From assembly GCF_038003085.1 (NCBI RefSeq), contig NZ_JBBOOM010000001.1, positions 3,162,001 to 3,226,000 of the forward strand: 64,000 nt of DNA, read 5' to 3'. The notes beneath the pieces were generated by a model. That model worked only from the letters and a program-made list of their open reading frames with translations. It searched no databases and was not told the origin of the DNA. The position numbers and the translations under genes are program-made. Source of the stretch: Psychrobacillus sp. FSL K6-2836. Its GTDB lineage: Bacteria; Bacillota; Bacilli; Bacillales_A; Planococcaceae. How positions within the stretch are numbered: the stretch's first letter is position 1; every line of letters begins with the position of its first letter. Positions 1-64,000 of the stretch are shown here, one piece after another.

Positions 1-647
1 TCAAGCAAGTTAAAGCTTATGGATTGATCGTGAAGGATAAGGTTTTCTTCTTATTTGTCATTGCTGGTATTTTGTTGGCACAAACATATATGCAATTGGA
101 TATGCTCATACCAGTTTATATGAAGGAAGCTATTGATAAGCAGGTACTTGGTAATCTGTTTAACAGGGAGTGGGCGGTAACGGGGGAAGGTTCGTTCGGT
201 ATTTTACTTTCGGAAAATGGATTATTAGTAGTGATGTTTACGGTATTTGTCACCAGATGGATGACGAAGTATCCGGAAAAGTGGGTATTCTTTCTATCCT
301 CGTTTTTATACGCAGTGGCAATGCTTGTATTTCCGATGACAGCGAACTTCTGGGTTTTTCTAATTGCTATGGCAATCTTTACATTAGGAGAACTAGCAAC
401 GGTTGGATTGCAGGAAAGCTTTGTTTCAAAATTAGCTCCTGATGATATGAGGGGACAGTATTTTGCGGCGGCAAGTTTGCGCTATACAATTGGTCGTACA
501 ATTGCACCATTAGTATTTCCGCTAGTCACATGGATTGGGTTTACATGGACATTTGTTATACTAGCAGCTTTAGCGTTACTAAGTGGATTCATCTATCTGC
601 TGATGTTTAAAGAATACAATAAACGAAAAAAAGAAATAGCCGTATAA
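1..647 (+). CDS. MFS transporter, C-terminal half (5' end outside window)
   Basis: The reading frame is open from base 3 with no stop before the first possible start (TTG at 24), so the gene begins upstream of the window. The visible ~215 residues contain about five or six hydrophobic segments, a basic loop after them (RWMTKYPEKW), and end in a short basic cytoplasmic tail (YNKRKKEIAV). This is the layout of the second six-helix half of a 12-helix Major Facilitator exporter, resembling the YttB/MdtH-type drug exporters of Bacillales. The substrate cannot be told. A strong intrinsic terminator follows directly, so this is the last gene of its transcript. Confidence 0.8.
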   Translation, partial: KQVKAYGLIVKDKVFFLFVIAGILLAQTYMQLDMLIPVYMKEAIDKQVLGNLFNREWAVTGEGSFGILLSENGLLVVMFTVFVTRWMTKYPEKWVFFLSSFLYAVAMLVFPMTANFWVFLIAMAIFTLGELATVGLQESFVSKLAPDDMRGQYFAAASLRYTIGRTIAPLVFPLVTWIGFTWTFVILAALALLSGFIYLLMFKEYNKRKKEIAV

Positions 648-652
648 TTGGA

Positions 653-690
653 CAAGGGGTGTTCTCCTAATGAGAACACCCCTTGATTTT
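653..690 (+). terminator. Intrinsic terminator after the MFS gene
   Basis: Inverted repeat of about 14 bp (arms 653-666 and 672-685, AAGGGGTGTTCTC / GAGAACACCCCTT) with a CTAAT loop and a short T-rich tail, starting a few bases after the stop codon. Confidence 0.85.
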
Positions 691-1001
691 GTATAGGTAT
701 AACATAACTTTTGAATTTTAAATTTCATCCCGAAAAGCTCGGGGAATAATTTCCATGAAAGAAACACTTTCAATGCCGCGGTAAATTGTTCCACTGGTTG
801 CCTTCTAACCTAAGCAACGTAAACCCTACCTTCTTTTACGTCCTTGCGACCCTGTAGCCGCTCCAGTGTGAATAAGTATTATCAAAAACACATATAGCAG
901 AATGCCAATATCTAAAAACTATGTCGTACCAAATGTTAACTAGGACATTATCTCACACAAAAAAACAAATGTCAAATATGGTCAAAAATAACGAGCAAAA
1001 A
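691..1001. other. Intergenic, no recognised element
   Basis: About 310 bp without a supported gene. I see no conserved riboswitch, repeat array or RNA gene. The stretch 780-870 is locally more GC-rich than its surroundings and may be a decayed copy of one of the dispersed intergenic repeats, but I could not match it convincingly. Confidence 0.4.
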
Positions 1002-1010
1002 TGATATACT
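1002..1010 (+). promoter_or_regulatory. Extended -10 promoter for the Nudix-GNAT gene
   Basis: TGATATACT gives an extended -10 (TGn) plus the hexamer TATACT, 27 bp upstream of the GTG start. No good -35 hexamer is visible, as is usual for extended -10 promoters. Confidence 0.55.
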
Positions 1011-1037
1011 AATTCAATGGTAAATTAAGTAAAGTGG

Positions 1038-2030
1038 GTGGAGAAAATAGAACAATGGGATATCTTAAATGAGTTCAGAGAGAAAACAGGAAAGACTTGG
1101 ATAAGAGGAGATGAAATGATGGAAGGGGACTTTCATCAGGTTGTTCATATTTGGATTATGAATGAAAAAGGAGAGTTTCTTATACAACAGCGTCAGCCTT
1201 GGAAAATAGGGTGGCCTAATATGTGGGACTGTGCTGCTGCAGGATCTGTTTTAGTAGGAGAAACTAGTGAAATAGGTGCTATGCGTGAAACTAAAGAAGA
1301 ATTGGGCATTGAGCTACAAATGGATCATGCAGAGGTTGTATTTACTGTAAAGTTTTCTCGTGGTTTTGATGATCATTGGTTGGTAAAACAAGAAATAGAT
1401 CTGGAACAATTAAATCTGCAGTACGAAGAGGTAGCAGATGCTAAATGGGCAACAATGGATGAAATACTCGAGCTTGTCGAAAGTAGGGATTTCATTCCTT
1501 ATCATATTCTAGAACCGCTTTTCCAGATTAGCAGATCATCTATTTCTTTAAGGAAGGCTAGTCTATTAGATGCTGAAGAATTATTTGCGATGCAAAAAAA
1601 GGTTTTTCAACCTATTTATGAAAAATATCAGGATCATGATACGAGTCCGGTTTTCCAATCTTTTGAAAGATTTACAGAACGTCTGCAAACAGGAGACTAT
1701 TTTAAAATCTATGAAGATAGCTTATTGGTAGGAAGTGTCCATGTTTATCCGAAGTCTTCGGGCATTATGCGATTACATATGATCAATATTTTACAACAGT
1801 TTCAGGGTAAAGGAATTGCCCAAAAGGTCATGAGCCGTCTAGAAAGTATGTATCCACAAGCGCAAAGCTGGGAGCTAGATACGATTAAGCAGGAACAAAG
1901 AAATTGCTATTTATACGAGAAAATGGGCTATCTGAAAACAGGTGATGAATGGAAGGTAAATGAGCAGATGACACTTGTTCACTATACAAAGTTAATTGGG
2001 TTCAACCATTTGAAACCAATTTCAACATGA
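1038..2030 (+). CDS. Nudix hydrolase / GNAT acetyltransferase fusion
   Basis: The 330-residue protein has two enzymatic domains. Residues ~25-165 are a Nudix hydrolase with a complete Nudix box (G69, E75, R83, E84, E87, E88, G90), similar to the YfcD/isopentenyl-diphosphate-isomerase-like branch that cleaves nucleoside or isoprenoid diphosphates. Residues ~170-318 are a GNAT N-acetyltransferase domain with the acetyl-CoA pyrophosphate loop QFQGKGIA (254-261). The substrates of both halves are unknown. It is monocistronic with its own extended -10 promoter. The GTG start at 1038 lies within the purine-rich stretch that would act as ribosome binding site, so the true start may be a few codons further in; no ATG is in frame nearby. 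Confidence 0.85.
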   Translation: MEKIEQWDILNEFREKTGKTWIRGDEMMEGDFHQVVHIWIMNEKGEFLIQQRQPWKIGWPNMWDCAAAGSVLVGETSEIGAMRETKEELGIELQMDHAEVVFTVKFSRGFDDHWLVKQEIDLEQLNLQYEEVADAKWATMDEILELVESRDFIPYHILEPLFQISRSSISLRKASLLDAEELFAMQKKVFQPIYEKYQDHDTSPVFQSFERFTERLQTGDYFKIYEDSLLVGSVHVYPKSSGIMRLHMINILQQFQGKGIAQKVMSRLESMYPQAQSWELDTIKQEQRNCYLYEKMGYLKTGDEWKVNEQMTLVHYTKLIGFNHLKPIST

Positions 2031-2220
2031 AAAACAAAAATAAAGTTATGTAATATTAAATAGATATTAACAAAATTTGTTATATGTCGATACTTATAGT
2101 GGGGAATTTTTTTAGTTGTATATATCTAAAATAGGGAGGAAATTCTAAGTAAATATCCCTATTAAATGAAAAGGCTAAATGAAAATTCTCATAGATTGTA
2201 ATAAGGAAGTGTATTATATT

Positions 2221-2571
2221 ATGGCAGAAGGTACTTACACAATGAAAGTAAATCTTAGTGATAAAACGGTTGATATGACGGTGAGTGGAACTTTTACTCC
2301 TGAAAAAGCTAAACAATTTATCGATGATTATCAGCTTAAGCTAGCATCGATTAATGCCAGCGAATTCGTCTTGGAATTTGATTGCAGAGATTTGGATGTA
2401 GTAACAAAAGAAATGATACCCGATCTTGAAAATTGTTTAGCACTTTATAAATCTACTGGATTTAAGAAAGTAGAAGTAGGCATTAAGAAAAGTGCTATAA
2501 TCTCCATGCAATTAAAACGCTTGGCGAATAATGTGGGGCTAACTACGTTTGAAGTAATTCAAAAATATTAA
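2221..2571 (+). CDS. Small uncharacterised protein, STAS-like secondary structure
   Basis: A 116-residue protein starting at ATG 2221, preceded by AAGGAAG at 2203-2209; an upstream in-frame start at 2179 lacks a binding site. The alternation of short beta strands and helices (strand VDMTVSG, helix PEKAKQFIDDYQ, strand EFVLEFDC, later KKVEVGIKK and a helix rich in I, M, L) recalls the STAS/SpoIIAA fold, but I recognise no catalytic or phosphorylation motif. There is no signal peptide or membrane segment. It precedes a KAS III-like gene, with a weak terminator between them. A hairpin with AATAGGGA/TCCCTATT arms sits in its leader near 2130-2164. Function unknown. Confidence 0.7.
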   Translation: MAEGTYTMKVNLSDKTVDMTVSGTFTPEKAKQFIDDYQLKLASINASEFVLEFDCRDLDVVTKEMIPDLENCLALYKSTGFKKVEVGIKKSAIISMQLKRLANNVGLTTFEVIQKY

Positions 2572-2581
2572 TACTCGTAAA

Positions 2582-2613
2582 AAGGTAGGGAGCTATTAAT
2601 AGATCCTGCCTTT
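2582..2613 (+). terminator. Imperfect intrinsic terminator
   Basis: Imperfect stem AAAAGGTAGGGA / GATCCTGCCTTTTTT, helped by G-U pairs and followed by a T run, between the small gene and the KAS III-like gene. Confidence 0.6.
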
Positions 2614-2716
2614 TTTATTGGGTATTTGAATAACAAGCTCGTAAAATTGATGGGATAAAAAAATGATACGGACTTCGATATAATTCTAAAATTTCATTAG
2701 AGAGGTTATTACGACT

Positions 2717-3703
2717 ATGACTAACATAAGAATTAAAGCAGTGGATGTTTACCATGCGAAAAAGCAAGTAAACAATGATGTTTACCTCGAACACTTTAAA
2801 AAACAAGAAAAAGATATTACAAATTTCTTGAATATTATGGGAAGAAAACAGCGTTATGTCATTGATAATCTTGAAGAAAATACTATTACGATGGCGATTG
2901 AAGCAACAAATCGGGTATTGAAAAAAGCGGGATTAGAAGGTAAGGATATAGATATGATTGTATTTTCTACTCAAGTACCTGAAGTAACTGTTCCAACCAA
3001 CGCTATGTTCATTCACAATGCTATTCAAGCAAAAAAAGGAACAGTTATTTTTGATATGAATGCAAACTGCGCTGGTATGACGATAGGAGTAGAACAGGCG
3101 TCACGATACATGAAATCCAATCCACATGTTAATACCGCACTTGTGATAGGTTCTGACTATCTTTCATTAGTGGCTGATCCAAAGGATGCAATGACCTTTG
3201 CGAACTTTGGAGATGCTGCTTCTGCAATTATATTAGAAAAGACTGCGACTAATACAGGATTTGTCGACGCGATGTTTGAAGTAGACTCAAGTAACCGAAA
3301 TAATATTCTATATCCACACAAGGGATTATCCCAAACGATTAAATCTAATGAAAGTGCAGAATTCATGCATTGGCTCCCATTTGACGGAACGATGTCACTA
3401 CCATATACGTATGAAATGTTTGAATCCATTTTAGAAAGGAATCAGCTTAAAATTGATGATGTGGACGTGTTCTGCTTGTCTCAATTTGCTAAAGTTAATA
3501 TGGATGAAATTCAAAACCATTTTGATATACCAGAAGAAAAAGTTATTTATGTAGGAGACAGCTATGGATATACTGGTACAAGCAGTCCTTTTATTGCCCT
3601 TCATGAAGGAATCGAATCTGGTAACATTAAGCGTGGAGACTTAATATTATTTTGGACAATCGGTGGCGGTCACGAGTTCATTACTATGTTATTTAGATAT
3701 TAA
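2717..3703 (+). CDS. Ketoacyl-ACP synthase III-like protein with degenerate triad
   Basis: The 328-residue protein has the thiolase fold and length of FabH-type KAS III enzymes, which condense an acyl-CoA with malonyl-ACP. The nucleophile is present (C118 in NANCAG), as is the C-terminal glycine stretch (GGGHE, 317-320). The other two catalytic residues are replaced: the HQAN motif reads SQFAK with S255 in place of His, and the conserved Asn of the RHGNTS loop is Y285 (SYGYTG). It may therefore be an acyltransferase or a non-decarboxylating condensing enzyme rather than a fatty-acid initiator. Start ATG 2717 has AGAGG about 10 bases upstream. It sits after the small 2221 gene and ends before a shared terminator. 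Confidence 0.85.
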   Translation: MTNIRIKAVDVYHAKKQVNNDVYLEHFKKQEKDITNFLNIMGRKQRYVIDNLEENTITMAIEATNRVLKKAGLEGKDIDMIVFSTQVPEVTVPTNAMFIHNAIQAKKGTVIFDMNANCAGMTIGVEQASRYMKSNPHVNTALVIGSDYLSLVADPKDAMTFANFGDAASAIILEKTATNTGFVDAMFEVDSSNRNNILYPHKGLSQTIKSNESAEFMHWLPFDGTMSLPYTYEMFESILERNQLKIDDVDVFCLSQFAKVNMDEIQNHFDIPEEKVIYVGDSYGYTGTSSPFIALHEGIESGNIKRGDLILFWTIGGGHEFITMLFRY

Positions 3704-3777
3704 AGTAAAAGGCGACGGGCAGAGAAATAGCAAAAGTACTGAATTTTCGCTAGTACTAGCTACTTTGCAAAAAAATA

Positions 3778-3816
3778 TAAACCAGGCTATCTCTAACTAA
3801 GAGGTAGTCTGGTTTA
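3778..3816. terminator. Bidirectional terminator between convergent genes
   Basis: Arms AAACCAGGCTATCTC and GAGGTAGTCTGGTTT flank a TAACTAA loop, with A-rich sequence on the left and T-rich on the right. It can serve both the KAS III-like gene and the convergent aspartokinase gene. Confidence 0.85.
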
Positions 3817-3821
3817 TTATA

Positions 3822-5186
3822 TTATCCAACTGTTACTGCAGAGAAAAATTCGCTGTATAGTGCACGCAGTATTTTGTTCTCACTACTTTCATGTACTCCA
3901 AATGCTAGACTGACCTCTGATGATCCTTGGTTAATCATTTCAATATTTGAACCAGTATTTGCAATGGCAGTTGCAGCACGAGCTGCGAGTCCAGTACTAT
4001 TGTTCATGCCTTCTCCTACAATAACAATCATCGAAAAATGATGACGGAAATGGGCATCATCTGCGTTTAACTCGTTCAATACACGATTCAAAATACGCTC
4101 TTCTTTTTCTGGATCTAATTGATGACTTCGCATGATAACGGAAATGTCGTCTAATCCTGATGGTGTGTGTTCATATGAAATATGCTCTTCCTCTAAAATT
4201 TGAAGAAGCTTACGACCAAATCCAATTTCTCGGTTCATCAAATATTTGCTTACATATAAAATAGAAAATCCATTATCAGCAGAAATTCCAGTTACAGGAC
4301 GTTTGTTTGCTTTACGCTTATCTACTATTTTCGTACCAGGAGCCGATGGATTATTTGTATTTTTAATACATACTGGAATGCCGCTTTTATATACAGGCAT
4401 TAATGCTTCATCATGAAAAACAGAGAAGCCTGCATAGGAAAGCTCGCGCATTTCTCGGTATGTTATTTCTTCTATTTCCGCAGGATGGTTTACTACTTTA
4501 GGATTAGCGCAAAATACAGAATCGACATCGGTAAAGTTTTCATATAAATCTGCTTTGACCGCGGCCGCTAGTATTGAACCGGTGATGTCTGACCCTCCCC
4601 GATCGAATGTGCGAAGAACCCCGTTTGGTGTATATCCAAAAAAGCCCGGGAACACAACGACTCCAGTAAGGTTGTTTAATGCATGGAGATTGTCGTATGC
4701 CTGAGGCAAGGCTTGTGCTCGTTCAGGAAAATCATTTACGACTAATCCAGCATTCTTCGGATTCACATATTGAGAGTCAAGACCAATACTTGTGAAATAA
4801 GTAGAAATTAGTTTTGCATTATTATCTTCTCCACTTGCTTTAATATTGTCTATAAATAATTCAATAACGCTTTGATCTTCCCTGATGCGTGCTCGTAGGT
4901 CTTCTTCAATCACGTCACAAATGGTCTCGTCTAGTGATAGGCCCTGTGCAATTTCCTTATAACGATCCACTACTTGACGGAGTTTTTCTTCCACTTCTTT
5001 ATTATGTATTGCGGCAACTGCCAATTCGATTAGTAAGTCTGTTACTTTTTTATCGGCATCGAAGCGTTTACCCGGTGCAGACACAACGACAAATTTTCGA
5101 GATGGATCTGCTTTAACAATTGCAGCTACTTTTTTTATTTGGACTGCGCTTGCTACAGAAGTTCCTCCAAATTTACTTACCTTCAT
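3822..5186 (-). CDS. yclM: Aspartate kinase III (YclM/ThrD type)
   Basis: The 454-residue enzyme phosphorylates L-aspartate, the first step toward lysine, threonine, methionine and the spore component dipicolinate. It opens with the kinase motif KFGGTS (5-10), carries the kinase core with the SGEDNNAKLI and DRGGSDITGS motifs, and ends in tandem ACT domains (roughly residues 310-454, including NIEMINQGSSEVS) for allosteric control. Length and sequence match B. subtilis YclM, the third, threonine/lysine-linked isozyme, rather than DapG or LysC. Start ATG 5186 has AAGGA upstream. It stands alone, divergent from the serA T-box leader. No lysine riboswitch is visible. Confidence 0.93.
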   Translation of the reverse strand: MKVSKFGGTSVASAVQIKKVAAIVKADPSRKFVVVSAPGKRFDADKKVTDLLIELAVAAIHNKEVEEKLRQVVDRYKEIAQGLSLDETICDVIEEDLRARIREDQSVIELFIDNIKASGEDNNAKLISTYFTSIGLDSQYVNPKNAGLVVNDFPERAQALPQAYDNLHALNNLTGVVVFPGFFGYTPNGVLRTFDRGGSDITGSILAAAVKADLYENFTDVDSVFCANPKVVNHPAEIEEITYREMRELSYAGFSVFHDEALMPVYKSGIPVCIKNTNNPSAPGTKIVDKRKANKRPVTGISADNGFSILYVSKYLMNREIGFGRKLLQILEEEHISYEHTPSGLDDISVIMRSHQLDPEKEERILNRVLNELNADDAHFRHHFSMIVIVGEGMNNSTGLAARAATAIANTGSNIEMINQGSSEVSLAFGVHESSENKILRALYSEFFSAVTVG

Positions 5187-5247
5187 CTAATCAAATCCTT
5201 ACTTTTTTATATGATTGTACTTATGGAAAAAACAGATGGTTTTATAC

Positions 5248-5276
5248 AGTGTACAAACTTTATCGTTAGAGGTCAA
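5248..5276 (-). promoter_or_regulatory. Candidate sigma-A promoter for aspartokinase
   Basis: On the minus strand TTGACC (plus 5271-5276) and TACACT (plus 5248-5253) are separated by exactly 17 bp, about 60 bp before the start codon. The -10 hexamer is only a moderate match. Confidence 0.45.
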
Positions 5277-5311
5277 TAACTTTGTGGTTATTTCTTAAAT
5301 ATTATTTTATT

Positions 5312-5353
5312 AATACGAACTTTAAAATAAAATATCTTAATAAAGTTCGTATT
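5312..5353. repeat. Perfect 13-bp inverted repeat upstream of aspartokinase
   Basis: AATACGAACTTTA at 5312-5324 is exactly repeated in inverse at 5341-5353, with a 16-base AT loop and T/A-rich flanks on both sides. It looks like an intrinsic terminator but follows no gene. It lies upstream of the aspartokinase promoter and ~165 bp before the serA promoter, so it could insulate the divergent genes or be a binding site. Confidence 0.6.
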
Positions 5354-5486
5354 TTTAGAGGTGAATATGTATATGTATTTATATTCTATTGATTTTATCG
5401 TCAGAACACGAATTATAAAAAAATAAAAATATTTTTTCAAATGAGTAAACTGCATGAAATCAGCATTTTGGGAATGAAAAATAAAA

Positions 5487-5500
5487 TGGTAGCGTTTACA
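5487..5500 (+). promoter_or_regulatory. Possible catabolite-responsive element (cre)
   Basis: TGGTAGCGTTTACA matches the CcpA consensus TGNAARCGNWWWCA with one mismatch (T for A at position 4). It ends 16 bp upstream of the serA -35 box. Single sites like this occur by chance, so the call is tentative. Confidence 0.3.
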
Positions 5501-5515
5501 AGTTTTTTAACTATA

Positions 5516-5544
5516 TTGACAATTAATTTGCTGATGCGTATGAT
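5516..5544 (+). promoter_or_regulatory. Sigma-A promoter of the serA T-box leader
   Basis: Perfect -35 TTGACA (5516-5521), 17-bp spacer, -10 TATGAT (5539-5544). Transcription should start near 5551, giving a ~300-nt leader before serA. Confidence 0.85.
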
Positions 5545-5550
5545 AAGTTT

Positions 5551-5826
5551 AATTCAATAAAGTGTGAACAATTTTGACGGAGATAGGCTTTACATATTGA
5601 AATCTTAAGAGAGCTGATGGTCGGTGTAAATCAGTGGTTTCGTTTGTGGGGTAGCACTCTAGAATTGGTGGACTAAAAACAGAGGATTTAGGTTCATCCG
5701 TTAATGCGCGTTAAGCATACTAATAGAGATCTGCAAGATAATTGCAGTAAAATTTGGGTGGTACCGCGTGAGTTATTATAAGCTCTTCGCCCCTTACATG
5801 ATTGTAGGGAGTGAAGGGCTTTTTTA
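5551..5826 (+). promoter_or_regulatory. T-box leader RNA controlling serA (probably tRNA-Ser)
   Basis: The invariant T-box GGGTGGTACCGCG is at 5756-5768. Upstream is a long structured Stem I region with an AGAGA-type box near 5608-5613. Downstream lies the competing intrinsic terminator (arms 5781-5798 and 5803-5820, then a T run). Uncharged tRNA binding would favour the antiterminator and let serA be transcribed. Serine is inferred from the gene controlled; the best specifier candidate on the 3' side of Stem I is AGC at 5653-5655, with UCU at 5658-5660 as alternative. I could not fold the RNA to decide. Confidence 0.93.
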
Positions 5827-5855
5827 TGTTTTCAAAAATAAGGAGGAAAAATAAC

Positions 5856-7442
5856 ATGACATTCAATATTCTAATCAGTGATCCACTAAGCGAAGACGGT
5901 ATTTTCCCATTAAGAGAAGCAGAAGGATTTAATATTGTCGTAGATACCGCACTAACACCAGAACAACTTGGCGAAAAAATTGGTGAGTTTGATGCATTAT
6001 TAGTTCGTAGCCAAACACAGGTTACTCGAGAAATTATTGAAAAAGGGACTAATTTAAAAATAATTGGTCGGGCTGGAGTAGGAGTAGATAACATCGATTT
6101 AACTGCTGCAACAGAACGCGGGATCATCGTTGTTAATGCTCCAGACGGAAATACAAACTCAGCAGCAGAACATTCAATCGCTATGCTTATGTCACTTGCG
6201 CGTAATATCCCACAAGCCTTCCATTCTTTGAAAAATAAAAAATGGGATCGAAAAACATTTATCGGTGTAGAAGTGAAGAACAAAACGTTAGGTGTTCTAG
6301 GTTTCGGAAGAATTGGACAAGAGGTAGCTTTCCGTGCGAAAGGCCAACGTATGAATGTCATTGCGTACGACCCATTCCTAACAGCTGAAAGAGCGGAGAA
6401 ATTAGGTGTTCAATTTGGTTCAGTAGAGGATGTTATCAAAGCGGCAGATTTTATAACTGTGCATACCCCTCTTTTAAAAGAAACTCGTCATTTAATTAAT
6501 AAAGAAGCGTTTGAAAAAATGAAAGACGGCGTTCAAATTATTAACTGTGCTCGTGGGGGAATTATCGATGAAGATGCATTGTACGATGCAATCATGTCAG
6601 GTAAGGTTGCAGGAGCTGCATTAGATGTATTCGAGGAAGAACCGTTTGTAGAACATAAATTATTAACCCTTCCACAGGTTATCGCAACCCCTCATTTAGG
6701 TGCTAGTACTGTAGAAGCACAAGAAATTGTAGCAATCGATGTATCCTATGATGTAGTAAGCTTCCTACAAAATGGAACAGTGAAAAATCCAGTTAATCTT
6801 TCTTCTGTGCCAAAGGATGTCCTAGCTAAAATTGAGCCATTCTTTAATCTAGGAGAGCAATTAGGTTCATTCCTAAGCGATCTTACTGAAGGAGTTCCGG
6901 AGGAGGTAAATATTACTTATTCTGGAGAATTAGCAAACCTAGATACTCGTCCATTATCTCGTAATGCTGTAAAAGGTCTTCTAAAAAGCAAACTAGGTGA
7001 ATCTGTTAATGATGTAAATGCAAAATTCCTGGCAGACCGTTTAGGTATAACTGTCAATGAATTAAAAACTTCTAAATCAAAAGGATTTACTAGCTTAATC
7101 ACAGTTGAAATAAAAACTTCAGCTGGAACAAGAAAAGTAGCAGGTACTTTGTTAAATGGATTGGGTGGACGCATTGTACGTGTAGATGACTTTATCGTCG
7201 ATGTAATCCCATCTGGCTACTTATTGTTTATCCGTCATAAAGATCAACCCGGCGCTATTGGACGAGTAGGAACATTACTTGCTTCTGAAGGTATCAATAT
7301 CGCCGCCATGCAAGTGGGGCGTTCAGAAGTAGGTGGAGATGCAATCATGATGCTTTCCATTGATAAGCATGTAGAAAACTCTGGTATTGAACAGCTTAAA
7401 GCATTAGAAGACATCTTTGATGCAACACCGATTGATCTATAA
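5856..7442 (+). CDS. serA: D-3-phosphoglycerate dehydrogenase
   Basis: The 528-residue enzyme oxidises 3-phosphoglycerate to 3-phosphohydroxypyruvate with NAD+, the committed step of serine synthesis. Visible in order are the substrate domain, the Rossmann fold with GFGRIG (149-154 region), the catalytic stretch NCARGGIIDE, the EEEP motif and TPHLGAS with the catalytic His, an intervening ASB domain, and a C-terminal ACT domain (LLFIRHKDQPGAIG onward) typical of serine-sensitive long forms. The start is ATG 5856, 5 bases after AGGAGGAAAA. The gene is monocistronic behind a T-box leader. No terminator occurs before the tandem array, so the array lies in its 3' untranslated region. Confidence 0.97.
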   Translation: MTFNILISDPLSEDGIFPLREAEGFNIVVDTALTPEQLGEKIGEFDALLVRSQTQVTREIIEKGTNLKIIGRAGVGVDNIDLTAATERGIIVVNAPDGNTNSAAEHSIAMLMSLARNIPQAFHSLKNKKWDRKTFIGVEVKNKTLGVLGFGRIGQEVAFRAKGQRMNVIAYDPFLTAERAEKLGVQFGSVEDVIKAADFITVHTPLLKETRHLINKEAFEKMKDGVQIINCARGGIIDEDALYDAIMSGKVAGAALDVFEEEPFVEHKLLTLPQVIATPHLGASTVEAQEIVAIDVSYDVVSFLQNGTVKNPVNLSSVPKDVLAKIEPFFNLGEQLGSFLSDLTEGVPEEVNITYSGELANLDTRPLSRNAVKGLLKSKLGESVNDVNAKFLADRLGITVNELKTSKSKGFTSLITVEIKTSAGTRKVAGTLLNGLGGRIVRVDDFIVDVIPSGYLLFIRHKDQPGAIGRVGTLLASEGINIAAMQVGRSEVGGDAIMMLSIDKHVENSGIEQLKALEDIFDATPIDL

Positions 7443-7469
7443 GAGAGATGAATAGTATGTGTTAAGGTT

Positions 7470-8094
7470 TGCGGTCGGGTGACTCTGTTAGCCCAAGAGA
7501 GGAGCGTATTCGCCCGCCCGAAAAGGCTATGCTCTCGGAGGACAATCGCCCGCTCGAGGCTGAGTGTTATGCGCCCGAGAGAGGAGCGTATCCGCTCGCG
7601 AGAAGAGGCTATGCGCTCGGAGGTAAATCGGCCCGCTCGAGGCTGAGCGTTATGCGCCCGAGAGAGGAGCGTATCTGCTCGCCCGAAGAGGTTATGCGCT
7701 CGGAGGACAATCTAACGCTCGAGGCTGAGCGTTATGCGCCCGAGAGAGAAGAGTATCCGCCCTCCCGAAGAGGCTATGCGCTCGGGGAACAATCGCCCGC
7801 TCGAGGCTGAGCGTTATGCGCCCGAGAGAGGAGCGTATCTGCTCGCCCGAAGAGGTTATGCGCTCGGAGGACAATCTAACGCTCGAGGCTGAGCGTTATG
7901 CGACCGAGAGAGGAGCGTATCCGCTCGCGAGAAGAGGCTATGCGCTCGGGTGACAATCGCTCGCTCGAGGCTGAGGGTTATGCGCCAGAGAGAGGAGCGT
8001 ATCCGCCCGCGAGAAGAGGCTATGCGCTCGGGTGACAATCGCCCGCTCGAGGCTGAGTGTTATGCGACCGAGAAAGGAGCGTATCCGCTCGCAA
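7470..8094. repeat. Array A: GC-rich 82-bp higher-order tandem repeat of four ~21-bp subunits
   Basis: The anchor CGCTCGAGG recurs at 7551, 7634, 7716, 7798, 7880, 7962 and 8044, giving spacings of 83 then 82 bp, plus a degenerate partial unit at the left end. Each 82-mer divides into subunits of 21+21+21+19 bp, each beginning with a CGCYCGRG-like head and mostly ending in TATG or TATC. Units 7634-7715 and 7798-7879 are identical while the unit between them differs. The array is far more GC-rich than its surroundings. It fills the space between the serA stop codon and the shared terminator at 8101. Long open frames run through it only because stop codons are rare here; 82 is not a multiple of 3, so no single frame is kept. 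Confidence 0.95.
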
Positions 8095-8100
8095 CCAACA

Positions 8101-8147
8101 AAAAAGCTGAATCTAGGACAAGTACTTGTCTTGGATTCAGCTTTTTA
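8101..8147. terminator. Bidirectional terminator for serA/array A and the HAD gene
   Basis: Near-perfect 23-bp inverted repeat (arms AAAAAGCTGAATC... and ...GGATTCAGCTTTTT, centred on AAGTACTT) bordered by A and T runs on both sides. Confidence 0.9.
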
Positions 8148-8148
8148 A

Positions 8149-8928
8149 TTATGCAAGCAGTGTCAATAGCTCTCTTAAGTTCTTAATTGTATATGTAGGC
8201 TTTACTTCTTCACTGACAGGTTTTTCTTCGCGGTTGATCCATACGGATTGCATGCCGACCCTAGAAGATCCTAAAACGTCGGTCATTAGATTATCGCCGA
8301 CCATCAATACGTCATCTGCCGTCAATCCGACAATTTCAAGAGCATGTTCAAAAATCGATGGATCGGGTTTCCCCTTACCAAAAGCGCCAGAAATAAGTAT
8401 ATGGTCAAAATATGCAGCTATCTCCGGTGTGATTTCCAATTTAATGTTTTGAAGACTCGGCGAGCCATTTGTCATTAATAATAACGTATACTTTCCTTTT
8501 AATTTATCTAATACTTCATAGGTTTCTTCATATATAAATGGGCTTTCTTTTCGCATTTTCGGGAAATGTTCTGCTAACTTTCTGCCTAATTCTTCATTAT
8601 CTATCCCTAGTTTCTCTAATCCCTTTGTCCATGCTAATCGTTGATATTCTGGTATGATGGCTTTCATTTTTTGAAAATCCTCTGAAGGATCGTCAAATGT
8701 CCCCCATAATCCTTCAAAGGGATTAATACCGATCATTTGGGTAAATGTGCGTGTTTCATATGTATCGTACAATGCACTTGCCTCTGCACGTACGGATTGT
8801 TCTAATGCAAGTGGATCTACATTAACCTGTGCCGCTGCGTATGCACATGTTTTGTCAAATGCAACGGACACACTTTTATTATCCCATAGTAAAGTATCAT
8901 CTAAGTCAAAGAAAATTGCTTTTTTCAT
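8149..8928 (-). CDS. HAD-superfamily phosphatase (YsaA-like)
   Basis: The 259-residue protein is a HAD hydrolase with motif I DLDDT (8-12), motif II in LLMTNGS, a conserved Lys in GKGKPDPSIF, and motif IV GDNLMTD, plus a helical cap between motifs I and II. Length and sequence agree with B. subtilis YsaA. Such enzymes remove phosphate from small metabolites. Its placement tail-to-tail with serA makes phosphoserine phosphatase, the last step of serine synthesis, an attractive guess that the sequence alone cannot prove. GGAGG lies nine bases before the ATG. It shares a terminator with serA. Confidence 0.85.
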   Translation of the reverse strand: MKKAIFFDLDDTLLWDNKSVSVAFDKTCAYAAAQVNVDPLALEQSVRAEASALYDTYETRTFTQMIGINPFEGLWGTFDDPSEDFQKMKAIIPEYQRLAWTKGLEKLGIDNEELGRKLAEHFPKMRKESPFIYEETYEVLDKLKGKYTLLLMTNGSPSLQNIKLEITPEIAAYFDHILISGAFGKGKPDPSIFEHALEIVGLTADDVLMVGDNLMTDVLGSSRVGMQSVWINREEKPVSEEVKPTYTIKNLRELLTLLA

Positions 8929-8988
8929 TCACCGAAACCTCCAGCATGTATTTACTTAATACTTTACCGTACTAAAGAGTTCGTGTCA

Positions 8989-9597
8989 CTAGAATGGTAC
9001 CATTTTTTCTAGAATTCCATCTTCCCGAATAATTCCTTCTATATCTTTGATAGTAATTGGAAAATAAGGGAAGCCGTATACGTATGGAGTCAATTCATAC
9101 ACTTGAAAGTAAATGACGAGTGAGTGATCGGCAATATAAAAATCTTGGTCACTGCGTATTTGTGTAAAATCCTCTAATAGTGGGACATCCCACTCTATTA
9201 TTTTCTTTTTAATCATTTCAGAAAGAACTTTAACATAATTGCTTTCCGGCTTAAACAGTTCACTTAGTACATATAGCTTACCTGTCTTCACATCGAAGGT
9301 GAGTGATTTTGTAATTGTAAGTCCGTGTGCACCTCCTGTAAAGGAATAGACAGTCAAACTTAAGCTTAGCACTCCACGCTCGTTTGTTTTGATTTCATAA
9401 GTACTGACCATTTCTACTAAATGCTCACTGTAAAATCCTTGTTCGATCAAAAGCGTGTTTAGTGCATGAATAATATCAGCATTTATCTTTTTTTCTACTG
9501 CGGGATGAGGTAAGTTAGTAACAATAGGATAATAAACATTAATGTTTGGTGAACTTTTCCTAATATATTTCGTTTCTATACGAACAGGTAGATCCAT
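8989..9597 (-). CDS. DUF3298/RsiV-like domain protein
   Basis: A 202-residue protein whose C-terminal part (VYSFTGGAHGLTITKSLTFDVKTGKLYVLSELF in shorter pieces GGAHG and FDVKTGK) is characteristic of the DUF3298 domain, preceded by a DUF4163-like region. In B. subtilis this module forms the lysozyme-binding part of the anti-sigma factor RsiV. Here there is no membrane segment or signal peptide, so it appears to be a stand-alone cytoplasmic relative of unknown role. I chose ATG 9597, nine bases after AAAGG, over an upstream TTG at 9606. It is divergent from the ATPase gene at 9652. Confidence 0.75.
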   Translation of the reverse strand: MDLPVRIETKYIRKSSPNINVYYPIVTNLPHPAVEKKINADIIHALNTLLIEQGFYSEHLVEMVSTYEIKTNERGVLSLSLTVYSFTGGAHGLTITKSLTFDVKTGKLYVLSELFKPESNYVKVLSEMIKKKIIEWDVPLLEDFTQIRSDQDFYIADHSLVIYFQVYELTPYVYGFPYFPITIKDIEGIIREDGILEKMVPF

Positions 9598-9651
9598 GGC
9601 AGACAACCTTTCTTAAGTAATAATAAATAGTATGAGTGGGAGAGGAATCAT

Positions 9652-10386
9652 ATGTTTTTAAATAGAGTGACCCTTTTCAAAGAGCCGCAAGTGGAAAGTC
9701 AATATCCCTTCACCATTCCAGCTATTAGCAACTTTAAAGAGCTTGAGTTAACCTCAACAGTAACTTTTTTTGTAGGCGAGAATGGTACAGGGAAATCCAC
9801 ACTTTTAGAAGGAATTGCAGATAAATGTGAATTTAATACAGCAGGTGGAAGCCGGAATAATTTATATGATGTAGACTCTGCAGAAAGTGCTCTAGGGAAA
9901 TATCTTAAACTTTCCTGGATGCCGAAAGTGACGAGTGGTTTCTTTTTACGAGCAGAATCCTATTATCAATTTGCATCTCATATCGATGAACAGGAAAGAG
10001 AAAATCCTGGAGAAGGTGTACTAGATAGCTACGGTGGAAAATCGCTTCATGAACAATCACACGGAGAGTCTTTTCTATCGCTATTTTTAAATCGTTTTAA
10101 TGGTCAAGCTATTTATCTTTTAGATGAGCCAGAAGCAGCGTTATCACCACAGAGACAATTGGCATTTTTACGTATCATGCATGATTTGATCAAGGAACAG
10201 AATTGCCAATTTATCATTGCGACACATTCTCCCATTATTTTAGGGTATCCAGAATCGACAATCCTAAGTTTTGATGATGGAGAGATTGAGGAAATCGATT
10301 ATGAAATGACTGGACATTATCAAATTACGAAATACTTTTTAGACCATCGGGAAAAATTTTTAGAAGAGCTATTTGAAGGTGAGTAA
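9652..10386 (+). CDS. AAA/ABC-type ATPase (SMC-like, no membrane partner)
   Basis: A 244-residue soluble ATPase. Walker A is GENGTGKST (42-50), a short signature-like HGESFLSLF is near residue 137, Walker B is IYLLDEPEAAL, and the switch histidine is in IIATHSP. This combination marks the overcome-type/AAA_21 family of ABC-like ATPases found in many Bacillales as stand-alone genes. The biological target is unknown. Its stop codon is directly followed by the start of the vanZ-like gene (TAAATG), so the two are cotranscribed. GGGAGAGG precedes the ATG. Confidence 0.8.
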   Translation: MFLNRVTLFKEPQVESQYPFTIPAISNFKELELTSTVTFFVGENGTGKSTLLEGIADKCEFNTAGGSRNNLYDVDSAESALGKYLKLSWMPKVTSGFFLRAESYYQFASHIDEQERENPGEGVLDSYGGKSLHEQSHGESFLSLFLNRFNGQAIYLLDEPEAALSPQRQLAFLRIMHDLIKEQNCQFIIATHSPIILGYPESTILSFDDGEIEEIDYEMTGHYQITKYFLDHREKFLEELFEGE

Positions 10387-10977
10387 ATGCATGTAATTAT
10401 AAATTATTTAGATGATATGTTATTTTTTATAGGGATAGCACTTCCATTGATTGTCATTTGGCGACTGTTTCGTTGGAAGAAGAGAGGATTTCAGCTAAAG
10501 GAGTTTTTACATGAGCTTGGCATTTTAGTTTTTTTCTCTGTGCTTGTTGGCCTGTTTTCTCAAACGATATTACCCAAAGCAGGTGAGGTGCCTGCTTATA
10601 CTACTGGCGTTAATTTAGAATTATTTCGTGTTGTAGAAGAAACATATAATGCCATTATATACTTAGGATTTTGGCAGCCATTTTATATTAACTTTCTTGG
10701 TAATATTATTCTTTTTATGCCTATTGGGTTTCTCTTACCTCTACTCTTTAAAAAAATGGAGTTTTTTATATTTCCTATATTAGTAGGTCTAGGCATATCC
10801 TTATTTATTGAAATTATGCAGCTTCCTCAAAGTAGGAGTAGTGATGTCGATGACTTATGGTTAAATACGCTTGGTGCTTTTCTTGGCTATCTATGCTATA
10901 TCTTTATTCGCAAAGCTTTCCCTTCGTTTACAGTTGCTTTCAAAAAAAGCGAGTTTATAAAACATAAGAATGGGTAA
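10387..10977 (+). CDS. VanZ family membrane protein
   Basis: A 196-residue integral membrane protein with about five hydrophobic segments and the VanZ-family core (NFLGNIILFMPIGFLLP, then IEIMQLPQSRSSDVDDLWLN split over the two conserved loops). VanZ proteins are linked to teicoplanin resistance in enterococci and to envelope processes elsewhere, but their reaction is unknown. The gene abuts the upstream ATPase gene, and its ribosome binding site (GAAGGTGAG) lies within the end of that gene. Confidence 0.85.
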   Translation: MHVIINYLDDMLFFIGIALPLIVIWRLFRWKKRGFQLKEFLHELGILVFFSVLVGLFSQTILPKAGEVPAYTTGVNLELFRVVEETYNAIIYLGFWQPFYINFLGNIILFMPIGFLLPLLFKKMEFFIFPILVGLGISLFIEIMQLPQSRSSDVDDLWLNTLGAFLGYLCYIFIRKAFPSFTVAFKKSEFIKHKNG

Positions 10978-11015
10978 ATATAGGATAGTAAGAATATTGC
11001 AAGGAGATAGTAAAC

Positions 11016-11174
11016 ATGATGAAAATTAAAGAATCACAAACTGAGCAAAAACGTGATGATATTATTGAAGAGTTTGTAAACAAAGGTGTATATAAAATTG
11101 ATGGAAGACAATTATATGAGTTAAACTTTTATGAATTAATGAAGGAATATACAACTGAAGATGAGAGTAGATAA
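11016..11174 (+). CDS. FbpA-family small protein
   Basis: A 52-residue protein with AAGGAG nine bases before ATG 11016. The core KGVYKIDGRQLYELNFYEL is the signature of the Fur-regulated basic protein A family (Pfam Fur_reg_FbpA). In B. subtilis FbpA works with the FsrA small RNA in the iron-sparing response. Unlike FbpA, this copy is not strongly basic, and I see no Fur box in front of it; the promoter may be shared with the ATPase and vanZ genes 40 bp upstream. The family assignment is good; a role in iron control is inference. Confidence 0.8.
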   Translation: MMKIKESQTEQKRDDIIEEFVNKGVYKIDGRQLYELNFYELMKEYTTEDESR

Positions 11175-11204
11175 GTGCCTTTCCTACAGGGCACTTTTTT
11201 TTGA
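11173..11204 (+). terminator. Intrinsic terminator after the FbpA-like gene
   Basis: Arms AAGTGCC and GGGCACTT with a short loop, followed by eight T residues. It begins within the stop codon. Confidence 0.85.
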
Positions 11205-11287
11205 ACAAACCTCTATTATCTATAAATATTAGTCGATATAAAAAATATGGTACACTTGACTCAAATACAGATAAGGTGGAAACAAAC

Positions 11288-12439
11288 TTGACTTTTATAA
11301 CTAATTTAAATGAAACATTACAAAAAAAATGGGAGGATGCAAATTTTGCATCTCCAATGCCGATACAATCCAAATTAATCCCACATATGTTGGATGGTTC
11401 TGACGTTGTGGCAGAATCTCCAACAGGAACTGGAAAAACACTTGCTTACGTGCTTCCAATCCTGCAGATGGTTGATCCAACCAAGAAACAAATACAGGCA
11501 ATGGTAATCATTCCTTCTCAGGAACTTGGTATGCAAATTGTGGAGGTATTCCGTGAATGGGTGAAAGATACAAACATCTCGGTTGCCCAATTAATCGGCG
11601 GAGCAAATATTAACAGACAGATTGATGTGCTTAAAAAGAAGCCGACAATTGTCGTTGGTACTCCAGGCAGATTACAAGAGCTAGTGAAAACTAAAAAACT
11701 AAAAATGCATGAGATAAACATCGTTGTTCTAGACGAAGGAGACCAACTCCTAAGCCGAGAGCATCGTACAACTGTGAAAAGTCTAGTCGACGCAACTGTG
11801 GAAAGTCAGCTGATTGTTACTTCTGCAACAATTACAGAAGAAATAGAATTAGTTGCGGAACGAATGATGAAGGATCCTGTGCGTATTCAAGTATCTGCAG
11901 AAGATGTCCCATCGCAAGGTGAAGTTGTACACAGTTTTGTGAAGACGGAACCTCGTGATAAAACCGAATTGTTACGTAGAATCTCTTATTTAAAAGGTAT
12001 GCGTGGTCTTGCGTTCGTAAATAGTCTAGATCAGCTCTTAATGAAGGATGCAAAACTTGCATATAGAGATGCACCAATCGTTTCTCTTCATTCGGAGATG
12101 AAAAAAGATGAACGGAAGAAAGCATTGGATGATTTTAAAAGCGGTAAGGTGAGCTTATTGATTGCTACGGATGTGGCAGCAAGAGGCTTAGATATTTCTG
12201 GGCTTACACATGTTATCCATGTAGATGTACCGCATTCGGTCGAACAGTACTTACATCGTTCGGGACGTACAGGACGTGCTGGAGCGGATGGAGAGGTAAT
12301 GACGTTGTTAACTTATTCTGATGAAAAGACGTATAAAAAGTGGACAAAAGAGCTTCCTAAAAAGCCAGTTCAAAAAGTATGGTATCGCGGCGAATTAATC
12401 GAGGGATCATCCAAAACTATCGCTCAAAAGGGGAAATAA
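11288..12439 (+). CDS. yfmL: DEAD-box RNA helicase YfmL
   Basis: The 383-residue ATP-dependent RNA helicase contains motif I AESPTGTGKT, motif Ib GTPGR, motif II VLDEGD (DEGD instead of DEAD, as B. subtilis YfmL has DETD), motif III SAT, and C-terminal motifs ATDVAARGLD and HRSGRTGRAG. Length and sequence match YfmL, which in B. subtilis assists 50S ribosome assembly. I place the start at TTG 11288, seven bases after AAGGTGG; the longer frame to 11201 runs back into the upstream terminator. There is no C-terminal rRNA-binding extension. Two bases separate it from the aminopeptidase gene, so they likely form an operon. Confidence 0.9.
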   Translation: MTFITNLNETLQKKWEDANFASPMPIQSKLIPHMLDGSDVVAESPTGTGKTLAYVLPILQMVDPTKKQIQAMVIIPSQELGMQIVEVFREWVKDTNISVAQLIGGANINRQIDVLKKKPTIVVGTPGRLQELVKTKKLKMHEINIVVLDEGDQLLSREHRTTVKSLVDATVESQLIVTSATITEEIELVAERMMKDPVRIQVSAEDVPSQGEVVHSFVKTEPRDKTELLRRISYLKGMRGLAFVNSLDQLLMKDAKLAYRDAPIVSLHSEMKKDERKKALDDFKSGKVSLLIATDVAARGLDISGLTHVIHVDVPHSVEQYLHRSGRTGRAGADGEVMTLLTYSDEKTYKKWTKELPKKPVQKVWYRGELIEGSSKTIAQKGK

Positions 12440-12441
12440 AG

Positions 12442-13671
12442 ATGGATTTTCAACAAAAGCTTGAAGAATATGCTGAATTAGTAGTAAAAGTGGGTCTGAA
12501 CATTCAGCCTAACCAACCACTTCTTATAAATACGACGACGGACACAATTGAATTTACACGTTTAATAGTGAAAAAGGCGTATGAAGCAGGTGCGAAACGA
12601 GTAGACGTAAATTATACAGATGAAGTAAGTGCACGTGCATTTTATGATTTTGCTCCAGATGATGCCTTCCATGAATTCCCGAAATGGGCTGCTATGCAGC
12701 GTGATGAGCTAATCGAAAATAAAGGCGCATTATTATGGATTGATGCAGATAATCCTGACCTATTAGAAGGCGTTTCGATTGATCGTATTTCAAGCTTTCA
12801 AAAGGCAAGTGGCAAAGCGTTAGAAAACTATCGTAAAGCAGTGATGAATGATGTTATTACATGGTCAATCGTTGCAATGCCTTCAGAAAAATGGGCTGCT
12901 AAGGTATTTCCAGACCTGAAGCCTGAGCAACAAATGCAGGCATTATGGGATTTAATATTCCAAGTTGTGCGTATAGGTGAAGGAACAGCTGTTCAAAAAT
13001 GGAAAGAACATATTGATAACCTCGAAAGTAGAGCAACACTATTAAATAATAAACGCTTCAAAAAGCTGCACTATAAATCAGAAGGAACAGATATTCAAGT
13101 CGAGCTTCCGAAAGAACATATTTGGATGTCAGGAGCAAGTAAAAATGGTCAAAACGTTCCGTTCATAGCGAATATGCCAACAGAGGAAGTATATACTGCA
13201 CCACTCAAAACAGGTGTAAATGGCTACGTAAAAAATACAAAGCCTTTTGTCTATCAGGGGAATATAATAGATGATTTTACTTTAACCTTTGAAAATGGCA
13301 AGATTATTTCCATTACAGCGTCAACCGGTGAGAAGCTATTGCAAGAGCTAATTGGAACAGATGAAGGAGCAAAATACTTAGGCGAGATTGCTTTGGTACC
13401 ACATGAATCACCTATTTCTGCTTCGAATGTATTATTCTTTAATACATTATTTGATGAAAATGCCTCCAACCATTTCGCTATTGGGGAAGCATATCCTACA
13501 TGTGTTGAGGGTGCTCGTGGTTTAAATAAAAGTGAACTAGAGGACATTGGTATTAACACATCAATAGTTCATGAAGACTTTATGATTGGTAGCGGAGACA
13601 TGGATATTATGGGTGAATTAGTAGATGGAACAATGGAGCCTATATTTACAAAAGGTACTTGGGCTTTTTAA
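12442..13671 (+). CDS. M29-family metalloaminopeptidase
   Basis: A 409-residue aminopeptidase of the thermophilic/AmpS (M29) family, which removes N-terminal residues from peptides with two metal ions. Conserved ligand regions are visible: MPTEEVYTAP, GEIALVPHESPIS, the FDENASNHFAIGEAY stretch, and HEDFMIGS near the C-terminus. The ATG at 12442 is two bases after the yfmL stop and follows AAAAGGGG. A second, clearly paralogous gene lies at 24315-25547. It is cytosolic and probably serves peptide recycling. Confidence 0.92.
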   Translation: MDFQQKLEEYAELVVKVGLNIQPNQPLLINTTTDTIEFTRLIVKKAYEAGAKRVDVNYTDEVSARAFYDFAPDDAFHEFPKWAAMQRDELIENKGALLWIDADNPDLLEGVSIDRISSFQKASGKALENYRKAVMNDVITWSIVAMPSEKWAAKVFPDLKPEQQMQALWDLIFQVVRIGEGTAVQKWKEHIDNLESRATLLNNKRFKKLHYKSEGTDIQVELPKEHIWMSGASKNGQNVPFIANMPTEEVYTAPLKTGVNGYVKNTKPFVYQGNIIDDFTLTFENGKIISITASTGEKLLQELIGTDEGAKYLGEIALVPHESPISASNVLFFNTLFDENASNHFAIGEAYPTCVEGARGLNKSELEDIGINTSIVHEDFMIGSGDMDIMGELVDGTMEPIFTKGTWAF

Positions 13672-13684
13672 GGAGTTGATAGGC

Positions 13685-14554
13685 TTGAAGAAATGGCTTT
13701 GCACTTTAATCATTCTATTTATTTCATTTGGATCTATCACGGTAGATGCCAAGGGAACAGAAGTGTATATTGCGCTTGGAGATTCCTTAGCAGCCGGTCA
13801 AACACCGAATCGAGCTATAGATACTGGTTATACAGATTTAATAGCACAGAAGCTAACTAGGACTGGGCAGCTTGCTTATTATACGAAAGCATTGGCTTAC
13901 CCGGGTTATACAACTGCGGATGTGCTTGCTAAGGTTAAGACGGATGAAGCAAAGGAAACGTTGAAGAACGCTACGTTAGTTACTATATCAGCAGGAGCTA
14001 ATGATTTGCTACAAATGGTGCAAGTCAATTCAACAAGTGGTTCCATTGCCTATCAGCAAATCCCAGCTGATTTTGCGTTAAATAATGTTCGAAAAAACAT
14101 AGAGCAAATTATTACAGAAGTACAGGCAACAGCACCAAAAGCAAAAATTTATGTAATGGGCTATTATTTTGCCTATCCTCATGTGAGAGCGTCCCAAAAG
14201 GAAGGTATTAAGAAAGAGTTAGACCGATTGCATACCATTTTAAAAACGCAGTCGGAGATTAATGGGGCGACATATGTATCCGTAGAGGAATCGTTCGGTG
14301 TAAACGCTACAACTCTTTTACCAAATCCTGCAGATGTGCATCCAACGATGGAAGGATATCGTGTTATGGCGAATGCATTCTTTAAGCAATATAACAATGG
14401 GATATTTGTGACACAAAGTGAGTTGCCAGCACCAAATCCAATTACTTTTGAGCAAATTTTGAATGCAACTAATGATCAGATGAAGTCTCCTGTGGCAAGA
14501 TCAAAAGGAATGGATAATTACTATTCGTTAACAGAAATGAAGCCATTAATATAG
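13685..14554 (+). CDS. Secreted SGNH/GDSL-family hydrolase
   Basis: A 289-residue esterase/lipase-type protein. A signal peptide (KKWLCTLIILFISF, then a likely cleavage near VDAKG) is followed by block I with nucleophile S34 (ALGDSLAAG), block III N106 (SAGAND), and block V D217/H219 (PADVHPTMEGY), the full SGNH tetrad together with a mid-protein Gly. Substrate unknown; relatives act on lipids or acetylated polymers outside the cell. The TTG start at 13685 is nine bases after AAGGAG, which overlaps the preceding stop codon. It is last in the yfmL-aminopeptidase transcript, followed by array C and a terminator. Confidence 0.88.
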   Translation: MKKWLCTLIILFISFGSITVDAKGTEVYIALGDSLAAGQTPNRAIDTGYTDLIAQKLTRTGQLAYYTKALAYPGYTTADVLAKVKTDEAKETLKNATLVTISAGANDLLQMVQVNSTSGSIAYQQIPADFALNNVRKNIEQIITEVQATAPKAKIYVMGYYFAYPHVRASQKEGIKKELDRLHTILKTQSEINGATYVSVEESFGVNATTLLPNPADVHPTMEGYRVMANAFFKQYNNGIFVTQSELPAPNPITFEQILNATNDQMKSPVARSKGMDNYYSLTEMKPLI

Positions 14555-14576
14555 CTTAGGCACTACTAATGTATAG

Positions 14577-14680
14577 TTGCGCATAAGCATTTGGAAGTTG
14601 CTCAAACGAGGTAGATGTTGCGGATAATCAGACAAATGTTGCGCATACATGTCGAAACATTGCGCAAAGTATAATGCACA
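14577..14680. repeat. Array C: five ~21-bp units with TTGC(G)CA heads
   Basis: Units start at 14577, 14598, 14618, 14639 and 14660 (spacing 21, 20, 21, 21). Heads read TTGCGCAT, TTGCTCAA, TTGCGGAT, TTGCGCAT and TTGCGCAA; the tails of about 13 bp show no similarity. The array sits between the SGNH gene's stop codon and its terminator, at a convergent gene junction. Confidence 0.85.
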
Positions 14681-14685
14681 ACAAC

Positions 14686-14721
14686 AAAAAGCTGTCCCCG
14701 AATCAGGAGGACAGCTTTTTA
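14686..14721. terminator. Bidirectional terminator
   Basis: Arms AAAAAGCTGTCC and GGACAGCTTTTT around a CCGAATCAGG-type loop. It ends the SGNH gene on the plus strand; its right T run overlaps the stop codon of the convergent 32-residue gene. Confidence 0.88.
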
Positions 14722-14817
14722 GCGTGCAGTTTTTTTAGATTTTATTACTTTTCGTATAATGGGATAAACAATTGGGGCCCATTTAATAGCTGTTTTGACT
14801 AAGTTTTTTACTTTCAT
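14719..14817 (-). CDS. Cationic 32-residue peptide
   Basis: A short gene with a strong AAGGAG seven to eight bases before its ATG (14817). The peptide has ten Lys/Arg and no acidic residues (it begins MKVKNLVKTAIKWAPIVY and ends KSKKTAR) and would form an amphipathic helix with a hydrophobic middle. I do not recognise a family. Membrane association, a toxin-like role or RNA binding are all possible. It lies downstream of the M20 peptidase and DUF4870 genes on the same strand, and its stop codon is inside the shared terminator. Confidence 0.65.
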   Translation of the reverse strand: MKVKNLVKTAIKWAPIVYPIIRKVIKSKKTAR

Positions 14818-14886
14818 CGTAATCGCTCCTTGGCTTTCGATCTTAATAATTATGTACCCTCAAAAGCCTATACTCAAACGTTCACT

Positions 14887-15228
14887 TTAACGCAAAACTT
14901 TAATACCTTGGACGATATTCCAAATCATTACTATTACATAAACGAGCATATAGACAGCGATAAGTATGAGCGGTCCTGCTGCCATCCATAACGAAGGTTG
15001 TTCATTAAATCCTGAAGTAATAGGGAGAAAGCTTGTAAAAACGCTTATGAATAAAATTACTAACAAAATAACAGGGATGATATGAGAGATTAATGATTTT
15101 TTTGCATGATATTTAACCTCAGAATCCTGCGATATAAAATAAACGATAATGGGCAATAAAAAGGGTGCAAACAATACACTAAAATAGGAAAGTGCTGATA
15201 AAATTCTAGGATTATCCAGTCTACTCAA
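14887..15228 (-). CDS. DUF4870-family membrane protein
   Basis: About 113 residues with three hydrophobic segments and the pattern of DUF4870 (YFSVLFAPFLLPIIVYF, then YHAKKSLISH, then a last helix ending WNIVQGIKVLR in pieces). Function unknown; these proteins are small integral membrane proteins common in Firmicutes. The start is unusual: the first in-frame start is TTG 15228, but AAGGAGG touches it with no spacing, so translation may really begin at CTG 15219, nine bases after AGGAGG. It follows the M20 peptidase gene by 12 bases on the same strand. Confidence 0.75.
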   Translation of the reverse strand: MSRLDNPRILSALSYFSVLFAPFLLPIIVYFISQDSEVKYHAKKSLISHIIPVILLVILFISVFTSFLPITSGFNEQPSLWMAAGPLILIAVYMLVYVIVMIWNIVQGIKVLR

Positions 15229-15240
15229 CCTCCTTCTTTT

Positions 15241-16317
15241 TTACGAAATACTTTTATTTATAACTAAGGAAACTAAAATATTTTTGAAGGTTTCCGTAGA
15301 GGAAATAGATACATATTCTTTTTCACCATGCCAATCTCCGCCACTTGGTCCAAACTCAATGGCACCTGCTCCAGTTTCCGCATAGAATCGAGCATCTGCA
15401 GCTCCATGCTGTCCAAATAATACAGCAGGTTTTCCTATAAACTGTGATGTGACATAAGCAATGCGTTGTATATATGGGTTGATAGCTTTCGTTGTTACTG
15501 CAGGAGCAGTCGTTTGAATCTTTAGTTCACTATTGGGAAATTCCCCTGCCAACTTTGTAAGATCTGCGATAATACTCTGCATATCCTGTCCAGGAACGAA
15601 ACGAAGATCATAGCTTATTATGCAATTGTCAGGTACAACGTTATAGCGTTCGCCTGCTTGTATTTTTGCCAAGTTTAAGGAAGGATAATCATAGAACTCA
15701 TTGCTTGCAGTTAAAAAAGAAAGCGTGCGGAGCTGTTGGTCAAAGAGAAAGGCTTGTTCAATAGCATTTTTTCCTTCCCATGGACGGCTTCCATGGCTAG
15801 ATTTCCCCTTGAGTATGACATCAAATTGAATAATTCCTTTTGCCTGTAAGCCAATCTTTAGGTGGGTAGGCTCACCACATATAACAAAGTCACCAGTATA
15901 TCCTTGATCTACTAAAAATTTTGATGTCTCACCGTCTGTTTCCTCATCCGTTACAATATGTAATTGAATTTTTTTAGTTAGATTTTTAGGTTCTTTAGAT
16001 AGCTCATAAAAGGCTTGCATCATCGCAGCAACTCCTGCTTTCATATCAGCAGTTCCGCGACCATATAATAAATCTCCTTCTATAAATGGCTCGAACTGCT
16101 CTGGGTTCCCCGGAACAACATCTACATGACCGTTCCAAATCATACATTCATCACCATCTCCAATTACTGCCACAAGCATCAGTTTTTCCTCATGCTTTAA
16201 GACGGTAGTAGTAATCCCTCGTTCCTCAAGCCAATTTTCACAGAATAATAAAGCATTATTTGCGCCTTCGATTGTATCGCTTTTGATACGTACCAAATCC
16301 TTTAATAAGGTAATCAT
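15241..16317 (-). CDS. M20-family metallopeptidase / deacylase
   Basis: A 358-residue dinuclear zinc hydrolase of the ArgE/DapE/CPG2 type. Metal and catalytic residues are visible: H64 and D66 (NGHVDVVPG), D91 (GRGTADMK), E125/E126 (TDEETDG), and a C-terminal His in GGDWHGEKE. A dimerisation insert (GKSSHGSRP) lies in the middle. The natural substrate (N-acyl amino acid or small peptide) cannot be decided from sequence. AAAAGGGG precedes the ATG. It is divergent from the thiT riboswitch and probably cotranscribed with the DUF4870 gene downstream. Confidence 0.88.
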   Translation of the reverse strand: MITLLKDLVRIKSDTIEGANNALLFCENWLEERGITTTVLKHEEKLMLVAVIGDGDECMIWNGHVDVVPGNPEQFEPFIEGDLLYGRGTADMKAGVAAMMQAFYELSKEPKNLTKKIQLHIVTDEETDGETSKFLVDQGYTGDFVICGEPTHLKIGLQAKGIIQFDVILKGKSSHGSRPWEGKNAIEQAFLFDQQLRTLSFLTASNEFYDYPSLNLAKIQAGERYNVVPDNCIISYDLRFVPGQDMQSIIADLTKLAGEFPNSELKIQTTAPAVTTKAINPYIQRIAYVTSQFIGKPAVLFGQHGAADARFYAETGAGAIEFGPSGGDWHGEKEYVSISSTETFKNILVSLVINKSIS

Positions 16318-16376
16318 GTATACATCCCCTTTTGCATATAGTATTTTTACAAGTATAACAAATGAACAAAAGAAGG

Positions 16377-16405
16377 TTGCATTACTTATTTTATTCAGCT
16401 ACAAT
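16377..16405 (+). promoter_or_regulatory. Sigma-A promoter of thiT
   Basis: TTGCAT (16377-16382), 17-bp spacer, TACAAT (16400-16405), about 23 bp before the first paired bases of the TPP aptamer. Confidence 0.75.
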
Positions 16406-16427
16406 GAATTCGAACTAAATAATTCAA

Positions 16428-16556
16428 ACCACAAGGGGCGCCGGTGATTCGGCTGAGATAGTACCCTTCGAACCTGTAAGTTAATGCTTGCGTAGGGATG
16501 TGGATGGAAACTGACAATCGCGCGATGTCTGGGTCTATCCCAGGGGTCGTTTTTTT
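16428..16556 (+). promoter_or_regulatory. TPP riboswitch (THI element) with terminator
   Basis: The aptamer at about 16428-16503 contains the invariant blocks GGCTGAGATA, ACCCTTCGAACCTG and GCGTAGGGA, closed by the ACCACA / TGTGG outer stem. The expression platform is the hairpin at 16523-16549 (CGATGTCTGGG / CCCAGGGGTCG) followed by seven T residues. Thiamine pyrophosphate binding should favour termination and shut off thiT when thiamine is plentiful. Confidence 0.95.
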
Positions 16557-16578
16557 GTGGTCAAAAAAGGGGATTGTT

Positions 16579-17160
16579 ATGAAAAATAAACGAGTATTAA
16601 TATTAATGGAAATAGCTATTTTTGCGGCGCTAGGATATGTTTTAGATATGATTGGCTTTGGAATGCCACAAGGTGGATCCGTAACATTCGTTCTTGTACC
16701 TGTTATTCTAATGGCCTTTCGTCGTGGCGTTGTTGCGGGACTTGCTACTGGCTTTTTAATAGGTGTATTACAAGTAGTGACAGGTCGTTTTTATGCAGCC
16801 CCACTATCATTTGAAATAGTTATTGCACAGGTAGCAATCGATTATTTCATCGCCTTTATGGTTGCAGGATTCGCAGGCTTTCTAAGACCTGCATTTATAC
16901 AAGCATTTGAACAAAAGGATAAAGTGAAAATGATTACAGCAGTTGTCATTGGTGCATTCATCGCTGGCTTTCTTCGCTATTTAGCACATGTGACTTCAGG
17001 TATTCTATTTTTTGGAGAATTTGCTGGTGATCAAAACGTGATTTTGTATTCTTTAATCTATAATTCTACTTATATGATTCCAGTATTTTTAATAGCTGCT
17101 TTTATTTGTTCTGTTTTATTTGTTAAAGCTCCGCGCCTAGCACTGCCGAATTCTCACTAA
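16579..17160 (+). CDS. thiT: Thiamine ECF transporter S component ThiT
   Basis: A 193-residue membrane protein with about six hydrophobic segments, the substrate-binding subunit of an energy-coupling-factor transporter for thiamine (YuaJ in B. subtilis). The TPP riboswitch directly upstream fixes the substrate. The ATG at 16579 follows AAAAAAGGGGATTG. The EcfA/EcfA'/EcfT energising module is not in this window, as expected for a group II ECF system. It is followed after 47 bp by the methionine aminopeptidase gene, which may be partly cotranscribed. Confidence 0.95.
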   Translation: MKNKRVLILMEIAIFAALGYVLDMIGFGMPQGGSVTFVLVPVILMAFRRGVVAGLATGFLIGVLQVVTGRFYAAPLSFEIVIAQVAIDYFIAFMVAGFAGFLRPAFIQAFEQKDKVKMITAVVIGAFIAGFLRYLAHVTSGILFFGEFAGDQNVILYSLIYNSTYMIPVFLIAAFICSVLFVKAPRLALPNSH

Positions 17161-17189
17161 ATATGATATGATTAGAATACATTTAGTGA

Positions 17190-17957
<768 letters not shown>

Positions 17958-17961
17958 AACA

Positions 17962-18003
17962 AAACAAAACGCCTTCGAAATTTTACTATTTCGAAGGCGT
18001 TTT
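17962..18003. terminator. Bidirectional terminator overlapping a coding end
   Basis: Arms AAAACGCCTTCGAAAT and ATTTCGAAGGCGTTTT (16 bp). The right arm and loop encode the last residues and stop codon of the convergent membrane-protein gene. Confidence 0.92.
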
Positions 18004-18711
18004 ATTTAAGAAGAATATTCCTACAATCAGTACACAACTTAAAAAAAGTGAGGCTGCGGTTAGGAGTAGTTGACTAAAGTTATGTTGAATTGCTACTCCG
18101 ATGAAAGTCCAGATAAAAACAACCGACATAAGACGGTCGAAATAATGATAACGAAAATGAAGAGCTATGGCTGTCGCAATGGTTAAGAAGATAACTCCCC
18201 AAAGCGATTTTGTCATACCAAATCCATCGAATTCATAAAACGTTAGGAGATAAGATAGATTTGTGAAGAAACTGATAAATGTCCAACCTAAAAGGAAGGA
18301 AATTGGCAAACGATTCTTTCGATTAATATCATCTAAAGGATAGGTTAAATACAATTTAAACAAGCAGCTTAGTAAGACAGTGAGAATACCAAAAGCATAT
18401 CCAAACAGTTCGTAATGCCAACTAAATATGCACAAAATATATAAAATAGAGGCTACACCATATAATAGAATGCGCTTCGTAGGTATTGGACGAGAAAATT
18501 TGTAGTCCTTCATAATATTCCAAATCCACCAAGCTAATAATATAAAAATAACAACCCATATGTAAAATACATAATTTGCTGGAGTAAAAAATACAGGAAG
18601 TCTATGGAATATTTCGCCACTAGTTTGACCATTTATGGGAAGTAAATTAGATAGTAATTTAACGATTACAGTAGATATAAAAAATAACATTAAAAGGATT
18701 ATTTTTAACAT
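17986..18711 (-). CDS. TspO/MBR-related membrane protein
   Basis: A 241-residue protein with about seven hydrophobic segments. The N-terminal part (GEIFHRLPVFFTPANYVFYIW in pieces FTPANYVF and YIW) matches the motif seen in Bacillus tryptophan-rich TspO-related proteins, although the family core is more divergent than in true TspO and the protein is longer. A role in tetrapyrrole or stress sensing is only by analogy. Its final codons and TAG stop lie inside the terminator it shares with mapB. A GGAGGC site precedes the ATG. Confidence 0.65.
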   Translation of the reverse strand: MLKIILLMLFFISTVIVKLLSNLLPINGQTSGEIFHRLPVFFTPANYVFYIWVVIFILLAWWIWNIMKDYKFSRPIPTKRILLYGVASILYILCIFSWHYELFGYAFGILTVLLSCLFKLYLTYPLDDINRKNRLPISFLLGWTFISFFTNLSYLLTFYEFDGFGMTKSLWGVIFLTIATAIALHFRYHYFDRLMSVVFIWTFIGVAIQHNFSQLLLTAASLFLSCVLIVGIFFLNKTPSK

Positions 18712-18819
18712 TCAGCTGCCTCCTTCTATTTAATAAGTATACCTTTGATATATAGCAACAACAAATTAGAATTATGAATGTTATGTGACGAAAATCAAAC
18801 AATCTGCATTAGAAAAACA

Positions 18820-18828
18820 TGATATACT
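18820..18828 (+). promoter_or_regulatory. Extended -10 promoter for the M3 oligopeptidase
   Basis: TGATATACT (TGn plus TATACT), 40 bp upstream of the start codon; no clear -35. It is the same nonamer as the one before the Nudix-GNAT gene. Confidence 0.55.
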
Positions 18829-18868
18829 AGAATTCTAAAATAATTGTCAATATAGGAGGAATATTTAG

Positions 18869-20671
18869 ATGATTGAACAAACTTATCCGGTTGTTTGGGA
18901 TCTTGATCGCTTTTTTGAAGGGGGTAGTAGCTCACCATCTTTAAGAAGCCATTTGGATGAAGTAAAAGGAAAGCTGAGCGGCTTTGAAACTAAACTAAAA
19001 AACTTTGAATCTCCGGTATCTATTGCTGATGTTTCGAAAATCGAGCAAATGATTAATGAGTTAAAAGATATAGCAACCAATTTATCAGAAGGTGGAGCAG
19101 TAATAGGTTGTTTTTTAGCACAGGATACAACAGATAAGCATGCGGCATTATTACAGGGGGAGGTAGGATCGCTATATGCTAAGTTTTCTTCCCAAATGCT
19201 AACCATCCAACAAGTGCTAAGTAAAACGGAGGAAACAGTGTGGGAGAAGCTACTGCAAACTGCTGAGCTTTCTCCATTTGCATTTGTATTAAATGAATGG
19301 AGAGATGAAGCAAAGCGGATGCTCTCTGAAAAAGAGGAAGACATGATTACGACACTTGGAGTGGATGGTTATCATTCATGGGGACAGCTTTATGATTTAC
19401 TAGTTGGTGATATTCGCATTAAGCTTACAATAGACGGTGAACAAAAAGAAATGTCGGTTGGCCAAGCAAATAATCTAAGTTCTCACGAGGATGCCACGAT
19501 TCGTAAAGAGTCATTTGAAGCACTAGAAGCTGCTTGGACAGATAAAGAAGAATTCTTTGCAAAAACACTGAATCATATAGCAGGGTTCCGTCTTGCTATT
19601 TACGAAAAAAGAGGATGGAATTCCGTTTTAGAAGAGCCTCTCCAGATTAATCGCATGAAAGAAGAAACACTAAATGCAATGTGGGGTGCTATCTCGAAAA
19701 ATAAAGCTCCATTCGTAGAATACTTAAATAAAAAATCGGCAATGCTAGGCGAAAAACAAATGCATTGGTATGACTTAGACGCACCAGTTAGTACTTCTAC
19801 GGAGAAAATGGATTATCAACAAGGCGCAGAGTTTATCTTAAAGCATTTTAAAGAATTTGGACCAAAATTAGAATCATTTTCAAGAAATGCATTTGAAAAG
19901 GGTTGGATTGAGGCAGAGGATCGTCCAAACAAACGACCAGGAGGATTTTGTACAGGTATGCCTGTATCGGAGGAATCTCGTATTTTCATGACATATAGTG
20001 GATCAATGTCCAATGTTTCTACATTAGCTCATGAATTAGGTCATGCCTTCCATTCATATGCTTTAAGACCGGTACATTGGATGAATCGTCAATATGCAAT
20101 GGGGGTTGCTGAAACTGCCTCCACATTTGCAGAAATGATTGTAGCAGACGCTGCTGTAAAAGAAGCAAAAACAGATGAAGAAAAAATTGCTTTACTTGAA
20201 GATAAAATCCAACGTAGTGTAGCATTTTTCATGAATATCCATGCTAGGTTCTTATTTGAAACTAGATTTTATGAGGAGCGAAAAAATGGAATCGTATCTG
20301 CAGCTCGATTAAGTGCTTTAATGGAGACAGCTCAACAAGAAGCATATGGCGATGCATTAGATACAACTCATCCACACTTTTGGGCATCTAAATTACATTT
20401 TTATATTACAGAAGTACCATTTTACAACTTCCCGTACACATTTGGTTACTTATTCTCTTTAAGTATTTATGCAAAAGCTATAAGCGAAGGGGCAAACTTT
20501 GAGGAAAAATATATTGCTTTATTGCAAGATACTGCAGTAATGTCAGTAGAAGATTTAGCGATAAAGCATTTAAATGAAGATATTACTCAGGAATCATTTT
20601 GGATAAAGGGGATTGATCTTTGTATTCAAGACGTGAATGAGTTTATCCAATTAACTAACGCAAAAGGGTGA
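18869..20671 (+). CDS. M3-family oligoendopeptidase (PepF-like, clade 3)
   Basis: The 600-residue cytosolic zinc peptidase cleaves short peptides. The zinc site is HELGH (388-392) with the third ligand E415, 23 residues after the second His. The helical N-terminal half is acidic, as in the TIGR02290-type M3 proteins of Bacillales. TAGGAGG stands eight bases before the ATG. The acetyltransferase gene follows after six bases and is probably cotranscribed. With two M29 enzymes and the peptide transporter nearby, it fits a generous peptide-utilisation capacity. Confidence 0.93.
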   Translation: MIEQTYPVVWDLDRFFEGGSSSPSLRSHLDEVKGKLSGFETKLKNFESPVSIADVSKIEQMINELKDIATNLSEGGAVIGCFLAQDTTDKHAALLQGEVGSLYAKFSSQMLTIQQVLSKTEETVWEKLLQTAELSPFAFVLNEWRDEAKRMLSEKEEDMITTLGVDGYHSWGQLYDLLVGDIRIKLTIDGEQKEMSVGQANNLSSHEDATIRKESFEALEAAWTDKEEFFAKTLNHIAGFRLAIYEKRGWNSVLEEPLQINRMKEETLNAMWGAISKNKAPFVEYLNKKSAMLGEKQMHWYDLDAPVSTSTEKMDYQQGAEFILKHFKEFGPKLESFSRNAFEKGWIEAEDRPNKRPGGFCTGMPVSEESRIFMTYSGSMSNVSTLAHELGHAFHSYALRPVHWMNRQYAMGVAETASTFAEMIVADAAVKEAKTDEEKIALLEDKIQRSVAFFMNIHARFLFETRFYEERKNGIVSAARLSALMETAQQEAYGDALDTTHPHFWASKLHFYITEVPFYNFPYTFGYLFSLSIYAKAISEGANFEEKYIALLQDTAVMSVEDLAIKHLNEDITQESFWIKGIDLCIQDVNEFIQLTNAKG

Positions 20672-20677
20672 AGGTGT

Positions 20678-21223
20678 TTGATTTATCTAGAAGGAGATAC
20701 ATGTTATTTACGAACAATGAATATAAAAGATGCACCAGCCCTAGCGGATCTGACTTATCGCAATAAGGTGTATTGGTCTGTTTATGAACCGTTACATCGA
20801 GATGATTATTACACGACTTCTGTTCAACGAGAGAAAATTCGAGAATCTCTCACGTTATCGAAGGAAAAAAGAGAATATAGCTTCGGTATTTTTGAGCATC
20901 AGACAGAAAGAATGATTGGCAGTGTATCGCTATACAGTATTAAAAGAATGCCTTTTTCAAGTGGGCTTATTGGTTATTCTATGGATGAGCTTTATATTGG
21001 AAAAGGAATTGCTTCTGAAGCAGTACATCTAGTTACAATATTTGGTTTTGAGCATGTCCAATTAAATCGTATCGAAGCATATGTATCTCCGCGGAATAAT
21101 GGCAGTATAAAAGTCTTAGAAAAAAACGGTTTCATGCAAGAGGGTCTACTAAGAAAGTTGCTCTATATCAATGGTAAATGGCAAGATCATTTTATATATG
21201 CATCCTTAACTGACGAACATTGA
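20678..21223 (+). CDS. RimJ/RimL-type GNAT acetyltransferase
   Basis: A 181-residue N-acetyltransferase with the acetyl-CoA loop in YIGKGIASEA and the RimJ/RimL C-terminal pattern NRIEAYVSPRN, GSIKVLEKNGF, EGLLRK. It resembles B. subtilis YjcK/YdaF, putative ribosomal-protein or small-molecule N-acetyltransferases. The start is TTG 20678, with GGTGAAGGTG just before it. It is second in an operon with the oligopeptidase; a strong terminator follows. Confidence 0.85.
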   Translation: MIYLEGDTCYLRTMNIKDAPALADLTYRNKVYWSVYEPLHRDDYYTTSVQREKIRESLTLSKEKREYSFGIFEHQTERMIGSVSLYSIKRMPFSSGLIGYSMDELYIGKGIASEAVHLVTIFGFEHVQLNRIEAYVSPRNNGSIKVLEKNGFMQEGLLRKLLYINGKWQDHFIYASLTDEH

Positions 21224-21251
21224 AAGAGTAAGAATATACTTGATAAACTAA

Positions 21252-21499
21252 AAGAGGCTGGGACAGAACCCAAAAACAGCATTTTTCTCAGTGAGAAAAA
21301 TGCTGTTTTTTTGCTATGCACAAAATTGATTTCCATTCCAGGGACGCTTTCCACGGGCGTGGCCTGAGCCTGTAGTCTCAGGTGTCACGCTATTCCCGTA
21401 GGAGTCGCCCCTACATTTCAATCAATTTTATTAAATATCCACTAATAAGTAAAGTTTTCTCCTTATCCAATAAAATTGCTACTTCTGTCCCAGTCTCTT
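21252..21499. repeat. Inverted-repeat-bounded intergenic element (~248 bp)
   Basis: AAGAGGCTGGGACAGAA at 21252-21268 pairs with TTCTGTCCCAGTCTCTT at 21483-21499 (16 of 17 pairs). Nested inside is a second imperfect inverted repeat (GATTTCCATTCCAGGGACGC ... GGAGTCGCCCCTACATTTC) of the kind dispersed between genes in Bacillus and Planococcaceae genomes. The left end also contains the acetyltransferase terminator. It encodes no protein, so it is a structural or non-autonomous element. Confidence 0.8.
21272..21312 (+). terminator. Strong intrinsic terminator
   Basis: Nineteen-base-pair perfect stem (AAAAACAGCATTTTTCTCA and its inverse) around a single G-containing loop, followed by a T run. Confidence 0.92.
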
Positions 21500-21535
21500 C
21501 TTTATACTATTCCTGTCGATTTCCCGGGAAATAAT

Positions 21536-22105
21536 TTAGTTTTTGTCGACATTACCATCTGTCAATAAATCAAGTCGACCAGTTTCTGGATCAATAATCA
21601 GACCATGAACCGGAATTGTTGGAAGCATAAGCGGGTGATTTCGAATCATTTCAACACTATGTAAAACACTACTTTCTACGTTGGAAAAACCTTCCAACCA
21701 TTTTTCTAAGTTCACTCCAGAATTTTTGAGGATATCTAATACAAGAGGGTCCACTCCTCGAGTAATCATTTTATCCATAATTTTATCGGTTTCGATAGCA
21801 CTCATTCCACAATCATGATGACCAATTACATAAATCTCATCAGCCTTTAGCTCATAAACAGCTACGATAAGGCTGCGCATAATTCCGCCAAATGGATGGT
21901 TGATGATTGCTCCAGCACTTTTAACAATTTTCACATCACCATTTTTAATATTCATGGATTTTGGGAGCATTTCTGTTAACCTTGTATCCATGCAAGTTAA
22001 GATAACAATTCGTTTATTTGGAAATTTTGTAGTTAAAAATGGTTCGTATAGTTTGTTTTCCACAAAGTCATCATTGTACTTTAAAATCTCTTGAAGGCTT
22101 GGCAT
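21536..22105 (-). CDS. Beta-class carbonic anhydrase (YtiB-like)
   Basis: The 189-residue enzyme interconverts CO2 and bicarbonate. Zinc ligands C38, H96 and C99 (TCMDTR and GHHDCGM) and the D40/R42 dyad are present. Length and sequence agree with B. subtilis YtiB, a short beta-CA with an open substrate pocket. GGGGGAA precedes the ATG. It lies downstream of mreBH on the same strand but 720 bp away, separated by a terminator, array D and a dispersed repeat, so it should have its own promoter. Confidence 0.92.
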   Translation of the reverse strand: MPSLQEILKYNDDFVENKLYEPFLTTKFPNKRIVILTCMDTRLTEMLPKSMNIKNGDVKIVKSAGAIINHPFGGIMRSLIVAVYELKADEIYVIGHHDCGMSAIETDKIMDKMITRGVDPLVLDILKNSGVNLEKWLEGFSNVESSVLHSVEMIRNHPLMLPTIPVHGLIIDPETGRLDLLTDGNVDKN

Positions 22106-22332
22106 TGTATTCCCCCTTTATGTTGTAATTATATTTTATAGGAAATGAAAGATAATTGCTTTACTTAATACTTGTGCCTGTCAAAACAAGACTTCAAAAG
22201 GATGAAGAAGAGGGAAGCTTTTGATGCACCTAGCTTTACTCAAGAGACTATGGTGATCATCCTTGAAAGAAGCGCACATCCGTACCGTATAACAGGTATC
22301 TATAAAGAGTGATTACAACTTCCCAACCATAT

Positions 22333-22437
22333 ACTTGCACTCATCGGGATTTTACTTGCTCTACTCAAAAAGTAACTTGCTGATATCTATCCTTTACTTG
22401 CGTTTAAAGACAATTCACTTGCTATGTAGAAATTTCA
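22333..22437. repeat. Array D: five exact 21-bp units with ACTTGC heads
   Basis: ACTTGC recurs at 22333, 22354, 22375, 22396 and 22417, every spacing exactly 21 bp, while the 15-bp tails show no similarity. The rest of the 22106-22581 gap shows no gene or recognised RNA. On the strand of the flanking genes the head reads GCAAGT, the same head and sense as in array E downstream of psuG. Confidence 0.88.
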
Positions 22438-22581
22438 TCCATAAATAAGTGCGATTCTCTACCAACTCGACTAGAGCTTTGGATATAATTTATATTACTG
22501 TATAGAGATTCGTTTCTTTCTAAATAAGTGTCATACATCATGGGTACTTATCGTACAATTTAATCTTATTAATGTATAAAG

Positions 22582-22620
22582 AGCAATAGAGTTGTTCACC
22601 ACAGTGGACAACTCTATTGC
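22582..22620 (-). terminator. Terminator of mreBH
   Basis: Arms GCAATAGAGTTGT and ACAACTCTATTGC around a TCACCACAGTGG loop; on the minus strand it is followed by a T-rich stretch. Confidence 0.75.
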
Positions 22621-22654
22621 ATTTATATTAGAAAATTTTATTAGAAAGAGAAAT

Positions 22655-22825
22655 AAACCCCACTAATTGTAGTTTCACTTTATCCCGCATTAACGGGCAG
22701 TAAGACTTTCGCTTTAAGGCTTACCGAAGTAACGAAGAGTCAGTGGGAGCTAACTGCCCGTAAAAGCCCTATTGGTTCAACTAACAATCAGGGGGGGAAG
22801 AATCTCCCCAGATTGTAGTTTCACT
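22655..22825. repeat. Dispersed intergenic repeat abutting the mreBH stop
   Basis: Two direct copies of TTGTAGTTTCACTTTATC (about 22666 and 22817) flank an inner inverted repeat ACGGGCAGT / ACTGCCCGT. This composition is typical of an intergenic repeat family common in Planococcaceae; a related but shorter copy follows motB. It ends within the last bases of mreBH. Confidence 0.7.
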
Positions 22826-23833
22826 TTATCTTGCTAGTTTTTGTTTTCTGTCTGATATAAAAAAGGATTTTCCTGTACCAATAGCCACAGACTGTAATGG
22901 CTCTGGTGCAAGATGAACCGGTACTTCAATGACCTGAGTCAACCACTCGGAAATGTCTTTTAGTAATGCCCCACCACCGGTTAATATTACTCCGTGGTCG
23001 ACTATATCTCCCGCAAGTTCAGGTGGGCAGGTTTCTAAAGTAGCACGAATTGCTTCTAAAATTGTTTCCAACGATTCTGTTAAAACACCTTGAATTTGAG
23101 TAGATGATAGGTGAATAGTCTTTGGTAATCCACTCACAACATCTCTTCCTGTAACTTGCATTTGTTCTACTGCGTGAGGCAATAAAGCATGTCCAATAGT
23201 CATCTTTATAATCTCAGCTGTAGGTTCGCCAATGATGACATTATACTCTTTTCGAACAAAGTGAATAATTGCTTCATCCATACGATCTCCAGCGGCTTTT
23301 ACTGTATTAGATGCTACAACTCCACCGAAAGAAATTATACCTACTTCTGTAGTACCTCCACCAATGTCCACAATCATACTAGCTACTGGCTCGTCGACTG
23401 GTAGACCGGCACCGATTGCAGCAGCAACGGGCTCTTCCATTAACTGAACGTCCTTTGCGCCACTTTGTCTTACCGCATCTTGTATAGCTCTTCGTTCAAC
23501 AGAAGTTGCACCAGATGGAGTACATACAACTACAGTCGGTTTTCTCAATGAAGTACCAAGTTTTTTTCCTGCTTTTTGCATGATTAGTTTCAATAATTGT
23601 GTTGTAATATCAAAATCAGCAATTACCCCATCCTTCAAAGGACGTATTACCTCAATTGAAGTGGGTGTTTTACCAATCATTTTTTTTGCTTCTTCGCCGA
23701 AAGCAACGATTTCACGAGTTTTAGTATTAACTGCTACTACTGTAGGTTCATCTATTAATAAGCCTTTGCTTTTTGTATAAACTAACGTATTTGCTGTACC
23801 TAAATCTATTCCAATATGTGAGTTTGAAAACAT
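22826..23833 (-). CDS. mreBH: MreB-like actin homologue MreBH
   Basis: A 335-residue bacterial actin guiding lateral-wall synthesis. Phosphate loops [10 protein letters not shown] and [11 protein letters not shown], the adenosine motif LTGGGALL and the CTPSG segment are all present. Sequence and length agree best with MreBH among the three Bacillus MreB paralogues, and it is not in an mreCD operon. I chose ATG 23833, seven bases after AGGAGG, rather than a start eight codons upstream. A perfect 7-1-7 palindrome lies just upstream (23856-23870). Confidence 0.88.
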
Positions 23834-23855
23834 TTGTCTTCCTCCTATTCCAATC

Positions 23856-23870
23856 ATACTTAGTAAGTAT
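23856..23870. promoter_or_regulatory. Operator-like palindrome at the mreBH promoter
   Basis: ATACTTAGTAAGTAT is a perfect 7-1-7 inverted repeat. On the minus strand its first bases overlap a TATACT -10-like hexamer, so a protein bound here would block transcription. The regulator is unknown. Confidence 0.45.
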
Positions 23871-24046
23871 AATAGATAAACAGGGTCTTGCCATTTGTAA
23901 CATAATGGAAGTTTACATATATTTCAGAGGTTTTTAGGTCATTTGAAATAGGAAAGACAGAAAAAATGAATGAATAGTAATGCTTTGTCATCTAAATGTA
24001 ATAGATTTGTAGTTGATTTGAGAAGAAAAAGAGAAGAGATAACATA

Positions 24047-24083
24047 TAAAAAAACAACCGTCAGCTTACTCGACGGTTGTTTT
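24047..24083 (-). terminator. Terminator of the 44-residue gene
   Basis: Arms AAAACAACCGTC and GACGGTTGTTTT with a nine-base loop; T-rich continuation on the minus strand. Confidence 0.85.
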
Positions 24084-24088
24084 GTGAG

Positions 24089-24223
24089 TTATTGAAAAGG
24101 TTTTGGATCTATTGTAGTTGAATCTTTTGAATTCATACCTTTTCCAAAGTAATGTAAAATCACATAGCCTACGATTCCCATAATTGCAGTAAAACCAAGC
24201 ACTGTAACTGTGTATAAAGCCAT
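24089..24223 (-). CDS. Small single-pass membrane protein (44 aa)
   Basis: A short gene whose ATG (24223) follows GTGAGGTG by about seven bases and whose stop is directly before an intrinsic terminator. The product has one hydrophobic helix (residues ~3-25, MALYTVTVLGFTAIMGIV start) followed by a polar tail ending DPKPFQ. I do not recognise the family. It lies between mreBH and the aminopeptidase gene on the same strand. Confidence 0.7.
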   Translation of the reverse strand: MALYTVTVLGFTAIMGIVGYVILHYFGKGMNSKDSTTIDPKPFQ

Positions 24224-24314
24224 TTTATAACACCTCACTTGTTTTCTTGTACTTATTATAACGTAAAAATGAAAGAATTGTAACTAGAAATATATAGAAT
24301 TTAAGTTAACAATA

Positions 24315-25547
24315 TTAAAATGCCCAGTTTCCATTGCGGAATATTGGCTCTGAAGTTCCATCTTCTTTAATACCGTCGATATCCATTTTTTCTGAACCAA
24401 TCATGAAATCTACATGCGTAATACTTTCGTTTAAGCCATTTTCTGCTAATTCTTCGGGACTCATTTTCTTGCCGCCTTCTATACAGAAAGCATATGCACT
24501 ACCGATTGCTAAGTGATTAGAAGCGTTTTCGTCAAATAATGTGTTATAAAATAATAGATTCGAGTTAGAGATTGGTGAGTCATGTGGTACTAATGCTACT
24601 TCACCTAAATAGTGTGACCCTTCGTCCGTAGCAACTAAGTTCTCAAGCACCTCTTGACCTTGTTCAGCATCTATTTTTACAATACGTCCATTTTCAAATG
24701 TGATAGTGAAGTTATCAATAATATTCCCACCGTAGCTTAATGGCTTAGTACTTGCTACATAACCGTTAACGCCCGTTTTTAGTGGAACAGAGAATACTTC
24801 CTCCGTTGGCATGTTAGCCATGAAAGAAAATCCTTTTTCGTTAGTACTACCAGCTCCACACCATAAATGTCCTTTTGGTAATTCGATTGTTAAGTCTGTA
24901 CCCGGAGCTGTATAATGAAGTTTTTTATAATTTTTGTCGTTTAAATAATCTACCTTTGTATGTAAAAGGTTATCATGTTCAATCCATGCTTCTGTAGGAT
25001 TTGCAACATCAGCACGAACTGCTTGGAAGATTGCCTCCCATAGTGCAGGTACTTGTTCCTCCTCTGGTAAGTCAGGGAACACTTTTTTTGCCCAATCTGT
25101 AGATGGAGATGCAATGACTGACCAACTAATTTTATCCGATTGTACATATTGACGATATTTACTTAATGCTTGACCAGCAGCCTTTTGGAACGCTGCGATT
25201 CTAGAAGAATCCATGCCTTTTAAAAGGTCTGGGCTTTGGCTTACAACACTTATAAATGCAGCGCCACCTTCGGCTAATAATTCTTTTTCTTGCGCTTTCC
25301 AAGAAGGGAAGAAATCAAATGAGTCTCCCGGTGCAAGCTCATAGCGTAAGCGTGTGATTTCATCATCTGTAAAGTCTACGAATACTTGTTTAGCTCCGGC
25401 TACATATGCTTTCTTTGTTATCAATCGAACTAATTCCACGCTATCAGTGGAAGCGGCAATAAATAAATTTTGTCCTGATTGAATATTCACTCCTACTTCT
25501 ACAACAAGTGAAGCGTAGTTTTCTAATTTTGTATTAAAAGATGTCAT
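24315..25547 (-). CDS. M29-family metalloaminopeptidase, second copy
   Basis: A 410-residue enzyme clearly paralogous to the 12442 gene. The same signature stretches occur in the same order: MPTEEVFSVP, GEVALVPHDSPIS, FDENASNHLAIGSAY, and HVDFMIGSEKMD. It opens with the family N-terminus (KLENYASLVVEVGVNIQ). AAGGAAG precedes the ATG by seven bases. This copy stands alone, with its own upstream region next to motA. Aminopeptidase activity on peptides is expected; why two copies are kept is unknown. Confidence 0.92.
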   Translation of the reverse strand: MTSFNTKLENYASLVVEVGVNIQSGQNLFIAASTDSVELVRLITKKAYVAGAKQVFVDFTDDEITRLRYELAPGDSFDFFPSWKAQEKELLAEGGAAFISVVSQSPDLLKGMDSSRIAAFQKAAGQALSKYRQYVQSDKISWSVIASPSTDWAKKVFPDLPEEEQVPALWEAIFQAVRADVANPTEAWIEHDNLLHTKVDYLNDKNYKKLHYTAPGTDLTIELPKGHLWCGAGSTNEKGFSFMANMPTEEVFSVPLKTGVNGYVASTKPLSYGGNIIDNFTITFENGRIVKIDAEQGQEVLENLVATDEGSHYLGEVALVPHDSPISNSNLLFYNTLFDENASNHLAIGSAYAFCIEGGKKMSPEELAENGLNESITHVDFMIGSEKMDIDGIKEDGTSEPIFRNGNWAF

Positions 25548-25680
25548 ATGGATACTTCCTTTCTATTATTATCTCCATAGTATCAGTTATGGGCTTGCAT
25601 TATCAATATTCAAATAAGTCTATAAGTTAAATTTTGTTCATAATTTAGAAATTTAATAAAATCATTCGGTTGTTTTTTAT

Positions 25681-25706
25681 TAAAAAACTATTAATATAGC
25701 CGAAAT
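25681..25706 (+). promoter_or_regulatory. Sigma-D-type promoter of motAB
   Basis: TAAA (25681-25684), 14 bp, GCCGAAAT (25699-25706) matches the flagellar sigma-D consensus TAAA-N14-16-GCCGATAT with one mismatch, 33 bp upstream of motA. Confidence 0.8.
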
Positions 25707-25738
25707 AAAGGAAAGAAATAGAATGTGGGGGAAGTTGA

Positions 25739-26542
25739 ATGGATAAGTCTACAGTATTCGGTTTATTAATAGGGTTTCTTGCAGTAGCGGTTGGTATGGT
25801 ATTAAAAGGGGCAAGTTTAGTAAACTTATTAAACCCTGCTGCAATATTAATCATTATATTTGGGACAATCGCAACAATTGTCATTGGGTTCCCAACAAAT
25901 GAGTTAAAAAGGATACCTAAGCTTTTTGGAGTTATTTTTAAAGAGGCGAAGCTAGTACCTGATGTGGAAGTAATTAAAATGTTTTCTAGTTGGGCAGACC
26001 TAGCGCGTAGAGAAGGATTATTAGCTTTAGAAAGTAAAACAACAGATGTAGAAGATACATTTTTAAAAAATGGTCTGACATTGGCTATTGATGGGCAAAA
26101 TGCAGATTATATTCGTGATGTCTTGACAGAGGAAATTGACGCATTAGAGGAACGACATTCTGGAGGAGCACAAATTTTCACGCAAGCAGGTACATATGCA
26201 CCTACTCTAGGTGTACTTGGTGCAGTAGTTGGGCTAATTGCAGCCTTAAGTGATATGAGTGATATTGATAAATTAGCACATGCCATTTCTGCAGCATTTA
26301 TAGCGACACTTCTAGGGATTTTCACTGGTTATGTTTTATGGCATCCATTTGCGAATAAATTAAAACGTAAATCTAAACAAGAAGTTAGACAAAAGACCAT
26401 GATGCTCGAAGGTATACTTTCTGTATTAGAGGGAGATGCACCAAGGGTTATTGAACAAAAACTGGCTTCCTATTTATCTATGTCAGAGCGCAAAAAAGTC
26501 TTAGAGGAAAGCGGGGAGGCTGGCCTTGGCAAAGAAGCATAA
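25739..26542 (+). CDS. motA: Flagellar stator protein MotA
   Basis: A 267-residue membrane protein with four transmembrane segments, forming the proton channel and torque unit of the flagellar motor with MotB. The cytoplasmic loop between helices 2 and 3 carries the charged residues that contact FliG, and the highly conserved TYAPTLGVLGAVVGLI helix 3 region is intact. Near-full agreement with B. subtilis MotA rather than the sodium-type MotP. GTGGGGG precedes the ATG. It overlaps motB by 17 bases and follows a sigma-D-type promoter, consistent with late flagellar expression. Confidence 0.96.
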   Translation: MDKSTVFGLLIGFLAVAVGMVLKGASLVNLLNPAAILIIIFGTIATIVIGFPTNELKRIPKLFGVIFKEAKLVPDVEVIKMFSSWADLARREGLLALESKTTDVEDTFLKNGLTLAIDGQNADYIRDVLTEEIDALEERHSGGAQIFTQAGTYAPTLGVLGAVVGLIAALSDMSDIDKLAHAISAAFIATLLGIFTGYVLWHPFANKLKRKSKQEVRQKTMMLEGILSVLEGDAPRVIEQKLASYLSMSERKKVLEESGEAGLGKEA

Positions 26543-27299
26543 AAAACATAAGCATGAGGAAGAAGTAAGTGAAGCCTGGCTACTTCCGTACTCCGATGTT
26601 TTAACATTATTATTAGCCTTATTTATCGTATTATTTGCTACTAGTTCTGTAGACCAACAAAAATTGGAACAAATGTCTCAAGCGTTCAACGAAGTCCTTA
26701 ATGGTGGAACCGGTATTTTTGAACAGCCATCTCCTTTGGAAGTGCCAGATGCTCCTGATGATTCAGGTCAGGGAGAAGATGGGGAGAGCACTGCATATAT
26801 GGAAGACCAGCAAGCACTCTCCGAAATTCAAGACAGTGTGGATGAATATATAGCAGTAAATGCGCTAGAAAAACAGTTTGTTACTAAACTAACCGATGAA
26901 GGCTTACTTGTTACGATAAGAGATAGTATATTATTTGATACTGGCGAAGCAGAAGTAAAAGGTGAGTATCGTTCAATTGCTGAAGATATCTCCGATTTAC
27001 TTGTATTTGATCCTCCTAGAAATGTCGTTATCACTGGCCATACAGATAATATTCCTATCTCTAGTAGTGAATATTCTTCCAACTGGGAGCTAAGTGTAAT
27101 GCGATCAGTTAATTTCCTGAAAATATTAGCAGGAAATAATACGATAGATCCGCTATATTTTAGTGCGAAAGGTTACGGTGAATTTAGACCTGTAGCTTCC
27201 AATGATACTCCAGCAGATCGGGCAAAAAATAGAAGAGTTGAAGTATTGATTCAACCACGCGTTCTAGAGGATGGTACTTTAAACGATCAACCTGAGTAA
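26526..27299 (+). CDS. motB: Flagellar stator protein MotB
   Basis: A 257-residue partner of MotA. A lysine-rich N-terminus is followed by one membrane helix with the proton-carrying D24 (PYSDVLTLLLALF), a plug/linker region, and a C-terminal OmpA-like peptidoglycan-binding domain (ITGHTDN, NWELSVMRSVN, NRRVEVLI). The start is TTG 26526, six bases after GGGGAGG and inside the motA coding end, indicating translational coupling. The gene ends directly against a dispersed intergenic repeat. Confidence 0.96.
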   Translation: MAKKHKKHKHEEEVSEAWLLPYSDVLTLLLALFIVLFATSSVDQQKLEQMSQAFNEVLNGGTGIFEQPSPLEVPDAPDDSGQGEDGESTAYMEDQQALSEIQDSVDEYIAVNALEKQFVTKLTDEGLLVTIRDSILFDTGEAEVKGEYRSIAEDISDLLVFDPPRNVVITGHTDNIPISSSEYSSNWELSVMRSVNFLKILAGNNTIDPLYFSAKGYGEFRPVASNDTPADRAKNRRVEVLIQPRVLEDGTLNDQPE

Positions 27300-27440
27300 A
27301 ATGAAACTTCAATCCGTGAAGGGCTTAATCCCCTACAGATTGTCAAATTGAAATTAGGCAAGTAACGCAGCATCGTGCGGCAATGCCTAAGTGACCAACA
27401 TCCTATTTACCGAGGCTCGCAGGAAGCTAATGTGGGATAA
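27300..27440. repeat. Dispersed intergenic repeat after motB
   Basis: Starts at the motB stop codon with AAAATGAAACTTCAATC and ends in GTGGGATAAAAGT, with inner complementary tracts (GCAATGCC, GGCAAGTAAC). It resembles the repeat next to mreBH in its AAACTTC/GATAAAAGT ends. No ORF. Confidence 0.5.
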
Positions 27441-27444
27441 AAGT

Positions 27445-27482
27445 AAAAACTGCCAACAGAATAATTGTTGGCAGTTTTTATT
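27445..27482 (+). terminator. Terminator of motAB
   Basis: Arms AAAAACTGCCAACA and TGTTGGCAGTTTTT, followed by ATTTG; it lies directly before the psuK promoter. Confidence 0.88.
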
Positions 27483-27522
27483 TGACTTTTTAAAACAAAA
27501 GTTTATAATTAAAACAAAAGTT
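27482..27522 (+). promoter_or_regulatory. psuK promoter with 13-bp direct repeats bracketing the -10
   Basis: TTGACT (27482-27487), 16 bp, TATAAT (27504-27509). The 13-mer TAAAACAAAAGTT occurs at 27491-27503 and again at 27510-27522, exactly bracketing the -10 hexamer, so it is a candidate operator, perhaps for the helix-turn-helix domain of PsuK itself. Confidence 0.7.
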
Positions 27523-27548
27523 CAAGACGGAAGGGAGGTGTACGCAAA

Positions 27549-28649
27549 GTGAATGCAAAAGAAATGAATATTTTAAAGTACTTGCGGGAAAATCCATATG
27601 CATCCCAAATGGAAATAGCAAATGAACTAAATATGTCTAGACCAGCCGTAGCTAATATTATTTCCCAATTAATAAAAAATGGGAACATAACTGGAAGAGC
27701 TTATATTTTACCCGAGAACAAAGAAATCATTTGTATCGGTGGAGCGAATGTAGACAGAAAATATACATTGATCAAAGATCTCCAAATGGGTACATCTAAT
27801 CCTACATCTAGCTTACAAAGTGTAGGTGGGGTTGCAAGGAATATTGCAGAAAACTTAGGTAGATTAGGACATGCTGTACGTTTGTTATCAGTTGTTGGAA
27901 CAGATATGGAATATGAAGCTATTGAAAAAGCTTCAAGTAATTGGATTAACTTATTTTCCATTGAAAAGTTACCAAATTATACAACAGGAACATATTCGGC
28001 AGTACTAGATTCGAATGGTGAAATGCTTCTAGCTTTAGCAAATATGGATATCTATGAACAGTTGACTGTAGATTATTTAAAAAAACATGAAGCTCATTTA
28101 ACGAATGCTCAACTAATCATTATAGACATGAACTGTTCCAAAGAAGTGATTGAATATATTCGAACTGTTGCGGTAGGACATAATATTCCCTTAGCTTTAA
28201 TACCTGTATCTTCTCCGAAAATGGATAGAATGCCTGAATCATTAGAGGGGATTGAATGGTTAATAGCCAATAAAGATGAATCAGAAATGTATTTAGGTAT
28301 GAGTATTGAGGATAAAGAATCGTGGAAAGAAGCAACAAGGCAATTTGTACAAAAGGGTATTTCACATGTAGTTATAACCTGGGGTAGTGAGGGGATAATG
28401 TACGCGGGTAGTGACATGGAAACGTCCTATTTTCCAGCAATTGAAGTAGAGGATGTAGTTGATGTAACTGGTGCGGGGGATGCTTTTGTTTCCGCAACTT
28501 TATACGCTTGGTTGAGTGGAGAAGATATTCCAAAAACAATCCAAACAGGTATGATGAACGCAAGTAGAACTATTCGCTCAAGCGATACGGTACGAACAGA
28601 GCTTTCTCGAAATAATTTAACTAATGAGATGGAGGAAAATACACAATGA
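27549..28649 (+). CDS. psuK: Pseudouridine kinase with N-terminal HTH domain
   Basis: A 366-residue PfkB-family sugar kinase that phosphorylates pseudouridine to its 5'-phosphate. Residues ~1-60 form a winged helix-turn-helix ([21 protein letters not shown] in pieces ELNMSRPAV), and the kinase domain follows with GGANVDRK and the C-terminal anion-hole motif VTGAGDAF. The partner psuG overlaps by four bases (ATGA), which fixes the pathway. The start is GTG 27549 after GGGAGGTG. The DNA-binding domain suggests autoregulation; the direct repeats in its promoter are the obvious target to test. Confidence 0.9.
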
Positions 28650-29557
28650 AACAATACATCACTTATTCAGAAGAAGTAGCAAAAGGTATGCAAGAAGGAA
28701 AGGCTATCGTAGCATTAGAATCGACAATTATCTCTCATGGTATGCCATACCCTCAAAATGTTGAAACGGCTAGAAAAGTAGAACAAATTGTTCGTGATAA
28801 TGGTGCTGTTCCAGCGACTATTGCTATCATGGACGGGAAAATTAAAATTGGTTTATCCGATGAAGAGTTAGAAACGCTTGGAACGAGCAAAGATGCTAGA
28901 AAAACTTCTAGAAGAGATCTTGCTTATGTTATATCTTCAAAAGAAATTGGTGCAACTACAGTTGCAACAACAATGATTTGTGCAGAAATGGCGGGTATTA
29001 AGCTATTTGTTACAGGTGGAATTGGTGGTGTGCATAGAGGTGCAGAAACGACTATGGACATCTCAGCTGATTTAGAAGAACTAGCAAATACAAATGTTGC
29101 AGTAGTATGTGCAGGAGCAAAATCTATTTTAGATATCGGTTTAACATTAGAATACTTAGAAACAAAAGGTGTTCCAGTAGTAGGCTACCAAACTGACTCA
29201 TTCCCAGCATTTTATACAACAACAAGTGAATTCAATGCGGACTTCCGTTTAAACAGCGAAAAAGAAGTAGCGGAAATGCTGAAAGCTAAATGGGATCTTG
29301 AGTTAAATGGTGGTGCAGTAATTGCGAATCCTATTCCTACAGAACATTCATTGGAAGAATCTTATATTAATTCGATTATCCAATCTGCTTTACAGGAAGC
29401 TGCAGAAAATGGCATCAAAGGAAAAGACGTAACACCATTTATGTTAGGAAAAGTAAAAGAACTAACAGAAGGTAAATCTTTAGAGGCGAATATCGAACTA
29501 GTTTATAATAATGCTCGAGTTGGATCTAAAATTGCAGTTGAGTTAAATAATCTATAA
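28646..29557 (+). CDS. psuG: Pseudouridine-5'-phosphate glycosidase
   Basis: The 303-residue enzyme splits pseudouridine 5'-phosphate into uracil and ribose 5-phosphate, completing pseudouridine salvage with PsuK. Family motifs are visible: [34 protein letters not shown], the catalytic-lysine region GAKSILDIG, and the closing [15 protein letters not shown] pattern in pieces. The gene overlaps psuK by four bases and ends before a strong terminator. Confidence 0.95.
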
Positions 29558-29566
29558 GAGAAATAA

Positions 29567-29608
29567 AGCTATCTATTGTCAGCAAAGTGACAATAGATAG
29601 CTTTTTTA
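29567..29608 (+). terminator. Terminator of psuKG
   Basis: Arms AAGCTATCTATTGTC and GACAATAGATAGCTT, then a run of T residues. Confidence 0.9.
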
Positions 29609-29689
29609 TATTATTTGGAGAAATTCTATTTGAAAAGTACGCTTGCCGATTGCTACAAGAATACGTGGAAATGGTTAATTTACCGTTCT

Positions 29690-29794
29690 GCAAGTAATCC
29701 TCAGTCGAGGGCAAGTAAGTGAAGAGTATGAGCAAGTAACTAGCAGAGTAAAGCGAGTAAAATCCTGGTAAGAACAAGTACACGAATATGCGTT
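29690..29794. repeat. Array E: five exact 21-bp units with GCAAGTAA heads
   Basis: Heads at 29690, 29711, 29732, 29753 and 29774 (GCAAGT, GCAAGT, GCAAGT, GCGAGT, ACAAGT, the first four followed by AA), each exactly 21 bp apart; tails unrelated. The head is the reverse complement of that in array D. It lies between the psuG terminator and the convergent yfkK terminator. The rest of the 29609-29911 gap shows no gene. Confidence 0.85.
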
Positions 29795-29911
29795 TACTGT
29801 ACGCTACGGCATATACCTTTTAGGATGTGTCACTATAGCTACTTCATCCCTTTTGAACAGGGGTATTTTATTGGTTAGAGATTAAGACTGTACCTATACT
29901 CAAATTAAAAC

Positions 29912-29945
29912 AAAAAAATTGGCCATGAATTTATTCACGGCCAAT
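29912..29945 (-). terminator. Terminator of yfkK
   Basis: Arms ATTGGCC(A)TGAA and TTCACGGCCAAT; seven T residues follow on the minus strand. Confidence 0.85.
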
Positions 29946-29957
29946 CATTGCATGTAC

Positions 29958-30179
29958 TTATTTCCTTAAGTTTCCTAGCTCAGATGCAATTGCTTGCATT
30001 TCACTTGGACTGAAAGTATTTCGTTTTTTAACCATTTCATATAAGTAAACAAGATCTTCATATTGTGTTGCATTGAAATCTTCTGGCCTCATTGCGTCTA
30101 CGTTGACCATCCGAAGCTTCTCTTTTATTGTTTCAATCATATACGTGACATTTTCTACTGAGGGTTGTGATAGATTCAT
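29958..30179 (-). CDS. yfkK: UPF0435/DUF1128 protein YfkK
   Basis: A 73-residue helical cytosolic protein of the UPF0435 family. The conserved pieces [26 protein letters not shown] and the C-terminal [14 protein letters not shown] agree closely with B. subtilis YfkK. Function unknown. It has an AGGCAGG-like site before the ATG and is 65 bp downstream of the symporter gene on the same strand; the position relative to yfkH matches B. subtilis gene order. Confidence 0.9.
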
Positions 30180-30244
30180 CTATTGTAACCTGCCTTTCAT
30201 ACATTAGAATTAATCATTTCACGCTATGCCGACAATGTCAAACA

Positions 30245-31603
30245 CTAAATAGATTTTGCAGCCTCTTTTTCTTCCTTTAACTTATCTTGAATTTTTTTCG
30301 TTTCATAAATAATTACACCAGAAAGTCCAAGAAGACCGATTAAGTTAGGAATAGCCATTAATGCATTGGTTATATCAGAGAAAGTCCAGATTAGATCTAG
30401 TGAAATAACAGATCCAACAAATACCATCAATACGAATGCAATGCGGTAAACAATCAATAGCGAAGGATTTTTGAATAAATATTGGAAACACTTCTCTCCG
30501 TAATAAGCCCAACCAATTATCGTAGATGAAGCAAAGAATATTAATCCAATTGCTACTACAATTGGTCCGAAGTCACCTAAGAAGTGACCAAATGCACCAG
30601 TTGTAATTTCATTTGCAGCTAAACTTTTATCGGTATATATTCCAGACATGACAATTGTGATACCGGTAATTGAACAGATGATAAATGTATCAAAAAATAC
30701 TTGAGTCATTGAGATAAGTCCTTGGCGACCTGGAAGGTCTGTTTTTGCAGCAGCTGCAGCAATAGGAGCAGAACCTAAACCAGCTTCATTTGAGAATACC
30801 CCACGAGCAATACCATATCTAATAGCAGCACCGATTGCTCCACCTGCCGCAGCTTCAGTTGAAAATGCCATCTTGAAAATTGTTACAAATGCTTCAGGAA
30901 TAGCTGTAACATTCAAAATCATAATAATTAATCCAGAAGCAATATAGAAAACCGCCATTACAGGAACAAAAATTGCAGTAACTTTACCAATCGATTTAAT
31001 ACCACCTAGAATAACTAAAGCAGCAAAAACAGTTAATACAATTCCGGTAATCCAAGTTTCAATTCCAAATGTATCATTTACAACTCCTGCAACAGAATTC
31101 GATTGTGTTCCGTTTCCGATACCGAATGCTGCCACTGCCCCAAAAATTGCGAATAAAACAGCCAACCACTTTTGTTTTAAACCATGCTCTAAATAGTACA
31201 TAGGTCCGCCGGCCATTTCACCATTGGCATCTTTAACACGATATTTAACAGCTAGTACTGCTTCTCCATACTTTGTCGCCATTCCAAAGAATGCAGAAAT
31301 CCACATCCAAAATATTGCCCCAGGACCACCTAAAACTACCGCAGTGGCAACCCCAACTATATTACCAGTACCAACTGTTGCGGCCAATGCTGTAGTGAGA
31401 GCCTGAAACTGTGAGATATCTCCTTCTGCAGATTTATCGTGATTTTTGGAGAAAACTTGCTTTAATGCAGCAGGTAACAAGCGTAATTGTAAAATTCCTA
31501 AACGCACCGTCAAATAAATACCAGTACCTACTATTAATACAAGAAGTGGAATACCCCATAAAAAGGTTGATACAGACCCTAAAAACTCATTCAATTGTTC
31601 CAT
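30245..31603 (-). CDS. AGCS-family sodium/amino-acid (alanine) symporter
   Basis: A 452-residue transporter with ten to eleven membrane segments, of the alanine or glycine:cation symporter family. Signature stretches include the GTGNIVGVATA substrate/sodium site, GGPMYYLEHGL, and RGVFSNEAGLGSAPIA. It probably imports alanine or glycine with sodium. I use ATG 31603, seven bases after GGGGGT, rather than the upstream TTG. B. subtilis carries a relative (YflA) in the equivalent chromosome segment; AlsT is another paralogue, so I give no symbol. Confidence 0.9.
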   Translation of the reverse strand: MEQLNEFLGSVSTFLWGIPLLVLIVGTGIYLTVRLGILQLRLLPAALKQVFSKNHDKSAEGDISQFQALTTALAATVGTGNIVGVATAVVLGGPGAIFWMWISAFFGMATKYGEAVLAVKYRVKDANGEMAGGPMYYLEHGLKQKWLAVLFAIFGAVAAFGIGNGTQSNSVAGVVNDTFGIETWITGIVLTVFAALVILGGIKSIGKVTAIFVPVMAVFYIASGLIIMILNVTAIPEAFVTIFKMAFSTEAAAGGAIGAAIRYGIARGVFSNEAGLGSAPIAAAAAKTDLPGRQGLISMTQVFFDTFIICSITGITIVMSGIYTDKSLAANEITTGAFGHFLGDFGPIVVAIGLIFFASSTIIGWAYYGEKCFQYLFKNPSLLIVYRIAFVLMVFVGSVISLDLIWTFSDITNALMAIPNLIGLLGLSGVIIYETKKIQDKLKEEKEAAKSI

Positions 31604-31736
31604 CAACATTACCCCCAAGTTTTATATTTAAATACAATATGGAATCTATCATCCTTTCAAATTATTCTACCTTATTACAATATTCGTAAAATTCCGCTTG
31701 CTAGTCAAGACTATTTTTTAAATAAATGAAAATATT

Positions 31737-31765
31737 GTTTGATTCTATTTTGGTGAGGGTATAAT
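31737..31765 (+). promoter_or_regulatory. Sigma-B-type promoter (overlapping a TATAAT)
   Basis: GTTTGA (31737-31742), 14 bp, GGGTAT (31757-31762) fits the general-stress sigma-B consensus GTTTAA-N12-14-GGGTAT. A TATAAT overlaps at 31760-31765, so sigma-A use is also possible. Confidence 0.7.
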
Positions 31766-31804
31766 TAAAGCATCTTTATATAGTTAAACTTGGAGGTAAT
31801 TTGG

Positions 31805-32188
31805 ATGAGTGAAAATAAATTTGTAAAAGGAATTATATGTGGTGCAGTTATTGGTGGTGCTTTAACGATGCTCGATAGAAAAACAAGAGATTCAGTTATG
31901 AACAAAACAAGGTACATGCGAAATGAAATTCAGTATTACAGTAAAAATAGGGAAGAATTAAAGACAAATATCGAACATCAAATAACAAAATGGAAATCTA
32001 TATATGATCAGTTTTCATCGGATGCAATGTATTTGACTGAAAAAGTGAAAGAGGCTAAAGAAATAACACCACAGGTTAAAACAATATTAACTGATACAAA
32101 AGATACCTTCTCCCAATCAAAAGAGGAGTACAAATCAATAGTAGTTCCCGAAAAGGAAGAAAAAAGTATTTTTGAACCAAAAAAGTAA
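31805..32188 (+). CDS. YtxH-domain general-stress-type protein
   Basis: A 127-residue protein with a glycine-rich hydrophobic N-terminus (FVKGIICGAVIGGALTML) followed by a long charged helical/coiled-coil part, the pattern of YtxH-family proteins. In B. subtilis YtxH belongs to the sigma-B stress regulon, which agrees with the sigma-B-like promoter here. GGAGGT lies eight bases before ATG 31805. Twenty-six bases separate it from the YfkH-like gene, so the two are likely cotranscribed. Molecular role unknown. Confidence 0.8.
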   Translation: MSENKFVKGIICGAVIGGALTMLDRKTRDSVMNKTRYMRNEIQYYSKNREELKTNIEHQITKWKSIYDQFSSDAMYLTEKVKEAKEITPQVKTILTDTKDTFSQSKEEYKSIVVPEKEEKSIFEPKK

Positions 32189-32214
32189 TCATTGATCAGA
32201 AAGGAGAGGATGGA

Positions 32215-33186
32215 GTGAAAGAATTTCATGAGACAAAAGAAAATAAAAAAACTTCATCCTCAAGCAATAGCTGGTTCGAGAAGTTAAAATTTCTAAATAT
32301 AAAAAAGAAGGAAAAGAAGGAAGAAGTGCATCATGATCTTACTACATGGTCAGGGTACATAAAGCATTTAATACTACATATTCAGAAAACGGATATTACG
32401 GGCTTTGCAGCTCAATTAGCCTATTTCTTCCTACTATCCCTATTTCCATTATTAATTTTCATCATAACCTTGTTGCCATACTTAAACTTAGACGAGGCAC
32501 AAGTCTTTCGCCTTTTAGAAAATTATGCTCCACAGGACGTATATATTCTTATTGAGGAAACATTAATTGAAGTTTTGGTAAGTAGGAACGGTGGGTTATT
32601 ATCCATCGGGATTATTGGTACGATTTGGTCTGCTTCGAATGGGATGAATGCAATTGTAAAATCGTTAAACCGTTCATATGCACTTGAAGAAACAAGACCC
32701 TTTTTCATCGTCAGATTAATGTCTATCGTATTTACGTTATTAATGATTATGTTATTTATAATAGCGCTAGTATTACCGGTCTTCGGTCAACAAATTGGCA
32801 CAATTCTATTTTCTTACTTTGGTTTTGAAGAAAGCTTTGTTAAGCTTTGGAATAGTTTAAGATGGACGATTAGTCCGTTAATAATGTTTATCGTATTGAT
32901 CGCCTTGTATTGGATAGTTCCAAACACAAAGTTATTCCTAAGAAGTGTGCTACCAGGAGCTGCTTTTGCAGCATTTGGCTGGATTATCGTATCATTAGGA
33001 TTCTCTTTCTATGTTAGTAATTTCTCTAACTATTCTTCCACGTATGGAAGTATCGGGGGAATTATTGTATTAATGTTATGGTTATATATTTCGGGCATCA
33101 TCTTGTTGGTTGGTGGTCAGATAAATGCAGTTATGCAGGAACGTAAAATAGCTATAGAAAAAAAAGAAGCAGAAGGACACGTCTAA
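32215..33186 (+). CDS. yfkH: YihY/BrkB-family membrane protein (YfkH)
   Basis: A 323-residue protein with a lysine-rich cytoplasmic N-terminus (~50 residues) and six membrane helices of the YihY family, formerly called ribonuclease BN. Characteristic pieces are AAQLAYFFLLSLFPLLIF, IGTIWSASNGMNAI and the C-terminal WLYISGIILLVGGQINA (given in part). The family is now regarded as a membrane transport or envelope protein, not an RNase. The GTG start at 32215 follows AAAGGAGAGG. It probably shares the sigma-B-type promoter with the YtxH-like gene. The terminator contains its own stop codon. Confidence 0.88.
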   Translation: MKEFHETKENKKTSSSSNSWFEKLKFLNIKKKEKKEEVHHDLTTWSGYIKHLILHIQKTDITGFAAQLAYFFLLSLFPLLIFIITLLPYLNLDEAQVFRLLENYAPQDVYILIEETLIEVLVSRNGGLLSIGIIGTIWSASNGMNAIVKSLNRSYALEETRPFFIVRLMSIVFTLLMIMLFIIALVLPVFGQQIGTILFSYFGFEESFVKLWNSLRWTISPLIMFIVLIALYWIVPNTKLFLRSVLPGAAFAAFGWIIVSLGFSFYVSNFSNYSSTYGSIGGIIVLMLWLYISGIILLVGGQINAVMQERKIAIEKKEAEGHV

Positions 33187-33207
33187 TCGTGTCCTTCTGT
33201 TTTCTTT
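33171..33207 (+). terminator. Terminator overlapping the end of yfkH
   Basis: Arms AGAAGGACACG and CGTGTCCTTCT; the stop codon is in the loop; T-rich tail. Confidence 0.85.
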
Positions 33208-33215
33208 AAATTCAT

Positions 33216-35126
33216 TTATATATTTCTATTTAGCATTCGTAATCCGTTTAATATAACTAATATGGTACTACCTTCATGGCCGATTACTCCCAATGGAAGA
33301 TCTACTGCTTGAAGGAAATTGGAGACAACTAAAAGTGCGATAACCGTTATTGAAAAGACGATGTTTTGCTTAACGATTCGACGCATTTTACGAGACATTT
33401 TCACTGCATACGCAATTTTTGACAAATCATTTTTCATTAAAACGATATCTGCAGTTTCTAGCGCGACATCTGTACCTTCTCCCATGGCAAAACCTGTAGT
33501 TGCTGTTGCAAGTGCAGGAGCATCATTGATACCATCTCCAACCATCCCAACAAATCTATGTTCCTTAAGTAATTCTTTCATATGCTTAACTTTCGTTTCT
33601 GGTAGACATTCTGCAATATATTGATCAATTCCAGCCTCTTTGGCAATTACGCTTGCCGTTTTCTCATTGTCTCCAGTAAGCATTACTGTTTTAATACCGA
33701 GTGATTGGAGTTGCTTAATCGCAGTTTTTGCCTCTTCTCGAACCGTATCTTTTAATGCAACAACAGCGGCAATTCCTTTTTCGTCTCGCATAAAGATGAC
33801 GGTTTTTCCTTCTTCCGCAAGCGATGAAGCAATCCCATTATGAAAAGCAAATGCATCATTTTTATTGACAAAATCAGGTTTTCCTACTAGAACTATTTCT
33901 CCGTCAATTGTAGCCTGTATGCCGAATCCGGGTTTATCTTCAATATGGATAAGAGGGAGATGTCCTATCCCTTCTGATTTTGCGAAAGCAGTAATTGCTT
34001 GTGCTAGTGGGTGGTTGGATTGCCCCTCAATAGTTGCCAGCGTTGATAAAGTTGATGTTCTATCTAAATCTGGTCGAACTAAAAAGTCTGTAACGACTGG
34101 TTTACCGGTTGTTAGCGTACCTGTTTTGTCTAATGCGATTGCTTTCATTTCACTGACATTTTCTAAATGTACCCCACCTTTAAATAATATTCCCACTTTA
34201 GCACCATTTGAAATCGCTGCTAAGGTGGCAGGCATGATAGATGCTACAAGTGCGCAAGGTGATGCCACTACCAATAAAACCATTGCTCGATAGAATGTTG
34301 TGTTCCAGTCCCAATCAAGTAGAAAGTGAGGGAGAAACAGCATGAATGCTACGGTAATTAAGACAACTTTCACATAAGTACCCTCAAAGCGTTCTATAAA
34401 TTGCTGAGCAGGAGATTTTTCATCCTGAGCCGTTTGAACAAGATTGATGATCTTTTGGAAAAGTGAGTCCTTGTTTGCCTTTGTCATTTCCATTGTAATA
34501 GCACCGCTCATATTAACTGTTCCTGCGAATAGTTCATCATGCAGCTGTTTAGTTACAGGAATAGATTCACCACTTATTGCGGATTCGTCAATTGCAGTCG
34601 TGCCACTTATGACTTTCCCATCGGCAGGGATTCGTTCACCCGGTTTTACAACAAGGTTATTACCTATAACAAGCTCACTTACTGGGATGCGTGAAGTAGT
34701 GCCATCACTATTTAATCGTAATGCCTCTTCTGGCTGAAGCTCCATGAGAGAATAAATTTCCTTTTTGCTTTTATTCATCGTATACGTTTCTAGTGCACCA
34801 CTTACTGCGAATATAAATATTAGGATTGCTCCTTCTGTCCAATAGCCGATGATAGAAGAGCCAATTGCTGCTAATATCATTAACAACTCCACGTTTAACT
34901 CTTTTTCTTTAAATGTTTCGATTAGACCTTCTTTGGCTTTTGCGTACCCACCTATTGCAAATGCTAGTAAGTAGAAAATGATCGATGCAGTTTCTTGTTG
35001 TGCATTACCTAAAAGCCATGCTATTAGAATTAGTACTCCTGAAAAAAGAGCTGCCACCAATTCTGCATTGGTCAGTATAGGTGTAAGGAAAATCGGGGTA
35101 GATTTCCTTTCGGTTATCGTTGTCAT
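33216..35126 (-). CDS. P1B-type metal-exporting ATPase (ZosA/PfeT type)
   Basis: A 636-residue P-type ATPase. Motifs: TGES-like SGES (185-188), the metal-binding SPC (289-291) in helix 6, phosphorylated D333 (DKTGT), the HP motif (H372-P373), MLTGDN, and GDGINDAP. There is no N-terminal CxxC metal-binding domain. The C-terminal HEGSTILVILNGLR is typical of the Zn/Fe-transporting P1B-4 type. Length and sequence match B. subtilis ZosA/YkvW, also called PfeT, a peroxide-induced Fe(II) efflux pump. A perfect PerR box covers its -10 region. AGGAGG precedes the ATG. The fumarase gene lies upstream on the same strand. Confidence 0.9.
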   Translation of the reverse strand: MTTITERKSTPIFLTPILTNAELVAALFSGVLILIAWLLGNAQQETASIIFYLLAFAIGGYAKAKEGLIETFKEKELNVELLMILAAIGSSIIGYWTEGAILIFIFAVSGALETYTMNKSKKEIYSLMELQPEEALRLNSDGTTSRIPVSELVIGNNLVVKPGERIPADGKVISGTTAIDESAISGESIPVTKQLHDELFAGTVNMSGAITMEMTKANKDSLFQKIINLVQTAQDEKSPAQQFIERFEGTYVKVVLITVAFMLFLPHFLLDWDWNTTFYRAMVLLVVASPCALVASIMPATLAAISNGAKVGILFKGGVHLENVSEMKAIALDKTGTLTTGKPVVTDFLVRPDLDRTSTLSTLATIEGQSNHPLAQAITAFAKSEGIGHLPLIHIEDKPGFGIQATIDGEIVLVGKPDFVNKNDAFAFHNGIASSLAEEGKTVIFMRDEKGIAAVVALKDTVREEAKTAIKQLQSLGIKTVMLTGDNEKTASVIAKEAGIDQYIAECLPETKVKHMKELLKEHRFVGMVGDGINDAPALATATTGFAMGEGTDVALETADIVLMKNDLSKIAYAVKMSRKMRRIVKQNIVFSITVIALLVVSNFLQAVDLPLGVIGHEGSTILVILNGLRMLNRNI

Positions 35127-35180
35127 ATAAAAACCTCCTTGATAATGAATTTCAATATTAATAAGCTGTATAAATGAAGA

Positions 35181-35208
35181 AAATGGACTTCCAATAGGAA
35201 ATCCATTT
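35181..35208 (-). promoter_or_regulatory. Hairpin in the leader of the P-type ATPase gene
   Basis: AAATGGACTTCC / GGAAATCCATTT imperfect stem with an AATA loop, downstream of the promoter and upstream of the start codon; on the transcript strand it is followed by a pyrimidine run (TTTTCTTC). It could be an attenuator or may simply stabilise the leader. Confidence 0.45.
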
Positions 35209-35224
35209 TATATTTATTACTAAT

Positions 35225-35261
35225 TTATAATTATTATAATCTAGAGGTTTTTATAAGTCAA
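35225..35261 (-). promoter_or_regulatory. Sigma-A promoter overlapped by a PerR box
   Basis: On the minus strand TTGACT (plus 35256-35261), a 17-bp spacer and TATAAT (plus 35233-35238) form a near-consensus promoter. The -10 lies inside TTATAATTATTATAA (35225-35239), a perfect 7-1-7 palindrome identical to the PerR box consensus TTATAATNATTATAA of B. subtilis. Peroxide should relieve repression. Confidence 0.9.
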
Positions 35262-35270
35262 CCAATTACA

Positions 35271-36800
35271 TTAGCTAAAAACTTTTTCTTTATAAGCGGA
35301 TAGTTTTTCTAGTGAAGACTTGTCCACATCTGCATGTAGGCTGTTACCGTGGGAATCCATAGTTACTACTGCTGTAAATTTTTCAACACGAAGATGCCAC
35401 ATTGCTTCTGGAATACCGAATTCCATTAAGTCAACACCTTCAACTCCTTTAATACAATCTGCATAATACTGAGCAGCACCACCGATTGCATTTAAGTAAA
35501 CTCCGCCATGTTCAGAAAGAGCGGCAAGTGTTTTTGGACCCATTCCACCTTTACCGATAACTGCACGGATACCAAATTTTTTCATAATATCCCCTTGGTA
35601 AGGTTCCTCACGTATTGATGTAGTTGGACCTGCAGCACGTACATGCCAGTCTCCAGCTTCATCTTTTTGCATAACTGGACCGCAGTGATAAATAATTTGT
35701 CCATTTAAGTCAACTGGTGCATCGTGGCTCATCAAGTGATGATGGATTGCGTCACGACCAGTATACATACGACCAGTAATTGATACGACATCTCCCACCT
35801 GTAGTTCACGAATTTGTTCTTCCGTAATAGGAGCTTGTAATTCAACTACTTTTTTAGGAGCTTCTTCTGATGTTTGATCTTTGAACTCAATTTTTTCTCC
35901 ATCTTGGTAATGCCATTCGATAATTTCTCCACTAGTTGGGTTGATATTGATCGCCATACGACGGTAAGCCCAACAGTTATAAGCAACAGATACATAGAAA
36001 CTAGCAGGGATACGGTGCATTACGCCAATTTTACAGCCAAGTAAAGTAGCTTCTCCACCGAAGCCCATTGTACCTATACCTAGTGTGTTAGCTTTTTCAA
36101 CAATATATTGTTCTAGTTTTGCTAGGTCGGGATTGGGGTTAGAATCCTCTACATGGCGAAATAATTGTTCTTTAGCTAAATCATAGCCAGAAGAACGGTC
36201 GCCACCGATTCCTACTCCGATGAATCCAGCTGAGCACCCTTGACCTTGTGCCTGGTAAACAGAGTGTAAAATACATTTACGAATTCCATCTAAGTCACGT
36301 CCAGCACGACCTAATCCTTCTAGTTCGGTTGGCAGGCTATATTGAATATTTTTGTTTTCACAGCCACCGCCTTTTAAGATCAGCTTCATTTCAATATAGT
36401 CGTTTTCCCATTGCTCAAACTTTACGACAGGAAGCCCATCTCCTAAGTTATCCCCGCTGTTAGCACCCGTTAAAGAGTCAACTGCATTAGGGCGAAGCTT
36501 TGCATCCTTAGTAGCTGAAGCTATAGCGCGCTTAATAGCAGCTTTAATTTCTAATTGATTTACACCAATTGGTGTTTTAATCTTGAACGTTGGTAAACCA
36601 GTATCTTGGCAAATAGGAGATACATTATCATCGGCCATTTGAATATTATTTGTGATCGTATCTAGACTCATCGCTGCACGCGTACCAGCATTTTCTGCCG
36701 CTTTTGCTTTTTTGATAGCGCGACGAACATCTTTCGGTAAATTTGTAGAAGTTTCGGTAATCAAATCATAAATACTTTTCTCTAATTGCTCCAATTGCAT
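35271..36800 (-). CDS. fumA: Class I (iron-sulfur) fumarate hydratase
   Basis: The 509-residue enzyme hydrates fumarate to malate in the TCA cycle. The alpha (N-terminal) and beta (C-terminal) parts are fused in one chain. Cluster-ligand cysteines are seen in PICQDTGLP (C64), KGGGCENKN and LLGCKIGV; the beta part has TGRMYTGRDAIHHH and GKGGMG. The [4Fe-4S] cluster makes this class oxidant-sensitive, unlike the FumC type used by B. subtilis. AAAGGAG precedes the ATG. Array B begins ~150 bp upstream of the start. The peroxide-controlled metal exporter is directly downstream on the same strand. Confidence 0.94.
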   Translation of the reverse strand: MQLEQLEKSIYDLITETSTNLPKDVRRAIKKAKAAENAGTRAAMSLDTITNNIQMADDNVSPICQDTGLPTFKIKTPIGVNQLEIKAAIKRAIASATKDAKLRPNAVDSLTGANSGDNLGDGLPVVKFEQWENDYIEMKLILKGGGCENKNIQYSLPTELEGLGRAGRDLDGIRKCILHSVYQAQGQGCSAGFIGVGIGGDRSSGYDLAKEQLFRHVEDSNPNPDLAKLEQYIVEKANTLGIGTMGFGGEATLLGCKIGVMHRIPASFYVSVAYNCWAYRRMAININPTSGEIIEWHYQDGEKIEFKDQTSEEAPKKVVELQAPITEEQIRELQVGDVVSITGRMYTGRDAIHHHLMSHDAPVDLNGQIIYHCGPVMQKDEAGDWHVRAAGPTTSIREEPYQGDIMKKFGIRAVIGKGGMGPKTLAALSEHGGVYLNAIGGAAQYYADCIKGVEGVDLMEFGIPEAMWHLRVEKFTAVVTMDSHGNSLHADVDKSSLEKLSAYKEKVFS

Positions 36801-36947
36801 GATGTAAACGCTCCTTTTAAATGTATGTAGATAACAAACATTACAAGTATACTATTTTATTAGGATGAAAAAAAGAGTCGCTGGGGGAATAAATGCTGGA
36901 GAATACGCCTACGCAGTGGTTATGGCTCGGGGAAAAAATCATTCATC

Positions 36948-38219
36948 GACCCACAAGTAAGAGCTATTCGCCCGAGCGCGACCGTCATCCGCTCGGGAAT
37001 CGATCGAACGCCCGAGAAATTGATGTATGCGCCCGAGAACAAGGGCTATGCGCTCGAGAATGGCAGTCATCCGCCCGGAATCAATCGAACGCTCGAGAAG
37101 TAGATGTATCCGCCCGAGAGCAGGGACTATGCGCTCGGGAATGGCAGTCATCCGCCCGGAAATCGATCGAACGCCCGAGAAATTGATGTATGCGCCCGAG
37201 AGCAAGGGCTATGCGCTCGAGAATGGCAGTCATCCGCCCGGAAATCAATCAAACGCTCGAGAAATTGATGTATCCGCCCGGGAGCAGGGGCTATGCGCTC
37301 GGGACTGGCAGTCATCCGCCCGGAAATCAATCGAACGCCAGAGAAGTAGATGTATCCGCCCGAGAGCAAGGGCTATGCGCTCGAGAATGGCATTCATCTG
37401 CCCGGAAATCGATCGAACGCCCGAGAAGTAGATGTATCCGCCCGGGAGCAAGAGTTATGCGCTCGGGAATGGCAGTCATCCGCTCGGAAATCGATCGAAC
37501 GCCCGAGAAGTAGATGTATCCGCCCGGGAGCAGAAGTTATGCGCTCGGGACTGGCAGTCATCCGCCTGGATATCAATCGAACGCCCGAGAAATTGATATA
37601 TCCGCCCAGGAGCAAGGGCTATGCGCTCGAGAATGGCAGTCATCCGCCCGGAAATAATCGAACGCCCGAGAAGTTGATGTATCCGCCCGAGAGCAGGAGT
37701 TATGCGCCCGAGCGCGACCGTCATCCGCTCGGAAATCAATCGAACGCCCGAGAAATTGATGTATCCGCCCGCGGGCAAGGGCTATGCGCTCGAGAATGGC
37801 AGTCATCCGCTCGGAAATCAATCGAACGCCAGAGAAGTAGATGTATCCGCCCGGTAGCAAGAGCTATGCGCTCGAGAATGGCATTCATCTGCCCGGAATC
37901 AATCGAACGCCCGAGAAGTAGATGTATCCGCCCGGTAGCAAGAGCTATGCGCTCGGGACTGGCAGTCATCCGCCCGAGAATGGCAGTCATCCGCTCGAAA
38001 ATCGATCGAACGCTCGAGAAGTAGATGTATCCGCCCGGTAGCAGGAGTTATGCGCCCGAGCGCGACCGTCATCCGCCCGAGAATCAATCGAACGCCCGAG
38101 AAGTAGATGTATCCGCCCGAGAGCAAGGGCTATGCGGTCGAGAATGGCAGTCATCCGCTCGGAAATCAATCGAACGCTCGGGAACAACAGTCATCCGCTC
38201 GAGAACGTAGCCATCCGCC
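36948..38219. repeat. Array B: ~14 copies of an 82-bp higher-order repeat of 21+21+21+19 bp subunits
   Basis: The anchor GATGTAT (once GATATAT) recurs at 37022, 37103, 37185, 37267, 37349, 37431, 37513, 37595, 37676, 37758, 37840, 37921, 38024 and 38106. Spacings are 81 or 82 bp except one of 103, which is exactly one extra 21-bp subunit. Subunits begin CGCYCGRG; for example 37090-37110, 37111-37131, 37132-37152 (21 bp each) and 37153-37171 (19 bp). Three copies (near 36969, 37705 and 38050) share a variant third subunit with CGAGCGCGACCGTC. GC content is far above the surroundings. The open frames that cross it have no ribosome binding sites and shift with every unit. Confidence 0.95.
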
Positions 38220-38226
38220 TCCAAAT

Positions 38227-38259
38227 AAAAAAAGTTCGGAATGGATTCATTCCGAACTT
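38227..38259 (-). terminator. Terminator of the SE1561-like gene
   Basis: Arms AAGTTCGGAATG and CATTCCGAACTT with a GATT-type loop, then seven T residues on the minus strand, separating the gene from array B. Confidence 0.88.
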
Positions 38260-38264
38260 CTCGT

Positions 38265-38450
38265 TTATTCCTTTGTGTTCTTAAACTGCTCCATTTTTAA
38301 CTCAAGGTCATCCATCATTTGAATCAGACGGTCTATATCTTCAAGTTCTGTTGTTTCAGGCTCGATTGTGTCTAATACTTCTAAAAACATTTGTAGTCGA
38401 TCTTTTAAATAAGATACTTGTTGTTCTGGATTTGAAATATGATTACCCAC
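38265..38450 (-). CDS. SE1561-family small protein
   Basis: A 61-residue acidic, helical protein. The core VSYLKDRLQMFLEVLD, then LEDIDRLIQMMDDLE, fits the SE1561 family of small Firmicute proteins of unknown function. I start it at GTG 38450, seven bases after GAGGTG; the longer frame begins at an ATG with no binding site. It is divergent from the MFS-MCP leader region. Confidence 0.75.
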   Translation of the reverse strand: MGNHISNPEQQVSYLKDRLQMFLEVLDTIEPETTELEDIDRLIQMMDDLELKMEQFKNTKE

Positions 38451-38563
38451 AGAAAAACACCTCACTTTATATGTATAGGATAAAGGAAATTGTAAAGAAA
38501 AGATAGGTCTAAAGAGTTAATTTAATGATTCGTTTATTTACAATCTTTACAATATTCTGTTTA

Positions 38564-38760
38564 TATGATAAAGTAACTTTAAGATACATAGAAGGGAGGC
38601 CGTAGTGAATAGTCGACCATTCTAATAGTTAGAAGGAGGGTGTTTAGACATTTCACCGGCAAACTAGCCGAAAATGCAGTTATGAATATACAAGTGAATA
38701 GTAGTTATATGTAAAGGTTCAGTCCATTATCTTACAGAGATATCGGCTGAGCCTTTTGTT
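38564..38760 (+). promoter_or_regulatory. Structured leader with two mini-ORFs before the MFS gene
   Basis: A TATGAT -10-like hexamer at 38564-38569 is followed by GGGAGG and a six-codon ORF (GTG 38605 to TAA 38625, MNSRPF), then AAGGAGG (38633-38639) with a 24-codon frame opening at GTG 38640 and closing at 38714. Small stems GGTG/CACC (near 38638-38656) and GGC/GCC (near 38657-38668) overlap it. An imperfect terminator-like hairpin AAAGGTTCAGTC / GGCTGAGCCTTTT ends near 38757, 85 bp before the transporter start. This is the layout of translation-coupled attenuation, but I match it to no known RNA family. Confidence 0.5.
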
Positions 38761-38844
38761 GTGTAAATTTATATATTATCCATACTTATTCTCTGCTAAA
38801 CTTAAGCTATTAGATAATTAGTATGTAAAAAAAGAGGTATTACT

Positions 38845-40023
38845 ATGCATGAATTTACAATAGAAGAAAAAAAACGTTTTAGAATTTTAGTCATAATCGT
38901 TTCGATATCCGGTTTCTCGCAAGGGATGCTTCTCCCGCTGATCTCTGTCATTTTTGAACAGGATGGTGTAAGTGCAACTTTAAATGGATTGAGTGCTACT
39001 GGATTATACATAGGTACGTTATTGATTTCCCCGTTTATGGAACCACCTTTACGAAGATTTGGGTATAAGCCGATTATTATATTCGGTGGACTTCTTGTTA
39101 TTATGTCCTTAATGCTATTCCCTTTATGGAAAAGTGTTGCCTTTTGGTTTGTTTTACGATTATTAATCGGAATTGGTGATCATGCACTTCATTTTTCCAC
39201 GCAGACTTGGATTACTAGCTTTTCTCCGCAGCAGCGTTTAGGTAGAAATATAGCTATTTATGGACTATCGTTTGGGGTAGGTTTTGCGGTTGGACCTTTA
39301 TTTGTCCAGTTGGTGGAAGTCTTTGAAGGTTTACCATTCATCATTTCGAGTATTCTTTGTTTATGTGCTTGGGTTCTTGTGTTTTGTATTAAAAATGAGA
39401 AGCCGGAAGTTTTTACTGATAGTGCCTCTTTAGCAGGTACATGGAAACGCTTTGGAGCAGCATTTGCTGTTGCATGGATTGCGTTTATACCACCGTTTAG
39501 CTATGGTTTTTTGGAATCCTCTTTAAATGCAATCTATCCTGTGTATGCATTACGTAATGCACTAGATGTTACGGATCTTTCATACATACTAGCCGCCTTT
39601 TCTATCGGTGGTGTTGTATCACAGTTGCCATTAGGGGTACTAAGTGATCGTATCGGTAGAAGAAAAGTACTTATTTTTGCACTTGCATTTGGCGCAGTGA
39701 CATTTGGTGTAGCGAGTATGTTCGAAACCTCAGCATTAGTAATAGGAAGCTTATTTTTTATTGCTGGTACATTTGTAGGTTCTACATTTTCTCTTGGAAT
39801 TTCGTATATGACCGATCTTACACCAAAAGAATTACTTCCAACAGGTAATTTACTTTGCGGAATTTTCTTTAGTATGGGCAGTTTATCGGGTCCATTTTTA
39901 GGTGGTCTATTTATACAATTATTTGAAGGTGTAAGCTTCTTAATTCTAATAGCCCTTTTGTTAGGCTCATTATCATTTGTCATATTCATCTCAAATCCAC
40001 ATAAGAAAGGTCGATTACTATGA
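38845..40023 (+). CDS. MFS transporter (YfkF-like)
   Basis: A 392-residue, 12-helix Major Facilitator exporter. The loop 2-3 pattern ([10 protein letters not shown]), the loop 8-9 repeat [16 protein letters not shown] and a central basic loop are visible. Its position after yfkK/yfkH and its length agree with B. subtilis YfkF, whose substrate is unknown. AGAGG precedes the ATG. It is preceded by a structured leader and overlaps the chemoreceptor gene by four bases (ATGA), so the two are cotranscribed. Confidence 0.85.
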
Positions 40024-41771
40024 AGCAACAATCCTCTAAATTAGGCAATAAAATAGCATTATATTTAATCATAGGCATACTTTTACTTGTGGCGTTATTT
40101 ATAACTGTACTTATTTATAACACGAATACTACGGTTAAAAATACAATGGGGCAAAATGGTATACATATAGCTCAAAATATTGCGACACTAGTTGATGTAC
40201 CAGCGTATGAAGAATTTAAACAAAATCCTAAACAAAACGATATATATTGGGAATTAAGAGAGGAATTATATGATTTAACCGTTCAAAACGGTGTTATGTA
40301 TGCGTATATTACGGATATCCCACAAGCAGGAGAAGCTGCCACTATCCTTGTAGATGCAGGTGAAGCAGAAGATGATTCAGTATATTTACCTGGAGATATA
40401 AGCGAAGGAACAGATTATGATGTAGTAGAAGGTGCTATAAAAGGTGATGGGGACTATACGGACATAGTAGTCGATGAAGTGTATGGTGAATACCTATCTT
40501 CATATGCTCCATTAAAGAATGAGGCAGGAGAGACAATTGCAATTGTTGGAGTAGATATTGCAGCTACAGATATACAAGCGATTCAACAAAATTCAATAAA
40601 GCAATCTATACCTTTTTCTATGCTAATGGTTATTCTTCTAAGCATAATCATTATTTTCTTGCTCTATCGTTATATCCGAATTGCATTGAAGCCACTTGCA
40701 AAGATGCAAGATGCTTCTTATAAGTTCGCAAATGGAGATTTACGTGAGGCAGAGGAAACATTATCAACCGTATCAATGAGACAAAATGATGAAATAACCG
40801 ATTTTGCTAAATCATTCCGAAAATCTATTGGACAATTATCCTCTATTTTAACGAATATGAATGGAACAGCAGGTTCGTTATTAAAAGTATCCGATGAATT
40901 AGAGAAAGTAATGAAGTCAGTTAGAATCTCTAATGATGAAATATCAGAAAGTATTTATAAAATAGCTTCTGGTTCGGAAGTACAGAAAACAAATAATGAT
41001 GAAGCGTTAACTGCTATGGAAGAAATGACTATTGGTATCCAAAGAATTGCAGATTCTTCAACATCGGTGGCGATATCATCGAGTGACATGACAGAGCTGG
41101 TTACCACAAGTGCAGCAAATTCTAAGTCAGTCGTTCGTCAAATCAAAAATGTGGAGGCTTCTGTACTAGCAACTGAAAAACATGTAAAAGATTTAGGAGA
41201 AAAATATCATTCAATCGAGGACATGGTTACAGTTATAACTGGTATTGCCGATCAAACGAATCTCCTTGCATTGAATGCAGCTATTGAAGCAGCTCGAGCA
41301 GGTGAAGCAGGTAAAGGATTTGCAGTTGTCGCCGACGAAGTTAGAAAACTTGCAGAAATGTCGAGAAACTCTGCGGAAGAAATTCGTAATCATATTCATG
41401 GATTTCAAGCAGTAACTGTTCAAGCACTCGAAGAAATGGCTAAAAGTGCTGAAGATGTTCAAAATGGGTCTGTAGCTGTGGAAGAAATAGGAAACGACTT
41501 AAATAAGGTGCTAGAATCTGTACTACATGTAAATGAAGAAGTACAAGATGTTTCAGCAGTAACGGAACAAATGTCAGCAAGTTCTGAAGAAGTGCTTGCA
41601 TCAATGGAGCAGGTTGCATCTATTGTAAATGAGTCAGTCGAACAAACGAAAACTGTGGCTGTTTCAGCGGATTACCAAGTGACTACCGTCGAAAATTTAG
41701 ATAAAACGATTCAAACACTGCAACAATCAGCTGATCAGCTTCACAAAGCAATTAATCAATTTAATCTATAA
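40020..41771 (+). CDS. Methyl-accepting chemotaxis protein
   Basis: A 583-residue transmembrane chemoreceptor. Membrane helix 1 (residues ~12-34), an extracellular Cache-like sensor (~35-190) with an aspartate/glutamate-rich face, helix 2 (~193-215), a HAMP domain (~216-270), and a signalling domain whose hairpin tip is [21 protein letters not shown] (quoted in part: [16 protein letters not shown]) for CheA/CheW contact. The ligand is unknown. AAAGG precedes the ATG, which overlaps the stop of the MFS gene; the transporter substrate may thus be the sensed compound. A strong terminator follows. Confidence 0.93.
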
Positions 41772-41777
41772 TATCGA

Positions 41778-41826
41778 AACACTAAGGCTTGTTCTTATCT
41801 AGGAACATTGAGCCTTAGTGTTTTTT
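41778..41826 (+). terminator. Terminator of the MFS-MCP operon
   Basis: Arms AACACTAAGGCT and AGCCTTAGTGTT with an inner GTTC/GAAC pairing, followed by six T residues. Confidence 0.9.
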
Positions 41827-41907
41827 CTTGAGTAGCGGAACTTTTCTGTGAATTTACCGTATAATTAGTAGAAGATACCATTTTAAGAAAAAGTAGGGGG
41901 GGCAACT

Positions 41908-42342
41908 TTGGAGGTTACTAGGGAAAAGAAGTATAGAAATTTGCTTGTATACTTGTTTATTATAATTTTTGGGTTAGTTACATACTCCTTAGATCTATAT
42001 CCTGGTGGGTATCAACTAGATTATGTTGATGCACAATCTATAACAATAACAAAAATAGATATTATTCAAGAAGAGCAGTATAAGATTGAGCTTACAGAAG
42101 AAAATGCACTGAAATTTGCTCTTTTGAAATCGGAAATTATTTTCCTTAAAACGCTTTGGCTTATGGGAATTGTTGTGTTCTCCACATGGTTCATAAGCAT
42201 TTCAAATCTAGTTGAAAGGAAGGAATTTAAACCTGCTTTAATAATATCAGGTATTTTTATTGTTATTTTTGTAATGGCTATTTTTGTTTATATAGATAGG
42301 TTAAATTTTTTGAAGAAAGTGATTGGAGGGTTACTAGTTTGA
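41908..42342 (+). CDS. Uncharacterised membrane protein (three helices)
   Basis: A 144-residue protein with hydrophobic segments at about residues 11-28, 82-99 and 111-130 and an extracytoplasmic stretch of ~50 residues between the first two (DYVDAQSITITKIDII). I recognise no family. The TTG start at 41908 lies five to six bases after TAGGGGGGG. It overlaps the next lipoprotein gene by four bases, so both are translated together, and the two products probably work at the membrane surface as a pair. Confidence 0.7.
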   Translation: MEVTREKKYRNLLVYLFIIIFGLVTYSLDLYPGGYQLDYVDAQSITITKIDIIQEEQYKIELTEENALKFALLKSEIIFLKTLWLMGIVVFSTWFISISNLVERKEFKPALIISGIFIVIFVMAIFVYIDRLNFLKKVIGGLLV

Positions 42343-43310
42343 AAAAAACTTTTAGATGTATAAATCTAATAATTATTCTAGTAATTTTAGCTAGCTGTTC
42401 TAATGAGACGGAAGAATTTGAAAAACCACTTCCAACACTTCTTAGTAGCCCAGAAACTTATATAGAGGGAGAACAGGAATTTGAAATTTATACCTATTAT
42501 CAATCTTTTTTAGACTTTTTAGCTCAAGCTGAGAAACAACCAGATAATGTGGAGGAAATATATAAAAATACTGTACTGAATTCTTTTAAAGAGAATGGTT
42601 TTAGTTATAGCGATTTTAATGCAGAGATATTTTACACACCAAGTGATGTGGTGAAACTTAGAAATACAATAGAAGTGCTTATTGAAAGACAGGATGAGCT
42701 TAATACAACCATTAAACAAGCATTAGCTACATCGGTCGCGGAACTCCCTGGAGGAAGTAAAAAGATTCACATTATGCCTATTATTCCTGAAATAACTCAC
42801 AACATAGAAGAGGAAGCAGGTAGTGTAGGTGGTTACGCCTGGAATAAAAATAATATCGTTCTACTTGTTGGTCCTTCTTTTCTAGAAGTTGATTTGGCAT
42901 ACACTGTAGCTCATGAGTATCATCATGTGGTTTACATGGATACTAAAGGTGGTAAATGGTACACTCTGTTAGAACAAGCTGTACTAGAAGGAAAAGCTGA
43001 TACTTTCGCAACGATGTTATATCCAGAGAGTTTTATGTCTTATTATGAACCTTTTACAACTGAAGAAAATACAAAAGTAATGGAGATATTCAGCGCAAAC
43101 TTGGAATCAACTGACGTGGAACTTTCTGTAGATTTTTTGTATGGAGACGAACGGGAAGATATACCGCAGTTTGCAACATATATAATAGGATCTCAAATTA
43201 TGGAAGCCTTGCTAACAAAGCATTCAAATTTGACAGTGGAAGAATGGACAAAAATGCCAGCAAAAGAAGTGCTAGAAAAAAGTAATCTTTTGCTTAATAA
43301 GACAGAATAG
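42339..43310 (+). CDS. DUF2268-type zinc protease lipoprotein
   Basis: A 323-residue lipoprotein: signal peptide with lipobox LASC20, then a predicted extracellular metalloprotease domain of the DUF2268 (YjaZ) family with HEYHH (192-196), where the two outer His and E193 form the zinc site, and a downstream acidic EGKADTFA stretch that could supply the third ligand. Substrate unknown. The TTG start overlaps the stop of the membrane-protein gene (TTGA). The 190 bp downstream before the DUF2785 gene show no clear terminator. Confidence 0.82.
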   Translation: MKKTFRCINLIIILVILASCSNETEEFEKPLPTLLSSPETYIEGEQEFEIYTYYQSFLDFLAQAEKQPDNVEEIYKNTVLNSFKENGFSYSDFNAEIFYTPSDVVKLRNTIEVLIERQDELNTTIKQALATSVAELPGGSKKIHIMPIIPEITHNIEEEAGSVGGYAWNKNNIVLLVGPSFLEVDLAYTVAHEYHHVVYMDTKGGKWYTLLEQAVLEGKADTFATMLYPESFMSYYEPFTTEENTKVMEIFSANLESTDVELSVDFLYGDEREDIPQFATYIIGSQIMEALLTKHSNLTVEEWTKMPAKEVLEKSNLLLNKTE

Positions 43311-43502
43311 ACGAGAATTTGCGAAAGAAAAAAAGTTTCCAGTACAAAAAAAGAGATGTAACGGTTCCTAAGCTAAGGACCACTATAATTGTAGTAGAAC
43401 CAGCTCGAGGTTTTAAAGCAGAAAATAGATTTAGAACTTCATTAATTTTTATGTAATAGTAAACGGCTAATCGTATCTTAAGGAAGGAAATGAGATTATC
43501 AG

Positions 43503-44342
43503 ATGGAAGCAAATGAACTTAAAAAGATTTTAAGTGAACTAAAAAGTGGAGAAAGAACTTGGGAAGCAGAACAGGACGACGTGATTGTTTACTCAATGCT
43601 AGAACATATAGGTTCTACAGATGGTGAACTAAGAGATCAACTAATCTACAGCATGTTTTATCAATTAATAATAGAAAAGAATTTACTAGGGCCTAAACTA
43701 CTAACTGAATTATTGGAAGTGGCGTTAAATGATTTGTTATACAAAGGAATTGGAGAAAAGGAAACAGATACTGTTTTTACGAGATCTTTTACTACTCTTT
43801 TGATAGCACTTATCCTATATAGAGATAACGAAAATGACTTTCTTGACCAAAATATGATTCTAAGAGTAAAAGATAACTTGATTGATTATATTAATCTTGA
43901 AAAAGACTTAAGAGGCTTTGTACCAGATAAAGGTTGGGCTCATAGTATTGCGCATGTAGCAGATACTTTTGATGAACTAGTAAAAAGTAATAAAGTAGAC
44001 TCAGAACACTTTGGAGAAATGTTAAATGCACTATGGAACAAATTATTTGTTTTCGATAGTGTTTACATACACGAAGAAGAGGAAAGAATTTTAATTCCAA
44101 TATTGGAGATGCTCGAACGAGGTTTGAAAATAAAGGAAATAGAATTACTGATACAACAAATACCAAACGAATTAAAAAAGAAAAAGAGTATAATTAAGGA
44201 AGAAGAGTATTGGTTCCTGTACGCGAACTGTAAGGCGTTTTTAAAAAGCTTCCTTATTAAAGTTCAAAAAATACCCAAATTAGATCCTTTGAAAAAAAGT
44301 ATAGAAGATTGTCTTAAATCAGATTGGAATTTTCTATCGTGA
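43503..44342 (+). CDS. DUF2785 family protein
   Basis: A 279-residue, mostly helical cytosolic protein. The piece DKGWAHSIAHVADTFDEL is the hallmark of DUF2785, a family of unknown function found in Firmicutes. AAGGAAATGAG lies a few bases before the ATG at 43503. Lysine and glutamate content is high, codon use is like the neighbours. It is followed by a terminator and a convergent alcohol dehydrogenase gene. Confidence 0.85.
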   Translation: MEANELKKILSELKSGERTWEAEQDDVIVYSMLEHIGSTDGELRDQLIYSMFYQLIIEKNLLGPKLLTELLEVALNDLLYKGIGEKETDTVFTRSFTTLLIALILYRDNENDFLDQNMILRVKDNLIDYINLEKDLRGFVPDKGWAHSIAHVADTFDELVKSNKVDSEHFGEMLNALWNKLFVFDSVYIHEEEERILIPILEMLERGLKIKEIELLIQQIPNELKKKKSIIKEEEYWFLYANCKAFLKSFLIKVQKIPKLDPLKKSIEDCLKSDWNFLS

Positions 44343-44346
44343 GGGT

Positions 44347-44376
44347 GAGGACAGACAAGTCAGGAAGTCTGTCCTC
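44347..44376. terminator. Stem-loop between convergent genes
   Basis: Perfect 10-bp arms GAGGACAGAC / GTCTGTCCTC around AAGTCAGGAA; the T tract is weak (ATCTTC), so termination efficiency is uncertain. Confidence 0.65.
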
Positions 44377-44393
44377 ATCTTCACTTAAATTTT

Positions 44394-45533
44394 TTATGGT
44401 TTTAACACAAATTTAATACTTTCGTCCTCATGATCGTGGAAAGTTTTATAAGCATCACTTGCCTTATCTAGTGGTACACTATGCGTAATAATTTCTTTCG
44501 GGTCAAATTCGCCATTCGTAATTTTATCAAACAATAGAGGCATATAATGAATGACGGGTGCCTGTCCCATTTTTAGTGACACATTCCGTTCGAAAATATT
44601 TCCTAATGGGAACATATTATATAATGATCCATAAACACCAGTTAATTGAATCGTTCCAAATTTTCTTACTGCATTTATTCCTATATCAATAGCACTTAGA
44701 GTTCCACCTTGGAGCTTTAACTTTTGCTCTACTTTTTCGACCATTGACATTTTACCGTCCATCCCTACACAGTCAATGACAACATCTACTCCTCCATTGG
44801 TGATCTCTTTAATATGGGAGCCCATATCTTTATACTGTTCAAAATTGTAGACTTCGACGTTATTCATCTTCACAGAGTGCTTTAAACGATAATCTAAGTG
44901 ATCAACTGCAATTACTCGTTTTGCACCTTTCATCCACGCAAATTTCTGTACCATTAAACCAACAGGACCTGCACCTAAAACTGCAATTGTGTCTCCTTCT
45001 TTCATGCCTGAGTTTTCAACACTCCAATAGGCAGTTGGAAGAACATCTGATAGGAATAACAAAGACTCATCCTCTAGTTCACATGATTCCGGTATTAAGA
45101 AAGGCATGTAGTTTCCATAGGGGACTCTTAAATATTCAGCCTGCCCACCTGGGAAATTACCATAACGTTCGGTGTAGCCAAGATAAGCACCGGAGTCTAA
45201 GGCTGGATTATCATTTGAATTATCACACTGACTTTCCATCTCATTTTGGCAATAAAAGCATTCTCCACATGAAACATTAAAAGGAATAACAACTCGATCA
45301 CCTTTTTTAACTTTTGTTACAGCTGGACCAACCTCTTCCACGATACCCATTGGCTCATGACCAATAACAAAGTCCTTTCGAGTAGGTATTCCACCTCTAT
45401 AAATATGGAGATCAGATCCACAAATAGCCGTAGTAGTAATACGTACTAGAATATCATCCTGTTTCTCCAGTTTTGCATCTGGAACTTCTTTTACTTGAAT
45501 ATCTTTGGCTCCTTGAAATGTGACTGCCTTCAC
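44394..45533 (-). CDS. adhB: Zinc-dependent alcohol/aldehyde dehydrogenase (AdhB-like)
   Basis: A 379-residue medium-chain dehydrogenase. Catalytic zinc residues C38 and H59/E60, structural zinc cysteines C89, C92, C95 and C103, and the NAD-binding GAGPVG are visible. Length and sequence resemble B. subtilis AdhB and glutathione-independent formaldehyde dehydrogenases, so it may detoxify formaldehyde or related aldehydes. In B. subtilis adhB is controlled by the MerR-family AdhR; here a MerR-family gene is divergent from it. GGAGG precedes the ATG. Confidence 0.88.
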   Translation of the reverse strand: MKAVTFQGAKDIQVKEVPDAKLEKQDDILVRITTTAICGSDLHIYRGGIPTRKDFVIGHEPMGIVEEVGPAVTKVKKGDRVVIPFNVSCGECFYCQNEMESQCDNSNDNPALDSGAYLGYTERYGNFPGGQAEYLRVPYGNYMPFLIPESCELEDESLLFLSDVLPTAYWSVENSGMKEGDTIAVLGAGPVGLMVQKFAWMKGAKRVIAVDHLDYRLKHSVKMNNVEVYNFEQYKDMGSHIKEITNGGVDVVIDCVGMDGKMSMVEKVEQKLKLQGGTLSAIDIGINAVRKFGTIQLTGVYGSLYNMFPLGNIFERNVSLKMGQAPVIHYMPLLFDKITNGEFDPKEIITHSVPLDKASDAYKTFHDHEDESIKFVLKP

Positions 45534-45623
45534 TTAAACTCCTCCTTTAATTAAATGTTCACACTATTGATTCCCTTAACTTCTTCAAATAAAACGCATC
45601 ATGATATATTTAGGTAAAATGGA

Positions 45624-45655
45624 TTGACTCTGTGGTGCACCCCACAGTTTATAAT
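45624..45655 (+). promoter_or_regulatory. MerR-type promoter with long spacer and dyad operator
   Basis: TTGACT (45624-45629) and TATAAT (45650-45655) are 20 bp apart instead of 17, and the spacer is filled by CTGTGGTGCACCCCACAG (45630-45647), a dyad with perfect 6-bp outer arms. Over-long spacers with a central dyad are the hallmark of promoters activated by DNA twisting by MerR-family proteins. Confidence 0.85.
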
Positions 45656-45673
45656 AAAAAAGGGAGGCGCAGA

Positions 45674-46015
45674 ATGTATAAGATTAGTGAATTTGTCGAC
45701 ATAACTGGGTTAAGCAAGGAGACCTTACGATACTATGCAGAAGTTAAATTACTCGAACCAGCTTATATTGATCCACTCAATAATTATCGGTACTACGATG
45801 ATGGCAGCTATTTTCTAGCCATCCTCTTAGTGAAACTGAGAAGTTTTGGATTTACTATACAAGAAATGATTTCTGTAATGGACGATAAATCATTTGCTAA
45901 CCTTGAAAAAATACTACAGCAAAAAAGAAGTACAATATTGCTTCAAATAGATAATCTAACAGCCAAATTAGGTGAGCTAGATGAATTTTTAGAATCAGGA
46001 AGGGAGAATAATTAA
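45674..46015 (+). CDS. MerR-family regulator (AdhR-like)
   Basis: A 113-residue activator: N-terminal winged helix (YKISEFVDITGLSKETLRYY in pieces ISEFVDITGLS and TLRYYAEVKLLEP), the conserved NNYRYYDD, and a C-terminal coiled-coil for dimerisation (residues ~80-110). It has no cysteine-based metal loop, so the signal is not an obvious metal. GGGAGG lies six bases before ATG 45674. It is divergent from adhB, overlaps the SRPBCC gene by one base, and its own promoter carries the dyad operator. Confidence 0.87.
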   Translation: MYKISEFVDITGLSKETLRYYAEVKLLEPAYIDPLNNYRYYDDGSYFLAILLVKLRSFGFTIQEMISVMDDKSFANLEKILQQKRSTILLQIDNLTAKLGELDEFLESGRENN

Positions 46016-46467
46016 TGATTAAATGGAGTGAAGAAACAGAAATCAAGGTAAACATCGAAAAAGTATGGAGCTTATTTATGGATAAAAACATACATAAGAT
46101 TATGGATAAGGTGGAGGAGCACGTTCTTATAGAAAAACAGGAGAATGAGGTTGGTGCGAAGCATAGACAAAGTTATCGGGAAGGGAAGCGAGTAGAGACA
46201 TATATCGTAGAAACATTGGCATATGAGGACCGACCAGATAAAAAGCACAAACAAATAAGTTTTGTATTGGGCAAAGCATTTGAAATTATGTTTAGTTTTA
46301 CTTTGTATAAAATGGATGATAATCATACAAGATTTATTTATGAGGGACAAAATAAAGGAGTAAATTTTGTAGGACGAGCAATGATGAAACTTGGTAGTGA
46401 GAAAAGTAATAATAAAGTGGTCCAAGAATTTATGGAAAAGGTAAATCGAGAAGCATTAAAGCTATAA
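46015..46467 (+). CDS. SRPBCC-superfamily (START-like) protein
   Basis: A 150-residue protein with the beginning IKWSEETEIKVNIEKVWSLF and the hydrophobic-pocket pattern of SRPBCC/polyketide-cyclase-like ligand-binding proteins. It overlaps the stop of the MerR regulator by one base (TAATG arrangement), so the regulator and a putative small-molecule-binding protein are coexpressed. The ligand is unknown; it might be the same compound that the regulator senses. Confidence 0.75.
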   Translation: MIKWSEETEIKVNIEKVWSLFMDKNIHKIMDKVEEHVLIEKQENEVGAKHRQSYREGKRVETYIVETLAYEDRPDKKHKQISFVLGKAFEIMFSFTLYKMDDNHTRFIYEGQNKGVNFVGRAMMKLGSEKSNNKVVQEFMEKVNREALKL

Positions 46468-46473
46468 AACCAA

Positions 46474-46510
46474 AAAGCTGCCGGATTAATTAAATATCTC
46501 CGACAGCTTT
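46474..46510. terminator. Bidirectional terminator
   Basis: Arms AAAGCTGCCGGA and TCCGACAGCTTT with an AT-rich loop, between the SRPBCC and RlmCD-like genes. Confidence 0.8.
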
Positions 46511-46517
46511 CTTCTCT

Positions 46518-47891
46518 TTATTTTAACTCCAACAGTGTCACTGCTTCGACATGAGCAGTTTGAGCGAACATATCAACAGGTTGGATATACTTGATGTTGT
46601 ATACATCTTTAAGCGCTGCTAAATCCTTTGCAAGTGTTGATGGATTACATGAAGTGTAAACAAAGCGTTTTGGTTTAATATCTAATAACGTTTTTAACAG
46701 TTCATCATCTAAGCCTGCACGAGGTGGATCTACAGTTAATACGTCAGGAACGAATCCTTCGCTTTTCCACTTTTGTAACCAATGCTGTGCTGTACCATGA
46801 ACGTATTTTGTGTTTTTAAAACCATTTCGTTTAGCATTTTTTTTCGCGTCTTGAATAGATTCCTGTACAATATCCATCCCTCGAACTTCTTTTGCATTTT
46901 TGGCAAGCCAAAGTCCTATTGTACCAACACCACAATATGCATCTACAATTGTTTCTTCACCTGTGAGTGCTGCTGCTTTTTCAATTTCATTGTATAAATG
47001 AACTGTTTGTTCCGGATTCAATTGGAAAAAAGCTCTAGCAGATAAGTCAAAAGCTAGTTCTCCAAGTTTTTCATGAATCGTTTCTTTACCATGTAAGTTA
47101 AATGTCGTATCTCCAAATACCAGAGAAGTATCCTCTGGATTAATATTCTGACTAATGGACACAATATTAGGGTCGATTGCTCGTATTTTTTGAACTAGTT
47201 CTTCTTTATGTGGCATTTTCTTTTGAGTTGTTACAAGTGTAACTTGAATTTGTCCAGTTTTCATACCAGTACGAACGACAATAGTACGGACGATTCCTTT
47301 AGAATTTCTACCATCGTAGATAGAAATCTTCAGTTCTTCCAGGAATCTTTTTATTTCATTCGTAATATGGGTAGTGGCTGGCTCTTGAACCGAACATTCG
47401 TTAATATCGATTAACATATTGGATTCTTCTGCGTATAACCCTGCAATAACTTTATCGCCTAATTCTCTCACTTGGAACTGACTTTTGTTACGGTAATTCC
47501 ATGGGTTTTCCATACCGATAGTTGGTCTTACATCAATTGTCGGAGCCAGGTCCTTCACATAACGTTCTAAAGCTTGTAATACTAAATCCCTTTTAACATG
47601 TAGCTGACTTTCATATGTCATATGCTGCAGCTGACATCCTCCACAAGCTTCATATACCGGGCAGGGGGGATTAACACGATGTGGAGATGATTCTCTTAAT
47701 GTTTTAATTTCCGCTTCGGCATACTTAGGGTTTACTACTGTAACCTTTGCAGTTATTACCTCTCCTGGAAGTGCTCCTTTTACAAAAACAACATTGCGCT
47801 TAAAAAATCCAACGCCTTCTCCGTTAATACCAAGTCGTTTAATCGTAAGGGGAAATTCTTGTCCTATTTCTATAACTGATTTTTCACTCAT
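46518..47891 (-). CDS. 23S rRNA (uracil-C5) methyltransferase, RlmCD/RumA family
   Basis: A 457-residue SAM-dependent RNA methyltransferase that makes 5-methyluridine in 23S rRNA. An N-terminal TRAM domain (residues ~8-66) is followed by the [4Fe-4S] cysteines C77, C83, C86 and C166, the SAM motif DAYCGVGTIG, DPPRAG, and the catalytic YTSCNP. B. subtilis has two close relatives, RlmCD (YefA) and YfjO; the location beside pdaA recalls yfjO. ATG preceded by GGACGTGAAG, a weak site. Shares a terminator with the SRPBCC gene. Confidence 0.92.
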   Translation of the reverse strand: MSEKSVIEIGQEFPLTIKRLGINGEGVGFFKRNVVFVKGALPGEVITAKVTVVNPKYAEAEIKTLRESSPHRVNPPCPVYEACGGCQLQHMTYESQLHVKRDLVLQALERYVKDLAPTIDVRPTIGMENPWNYRNKSQFQVRELGDKVIAGLYAEESNMLIDINECSVQEPATTHITNEIKRFLEELKISIYDGRNSKGIVRTIVVRTGMKTGQIQVTLVTTQKKMPHKEELVQKIRAIDPNIVSISQNINPEDTSLVFGDTTFNLHGKETIHEKLGELAFDLSARAFFQLNPEQTVHLYNEIEKAAALTGEETIVDAYCGVGTIGLWLAKNAKEVRGMDIVQESIQDAKKNAKRNGFKNTKYVHGTAQHWLQKWKSEGFVPDVLTVDPPRAGLDDELLKTLLDIKPKRFVYTSCNPSTLAKDLAALKDVYNIKYIQPVDMFAQTAHVEAVTLLELK

Positions 47892-47933
47892 AACTTCACG
47901 TCCTTTATAATCTTCTTTCTATTATAAAGTAGT

Positions 47934-48743
47934 TTATTCAGGAAGCAAAGTAAGCGGAATATCCAGATTATTCATGATTAAATCGTCCAGAGTGCCAAAG
48001 GTATATCCCATTTTTCTAGCCTCTTTGATGAACATCGGTAAGCCTTCTGCATTATCAGGTGAAACAGTATGCATTAAAATAATTGCACCAGGATGTATTT
48101 GAGACATTAATTGATCATAGGCATATTTGCCACCTTTTTTCTGATCCTTATGCCAATCAATAAATGCGACAGACCAAAATATATGCTGATGTCCTATTTC
48201 ATTAGCAGCCTCAAGTACTTGTTCATTAAAAATTCCTTCTGGTGGACGAGTTACAGTAGTTCTTGTTAATGAAGTTAATTCACTCAAACGTTTATCAAAC
48301 TTTTGCAGTTCTTTTTGAATCCCTTCCTTTGAGAGCTTTGCTAGATTTGGATGGCCATAAGAGTGGTTACCAATTTGATGTCCCTCTGTAATCATACGTT
48401 TTACTAAAGGAGTAGCACTCTCTAAATAATGGCCGGTCAAAAAGAATGTAGCTTTAATATTTTCCGTTTTCAGGGTGTCCAAAATGCTTTCGGTATAGCC
48501 GTTTTCATAGCCATTATCGAATGTAAAATACAGTATTTTTTTATCAGCAGAGCCTTTATATATTGCACCATGTTTTTTAAGCATAGCATCCAATTCTCCG
48601 CCAGCTTCCGCTGGCTGCTCATTTGTTGCCTTTTTTAACCCCCAATGGATTTCCTCTGCTTGTGCAGAGAAAGGTTTATACATTAATCCAGCACTTAAAA
48701 TGATTGTAGCAATTACGATTCCTACAAAATGAGATTTCCACAT
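47934..48743 (-). CDS. pdaA: Delta-lactam-forming peptidoglycan deacetylase PdaA
   Basis: A 269-residue exported enzyme that de-N-acetylates muramic acid in the spore cortex, a step in making muramic delta-lactam needed for germination. It has a signal peptide (residues 1-29), then the NodB-type domain with D76 (FTFDNGYENG), the HxxxH metal site H127/H131 (NHSYGHP), and RPPEG. Asn77 in place of the second catalytic Asp is typical of PdaA. Its start codon directly follows the T run of the yfhF terminator, and a sigma-G-like promoter overlaps that hairpin. Confidence 0.93.
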   Translation of the reverse strand: MWKSHFVGIVIATIILSAGLMYKPFSAQAEEIHWGLKKATNEQPAEAGGELDAMLKKHGAIYKGSADKKILYFTFDNGYENGYTESILDTLKTENIKATFFLTGHYLESATPLVKRMITEGHQIGNHSYGHPNLAKLSKEGIQKELQKFDKRLSELTSLTRTTVTRPPEGIFNEQVLEAANEIGHQHIFWSVAFIDWHKDQKKGGKYAYDQLMSQIHPGAIILMHTVSPDNAEGLPMFIKEARKMGYTFGTLDDLIMNNLDIPLTLLPE

Positions 48744-48777
48744 AAAAAACGCAACCCTTCTTTTTTAGTAGGTTGCG
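48744..48777 (-). terminator. Terminator of yfhF abutting the pdaA start
   Basis: Minus-strand arms CGCAACC / GGTTGCG (plus 48750-48756 and 48771-48777) followed by six T residues that end at the pdaA start codon. Confidence 0.8.
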
Positions 48778-48798
48778 CCAATGTGATTTAGTTATTCA
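48769..48798 (-). promoter_or_regulatory. Candidate sigma-G promoter of pdaA
   Basis: On the minus strand TGAATA (plus 48793-48798, matching TGMATA), 17 bp, CAACCTA (plus 48769-48775, five of seven to CATAMTA). The -35 overlaps the yfhF stop and the -10 overlaps the 5' arm of the terminator. Transcripts from it would lack that arm and leave the AAGAAGGG binding site free. Confidence 0.5.
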
Positions 48799-49692
48799 TT
48801 TATAAATATCACGTAATGCACTTTCCAAATTAGGGAAATGGAATGAATAACCTTCATCTATTAATATCTGTGGGATCACATGTTGGCCTTCTATCACAAG
48901 CTGACTTTTTTCTCCAAGTGCAATCTTTAATGCAAAAGATGGAACTGGAAAATAATGCGGTCTTTTTAATATACTCGCTAAAGTTTTTCCAAAATCCTTC
49001 ATTTTTTTAGCGTGAGGAGCTGTGACATTGAAGGGACCATTAATAGGATTCTCTATTGCAAATAGTAATGCATCTGCAACGTCTTTTACATGTACCCAAG
49101 ACATCCAATTATCACCGGCTCCAACAGGTCCACCAACAAATAGTTTATATGGGAGTGCCATTAAAGGGAGTGCACCTTCTGATTTTCCTAAAATAATGCC
49201 AAATCTGCCACAAGCAACACGAATCTGAAGCTTTTCTGCACTTTGAGCTTTCAGTTCCCAATCTCGAACTGTTCGAGCCAAATAGTCCGTACCAACTTCT
49301 TTGGATTCCTCTGTATACCTTGTGCTATTAGAGGCTGGATAAATGCCAATTGCACTCGCATTTACTAACACTTTTGGTTTTATGGCTAAGGCATGTAAAA
49401 TTCGGAGCACTTCATCTGTCGTTTTCATCCGACTATCATAAATTTTCTGTTTCTGCTTTTCGGTCCATCTTCCATTACTGATCGACTCACCAGCCAGATT
49501 TACAATAGCATCGACGCCTTCTAACTGTTTTTCGGGAGATGCATTTTCTGATAGCCACTGTACATACGTTACGCCACGTTCCTTCCCCTGTTTCGAACGA
49601 GATAATATAAAAACTTCATGTCCCTTTTGTAAAAGTAAATCCGTTAGTTCTCTTCCAACAAAACCAGTTCCGCCAGTAATTGCAATTTTCAT
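48796..49692 (-). CDS. yfhF: TIGR01777-family NAD-dependent epimerase (YfhF)
   Basis: A 298-residue extended short-chain dehydrogenase-like protein (SDR39U1 type). The Rossmann motif GGTGFVG (7-13), the family pieces NLAGESI, GRWTEKQK, SAIGIYP and WMSWVHVKDV are present, and the C-terminus has the DUF1731 extension. The catalytic function of the family is unproven. AAGGAGG is ten bases before the ATG. It is divergent from recX as in B. subtilis, where yfhF and recX (yfhG) are neighbours. Confidence 0.9.
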   Translation of the reverse strand: MKIAITGGTGFVGRELTDLLLQKGHEVFILSRSKQGKERGVTYVQWLSENASPEKQLEGVDAIVNLAGESISNGRWTEKQKQKIYDSRMKTTDEVLRILHALAIKPKVLVNASAIGIYPASNSTRYTEESKEVGTDYLARTVRDWELKAQSAEKLQIRVACGRFGIILGKSEGALPLMALPYKLFVGGPVGAGDNWMSWVHVKDVADALLFAIENPINGPFNVTAPHAKKMKDFGKTLASILKRPHYFPVPSFALKIALGEKSQLVIEGQHVIPQILIDEGYSFHFPNLESALRDIYK

Positions 49693-49798
49693 TTGTCACC
49701 AACCTCCTTCTTAGCATTATCATAACAGTTCAATCATTTATCACCAACCAACTTATCGGTTATAATTGATAAGTGTAGAGAAATGGAGAGATTTATAC

Positions 49799-50611
49799 AT
49801 GCCGGTTATTACGAAAATTGCACGACAAAAAAATAATAATGAACGGTATAATTTATATTTGGATGAAAAATATGCACTTAGCTTAGATGAAGCAGTACTC
49901 ATAAAGTATCAGCTAACAAAGGGAAAAGTCATCGAAGCATTTACATTAGATGAAATGGTTTTTGATGATGAAGTAAGGAAGGCTTTTAATAAAGCGATTA
50001 ACTTTTTAAGCTACCGAATGAGAAGTGAGCATGAAGTGAAACAAAAACTTCTGCAAAATGAGTTTGGTGAAGCAGTTATATTAGAAGCAATCCGAAAATT
50101 ATATGAGTATGGCTTCCTTAATGATGAAAGCTTTACAAAAGCACTGGTAGAAACGCAAAAGAAAAATAGCAAAAAAGGACCTGTTGCAATTCGTCAGGAA
50201 TTAAAGAAAAAGGGAATTGAAAAAGACCTTCAAGAGGAAGTACTGAGGAACTATTCCGAAGAAGAGCAAGTTGGTATAGCGAAAACCTTAGCAGAGAAGA
50301 TCATCAATCAATATCAAGATAAAACACCAAGACAAATTAAACAAAAAGTTCAAGATACCCTCCAAAGAAAAGGATATAATTTTTCAATAATCTCACAAGC
50401 CCTTTCCACTTTTGAATTAGAAAAAAGTGAGGAGGAATGGATTGAAATTATTACTACCCAGGGAGATAAAATTTGGCGTAAGCATGCCGCGAAATATAAG
50501 GGGAATGATTTGCACAAACGTATAAAGACAGCATTGTATCAAAAAGGATTCCCTGCTGAACAAATTGATCTTTATATTGAAAAGAAGGAGCTGGAAGAGC
50601 AAGATGACTGA
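49799..50611 (+). CDS. recX: Regulatory protein RecX
   Basis: A 270-residue modulator of the RecA recombinase. It consists of repeated three-helix modules (for example YRMRSEHEVKQKL, YGFLNDESFTKALVE, KGYNFSIISQAL), and the length fits the extended Bacillus form (YfhG). I start it at ATG 49799 after TGGAGAG rather than at the upstream frame start. It overlaps the yfhH start by eight bases, so the genes are translationally coupled. Confidence 0.92.
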   Translation: MPVITKIARQKNNNERYNLYLDEKYALSLDEAVLIKYQLTKGKVIEAFTLDEMVFDDEVRKAFNKAINFLSYRMRSEHEVKQKLLQNEFGEAVILEAIRKLYEYGFLNDESFTKALVETQKKNSKKGPVAIRQELKKKGIEKDLQEEVLRNYSEEEQVGIAKTLAEKIINQYQDKTPRQIKQKVQDTLQRKGYNFSIISQALSTFELEKSEEEWIEIITTQGDKIWRKHAAKYKGNDLHKRIKTALYQKGFPAEQIDLYIEKKELEEQDD

Positions 50612-50933
50612 GAAAAAATATAGTGATATGACTGTACAGGAACTTAGAACAGAAATTGCAAACCTAAAGGAAAAATCACGTAAGGCAGAGCAACTAGGCA
50701 TTGTAAATGAGTATGCTGTTTACGAAAGAAAAGCATTGATGGCACAAGCATTTTTGATAGATCCAGCCTCTATTAAATCAGGTGAAATGTATCGTATTAT
50801 TGGAGATCCGGGTGTATTCTTTCAAGTGGAATATTTGAAAGGGAGATTTGCATGGGGATATAGATTAGGTGGAGATAAATATGAGGAAGCTTTACCGATC
50901 TCAATGTTAGAATCGCTAGAGGAAGGGAAATAA
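50604..50933 (+). CDS. yfhH: DUF1811 protein YfhH
   Basis: A 109-residue cytosolic protein with the YfhH beginning (YSDMTVQELRTEIANLKEK in pieces) and the compact C-terminal beta domain (YRIIGDPGVFFQVEYLKG in pieces). Function unknown. Its ATG lies inside the recX coding end, with GGAAGAG upstream. One base separates it from the following yfhJ-like gene. The recX-yfhH order is the same in B. subtilis. Confidence 0.9.
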   Translation: MTEKKYSDMTVQELRTEIANLKEKSRKAEQLGIVNEYAVYERKALMAQAFLIDPASIKSGEMYRIIGDPGVFFQVEYLKGRFAWGYRLGGDKYEEALPISMLESLEEGK

Positions 50934-50934
50934 T

Positions 50935-51201
50935 ATGCAAACAAAAATAGATGAATTAACTTTCGCACTACTTGAAAAAAATGATAAATTATCCGCTGCA
51001 AAAGCAAGAGCGTGGATAGAGCTTCTGTGGTCAGATTTTGAATCCTCTTATGCAAAGGCAGGCTATGATTATAAAGGAGCAGCCGTAACGGAAATGGTTA
51101 TTCGAAAATGGATCGATGGCTACGGTGGACAATTGCATGAATTTGCAAACACGAATGAGAAGTATAAGCATTTATTAGAAACAGATGACTTTACCAATTA
51201 A
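50935..51201 (+). CDS. yfhJ: YfhJ/WVELL-family protein
   Basis: An 88-residue helical protein with the family signature AWIELLW (WVELL type) and the C-terminal VIRKWIDGYGGQLHEF piece. Function unknown. Ribosome binding site GAGGAAGGG overlaps the end of yfhH. It closes the recX-yfhH-yfhJ operon before an intrinsic terminator. Confidence 0.88.
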   Translation: MQTKIDELTFALLEKNDKLSAAKARAWIELLWSDFESSYAKAGYDYKGAAVTEMVIRKWIDGYGGQLHEFANTNEKYKHLLETDDFTN

Positions 51202-51230
51202 AAACGCTAGGAAAGTATCCTAGCGTTTTC
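51201..51230 (+). terminator. Terminator of recX-yfhH-yfhJ
   Basis: Perfect arms AAAACGCTAGGA / TCCTAGCGTTTT around AAGTA; it starts inside the yfhJ stop codon. Confidence 0.88.
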
Positions 51231-51304
51231 TCCTAAAAGATAGAAAGTATAAAAAAGCTTCGTGAATACTTGGCTCATGGGACTTGAAAGAAATTATAGT
51301 GCTA

Positions 51305-51433
51305 TGATTTCCGTTTCAGGTGGACGCGTTCCGCAGGGTGAGCGATAAGCCATCACCGCCGCTTACGCGTTCGTTGTGATGTCTTATCTGTCTCACTCAT
51401 CCTGCTGGAGTCGCCACCTTTCACTACAATCAA
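51305..51433. repeat. Dispersed inverted-repeat element, copy 1
   Basis: GATTTCCGTTTCAGGTGGACG ... (quoted in part) at the left is complementary to GGAGTCGCCACCTTTCAC at the right, with GCCGCTTACGCGTTCGTTG in the loop. It is closely similar to 54852-54983 between fabL and sspE. Such elements lie between genes in many Bacillales; no ORF. Confidence 0.8.
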
Positions 51434-51671
51434 TATAAAGTGTAGTTCTCAACTATAAGATTTGGCAAAGCGTATTGCTTAGACGATAATAGCAGTCAAA
51501 GTGAATTTAGTGATAAAACCTTCTGCCCGATTAGGTATACTATTTTATCATGAAAGAAGAAAATGGATTTTCTTTTATTAGGATCTAACTCATCATTACC
51601 TACTTAAAATAAAACACGTTTATTTATGTGGTTTTATATCAAATTATCCTATTATATAAAGTGACCCAATT

Positions 51672-51830
51672 GATTGTAGCGCAGAGCGGCGACTCCAGTG
51701 GGAACAGCGCGAGCTGAAGACCCTGGACAGAGCGTAGCGAAAATCTTTTTTGCGACGAGCTTGCGCAGGAGCAAGGGAAGCGGCTGAAGCCGTGCCCACG
51801 GAAAGCGTCCGCTCGGAGCGGAAATCAACG
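51672..51830. repeat. Dispersed inverted-repeat element, related type in the opposite sense
   Basis: GCGGCGACTCCAGTGGGAAC at the left is complementary to GCCCACGGAAAGCGTCCGCT near the right, with outer ATTGTAGCG / CGGAAATCAA tracts. The middle is GC-rich (GAAGACCCTGGACAGAGCG). It is of the same general class as copies 51305 and 54852 but read from the other strand. The rest of the 51231-51877 gap shows no gene. Confidence 0.75.
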
Positions 51831-51877
51831 GTATATCTACGTTTCGAAATAAGTGAAAAGTAAAAATTTACTTACTG

Positions 51878-52861
51878 TTAGTTATGTGGCATGAAATCTA
51901 ACTTTTTGTGTAGCTTGTCTTCACTAAAAATCCATCCTGTGTAGGAATTGACTATTTCTAGGTCCGCATTCAAATGTGCTACAGCTACAAATGGATAATA
52001 GTCATTACTACGATATCGTAAATCAATTAGCCTTACTTCATAAATATGTTCAAATTCAGTAATCTCCCAGCGATATATAGGAGAAAAAGAAGTAAAGGCA
52101 CTTAAGTTTTTATCCTTTAAGGCCGCTTTTACTAATTCAGATTCGGGAAGCGGATTACGTTCAAACTTATCATAGATAGTGATAGACCTACCATATGCTC
52201 GTCCGACATAATGATGTGTTTTTGAAATTGCCGCCACTCTCCATTGTAGAAATTTCATCGTTGGCGCGACGATAATTTCATCTGCATCGGGAATAGTATG
52301 CTTTACAGAATTTTTTACCGCATGCTGTACGGCAAATCTTAAAATATAATAGACGAAAACAACGGCGTACATAGTAAGAAAGGTTGGAACAGGATTTAAA
52401 CCAAACATCCAAAACAGTAGACCAACCACATGAATGCCAAAGATAATAGGATCAAATGTATTGATAACACCTAAGGCAACCCATTTCCTTGAAAATGGCC
52501 TTAATGCTTGAGTTCCATAAGAATTGAATATATCAACAAAAACATGTACAAACACCGCTAAAAAGGTCCATAACCATAAATGCAGTAAATTTGCTTCTGG
52601 CAAAATAAGCCATAGCACTCCTGCTATCAAGATAGGCCATAAAATAACGGCAGGAATGGAGTGGGTAATCCCACGATGATGTCGAATATAAACAGCATTA
52701 TTACGTAATTTTAAAACGGTATCTATATCAGGGGCTTGTGAGCCGATTATTGTACCTGCTATTACTGCAGTCGTTGTAAGCGTACTGCCTGCTACTACGG
52801 GGTCAATAAGAGATAGACCACCCAGTGCTATACCCATAACGACATGTGTACCTGTGTCCAT
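51878..52861 (-). CDS. yfhP: Membrane-bound metal-dependent hydrolase YfhP
   Basis: A 327-residue protein of the YdjM/YfhP family. The N-terminal membrane half has four to five helices and the conserved acidic/His motifs (MDTGTHVVMG, SQAPDIDT, RHHRGITHS, HVFVDIFNSYGTQALRP in part), which resemble a metal-hydrolase site. A soluble C-terminal half follows. Function unproven; in B. subtilis YfhP acts as a negative regulator of the neighbouring yfhQRS-type genes by report, which I treat as uncertain. It is divergent from mutY. Confidence 0.87.
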   Translation of the reverse strand: MDTGTHVVMGIALGGLSLIDPVVAGSTLTTTAVIAGTIIGSQAPDIDTVLKLRNNAVYIRHHRGITHSIPAVILWPILIAGVLWLILPEANLLHLWLWTFLAVFVHVFVDIFNSYGTQALRPFSRKWVALGVINTFDPIIFGIHVVGLLFWMFGLNPVPTFLTMYAVVFVYYILRFAVQHAVKNSVKHTIPDADEIIVAPTMKFLQWRVAAISKTHHYVGRAYGRSITIYDKFERNPLPESELVKAALKDKNLSAFTSFSPIYRWEITEFEHIYEVRLIDLRYRSNDYYPFVAVAHLNADLEIVNSYTGWIFSEDKLHKKLDFMPHN

Positions 52862-52983
52862 ACAACCAGCTCCTTTTAGGATTAAAGCTAACTACATCTT
52901 AAAATAGATTACTTAAAAAACAAAGCTACTACTATTCATATACCCATTATTTCATGTCAATAATCGCAAGGAAGGATTTTACA

Positions 52984-54796
<1,813 letters not shown>

Positions 54797-54851
54797 GAGA
54801 TGGCATGCTACATTCGAGTATAACTTCTATTAATAATAGATAATCGATATT

Positions 54852-54983
54852 ACAGATTTCCGTTGCAGGTGGACGCTTTCCGCGGGGGGAACGATGAACC
54901 TTCACCGCCGCTTCGCTTTCGTTGTGAAGTTTCATCTGTCTCACTGATCCCGCTGGAGTCGCCACCTTCCACTACAATCTTAT
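54852..54983. repeat. Dispersed inverted-repeat element, copy 2
   Basis: GATTTCCGTTGCAGGTGGAC at the left and GGAGTCGCCACCTTCCAC at the right pair imperfectly; the middle contains GCCGCTTCGCTTTCGTTG. Strong similarity to the element at 51305-51433 (same order of GATGAACCTTCACC / GATAAGCCATCACC blocks). It occupies most of the fabL-sspE gap. Confidence 0.82.
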
Positions 54984-55101
54984 AAAAAAAGTGGTACACG
55001 AGAATATAATGCTGTTATTTTATAGTGAGTAGCACTTCAGAAACGCTAGAAACAGGTTTCGAACTTAAAGGGTCCTAATAAGCAATAAAAAAACAAAAAA
55101 G

Positions 55102-55131
55102 TGAATAATATTTTGCTATCTGCACATGATA
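55102..55131 (+). promoter_or_regulatory. Sigma-G (forespore) promoter of the SASP gene
   Basis: TGAATA (55102-55107), exactly 17 bp, CATGATA (55125-55131) match the sigma-G consensus TGMATA-N17-18-CATAMTA with one mismatch, 24 bp upstream of the start codon. Confidence 0.88.
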
Positions 55132-55155
55132 TCTATGTGCGGAGGTGAAAAGTCC

Positions 55156-55308
55156 ATGAAGAATAACAGAAAACAGCAGAACCAAAACCAAGAGTTTGCT
55201 TCTGAAACTGATATTCAAAAAGTTAAAGAACAAAATCGTCAAGCAGAGTTGAAAAAACAACAAGCTAGCGGTCCACAAGCAAATCGTTCTTCTAACCCAA
55301 CTAAATAA
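55156..55308 (+). CDS. sspE: Gamma-type small acid-soluble spore protein
   Basis: A 50-residue Gln/Asn/Lys-rich spore storage protein. The family motif EFASETD followed by a QKVKEQN-type helix and KKQQASG is present once; B. subtilis SspE (84 residues) carries it twice, so this is a short form. No aromatic residues other than the one Phe of the motif. Start ATG 55156 is eight bases after GGAGGTG. It is monocistronic with a sigma-G promoter and terminator and follows fabL as in B. subtilis. It is degraded at germination to supply amino acids. Confidence 0.93.
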   Translation: MKNNRKQQNQNQEFASETDIQKVKEQNRQAELKKQQASGPQANRSSNPTK

Positions 55309-55324
55309 CATGGATTCACCAAAA

Positions 55325-55360
55325 GTCAGCGAGGGTAAAAATACCCTCGCTGATTTTTTT
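55325..55360 (+). terminator. Terminator of sspE
   Basis: Arms GTCAGCGAGGGTA / TACCCTCGCTGAT with an AAAA loop, followed by seven T residues. Confidence 0.92.
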
Positions 55361-55445
55361 ACTATAGTTTTTAACAGTGAATTGCTATAATAAGAAAATA
55401 AGTATATAAATTCTAATTTGCGCTTGACGAAAAGGTGGCTAAATC

Positions 55446-55985
55446 ATGGCGATTCCAAACGAAGGAGAGACTATTCAAATTCACAGCTACAAGCATAATG
55501 GCCGAATCCACCGTGTCTGGCAAGAAACGATGGTTTTAAAAGGAACCAAAAATATTGTAATTGGTGCAAATGAGCGAACACTTGTAATTGAATCAGATGG
55601 TAGAACTTGGATTACAAGAGAACCTTCTATTTGCTACTTTCATGCAGAATATTGGTTTAACATTATTTGTATGCTAAGAGAAGATGGTGTATACTATTAC
55701 ATCAACATGAGTTCTCCATTTGTCTATAACAATGGAATGCTAAAGTACATTGATTATGATTTGGATGTGAAGGTCTTTCCTGATATGACCTACACAATTC
55801 TAGATGAGGACGAATACGAGCAACATAAAAAGGAAATGAAGTATCCAGAAGAAATTGATGGTATTCTAAATCGCAATGTAGAAAAGCTCATATCCTGGAT
55901 CAAACAAAGAAGAGGTCCATTTGCACCAGACTTTATTGAGGCTTGGACAAGTCGTTATCATTTTCATAAACAGTTGAATGAGTAG
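55446..55985 (+). CDS. ygaC: DUF402 nucleoside tri/diphosphatase YgaC
   Basis: A 179-residue protein of the Ntdp/UPF0374 (DUF402) family. Hallmarks such as the N-terminal [20 protein letters not shown], the barrel strand [22 protein letters not shown] with acidic metal ligands, and DEDEYEQH are present. Homologues hydrolyse NTPs and NDPs with a divalent metal. AAAGGTGG precedes the ATG. It lies between sspE and ygaD as in B. subtilis, with its own terminator. Confidence 0.92.
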
Positions 55986-55992
55986 TTGAAGG

Positions 55993-56022
55993 AAACCTGT
56001 TGAAAACATGCAACAGGTTTTT
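55993..56022 (+). terminator. Terminator of ygaC
   Basis: Arms AAACCTGTTG / CAACAGGTTT, then TTCTC; located 10 bp before the ygaD ribosome binding site. Confidence 0.82.
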
Positions 56023-56046
56023 CTCATGGTAGAAGGGAGTTTTAAA

Positions 56047-57798
56047 ATGAGTTCGATGAAAAGATATATGCAGTTTGTAAAACCGTATAACTTTCAAATT
56101 TTCTTAACGATTGTGATCGGGATTATTAAATTTGCAATTCCGTTATTTATTCCGATTCTTATCAAGATTGTTATTGACGATATTATCGGAGCAGAAGCTT
56201 TAACAAATGATGAAAAGTTAACTCAATTATTTTATTGGCTTGGAGGGACTGTATTAGTATTCTTAATCGTTCGTCCACCAATAGAATATTATAGACAATA
56301 TTTAGCACAACTAGTAAGTAATAAAATCTTATTTGATATACGTAAAAAACTGTATATTCACTTGCAGAAGCTAAGCTTGAAATATTATTCTAACACCCGT
56401 GCTGGCGAGGTTATATCACGGGTTATAAATGATGTCGAGCAGACGAAAAACTTTGTCATAATTGGTTTGATGAATGTTTGGCTGGATTTAGCAACTATTT
56501 TAATCGCTATCGGAATTATGTTAACGATGAATGTAAAGCTTACTTTAGTCACGTTACTCGCTTTCCCGTTCTATGCGTTCAGTGTCAAATATTTCTTCGG
56601 AAGATTACGGGACTTGACGAAAGAGCGTTCGCAAGCACTAGCTGGAGTTCAAAGCTATTTGCATGAACGTGTACAAGGCATGAGCATTATTAAAACATTT
56701 ACATTAGAAAAACATGAACAAAAACTTTTTAACGAAACAAATGGAGAATTTCTAGATGCAGCAGTAAAACAAACAGTTTGGAATGCAAAAGCATTTGCAG
56801 TAGTTAATACGATAACGGATATTGCTCCTTTACTTGTGATTGCTTATGCTGGTTATGAAGCTATCCATGGAAGACTTTCAGTAGGAACGATGGCTGCATT
56901 TATAGCATATATTGAGCGTTTATATAGCCCTTTAAGACGTTTAGTGAATTCATCGACAACACTAACGCAGTCATTTGCTTCTATGGATCGTGTATTTGAG
57001 CTCATGGATGAAGAGTATGATATTGTCGATAAAAAAGGAGCTTCTACTATAGGTATCGCTAGTGGGGAAGTGACATTTTCAAACGTTTCATTTCAGTATG
57101 AAAAAGAAGGTCATATGATTTTAGAGGATGTTAACTTTCGTGTTAATGCAGGAGAAACAGTTGCTTTTGTAGGTATGAGTGGTGGTGGTAAATCGACTAT
57201 TATCAGCTTAATCCCTAGATTTTATGATGTTACTACTGGACAAGTACTCATTGACGGGAAAGATGTTCGAGACGTCACTATTGAATCGTTAAGACAACAA
57301 ATTGGTATAGTGCTACAGGATAATATTCTTTTTAGTGATTCGGTCAAATCCAATATATTAATGGGAAAACCAGATGCTACAGACGAAGAAGTAATGGAAG
57401 CGGCAAAAGCTGCAAATGCACATGATTTTATAATGGAGCTGCCTGGGGGATATGAAACAAAAGTTGGGGAACGCGGAGTGAAGCTTTCGGGAGGTCAAAA
57501 GCAACGCGTTGCTATCGCACGAGTATTTCTAAAAAATCCACCTATATTAGTTCTAGATGAGGCAACTTCCGCATTAGATTTAGAGAGTGAATCTTTAATA
57601 CAGGATTCATTAGTGAAGCTAGCTTCAAATCGTACGACCATAATTGTAGCTCACCGACTATCTACAATTACCCATGCGGATAATATATTTGTTATTGAAG
57701 ATGGTAAAGTGATGGAAAACGGTTCGCATGTCGATCTAATGAAACAACGAAATATTTATTATAATTTATTTCAAATCCAACAACTTGATATTGAATAG
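56047..57798 (+). CDS. ygaD: ABC exporter (fused permease-ATPase) YgaD
   Basis: A 583-residue half-transporter of the MsbA/multidrug type working as a homodimer. Six membrane helices (to ~residue 320) are followed by a nucleotide-binding domain with Walker [11 protein letters not shown]-loop, signature LSGGQKQR, Walker [13 protein letters not shown] and the switch His (VAHRLS). Substrate unknown; drugs or lipids are typical. I use ATG 56047 after AAGGGAG, not the frame start inside the ygaC terminator. Sequence and gene order match B. subtilis YgaD. Confidence 0.92.
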
Positions 57799-57805
57799 TC
57801 ATTTA

Positions 57806-57846
57806 AACACCTTATAAGTGCTTTTAAGCTTATAAGGTGTTTTTTC
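57806..57846 (+). terminator. Terminator of ygaD
   Basis: Arms AACACCTTATAAG / CTTATAAGGTGTT and a run of T residues. Confidence 0.9.
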
Positions 57847-57865
57847 TAACCTAATGAGATAACAG

Positions 57866-57918
57866 AGTCGCGCGACTTTTCAGAAAAGTATTGCATAAGA
57901 AAAGTTTTTGTGTAAAAT
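57866..57918 (+). promoter_or_regulatory. Promoter of the peptide transporter operon with CodY-like box
   Basis: TTGCAT (57891-57896), 16 bp, TAAAAT (57913-57918) is a fair sigma-A promoter. ACTTTTCAGAAAAGT at 57875-57889 is a perfect 7-1-7 palindrome matching the CodY consensus AATTTTCWGAAAATT at 13 of 15 positions and touches the -35. Overlapping its left edge is a GC palindrome AGTCGCGCGACT (57866-57877). CodY would repress in rich medium. Confidence 0.7.
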
Positions 57919-57975
57919 TAAATTAATAGTAAATTAGTTAGAAAATTTTCAATTTTTGTGAAAAGAGGGAGCATC

Positions 57976-58995
57976 ATGGGAGAACGACAAACAATTTTGG
58001 AAGTGAAAGATCTTCAAACGTCCTTTTTCACAGATGATGGTGTTATTCCATCCGTAGACCATATTGATTTTCATGTTAGAGAAGGGGAAATATTAGGTAT
58101 TGTTGGGGAATCTGGATGTGGAAAAAGTGTAACATCTCTTTCTATTATGGGACTAGTTCCTAGTCCACCTGGGAAAATTACTAGTGGTCAAATAATGTTC
58201 GAAGGAAAAGACTTAACGAAGTTTTCGGAGAAAGAAATGCGTAAAGTACGTGGTAACGATGTTGCAATGATTTTCCAAGAGCCGATGACATCTTTAAATC
58301 CTTTATTTACAATTGGAAATCAATTGCTTGAGGCAATTACTTTACATAAGAAAGATTGGAACAAAAAGAAAGCATATGCAAGAGCGGTGGAAATGTTAAA
58401 ACTAGTTGGACTACCTAGAGCAGAAGAGCTTATGAAAGACTATCCACACCAGCTCTCCGGAGGAATGAGACAACGTGTAATGATTGCAATGGCCTTAGTA
58501 TGTGATCCTAAGCTTTTAATAGCTGATGAGCCAACTACAGCCTTAGATGTAACAATTCAAGCTCAAATATTAAAACTAATGCGCGAGTTAAATGAACGAC
58601 TAAACACAGCAGTAATTTTAATAACACATGATTTAGGGGTAGTAGCGGAAACTTGTGAGAGAGTAGTCGTTATGTATGCGGGAAAAGTAGTGGAAGAGGG
58701 TACTGTGGATACGATTTTTAATAACCCACAACATCCTTATACAAAAGGCTTAATCGCTTCTGTTCCAGATATGCGTTATAAAAAACAACGACTCTATTCT
58801 ATTCCGGGAAGTGTTCCAAAACCTGGATCTATTAAACAGGGCTGCAGATTTGCAGCTCGCTGTGAATTTGTATTTGGAAGATGTACCGAAGAAAATCCTC
58901 CATTATACGAAACATCGGAAGGTCATAAAACAAGATGCTTCTTATACGATGAGAAGGAGGTTTTGGCAGATGACAGAGCCGTTGTTAAAAGTTGA
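57976..58995 (+). CDS. Peptide ABC transporter ATPase, DppD/OppD type
   Basis: A 339-residue ATPase energising oligo- or dipeptide import. Walker [10 protein letters not shown]-loop [10 protein letters not shown], signature LSGGMRQR, Walker [13 protein letters not shown] and H-loop THDLGV are visible. The C-terminal extension has the cysteine-rich region ([23 protein letters not shown]) that is an iron-sulfur-like feature of Opp/Dpp ATPases. Start ATG 57976 follows AAGAGGGAG. It overlaps the second ATPase gene by 26 bases. It is the first gene of a five-gene operon ATPase-ATPase-binding protein-permease-permease. Confidence 0.92.
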
Positions 58996-59953
58996 AGGTT
59001 TAAAAAAGTATTTTCCAATACGTACTGGACTGTTAGGAAAGCACACAGGCAATGTCAAGGCAGTTGATGGTATTTCTTTTTTTGTTAATGAAGGAGAAAC
59101 ACTTGGCATTGTTGGCGAATCTGGATGCGGTAAATCTACTACTGGCAGAATGCTTATGAGATTACTAGAGCCTACTGAAGGTAAAGTGACATTTAACGGA
59201 AAAGAGCTAACGAATATTTCCAATGACGAGATGAGAAAAGCAAGACGTGAAATACAAATGGTATTTCAAGATCCATACGCATCCTTGAATCCTCGGCATA
59301 CCGTAGAAAAGATTTTATTGGAGCCATTAATTGTTCATAATATTGGAGACCCAAAAAGTCGGAAAAAGAAAGTACATGAATTTCTAGAAATTGTTGGTTT
59401 AAGTAGCTATCATGCAAAACGTTATCCACATCAATTTAGTGGAGGACAGCGGCAACGTATAGGAATTGCAAGAGCATTGATGACTAATCCGAAGTTAATA
59501 ATAGCGGATGAACCAGTATCTGCTCTCGACGTATCTATACAGGCACAAGTTTTGAATCTCATGCAAGATTTACAGAAAGAGCTAAAGTTAACCTATATTT
59601 TTATCGCCCATGATTTAGGAGTAGTTCGCCATATTAGTGACCGTGTAGGGGTAATGTACTTAGGTAGAATGGTAGAGCTTGCTACAAGTGAATCTATGTA
59701 TGCTGAACCTCTACATCCTTATACAAAAGCTTTACTTTCAGCGGTACCAGTACCAGATCCGGAATTTAAACGCGAACAAATTATTTTAGAAGGAGACATT
59801 CCAAGTCCCTCTAACCCACCTACAGGGTGCACCTTCCATACAAGATGTCCTTTTAAAATGGATATTTGCGTGAAGGAAATTCCACAATTACAAGAAGCTA
59901 AAGCTGGTCATTTTGTTGCATGCCATTTATACAATGAGCAAATGCAACATTGA
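58970..59953 (+). CDS. Peptide ABC transporter ATPase, DppF/OppF type
   Basis: A 327-residue second ATPase, which forms a heterodimer with the upstream one. It shows the F-subunit features: KYFPIRTG at the start, Walker [47 protein letters not shown], and the C-terminal cysteines (GCTFHTRCPF, DICVKEIP). AAGGAGG precedes ATG 58970, inside the previous gene; the much longer open frame upstream is a shadow of that gene. Confidence 0.92.
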   Translation: MTEPLLKVEGLKKYFPIRTGLLGKHTGNVKAVDGISFFVNEGETLGIVGESGCGKSTTGRMLMRLLEPTEGKVTFNGKELTNISNDEMRKARREIQMVFQDPYASLNPRHTVEKILLEPLIVHNIGDPKSRKKKVHEFLEIVGLSSYHAKRYPHQFSGGQRQRIGIARALMTNPKLIIADEPVSALDVSIQAQVLNLMQDLQKELKLTYIFIAHDLGVVRHISDRVGVMYLGRMVELATSESMYAEPLHPYTKALLSAVPVPDPEFKREQIILEGDIPSPSNPPTGCTFHTRCPFKMDICVKEIPQLQEAKAGHFVACHLYNEQMQH

Positions 59954-59978
59954 TAATAAATTTTATGGAGGGGTCCAA

Positions 59979-61607
59979 ATGAGAAAATCGAAAATATGGT
60001 CATTTATGCTGTTGATGTTCGTTGCACTTACTGTAGTACTTGCTGCGTGTTCATCTGGCGATTCATCAGACGGCGATACAAAAAAAGATAATGACAAGGG
60101 GACGACAGATACTTCTGAAGAGAAAGTATTAGTCTTTGGTCGTGGAGGTGACTCGGTTACACTAGATCCAGCAGGTGCTACGGATGGTGAATCGTTTAAA
60201 GTTACACAAAACGTGTTAGAAACACTATTGAACTTTGGTGAGCAAAATACGGAGATCAATGAAGGACTAGCTACGAAATGGGAGCCATCTGAGGATGGAC
60301 TTACTTATACATTCACACTTCGTGAAGGAGTAAAATTCCATGATGGAACAGACTTCAATGCAGAGGCAGTAGTTAAAAACTTTGAACGTTGGGCAAATGG
60401 TTCCGAAGATCTATTCCCGTATTATAAGTCTATGTTCGGGGGATTTGCTGGTGACGAAAGTCGCGTAATTGATTCAGTTACTGCTGAAGGAGATTACACA
60501 GTAATATTTAAGCTTACTCGTCCTCAAGCACCTTTCTTAAAAAATATTGCAATGAGTCCTTTCGCAATTGCAAGTCCGACTGCATTTGAAGCAGCTGGAG
60601 ACAAATTTGGTGATAGCCCAGTTGGTACTGGACCATTTAAATTTGTAGAATGGAAACGTAATGATTCTATTACTATTGAAAAGAATGATGAGTATTGGAA
60701 TTCAGAAGAGCCTAAATTGGATAAAGTTGTTTTCCGTGCAATTCCAGACAATTCTGCACGTTTGAACGATCTTCTAACTGGAGCAATAGATTTAGCTGAT
60801 GGGGTAAATCCATCAGATGGTACAACAGTTGAAGCAGAAGCAGCGCTACAATTATTCGAACGACCATCTATGAATGTTGGATATCTTGGTTTAACAAGTA
60901 CTCGTCCACCATTTGATAACCAAAAAGTTCGTCAAGCTGTAAACTATGCAATTGATAAACAAGCGATTGTCGATGCTTTCTTCGAAGGTCGTGCAGAAGT
61001 AGCGAAAAATCCAATGCCATCGACTATAAGCGGTTACAATGATGATATTCCTGGATATGAATACGATCCAGAAAAAGCGAAGCAATTATTAGCAGAAGCT
61101 GGTTTTGCTGACGGATTTGAAATGGAACTATGGGCAATGCCAGTTCCACGTCCATATATGCCAGATGGTGCAAAAGTTGCAGAAGCTATTCAAAAGAACT
61201 TAGCTGATGTTGGTATTACTGCTAATATCGTATCTTATGAATGGGCTACTTATTTAGAAAAAGCTGAAAACGGAGAAGCAGACGCATTCTTGTTAGGCTG
61301 GACAGGTGATAATGGAGATGCAGATAACTTCATCTATGTGTTACTTGACGAAGATAATATAGGAAGTAACAACTATAGCTACTACAGTAATGATGAGACA
61401 CATAAATTATTAATCGAAGCACAAACAGAAGTAGACGAAGAGAAACGTAATGAACTATATAAACAAGCGCAAGAAATTATCTTTGAGGATGCTCCGTGGG
61501 TTCCACTTGCACACTCAACACCTTTACTAGCAGGTGATGCAGAAATTATTAATTTCAAACCACATCCGACTGGTTCTGATAGATTAAACAAGGTCGACTT
61601 TAAGTAA
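59979..61607 (+). CDS. Peptide-binding lipoprotein, family 5
   Basis: A 542-residue substrate-binding protein. The signal peptide ends in lipobox LAAC (Cys ~24), then a Ser/Asp/Lys-rich linker, then the family 5 fold (ETLLNFGEQ, SEDGLTYTFTLREGVKFHDG in part, SPVGTGPFKF, and DAPWVPLAHS near the end). It would deliver di- or oligopeptides; some family members bind other ligands such as glutathione or nickel. GGAGGGG precedes ATG 59979. A terminator-like hairpin and a dispersed repeat separate it from the permease genes. Confidence 0.92.
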   Translation: MRKSKIWSFMLLMFVALTVVLAACSSGDSSDGDTKKDNDKGTTDTSEEKVLVFGRGGDSVTLDPAGATDGESFKVTQNVLETLLNFGEQNTEINEGLATKWEPSEDGLTYTFTLREGVKFHDGTDFNAEAVVKNFERWANGSEDLFPYYKSMFGGFAGDESRVIDSVTAEGDYTVIFKLTRPQAPFLKNIAMSPFAIASPTAFEAAGDKFGDSPVGTGPFKFVEWKRNDSITIEKNDEYWNSEEPKLDKVVFRAIPDNSARLNDLLTGAIDLADGVNPSDGTTVEAEAALQLFERPSMNVGYLGLTSTRPPFDNQKVRQAVNYAIDKQAIVDAFFEGRAEVAKNPMPSTISGYNDDIPGYEYDPEKAKQLLAEAGFADGFEMELWAMPVPRPYMPDGAKVAEAIQKNLADVGITANIVSYEWATYLEKAENGEADAFLLGWTGDNGDADNFIYVLLDEDNIGSNNYSYYSNDETHKLLIEAQTEVDEEKRNELYKQAQEIIFEDAPWVPLAHSTPLLAGDAEIINFKPHPTGSDRLNKVDFK

Positions 61608-61614
61608 TATACTT

Positions 61615-61650
61615 AAGGGGAGAGGTCTCCGTGATTTCTCCCCTTTCTTT
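61615..61650 (+). terminator. Partial terminator inside the transporter operon
   Basis: Arms AAGGGGAGA / TCTCCCCTT, with TTCTTTATTC following. It may reduce transcription of the permeases relative to the abundant binding protein. Confidence 0.7.
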
Positions 61651-61681
61651 ATTCAATTAGAAATTTGTTTTTATTCAGCAT

Positions 61682-61802
61682 CTGTCTAGCTCCAACGCCT
61701 AGCCCCTCGAGTCGCTTCAGGATTTTAGTAAAGGCAAAGGACGCCTTTACGTCAATTCCTTCCAGCGCTTTTCGAGGCTTTCATAGGCGTTTGTGCTTTT
61801 CT
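61682..61802. repeat. Dispersed repeat inside the operon
   Basis: TGTCTAGCTCCAACGCCTAG at the left and AGGCGTTTGTGCTTTTC at the right are the usual ends of a short repeat scattered through Bacillales (CTAGCTCCAGCGCCTAG type). The inside has complementary CCTCGAGTCGC/ GCTTTTCGAGG and AAAGGCAAAGGACG/CGCCTTTACG tracts. It separates the binding-protein and permease genes. Confidence 0.75.
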
Positions 61803-61828
61803 TATTTTAAATTAGAGAGGTGAAGAAA

Positions 61829-62833
61829 ATGCTTCACTATATCGGTAAACGATTATTACAATTGATACCCGTATTACTTGGTATGACATTCATTGTTTTC
61901 ATGATCATACGAGCAATTCCTGGTAATCCTGCTCAAGTAATTCTAGGACAATTAGCATCTAAAGAAGCGATAGAAGCATTGGAGATTAAGCTAGGCTTAA
62001 ACCAGCCTTGGTATACACAATACTTTGACTATTTAGTTGGTCTCTTAAAAGGCGATTTAGGAGAATCCATGCGAACGGTTCAACCGGTTGCTAAAGAGAT
62101 TTGGCCATACTTGGCTGCAACAATCGAGCTTGCTTTTTTTGCTATTATTATTGCGGTTATTATTGGAGTGAATGCAGGTATTATATCTGCTTGGTTCCAG
62201 AATTCTTGGTTTGATTATATGGCAATGGTTTTAGCTTTAATAGGTGTATCAATGCCAATCTTTTGGCTAGGTTTGATGGAACAATGGATTTTTGGTGTTG
62301 AATTGCAATGGCTTCCAACGACTGGTCGAGAAGAAGTACGGGATCCTGTTAATTCTATTACCAGCTTGTATATTATAGATACAATTATACAGGGTAGATT
62401 CGATCAATTAGGTACCGTTTTGAAGCATTTAATATTGCCTGGTATTGCATTGGCTACAATTCCAATGGCGATTATTGCACGTATGACTAGATCTAGTATG
62501 CTAGAGGTAATGCGAGCGGATTATGTTCGTACTGCTAGAGCTAAAGGTCAGAAAATGTTTTTTGTTGTTTACAAACATTCTTTAAAAAATGCAATTATTC
62601 CTGTATTAACTGTAATTGGACTTCAAACAGGGCTATTACTTGGAGGCGCTATTTTAACAGAGACTATCTTTGGCTGGCCGGGAATCGGACGGTATATTTA
62701 CGAAGCTATTTCATTCCGTGATTATCCTGTTATTCAGTCAGGTATACTTGTTGTCGCTTTTATATTTATTATGATTAATTTATTCGTAGATATTTTGTAT
62801 GGGTTAGTAGATCCTAGGATCAAATATGACTAA
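61829..62833 (+). CDS. Peptide ABC transporter permease, DppB type
   Basis: A 334-residue integral membrane protein with six helices. The N-terminal GKRLLQLIPVLLGMTFIVF and the binding-protein-dependent transport motif (EAA loop) ADYVRTARAKGQKMFFVVYKHSLKNA (quoted in part: RTARAKGQ) are typical of DppB/GsiC. I use ATG 61829 after GAGAGGTG rather than GTG 61820, which is part of that site. It pairs with the DppC-type permease gene 14 bases downstream. Confidence 0.92.
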   Translation: MLHYIGKRLLQLIPVLLGMTFIVFMIIRAIPGNPAQVILGQLASKEAIEALEIKLGLNQPWYTQYFDYLVGLLKGDLGESMRTVQPVAKEIWPYLAATIELAFFAIIIAVIIGVNAGIISAWFQNSWFDYMAMVLALIGVSMPIFWLGLMEQWIFGVELQWLPTTGREEVRDPVNSITSLYIIDTIIQGRFDQLGTVLKHLILPGIALATIPMAIIARMTRSSMLEVMRADYVRTARAKGQKMFFVVYKHSLKNAIIPVLTVIGLQTGLLLGGAILTETIFGWPGIGRYIYEAISFRDYPVIQSGILVVAFIFIMINLFVDILYGLVDPRIKYD

Positions 62834-62847
62834 AAGGAGGAATAGAT

Positions 62848-63747
62848 ATGTCCGAAATGGTTCCGAATTCGACAAATGATCAAGTAATGGCAACTAAAGA
62901 AACGTCGACCGGTCCTTGGCGAGATGCATGGCGTAGCTTTCGTAAAAATAAAGGAGCGCTTGTAGGAGCAGGGATTGTCTTATTCTTCGTATTTTTAGCT
63001 GGTTTTGGTTTTCTGCTTGCTCCACAAGGTATTAATGATCAGCTTTTAACAGACCGCTTACAACCACCGTCTAGTCAATACTGGTTCGGTACGGATGATT
63101 TTGGGCGGGATATATATTCTCGAATTATTCATGGAGCTAGAATTTCTCTAATGGTAGGATTTTTCTCTGTTATTGGTTCTGTAGTAGTCGGTAGTATTTT
63201 AGGTATTATTGCAGGTTACTATGGGAAATGGATAGACATGATTATTTCAAGAATTTTCGATATCATGTTAGCTTTTCCAAGTATACTATTGGCAATAGCA
63301 GTTGTATCTGTTTTAGGACCATCTTTGCAAAATGCGTTAATCGCTATTGCGATTATTAATATCCCTAACTTTGGTCGACTAATACGTTCAAAAGTTCTAA
63401 GTATTAAAGAAGAGGAGTACATAACATCTGCTAAAGCTATTGGGATGAGAGATATTCGAATTTTATTTTCTCATATTCTACCTAATTCAATGGCACCGGT
63501 TATTGTTGCAGGTACACTGGCAATTGCATCGGCCATTATCGAAGCAGCCGCATTAGGGTTCTTAGGACTGGGTGCTCAGGCACCGGCACCTGAATGGGGA
63601 AAGATGTTGGCGGATGCTCGTATGTATTTAAGGAATGCTCCGTGGACGATGATATTCCCAGGACTCGCAATAATGTTGACAGTAGTAGGATTTAACTTGA
63701 TGGGCGATGGACTCCGAGATGCACTAGATCCTAAGATGAAAAATTAA
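62848..63747 (+). CDS. Peptide ABC transporter permease, DppC type
   Basis: A 299-residue permease with six membrane helices and a cytoplasmic N-terminus of ~40 residues. Hallmarks are FGTDDFGRDIYSRIIHGAR (in part), the EAA loop SAKAIGMRDIRILF, and the C-terminal GDGLRDALDPK. AAAAGGAGG precedes the ATG. It is the last gene of the operon; a terminator and array F follow. Confidence 0.92.
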   Translation: MSEMVPNSTNDQVMATKETSTGPWRDAWRSFRKNKGALVGAGIVLFFVFLAGFGFLLAPQGINDQLLTDRLQPPSSQYWFGTDDFGRDIYSRIIHGARISLMVGFFSVIGSVVVGSILGIIAGYYGKWIDMIISRIFDIMLAFPSILLAIAVVSVLGPSLQNALIAIAIINIPNFGRLIRSKVLSIKEEEYITSAKAIGMRDIRILFSHILPNSMAPVIVAGTLAIASAIIEAAALGFLGLGAQAPAPEWGKMLADARMYLRNAPWTMIFPGLAIMLTVVGFNLMGDGLRDALDPKMKN

Positions 63748-63752
63748 CAAAT

Positions 63753-63800
63753 ATGCCATCTAGCAAGTTTATTGCTGGGTGGCATGTTTTGCTCTTTTTA
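63753..63800 (+). terminator. Terminator of the peptide transporter operon
   Basis: Arms ATGCCATCTAGCA / TGCTGGGTGGCAT (with G-U pairs) and a T-rich tail. Confidence 0.85.
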
Positions 63801-63828
63801 AAAGTTGATCGACCCATTACAAGAGTAA

Positions 63829-63912
63829 TTCGGATGAATACCAGCAATAATAGGTCGAATAGAAAGAATAATAGGTTGAATACTACTAACAATCGGTCGA
63901 ATACTTTAACAT
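63829..63912. repeat. Array F: four exact 21-bp units with GGTYGAATA heads
   Basis: Units start at 63829, 63850, 63871 and 63892, spacing exactly 21 bp. Heads read TTCGGATGAATA, ATAGGTCGAATA, ATAGGTTGAATA and ATCGGTCGAATA; the remaining nine bases differ. It lies between two terminators that face each other. Confidence 0.82.
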
Positions 63913-63927
63913 TCAAAAACAGTCTAT

Positions 63928-63971
63928 AAAAAAACTGGTTGGTCGCGAAGTAACTCACGATCAACCAGTTT
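63928..63971 (-). terminator. Terminator for a minus-strand gene right of the window
   Basis: Arms AAACTGGTTG / CAACCAGTTT with T-rich sequence best developed on the minus strand (AAAAAAA at 63928-63934). Confidence 0.75.
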
Positions 63972-64000
63972 ATTTAATAAGGCGATTCTTCAATTTGAAC

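What the first reader, a model, noticed from the sequence alone, without database searches (positions are those of the whole stretch)
7470..63912. Six intergenic arrays share a 21-bp phase but use locus-specific heads
Arrays at 7470, 14577, 22333, 29690, 36948 and 63829 are all made of ~21-bp units with a 6-9 bp conserved head followed by a tail; within the four short arrays the tails show no similarity. Heads differ by locus: CGCYCGRG (two arrays), TTGCGCA, ACTTGC, GCAAGT, GGTYGAATA. Direct copying alone does not explain conserved heads with randomised tails; it suggests selection or active maintenance of a short motif at two-helical-turn spacing, so that every head faces the same side of the DNA. 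Four of six lie between convergent genes, recalling REP/BIME elements, which bind gyrase or nucleoid proteins. I know of no described repeat family with this combination. It is neither CRISPR nor a coding repeat.
Basis: partly seen in the sequence, partly recalled or inferred. Interest (0 to 1): 0.9.

Follow-up and report, generated by a model that had tools for sequence, protein, structure and literature searches.

The report
Evenly spaced short DNA motif arrays
The gaps between this bacterium's genes hold an estimated hundred small DNA arrays in which a short motif recurs every 21 letters (two turns of the helix) and stays constant while the letters between drift, which points to an unknown protein docking along one face of the DNA; repeats of this constant size were already reported in other bacteria, but I did not see this element-like build described.

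Summary
The six arrays are real. The 21-bp conserved-head pattern is genome-wide: in 720 kb not chosen for it, 17 clusters at period 21, none inside a long ORF, against 3 at fifteen other periods; about 107 per genome by extrapolation. Heads are not locus-specific: ACTTGC and GCAAGT are one family read on opposite strands, at 19 own loci by a strict pattern. In seven orthologous arrays heads differ at 4 of 294 sites, tails at 87 of 416; with five dropped pairings added, 13 of 448 against 170 of 598. That family is a discrete element of about 133 bp: leader (TGG-N9-CC) plus most often six heads (30 of 58), with sharp ends. An unrelated family in another genus has its own leader (16 of 20 arrays). 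Other genera of the family show the same pitch with other heads. Constant-size 20-21-nt, variable-sequence repeats with a conserved short signal are already published for Bacillus (PMC8161180), so the kind is known. New here, as far as read: selection on heads in place, leader plus modal head number, spread as an element. Best explanation: DNA sites for a protein that oligomerises on one face. Partner unknown.

The parts
7470..8092 (+). Family B array (head TATNCGCYCGAG), 82-bp higher-order repeat, four heads per repeat
14577..14666 (+). Family E array (head GTTGCGCA), five heads, steps 21,20,21,21; a degenerate head one step upstream at 14556
   Evidence: read by eye in relatives: GTTGC heads kept in L073, partial in L071, decayed in L072 and L074, not seen in L075-L079
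22331..22422 (-). Family A element, five heads (GCAAGTA on the minus strand, ACTTGC on plus)
22423..22441 (-). Leader of the minus-strand family A element, degenerate (TGG present, CC absent)
29672..29689 (+). Leader of a family A element (TGG...CC...)
29690..29781 (+). Family A element, five heads GCAAGTAA
36948..38205 (+). Family B array, 82-bp higher-order repeat, 54 CGCYCG matches
63832..63903 (+). Array with head GGTYGAATA, four heads

Best explanation
The arrays are DNA-level docking sites. Each head is a recognition site (about 8 bp, up to about 13 bp with weak flanks) for one subunit of a sequence-specific DNA-binding protein. The 21-bp pitch puts neighbouring subunits on the same face two turns apart, so that they touch and form an oligomer along or around the DNA. 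In family A a leader begins the complex and most often six heads complete it, a unit of about 133 bp; other families are run on as long tandem arrays.
For: Period 21 stands out in genome stretches. Seven orthologous equal-length arrays: heads 4 of 294, tails 87 of 416 mismatches; 38 of 42 heads perfect where 35% would be expected at the tail rate after allowing for the at-most-one-mismatch detection rule. With five dropped pairings added: 13 of 448 against 170 of 598. Of 375 successive exact GCAAGTA heads within 70 bp, 296 lie at 21, 17 at 20, 1 at 19, none from 22 to 37 (most of these loci were fetched because they hold 21-bp triplets). Family A ends are sharp: information is near zero before -19 and soon after the sixth head (31 elements). 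The consensus leader is symmetric (GGW9CC) with little covariation beyond column independence, as a protein site would be. In co-directional gaps 18 arrays run with the genes and 12 against. RNA folding z-scores +0.83 and -0.14 for the two strands (20 of 34 elements). Same pitch with other heads in other genera.
Against: No partner protein was found; none was searched for beyond 20 flanking genes. Arrays are dispensable at a given locus: at 14577, 22333 and 29690 related species have lost, decayed or never had them. Heads do change in some orthologues (window against L072 3 of 35, L097 against L104 4 of 35). Heads differ between families, so one protein with one specificity cannot read all. 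Contig-start stretches of other Psychrobacillus genomes gave 5 arrays at period 21 against 8 at fifteen other periods in 358 kb (the two at period 20 are probably mixed 20/21 arrays). Per-head step is about 20.2-20.8 in long own arrays but up to 21.06 in long arrays elsewhere, so the helical-face argument is consistent but not proven.
Confidence: 0.58

Rival explanations
1. Mobile or selfish repeat: family A is a non-autonomous element copied to new intergenic sites, and the heads are binding sites of the enzyme that moves it; there is no benefit to the host.
For: Some arrays at different loci and in different species share unit order with diverged tails (by eye), sharp ends, triplets in only 4 of 19 Psychrobacillus genomes; whole elements are tandemly multiplied (L092, L110, L117).
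Against: No target-site duplication signal in 31 elements; ends are not inverted repeats (by eye); heads stay conserved in orthologous copies that have not moved while tails drift.
Confidence: 0.2
2. RNA-level function: arrays are transcribed as 3' UTR or small RNA, with heads as RNA-protein or antisense motifs.
For: 7470 and 14577 lie between a stop codon and a terminator-like hairpin (by eye); 52-nt repeats of the related published class are transcribed in B. coagulans (PMC8161180 section 4; PMC8625621 passages).
Against: 18 with and 12 against the neighbouring genes; no excess fold in family A; a fixed 21-bp pitch has no obvious meaning for a flexible RNA; no Rfam match in the arrays of the window.
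Confidence: 0.14
3. Neutral minisatellites made by slippage, with no function.
For: Long arrays are clearly copied higher-order repeats.
Against: Slippage does not conserve 7-8 columns and free the other 13, nor choose 21 bp in many genera with unrelated heads, nor a leader and a modal head number.
Confidence: 0.03
4. CRISPR-like array that takes up random spacers between short repeats.
For: Conserved heads, dissimilar tails and a leader look alike.
Against: Unit order is stable between species and tails diverge gradually in most orthologous pairs; the head number has a clear mode.
Confidence: 0.01

Closest known systems
Constant-size 20-21-nt tandem repeats of Bacillus and other bacteria (Subirana and Messeguer 2021, PMC8161180: outline, opening part, sections 3.3 and 4, tables and references read; their 2020 paper known only by citation)
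   Same: Repeat of 20-21 nt with no sequence conservation between families, several families per species, mostly non-coding, species-specific, a short signal conserved in all repeats (TCGCGG in B. weihaiensis); the authors note two helix turns and suggest a protein polymerising on DNA.
   Different: They catalogue tandem repeats of at least four copies; in the parts read I saw no leader, fixed head number, dispersal as a discrete element or head-versus-tail rate test. Psychrobacillus, Lysinibacillus, Sporosarcina and Planococc- do not occur in the main text.
REP/BIME elements (recalled)
   Same: Short intergenic repeats, many per genome.
   Different: REP are palindromic; family A is a direct repeat at 21 bp without RNA fold excess, and the clusters are not clearly enriched between convergent genes.
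Iterons and plasmid centromeres bound by ParR-like proteins (recalled)
   Same: Direct repeats of about 20 bp read by an oligomerising protein on one face.
   Different: An estimated hundred chromosomal copies and many head families; no initiator or partition gene among the 20 flanking genes checked.
Bacillus cereus bcr elements (recalled; used only as a search term)
   Same: Interspersed intergenic repeats of 100-200 bp in a Bacillus relative.
   Different: bcr1 is, from memory, a palindrome-rich element; family A has phased direct heads.

Membership tests
Subirana-Messeguer 20-21-nt constant-size repeats | Repeat size 20-21 nt predominates | tested here: met
Subirana-Messeguer 20-21-nt constant-size repeats | Variable sequence, several families in one species | tested here: met
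   at least eight head families in the genome sample
[quoted passage not shown]
   17 of 17 unbiased clusters not inside an ORF over 600 nt; 52 of 53 family A clusters not spanned by an ORF of 600 nt or more (one spanned by 663 nt, eight others by 240-363 nt)
Subirana-Messeguer 20-21-nt constant-size repeats | Short signal conserved in all repeats | tested here: met
Subirana-Messeguer 20-21-nt constant-size repeats | Families specific to a species or close relatives | tested here: met
   GCAAGTA triplets in 4 of 19 genus genomes and 1 of 101 class genomes, the own one; CGCYCG core is wider, 46 of 261
REP/BIME | Imperfect palindrome or hairpin unit | tested here: not met
   family A only (20 of 34 elements); only the leader consensus is symmetric
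CRISPR | Gain of new spacers between orthologous arrays | tested here: not met
   family A only
Transposon or MITE | Target-site duplication | tested here: not met
   31 family A elements, lengths 3-10
Protein-docking array | A protein that binds the heads | not testable with these tools
   needs pull-down or ChIP

The most novel reading that the evidence does not exclude
Each family A element would be a nucleosome-sized (about 133 bp) docking unit of the bacterial chromosome.
Probability: 0.2. Interest if true: 0.85.

Novelty: new variant of a known kind. Interest (0 to 1): 0.55.

Why it matters
The authors of the published class call it enigmatic and only guess at a function. Here the heads are shown to be held in place by selection, the element has a defined start and a modal number of sites, and it occurs in many copies in a genus with named type strains. 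That turns an open question into a bench test with a roughly 130-bp probe and obvious mutants (scrambled heads, half-turn spacers). If a protein is found, it would be a chromosome-binding factor with fixed geometry and rapidly changing specificity.

Tried and rejected
Leader hairpin: the GG...CC dyad looked compensatory by eye, but pair counts hardly exceeded column independence in 31 elements, so it is treated as a symmetric site, not an RNA stem. Leader as a promoter -10 element: the conserved columns do not fit (by eye). A 10.25-bp helical repeat: own long arrays give about 20.2-20.8 bp per head (head number per period by rounding; blocks with periods 21, 42 and 63 also occur), but long arrays in other genera run to 21.06, so only 'two turns' is claimed. 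Convergent-gene enrichment: not clear. Target-site duplication: none. Local partner gene: 20 genes flanking 13 family A loci are unrelated to one another; 19 of 20 had a Pfam match, many of them core functions such as enolase, SHMT, CTP synthase and RecO. A PDB sequence search with an array-spanning ORF gave nothing. Papers: the listings held nothing on point by title and abstract; one search listed PMC8161180; the listings (20 of 37 shown; 1) showed no further paper on 20-21-nt repeats. PMC6749651 was only searched for terms, without matches. The 2020 paper is not held and was not read.
Full report
Observation. Reading the six places confirms arrays with conserved heads at 21-bp steps. An exact-column scan of periods 8-63 had hits only at period 21. 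The tolerant array finder used later gives 9 arrays in the window and none in 40 dinucleotide shuffles. ACTTGC at 22333 and GCAAGT at 29690 are the same head on opposite strands.

Genome-wide. The window lies in a 4.54-Mb genome. Its nearest named relatives found are Psychrobacillus species (MreBH 97% identical to P. psychrotolerans and P. psychrodurans). NCBI places the genus in Bacillaceae; the genome tool's 'family' (f1, 261 genomes, 19 genera) I take, from memory, to be the GTDB family Planococcaceae. In the window plus 20 stretches (464 kb, four stretches chosen for CGCYCG hits) a 4-unit, 7-column scan gave 36 clusters at period 21, and among the other 51 periods of 9-60 only 12 (1), 15 (1) and 42 (2). 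In 864 kb the tolerant finder gave 62 arrays at 21; among fifteen other periods tested it gave 15 (2), 18 (2), 19 (1) and 42 (8; twice 21), else 0. In the 36 stretches (720 kb) not chosen for arrays: 17 clusters in 11 stretches, 17 of 17 not inside an ORF over 600 nt, against 3 clusters over fifteen other periods; about 107 per genome by extrapolation.

Head families. The own genome has GCAAGTAA (A), TATNCGCYCGAG (B), CACATAA (C), TATACGAGAG (D), GTTGCGCA (E), AATCGCAAG (F), GGTYGAATA (G), CCCATAA (H) and others. Three GCAAGTA at 21 bp: 51 hits at 19 own loci, control 0. In the genus 4 of 19 genomes have it, control 0 in all; in a class sample 1 of 101, the own one. Three CGCYCG at 21 bp: 46 of 261 genomes, 7 of 19 genera. 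The reversed control pattern hit 14 of 261 genomes, at most 5 hits each, in a few of them as many as the real pattern, so some of the 46 may be chance; the strong ones are not (up to 279 hits). The sequence around CGCYCG differs by genus.

Anatomy of family A. 98 arrays (tandem copies counted) were found in the loci held: 62 span exactly six head positions, none seven. With a laxer head rule and near-copies dropped, 58 remain: 3 heads 3, 4 heads 8, 5 heads 11, 6 heads 30, 7 heads 3, 8 heads 3; 34 of 58 carry the strict leader TGG-N8-10-CC just upstream, against 45 of 1,666 upstream background stretches. Information content is near zero from -80 to -20, rises at -19 (TGG) and ends just after the sixth head (31 elements). 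The element is therefore about 133 bp: 19 + 5 x 21 + 9. Tails at the same position in different elements are slightly more alike (0.38) than at different positions (0.33; 34 elements), and some elements share tail order across loci and species (by eye), so the element appears to spread by copying. Of 53 clusters, 52 are not spanned by an ORF of 600 nt or more; one is spanned by a 663-nt ORF and eight others by ORFs of 240-363 nt.

Selection. Seven orthologous, equal-length arrays anchored on both flanks, taking the most alike copy where several exist: heads 4 of 294 mismatches, tails 87 of 416 (Fisher 2e-17). Detection needed heads with at most one mismatch; among the 42 heads 38 are perfect, against 35% expected at the tail rate (p 1e-13). 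Pairs of unequal head number, and a second copy in L087, were left out; with these five pairings added the count is 13 of 448 against 170 of 598. The least favourable are L097 with L104 (heads 4 of 35, tails 17 of 52) and window with L072 at 29690 (3 of 35, 35 of 52; by order of units). Loci of the other genomes, except L071 and L072, were fetched because they hold arrays, so lost arrays are not in these counts. Spacing: of 375 successive exact heads within 70 bp, 296 at 21, 17 at 20, 1 at 19, none at 22-37 (most of these loci were fetched for 21-bp triplets).

Turnover, read by eye in syntenic loci chosen by MreBH. At 29690, L072 has the same heads with other tails, L071 a partial array, L073 one head, and none is seen in L074-L079. 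At 22333, L072 has two heads and none is seen in L071 and L073-L076. At 14577, L073 keeps four heads, L071 a partial array, L072 and L074 look decayed, and none is seen in L075-L079. So single arrays are dispensable.

Long arrays. Own long arrays of families B, C, D and E have higher-order periods of 82, 101-103, 122-124 and multiples, i.e. about 20.2-20.8 bp per head; blocks with periods 21, 42 and 63 also occur. In another Psychrobacillus (G010) two arrays average 20.5 and 20.56. In arrays of 8 heads or more in other genera the means run from 20.5 to 21.06, with one array of 44 heads at 21.00. All fit two turns of B-DNA.

Spread in the family. Twenty contig-start stretches of other genera of the family (370,573 bases): 30 arrays at period 21 in 9 of 20 stretches (18 of them one long locus, L171; two others in long ORFs) against 1 at fifteen other periods. 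Two cautions: three of the 20 genomes (G087, G182, G240) were already known to hold CGCYCG arrays, and contig starts may be enriched for repeats because assemblies break there (L171, L176 and L182 have arrays in the first 300 bases), so density is not to be read from this. Twenty contig-start stretches of other Bacilli families (388,332 bases), taken the same way: 3 at 21, two of these in ORFs, against 3 at other periods; none is evident there at this depth, although the literature reports 21-nt repeats in some Bacillus species. Twenty stretches of 18 other Psychrobacillus genomes (358,203 bases, mostly contig starts): 5 at 21 against 8 at other periods, two of these 8 at period 20 and probably the same mixed 20/21 arrays: density varies much between species.

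A second family with the same build. In two genomes of genus g11 (and one array of a g8 genome) the head TTCGCCCG was studied at loci chosen by CGCYCG hits: of 20 arrays, 9 have five heads, 7 four, 2 seven, 1 six and 1 three. A leader TAGTTCNAAAGTAATGA lies directly upstream, with at most 4 mismatches in 16, in 16 of 20 (the g8 array and three others fail), against 0 of 1,260 upstream background positions.

DNA or RNA. In co-directional gaps 18 family A arrays run with the genes and 12 against. RNA folding energy is no better than dinucleotide shuffles on either strand (20 of 34 elements). No Rfam family matches the arrays of the window. This favours a DNA-level role.

Prior work. PMC8161180 (outline, opening part, sections 3.3 and 4, tables and references read; its other results sections and supplements not read) describes constant-size 20-21-nt and 52-nt tandem repeats with variable sequence, species-specific families and a short conserved signal, notes that this length is two helix turns, and suggests a protein polymerising on DNA or small RNAs. 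The 2020 paper is known only through its citation. PMC8625621 was seen in passages. The finding therefore belongs to a described kind. In the parts read I saw no leader, no fixed number of sites, no dispersal as an element and no rate test; other papers may hold them.

Verdict. A real, selected, genome-wide class of phased direct-repeat elements; a new variant of a published but unexplained kind, with the reader protein still unknown.

Noticed in passing
own genome C1: 14 of 19 family A loci point along replication (origin near 2.2 Mb by GC skew and gene strand), and only 1 of 19 lies between 1.55 and 3.15 Mb around it (bounds chosen after looking).
   Followed up: partly
window 5565-5797, 16424-16515, 804-891: Rfam matches: a T-box upstream of phosphoglycerate dehydrogenase, a TPP riboswitch, and a BsrC small RNA.
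   Followed up: no
L071 and L073, locus orthologous to window 29690: A GC-rich interspersed repeat (around GGCGACTCC) sits in the same gap in two relatives (by eye).
   Followed up: no
window 22727-22830: A repeat-like stretch (CACTTTATCCCGCATTAACGGGCAGTAAGAC...) between the array and MreBH (by eye).
   Followed up: no
window 36893-38024: The long array carries open frames up to 224 aa that gene callers may report as proteins.
   Followed up: partly
L092, L107, L110, L113, L117: Whole family A elements, leader included, are tandemly multiplied with periods from about 167 to 226 bp.
   Followed up: partly
L135 and L164 (G010): Long arrays with head TTGGGGA and mixed 20/21-bp steps in another Psychrobacillus.
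   Followed up: partly
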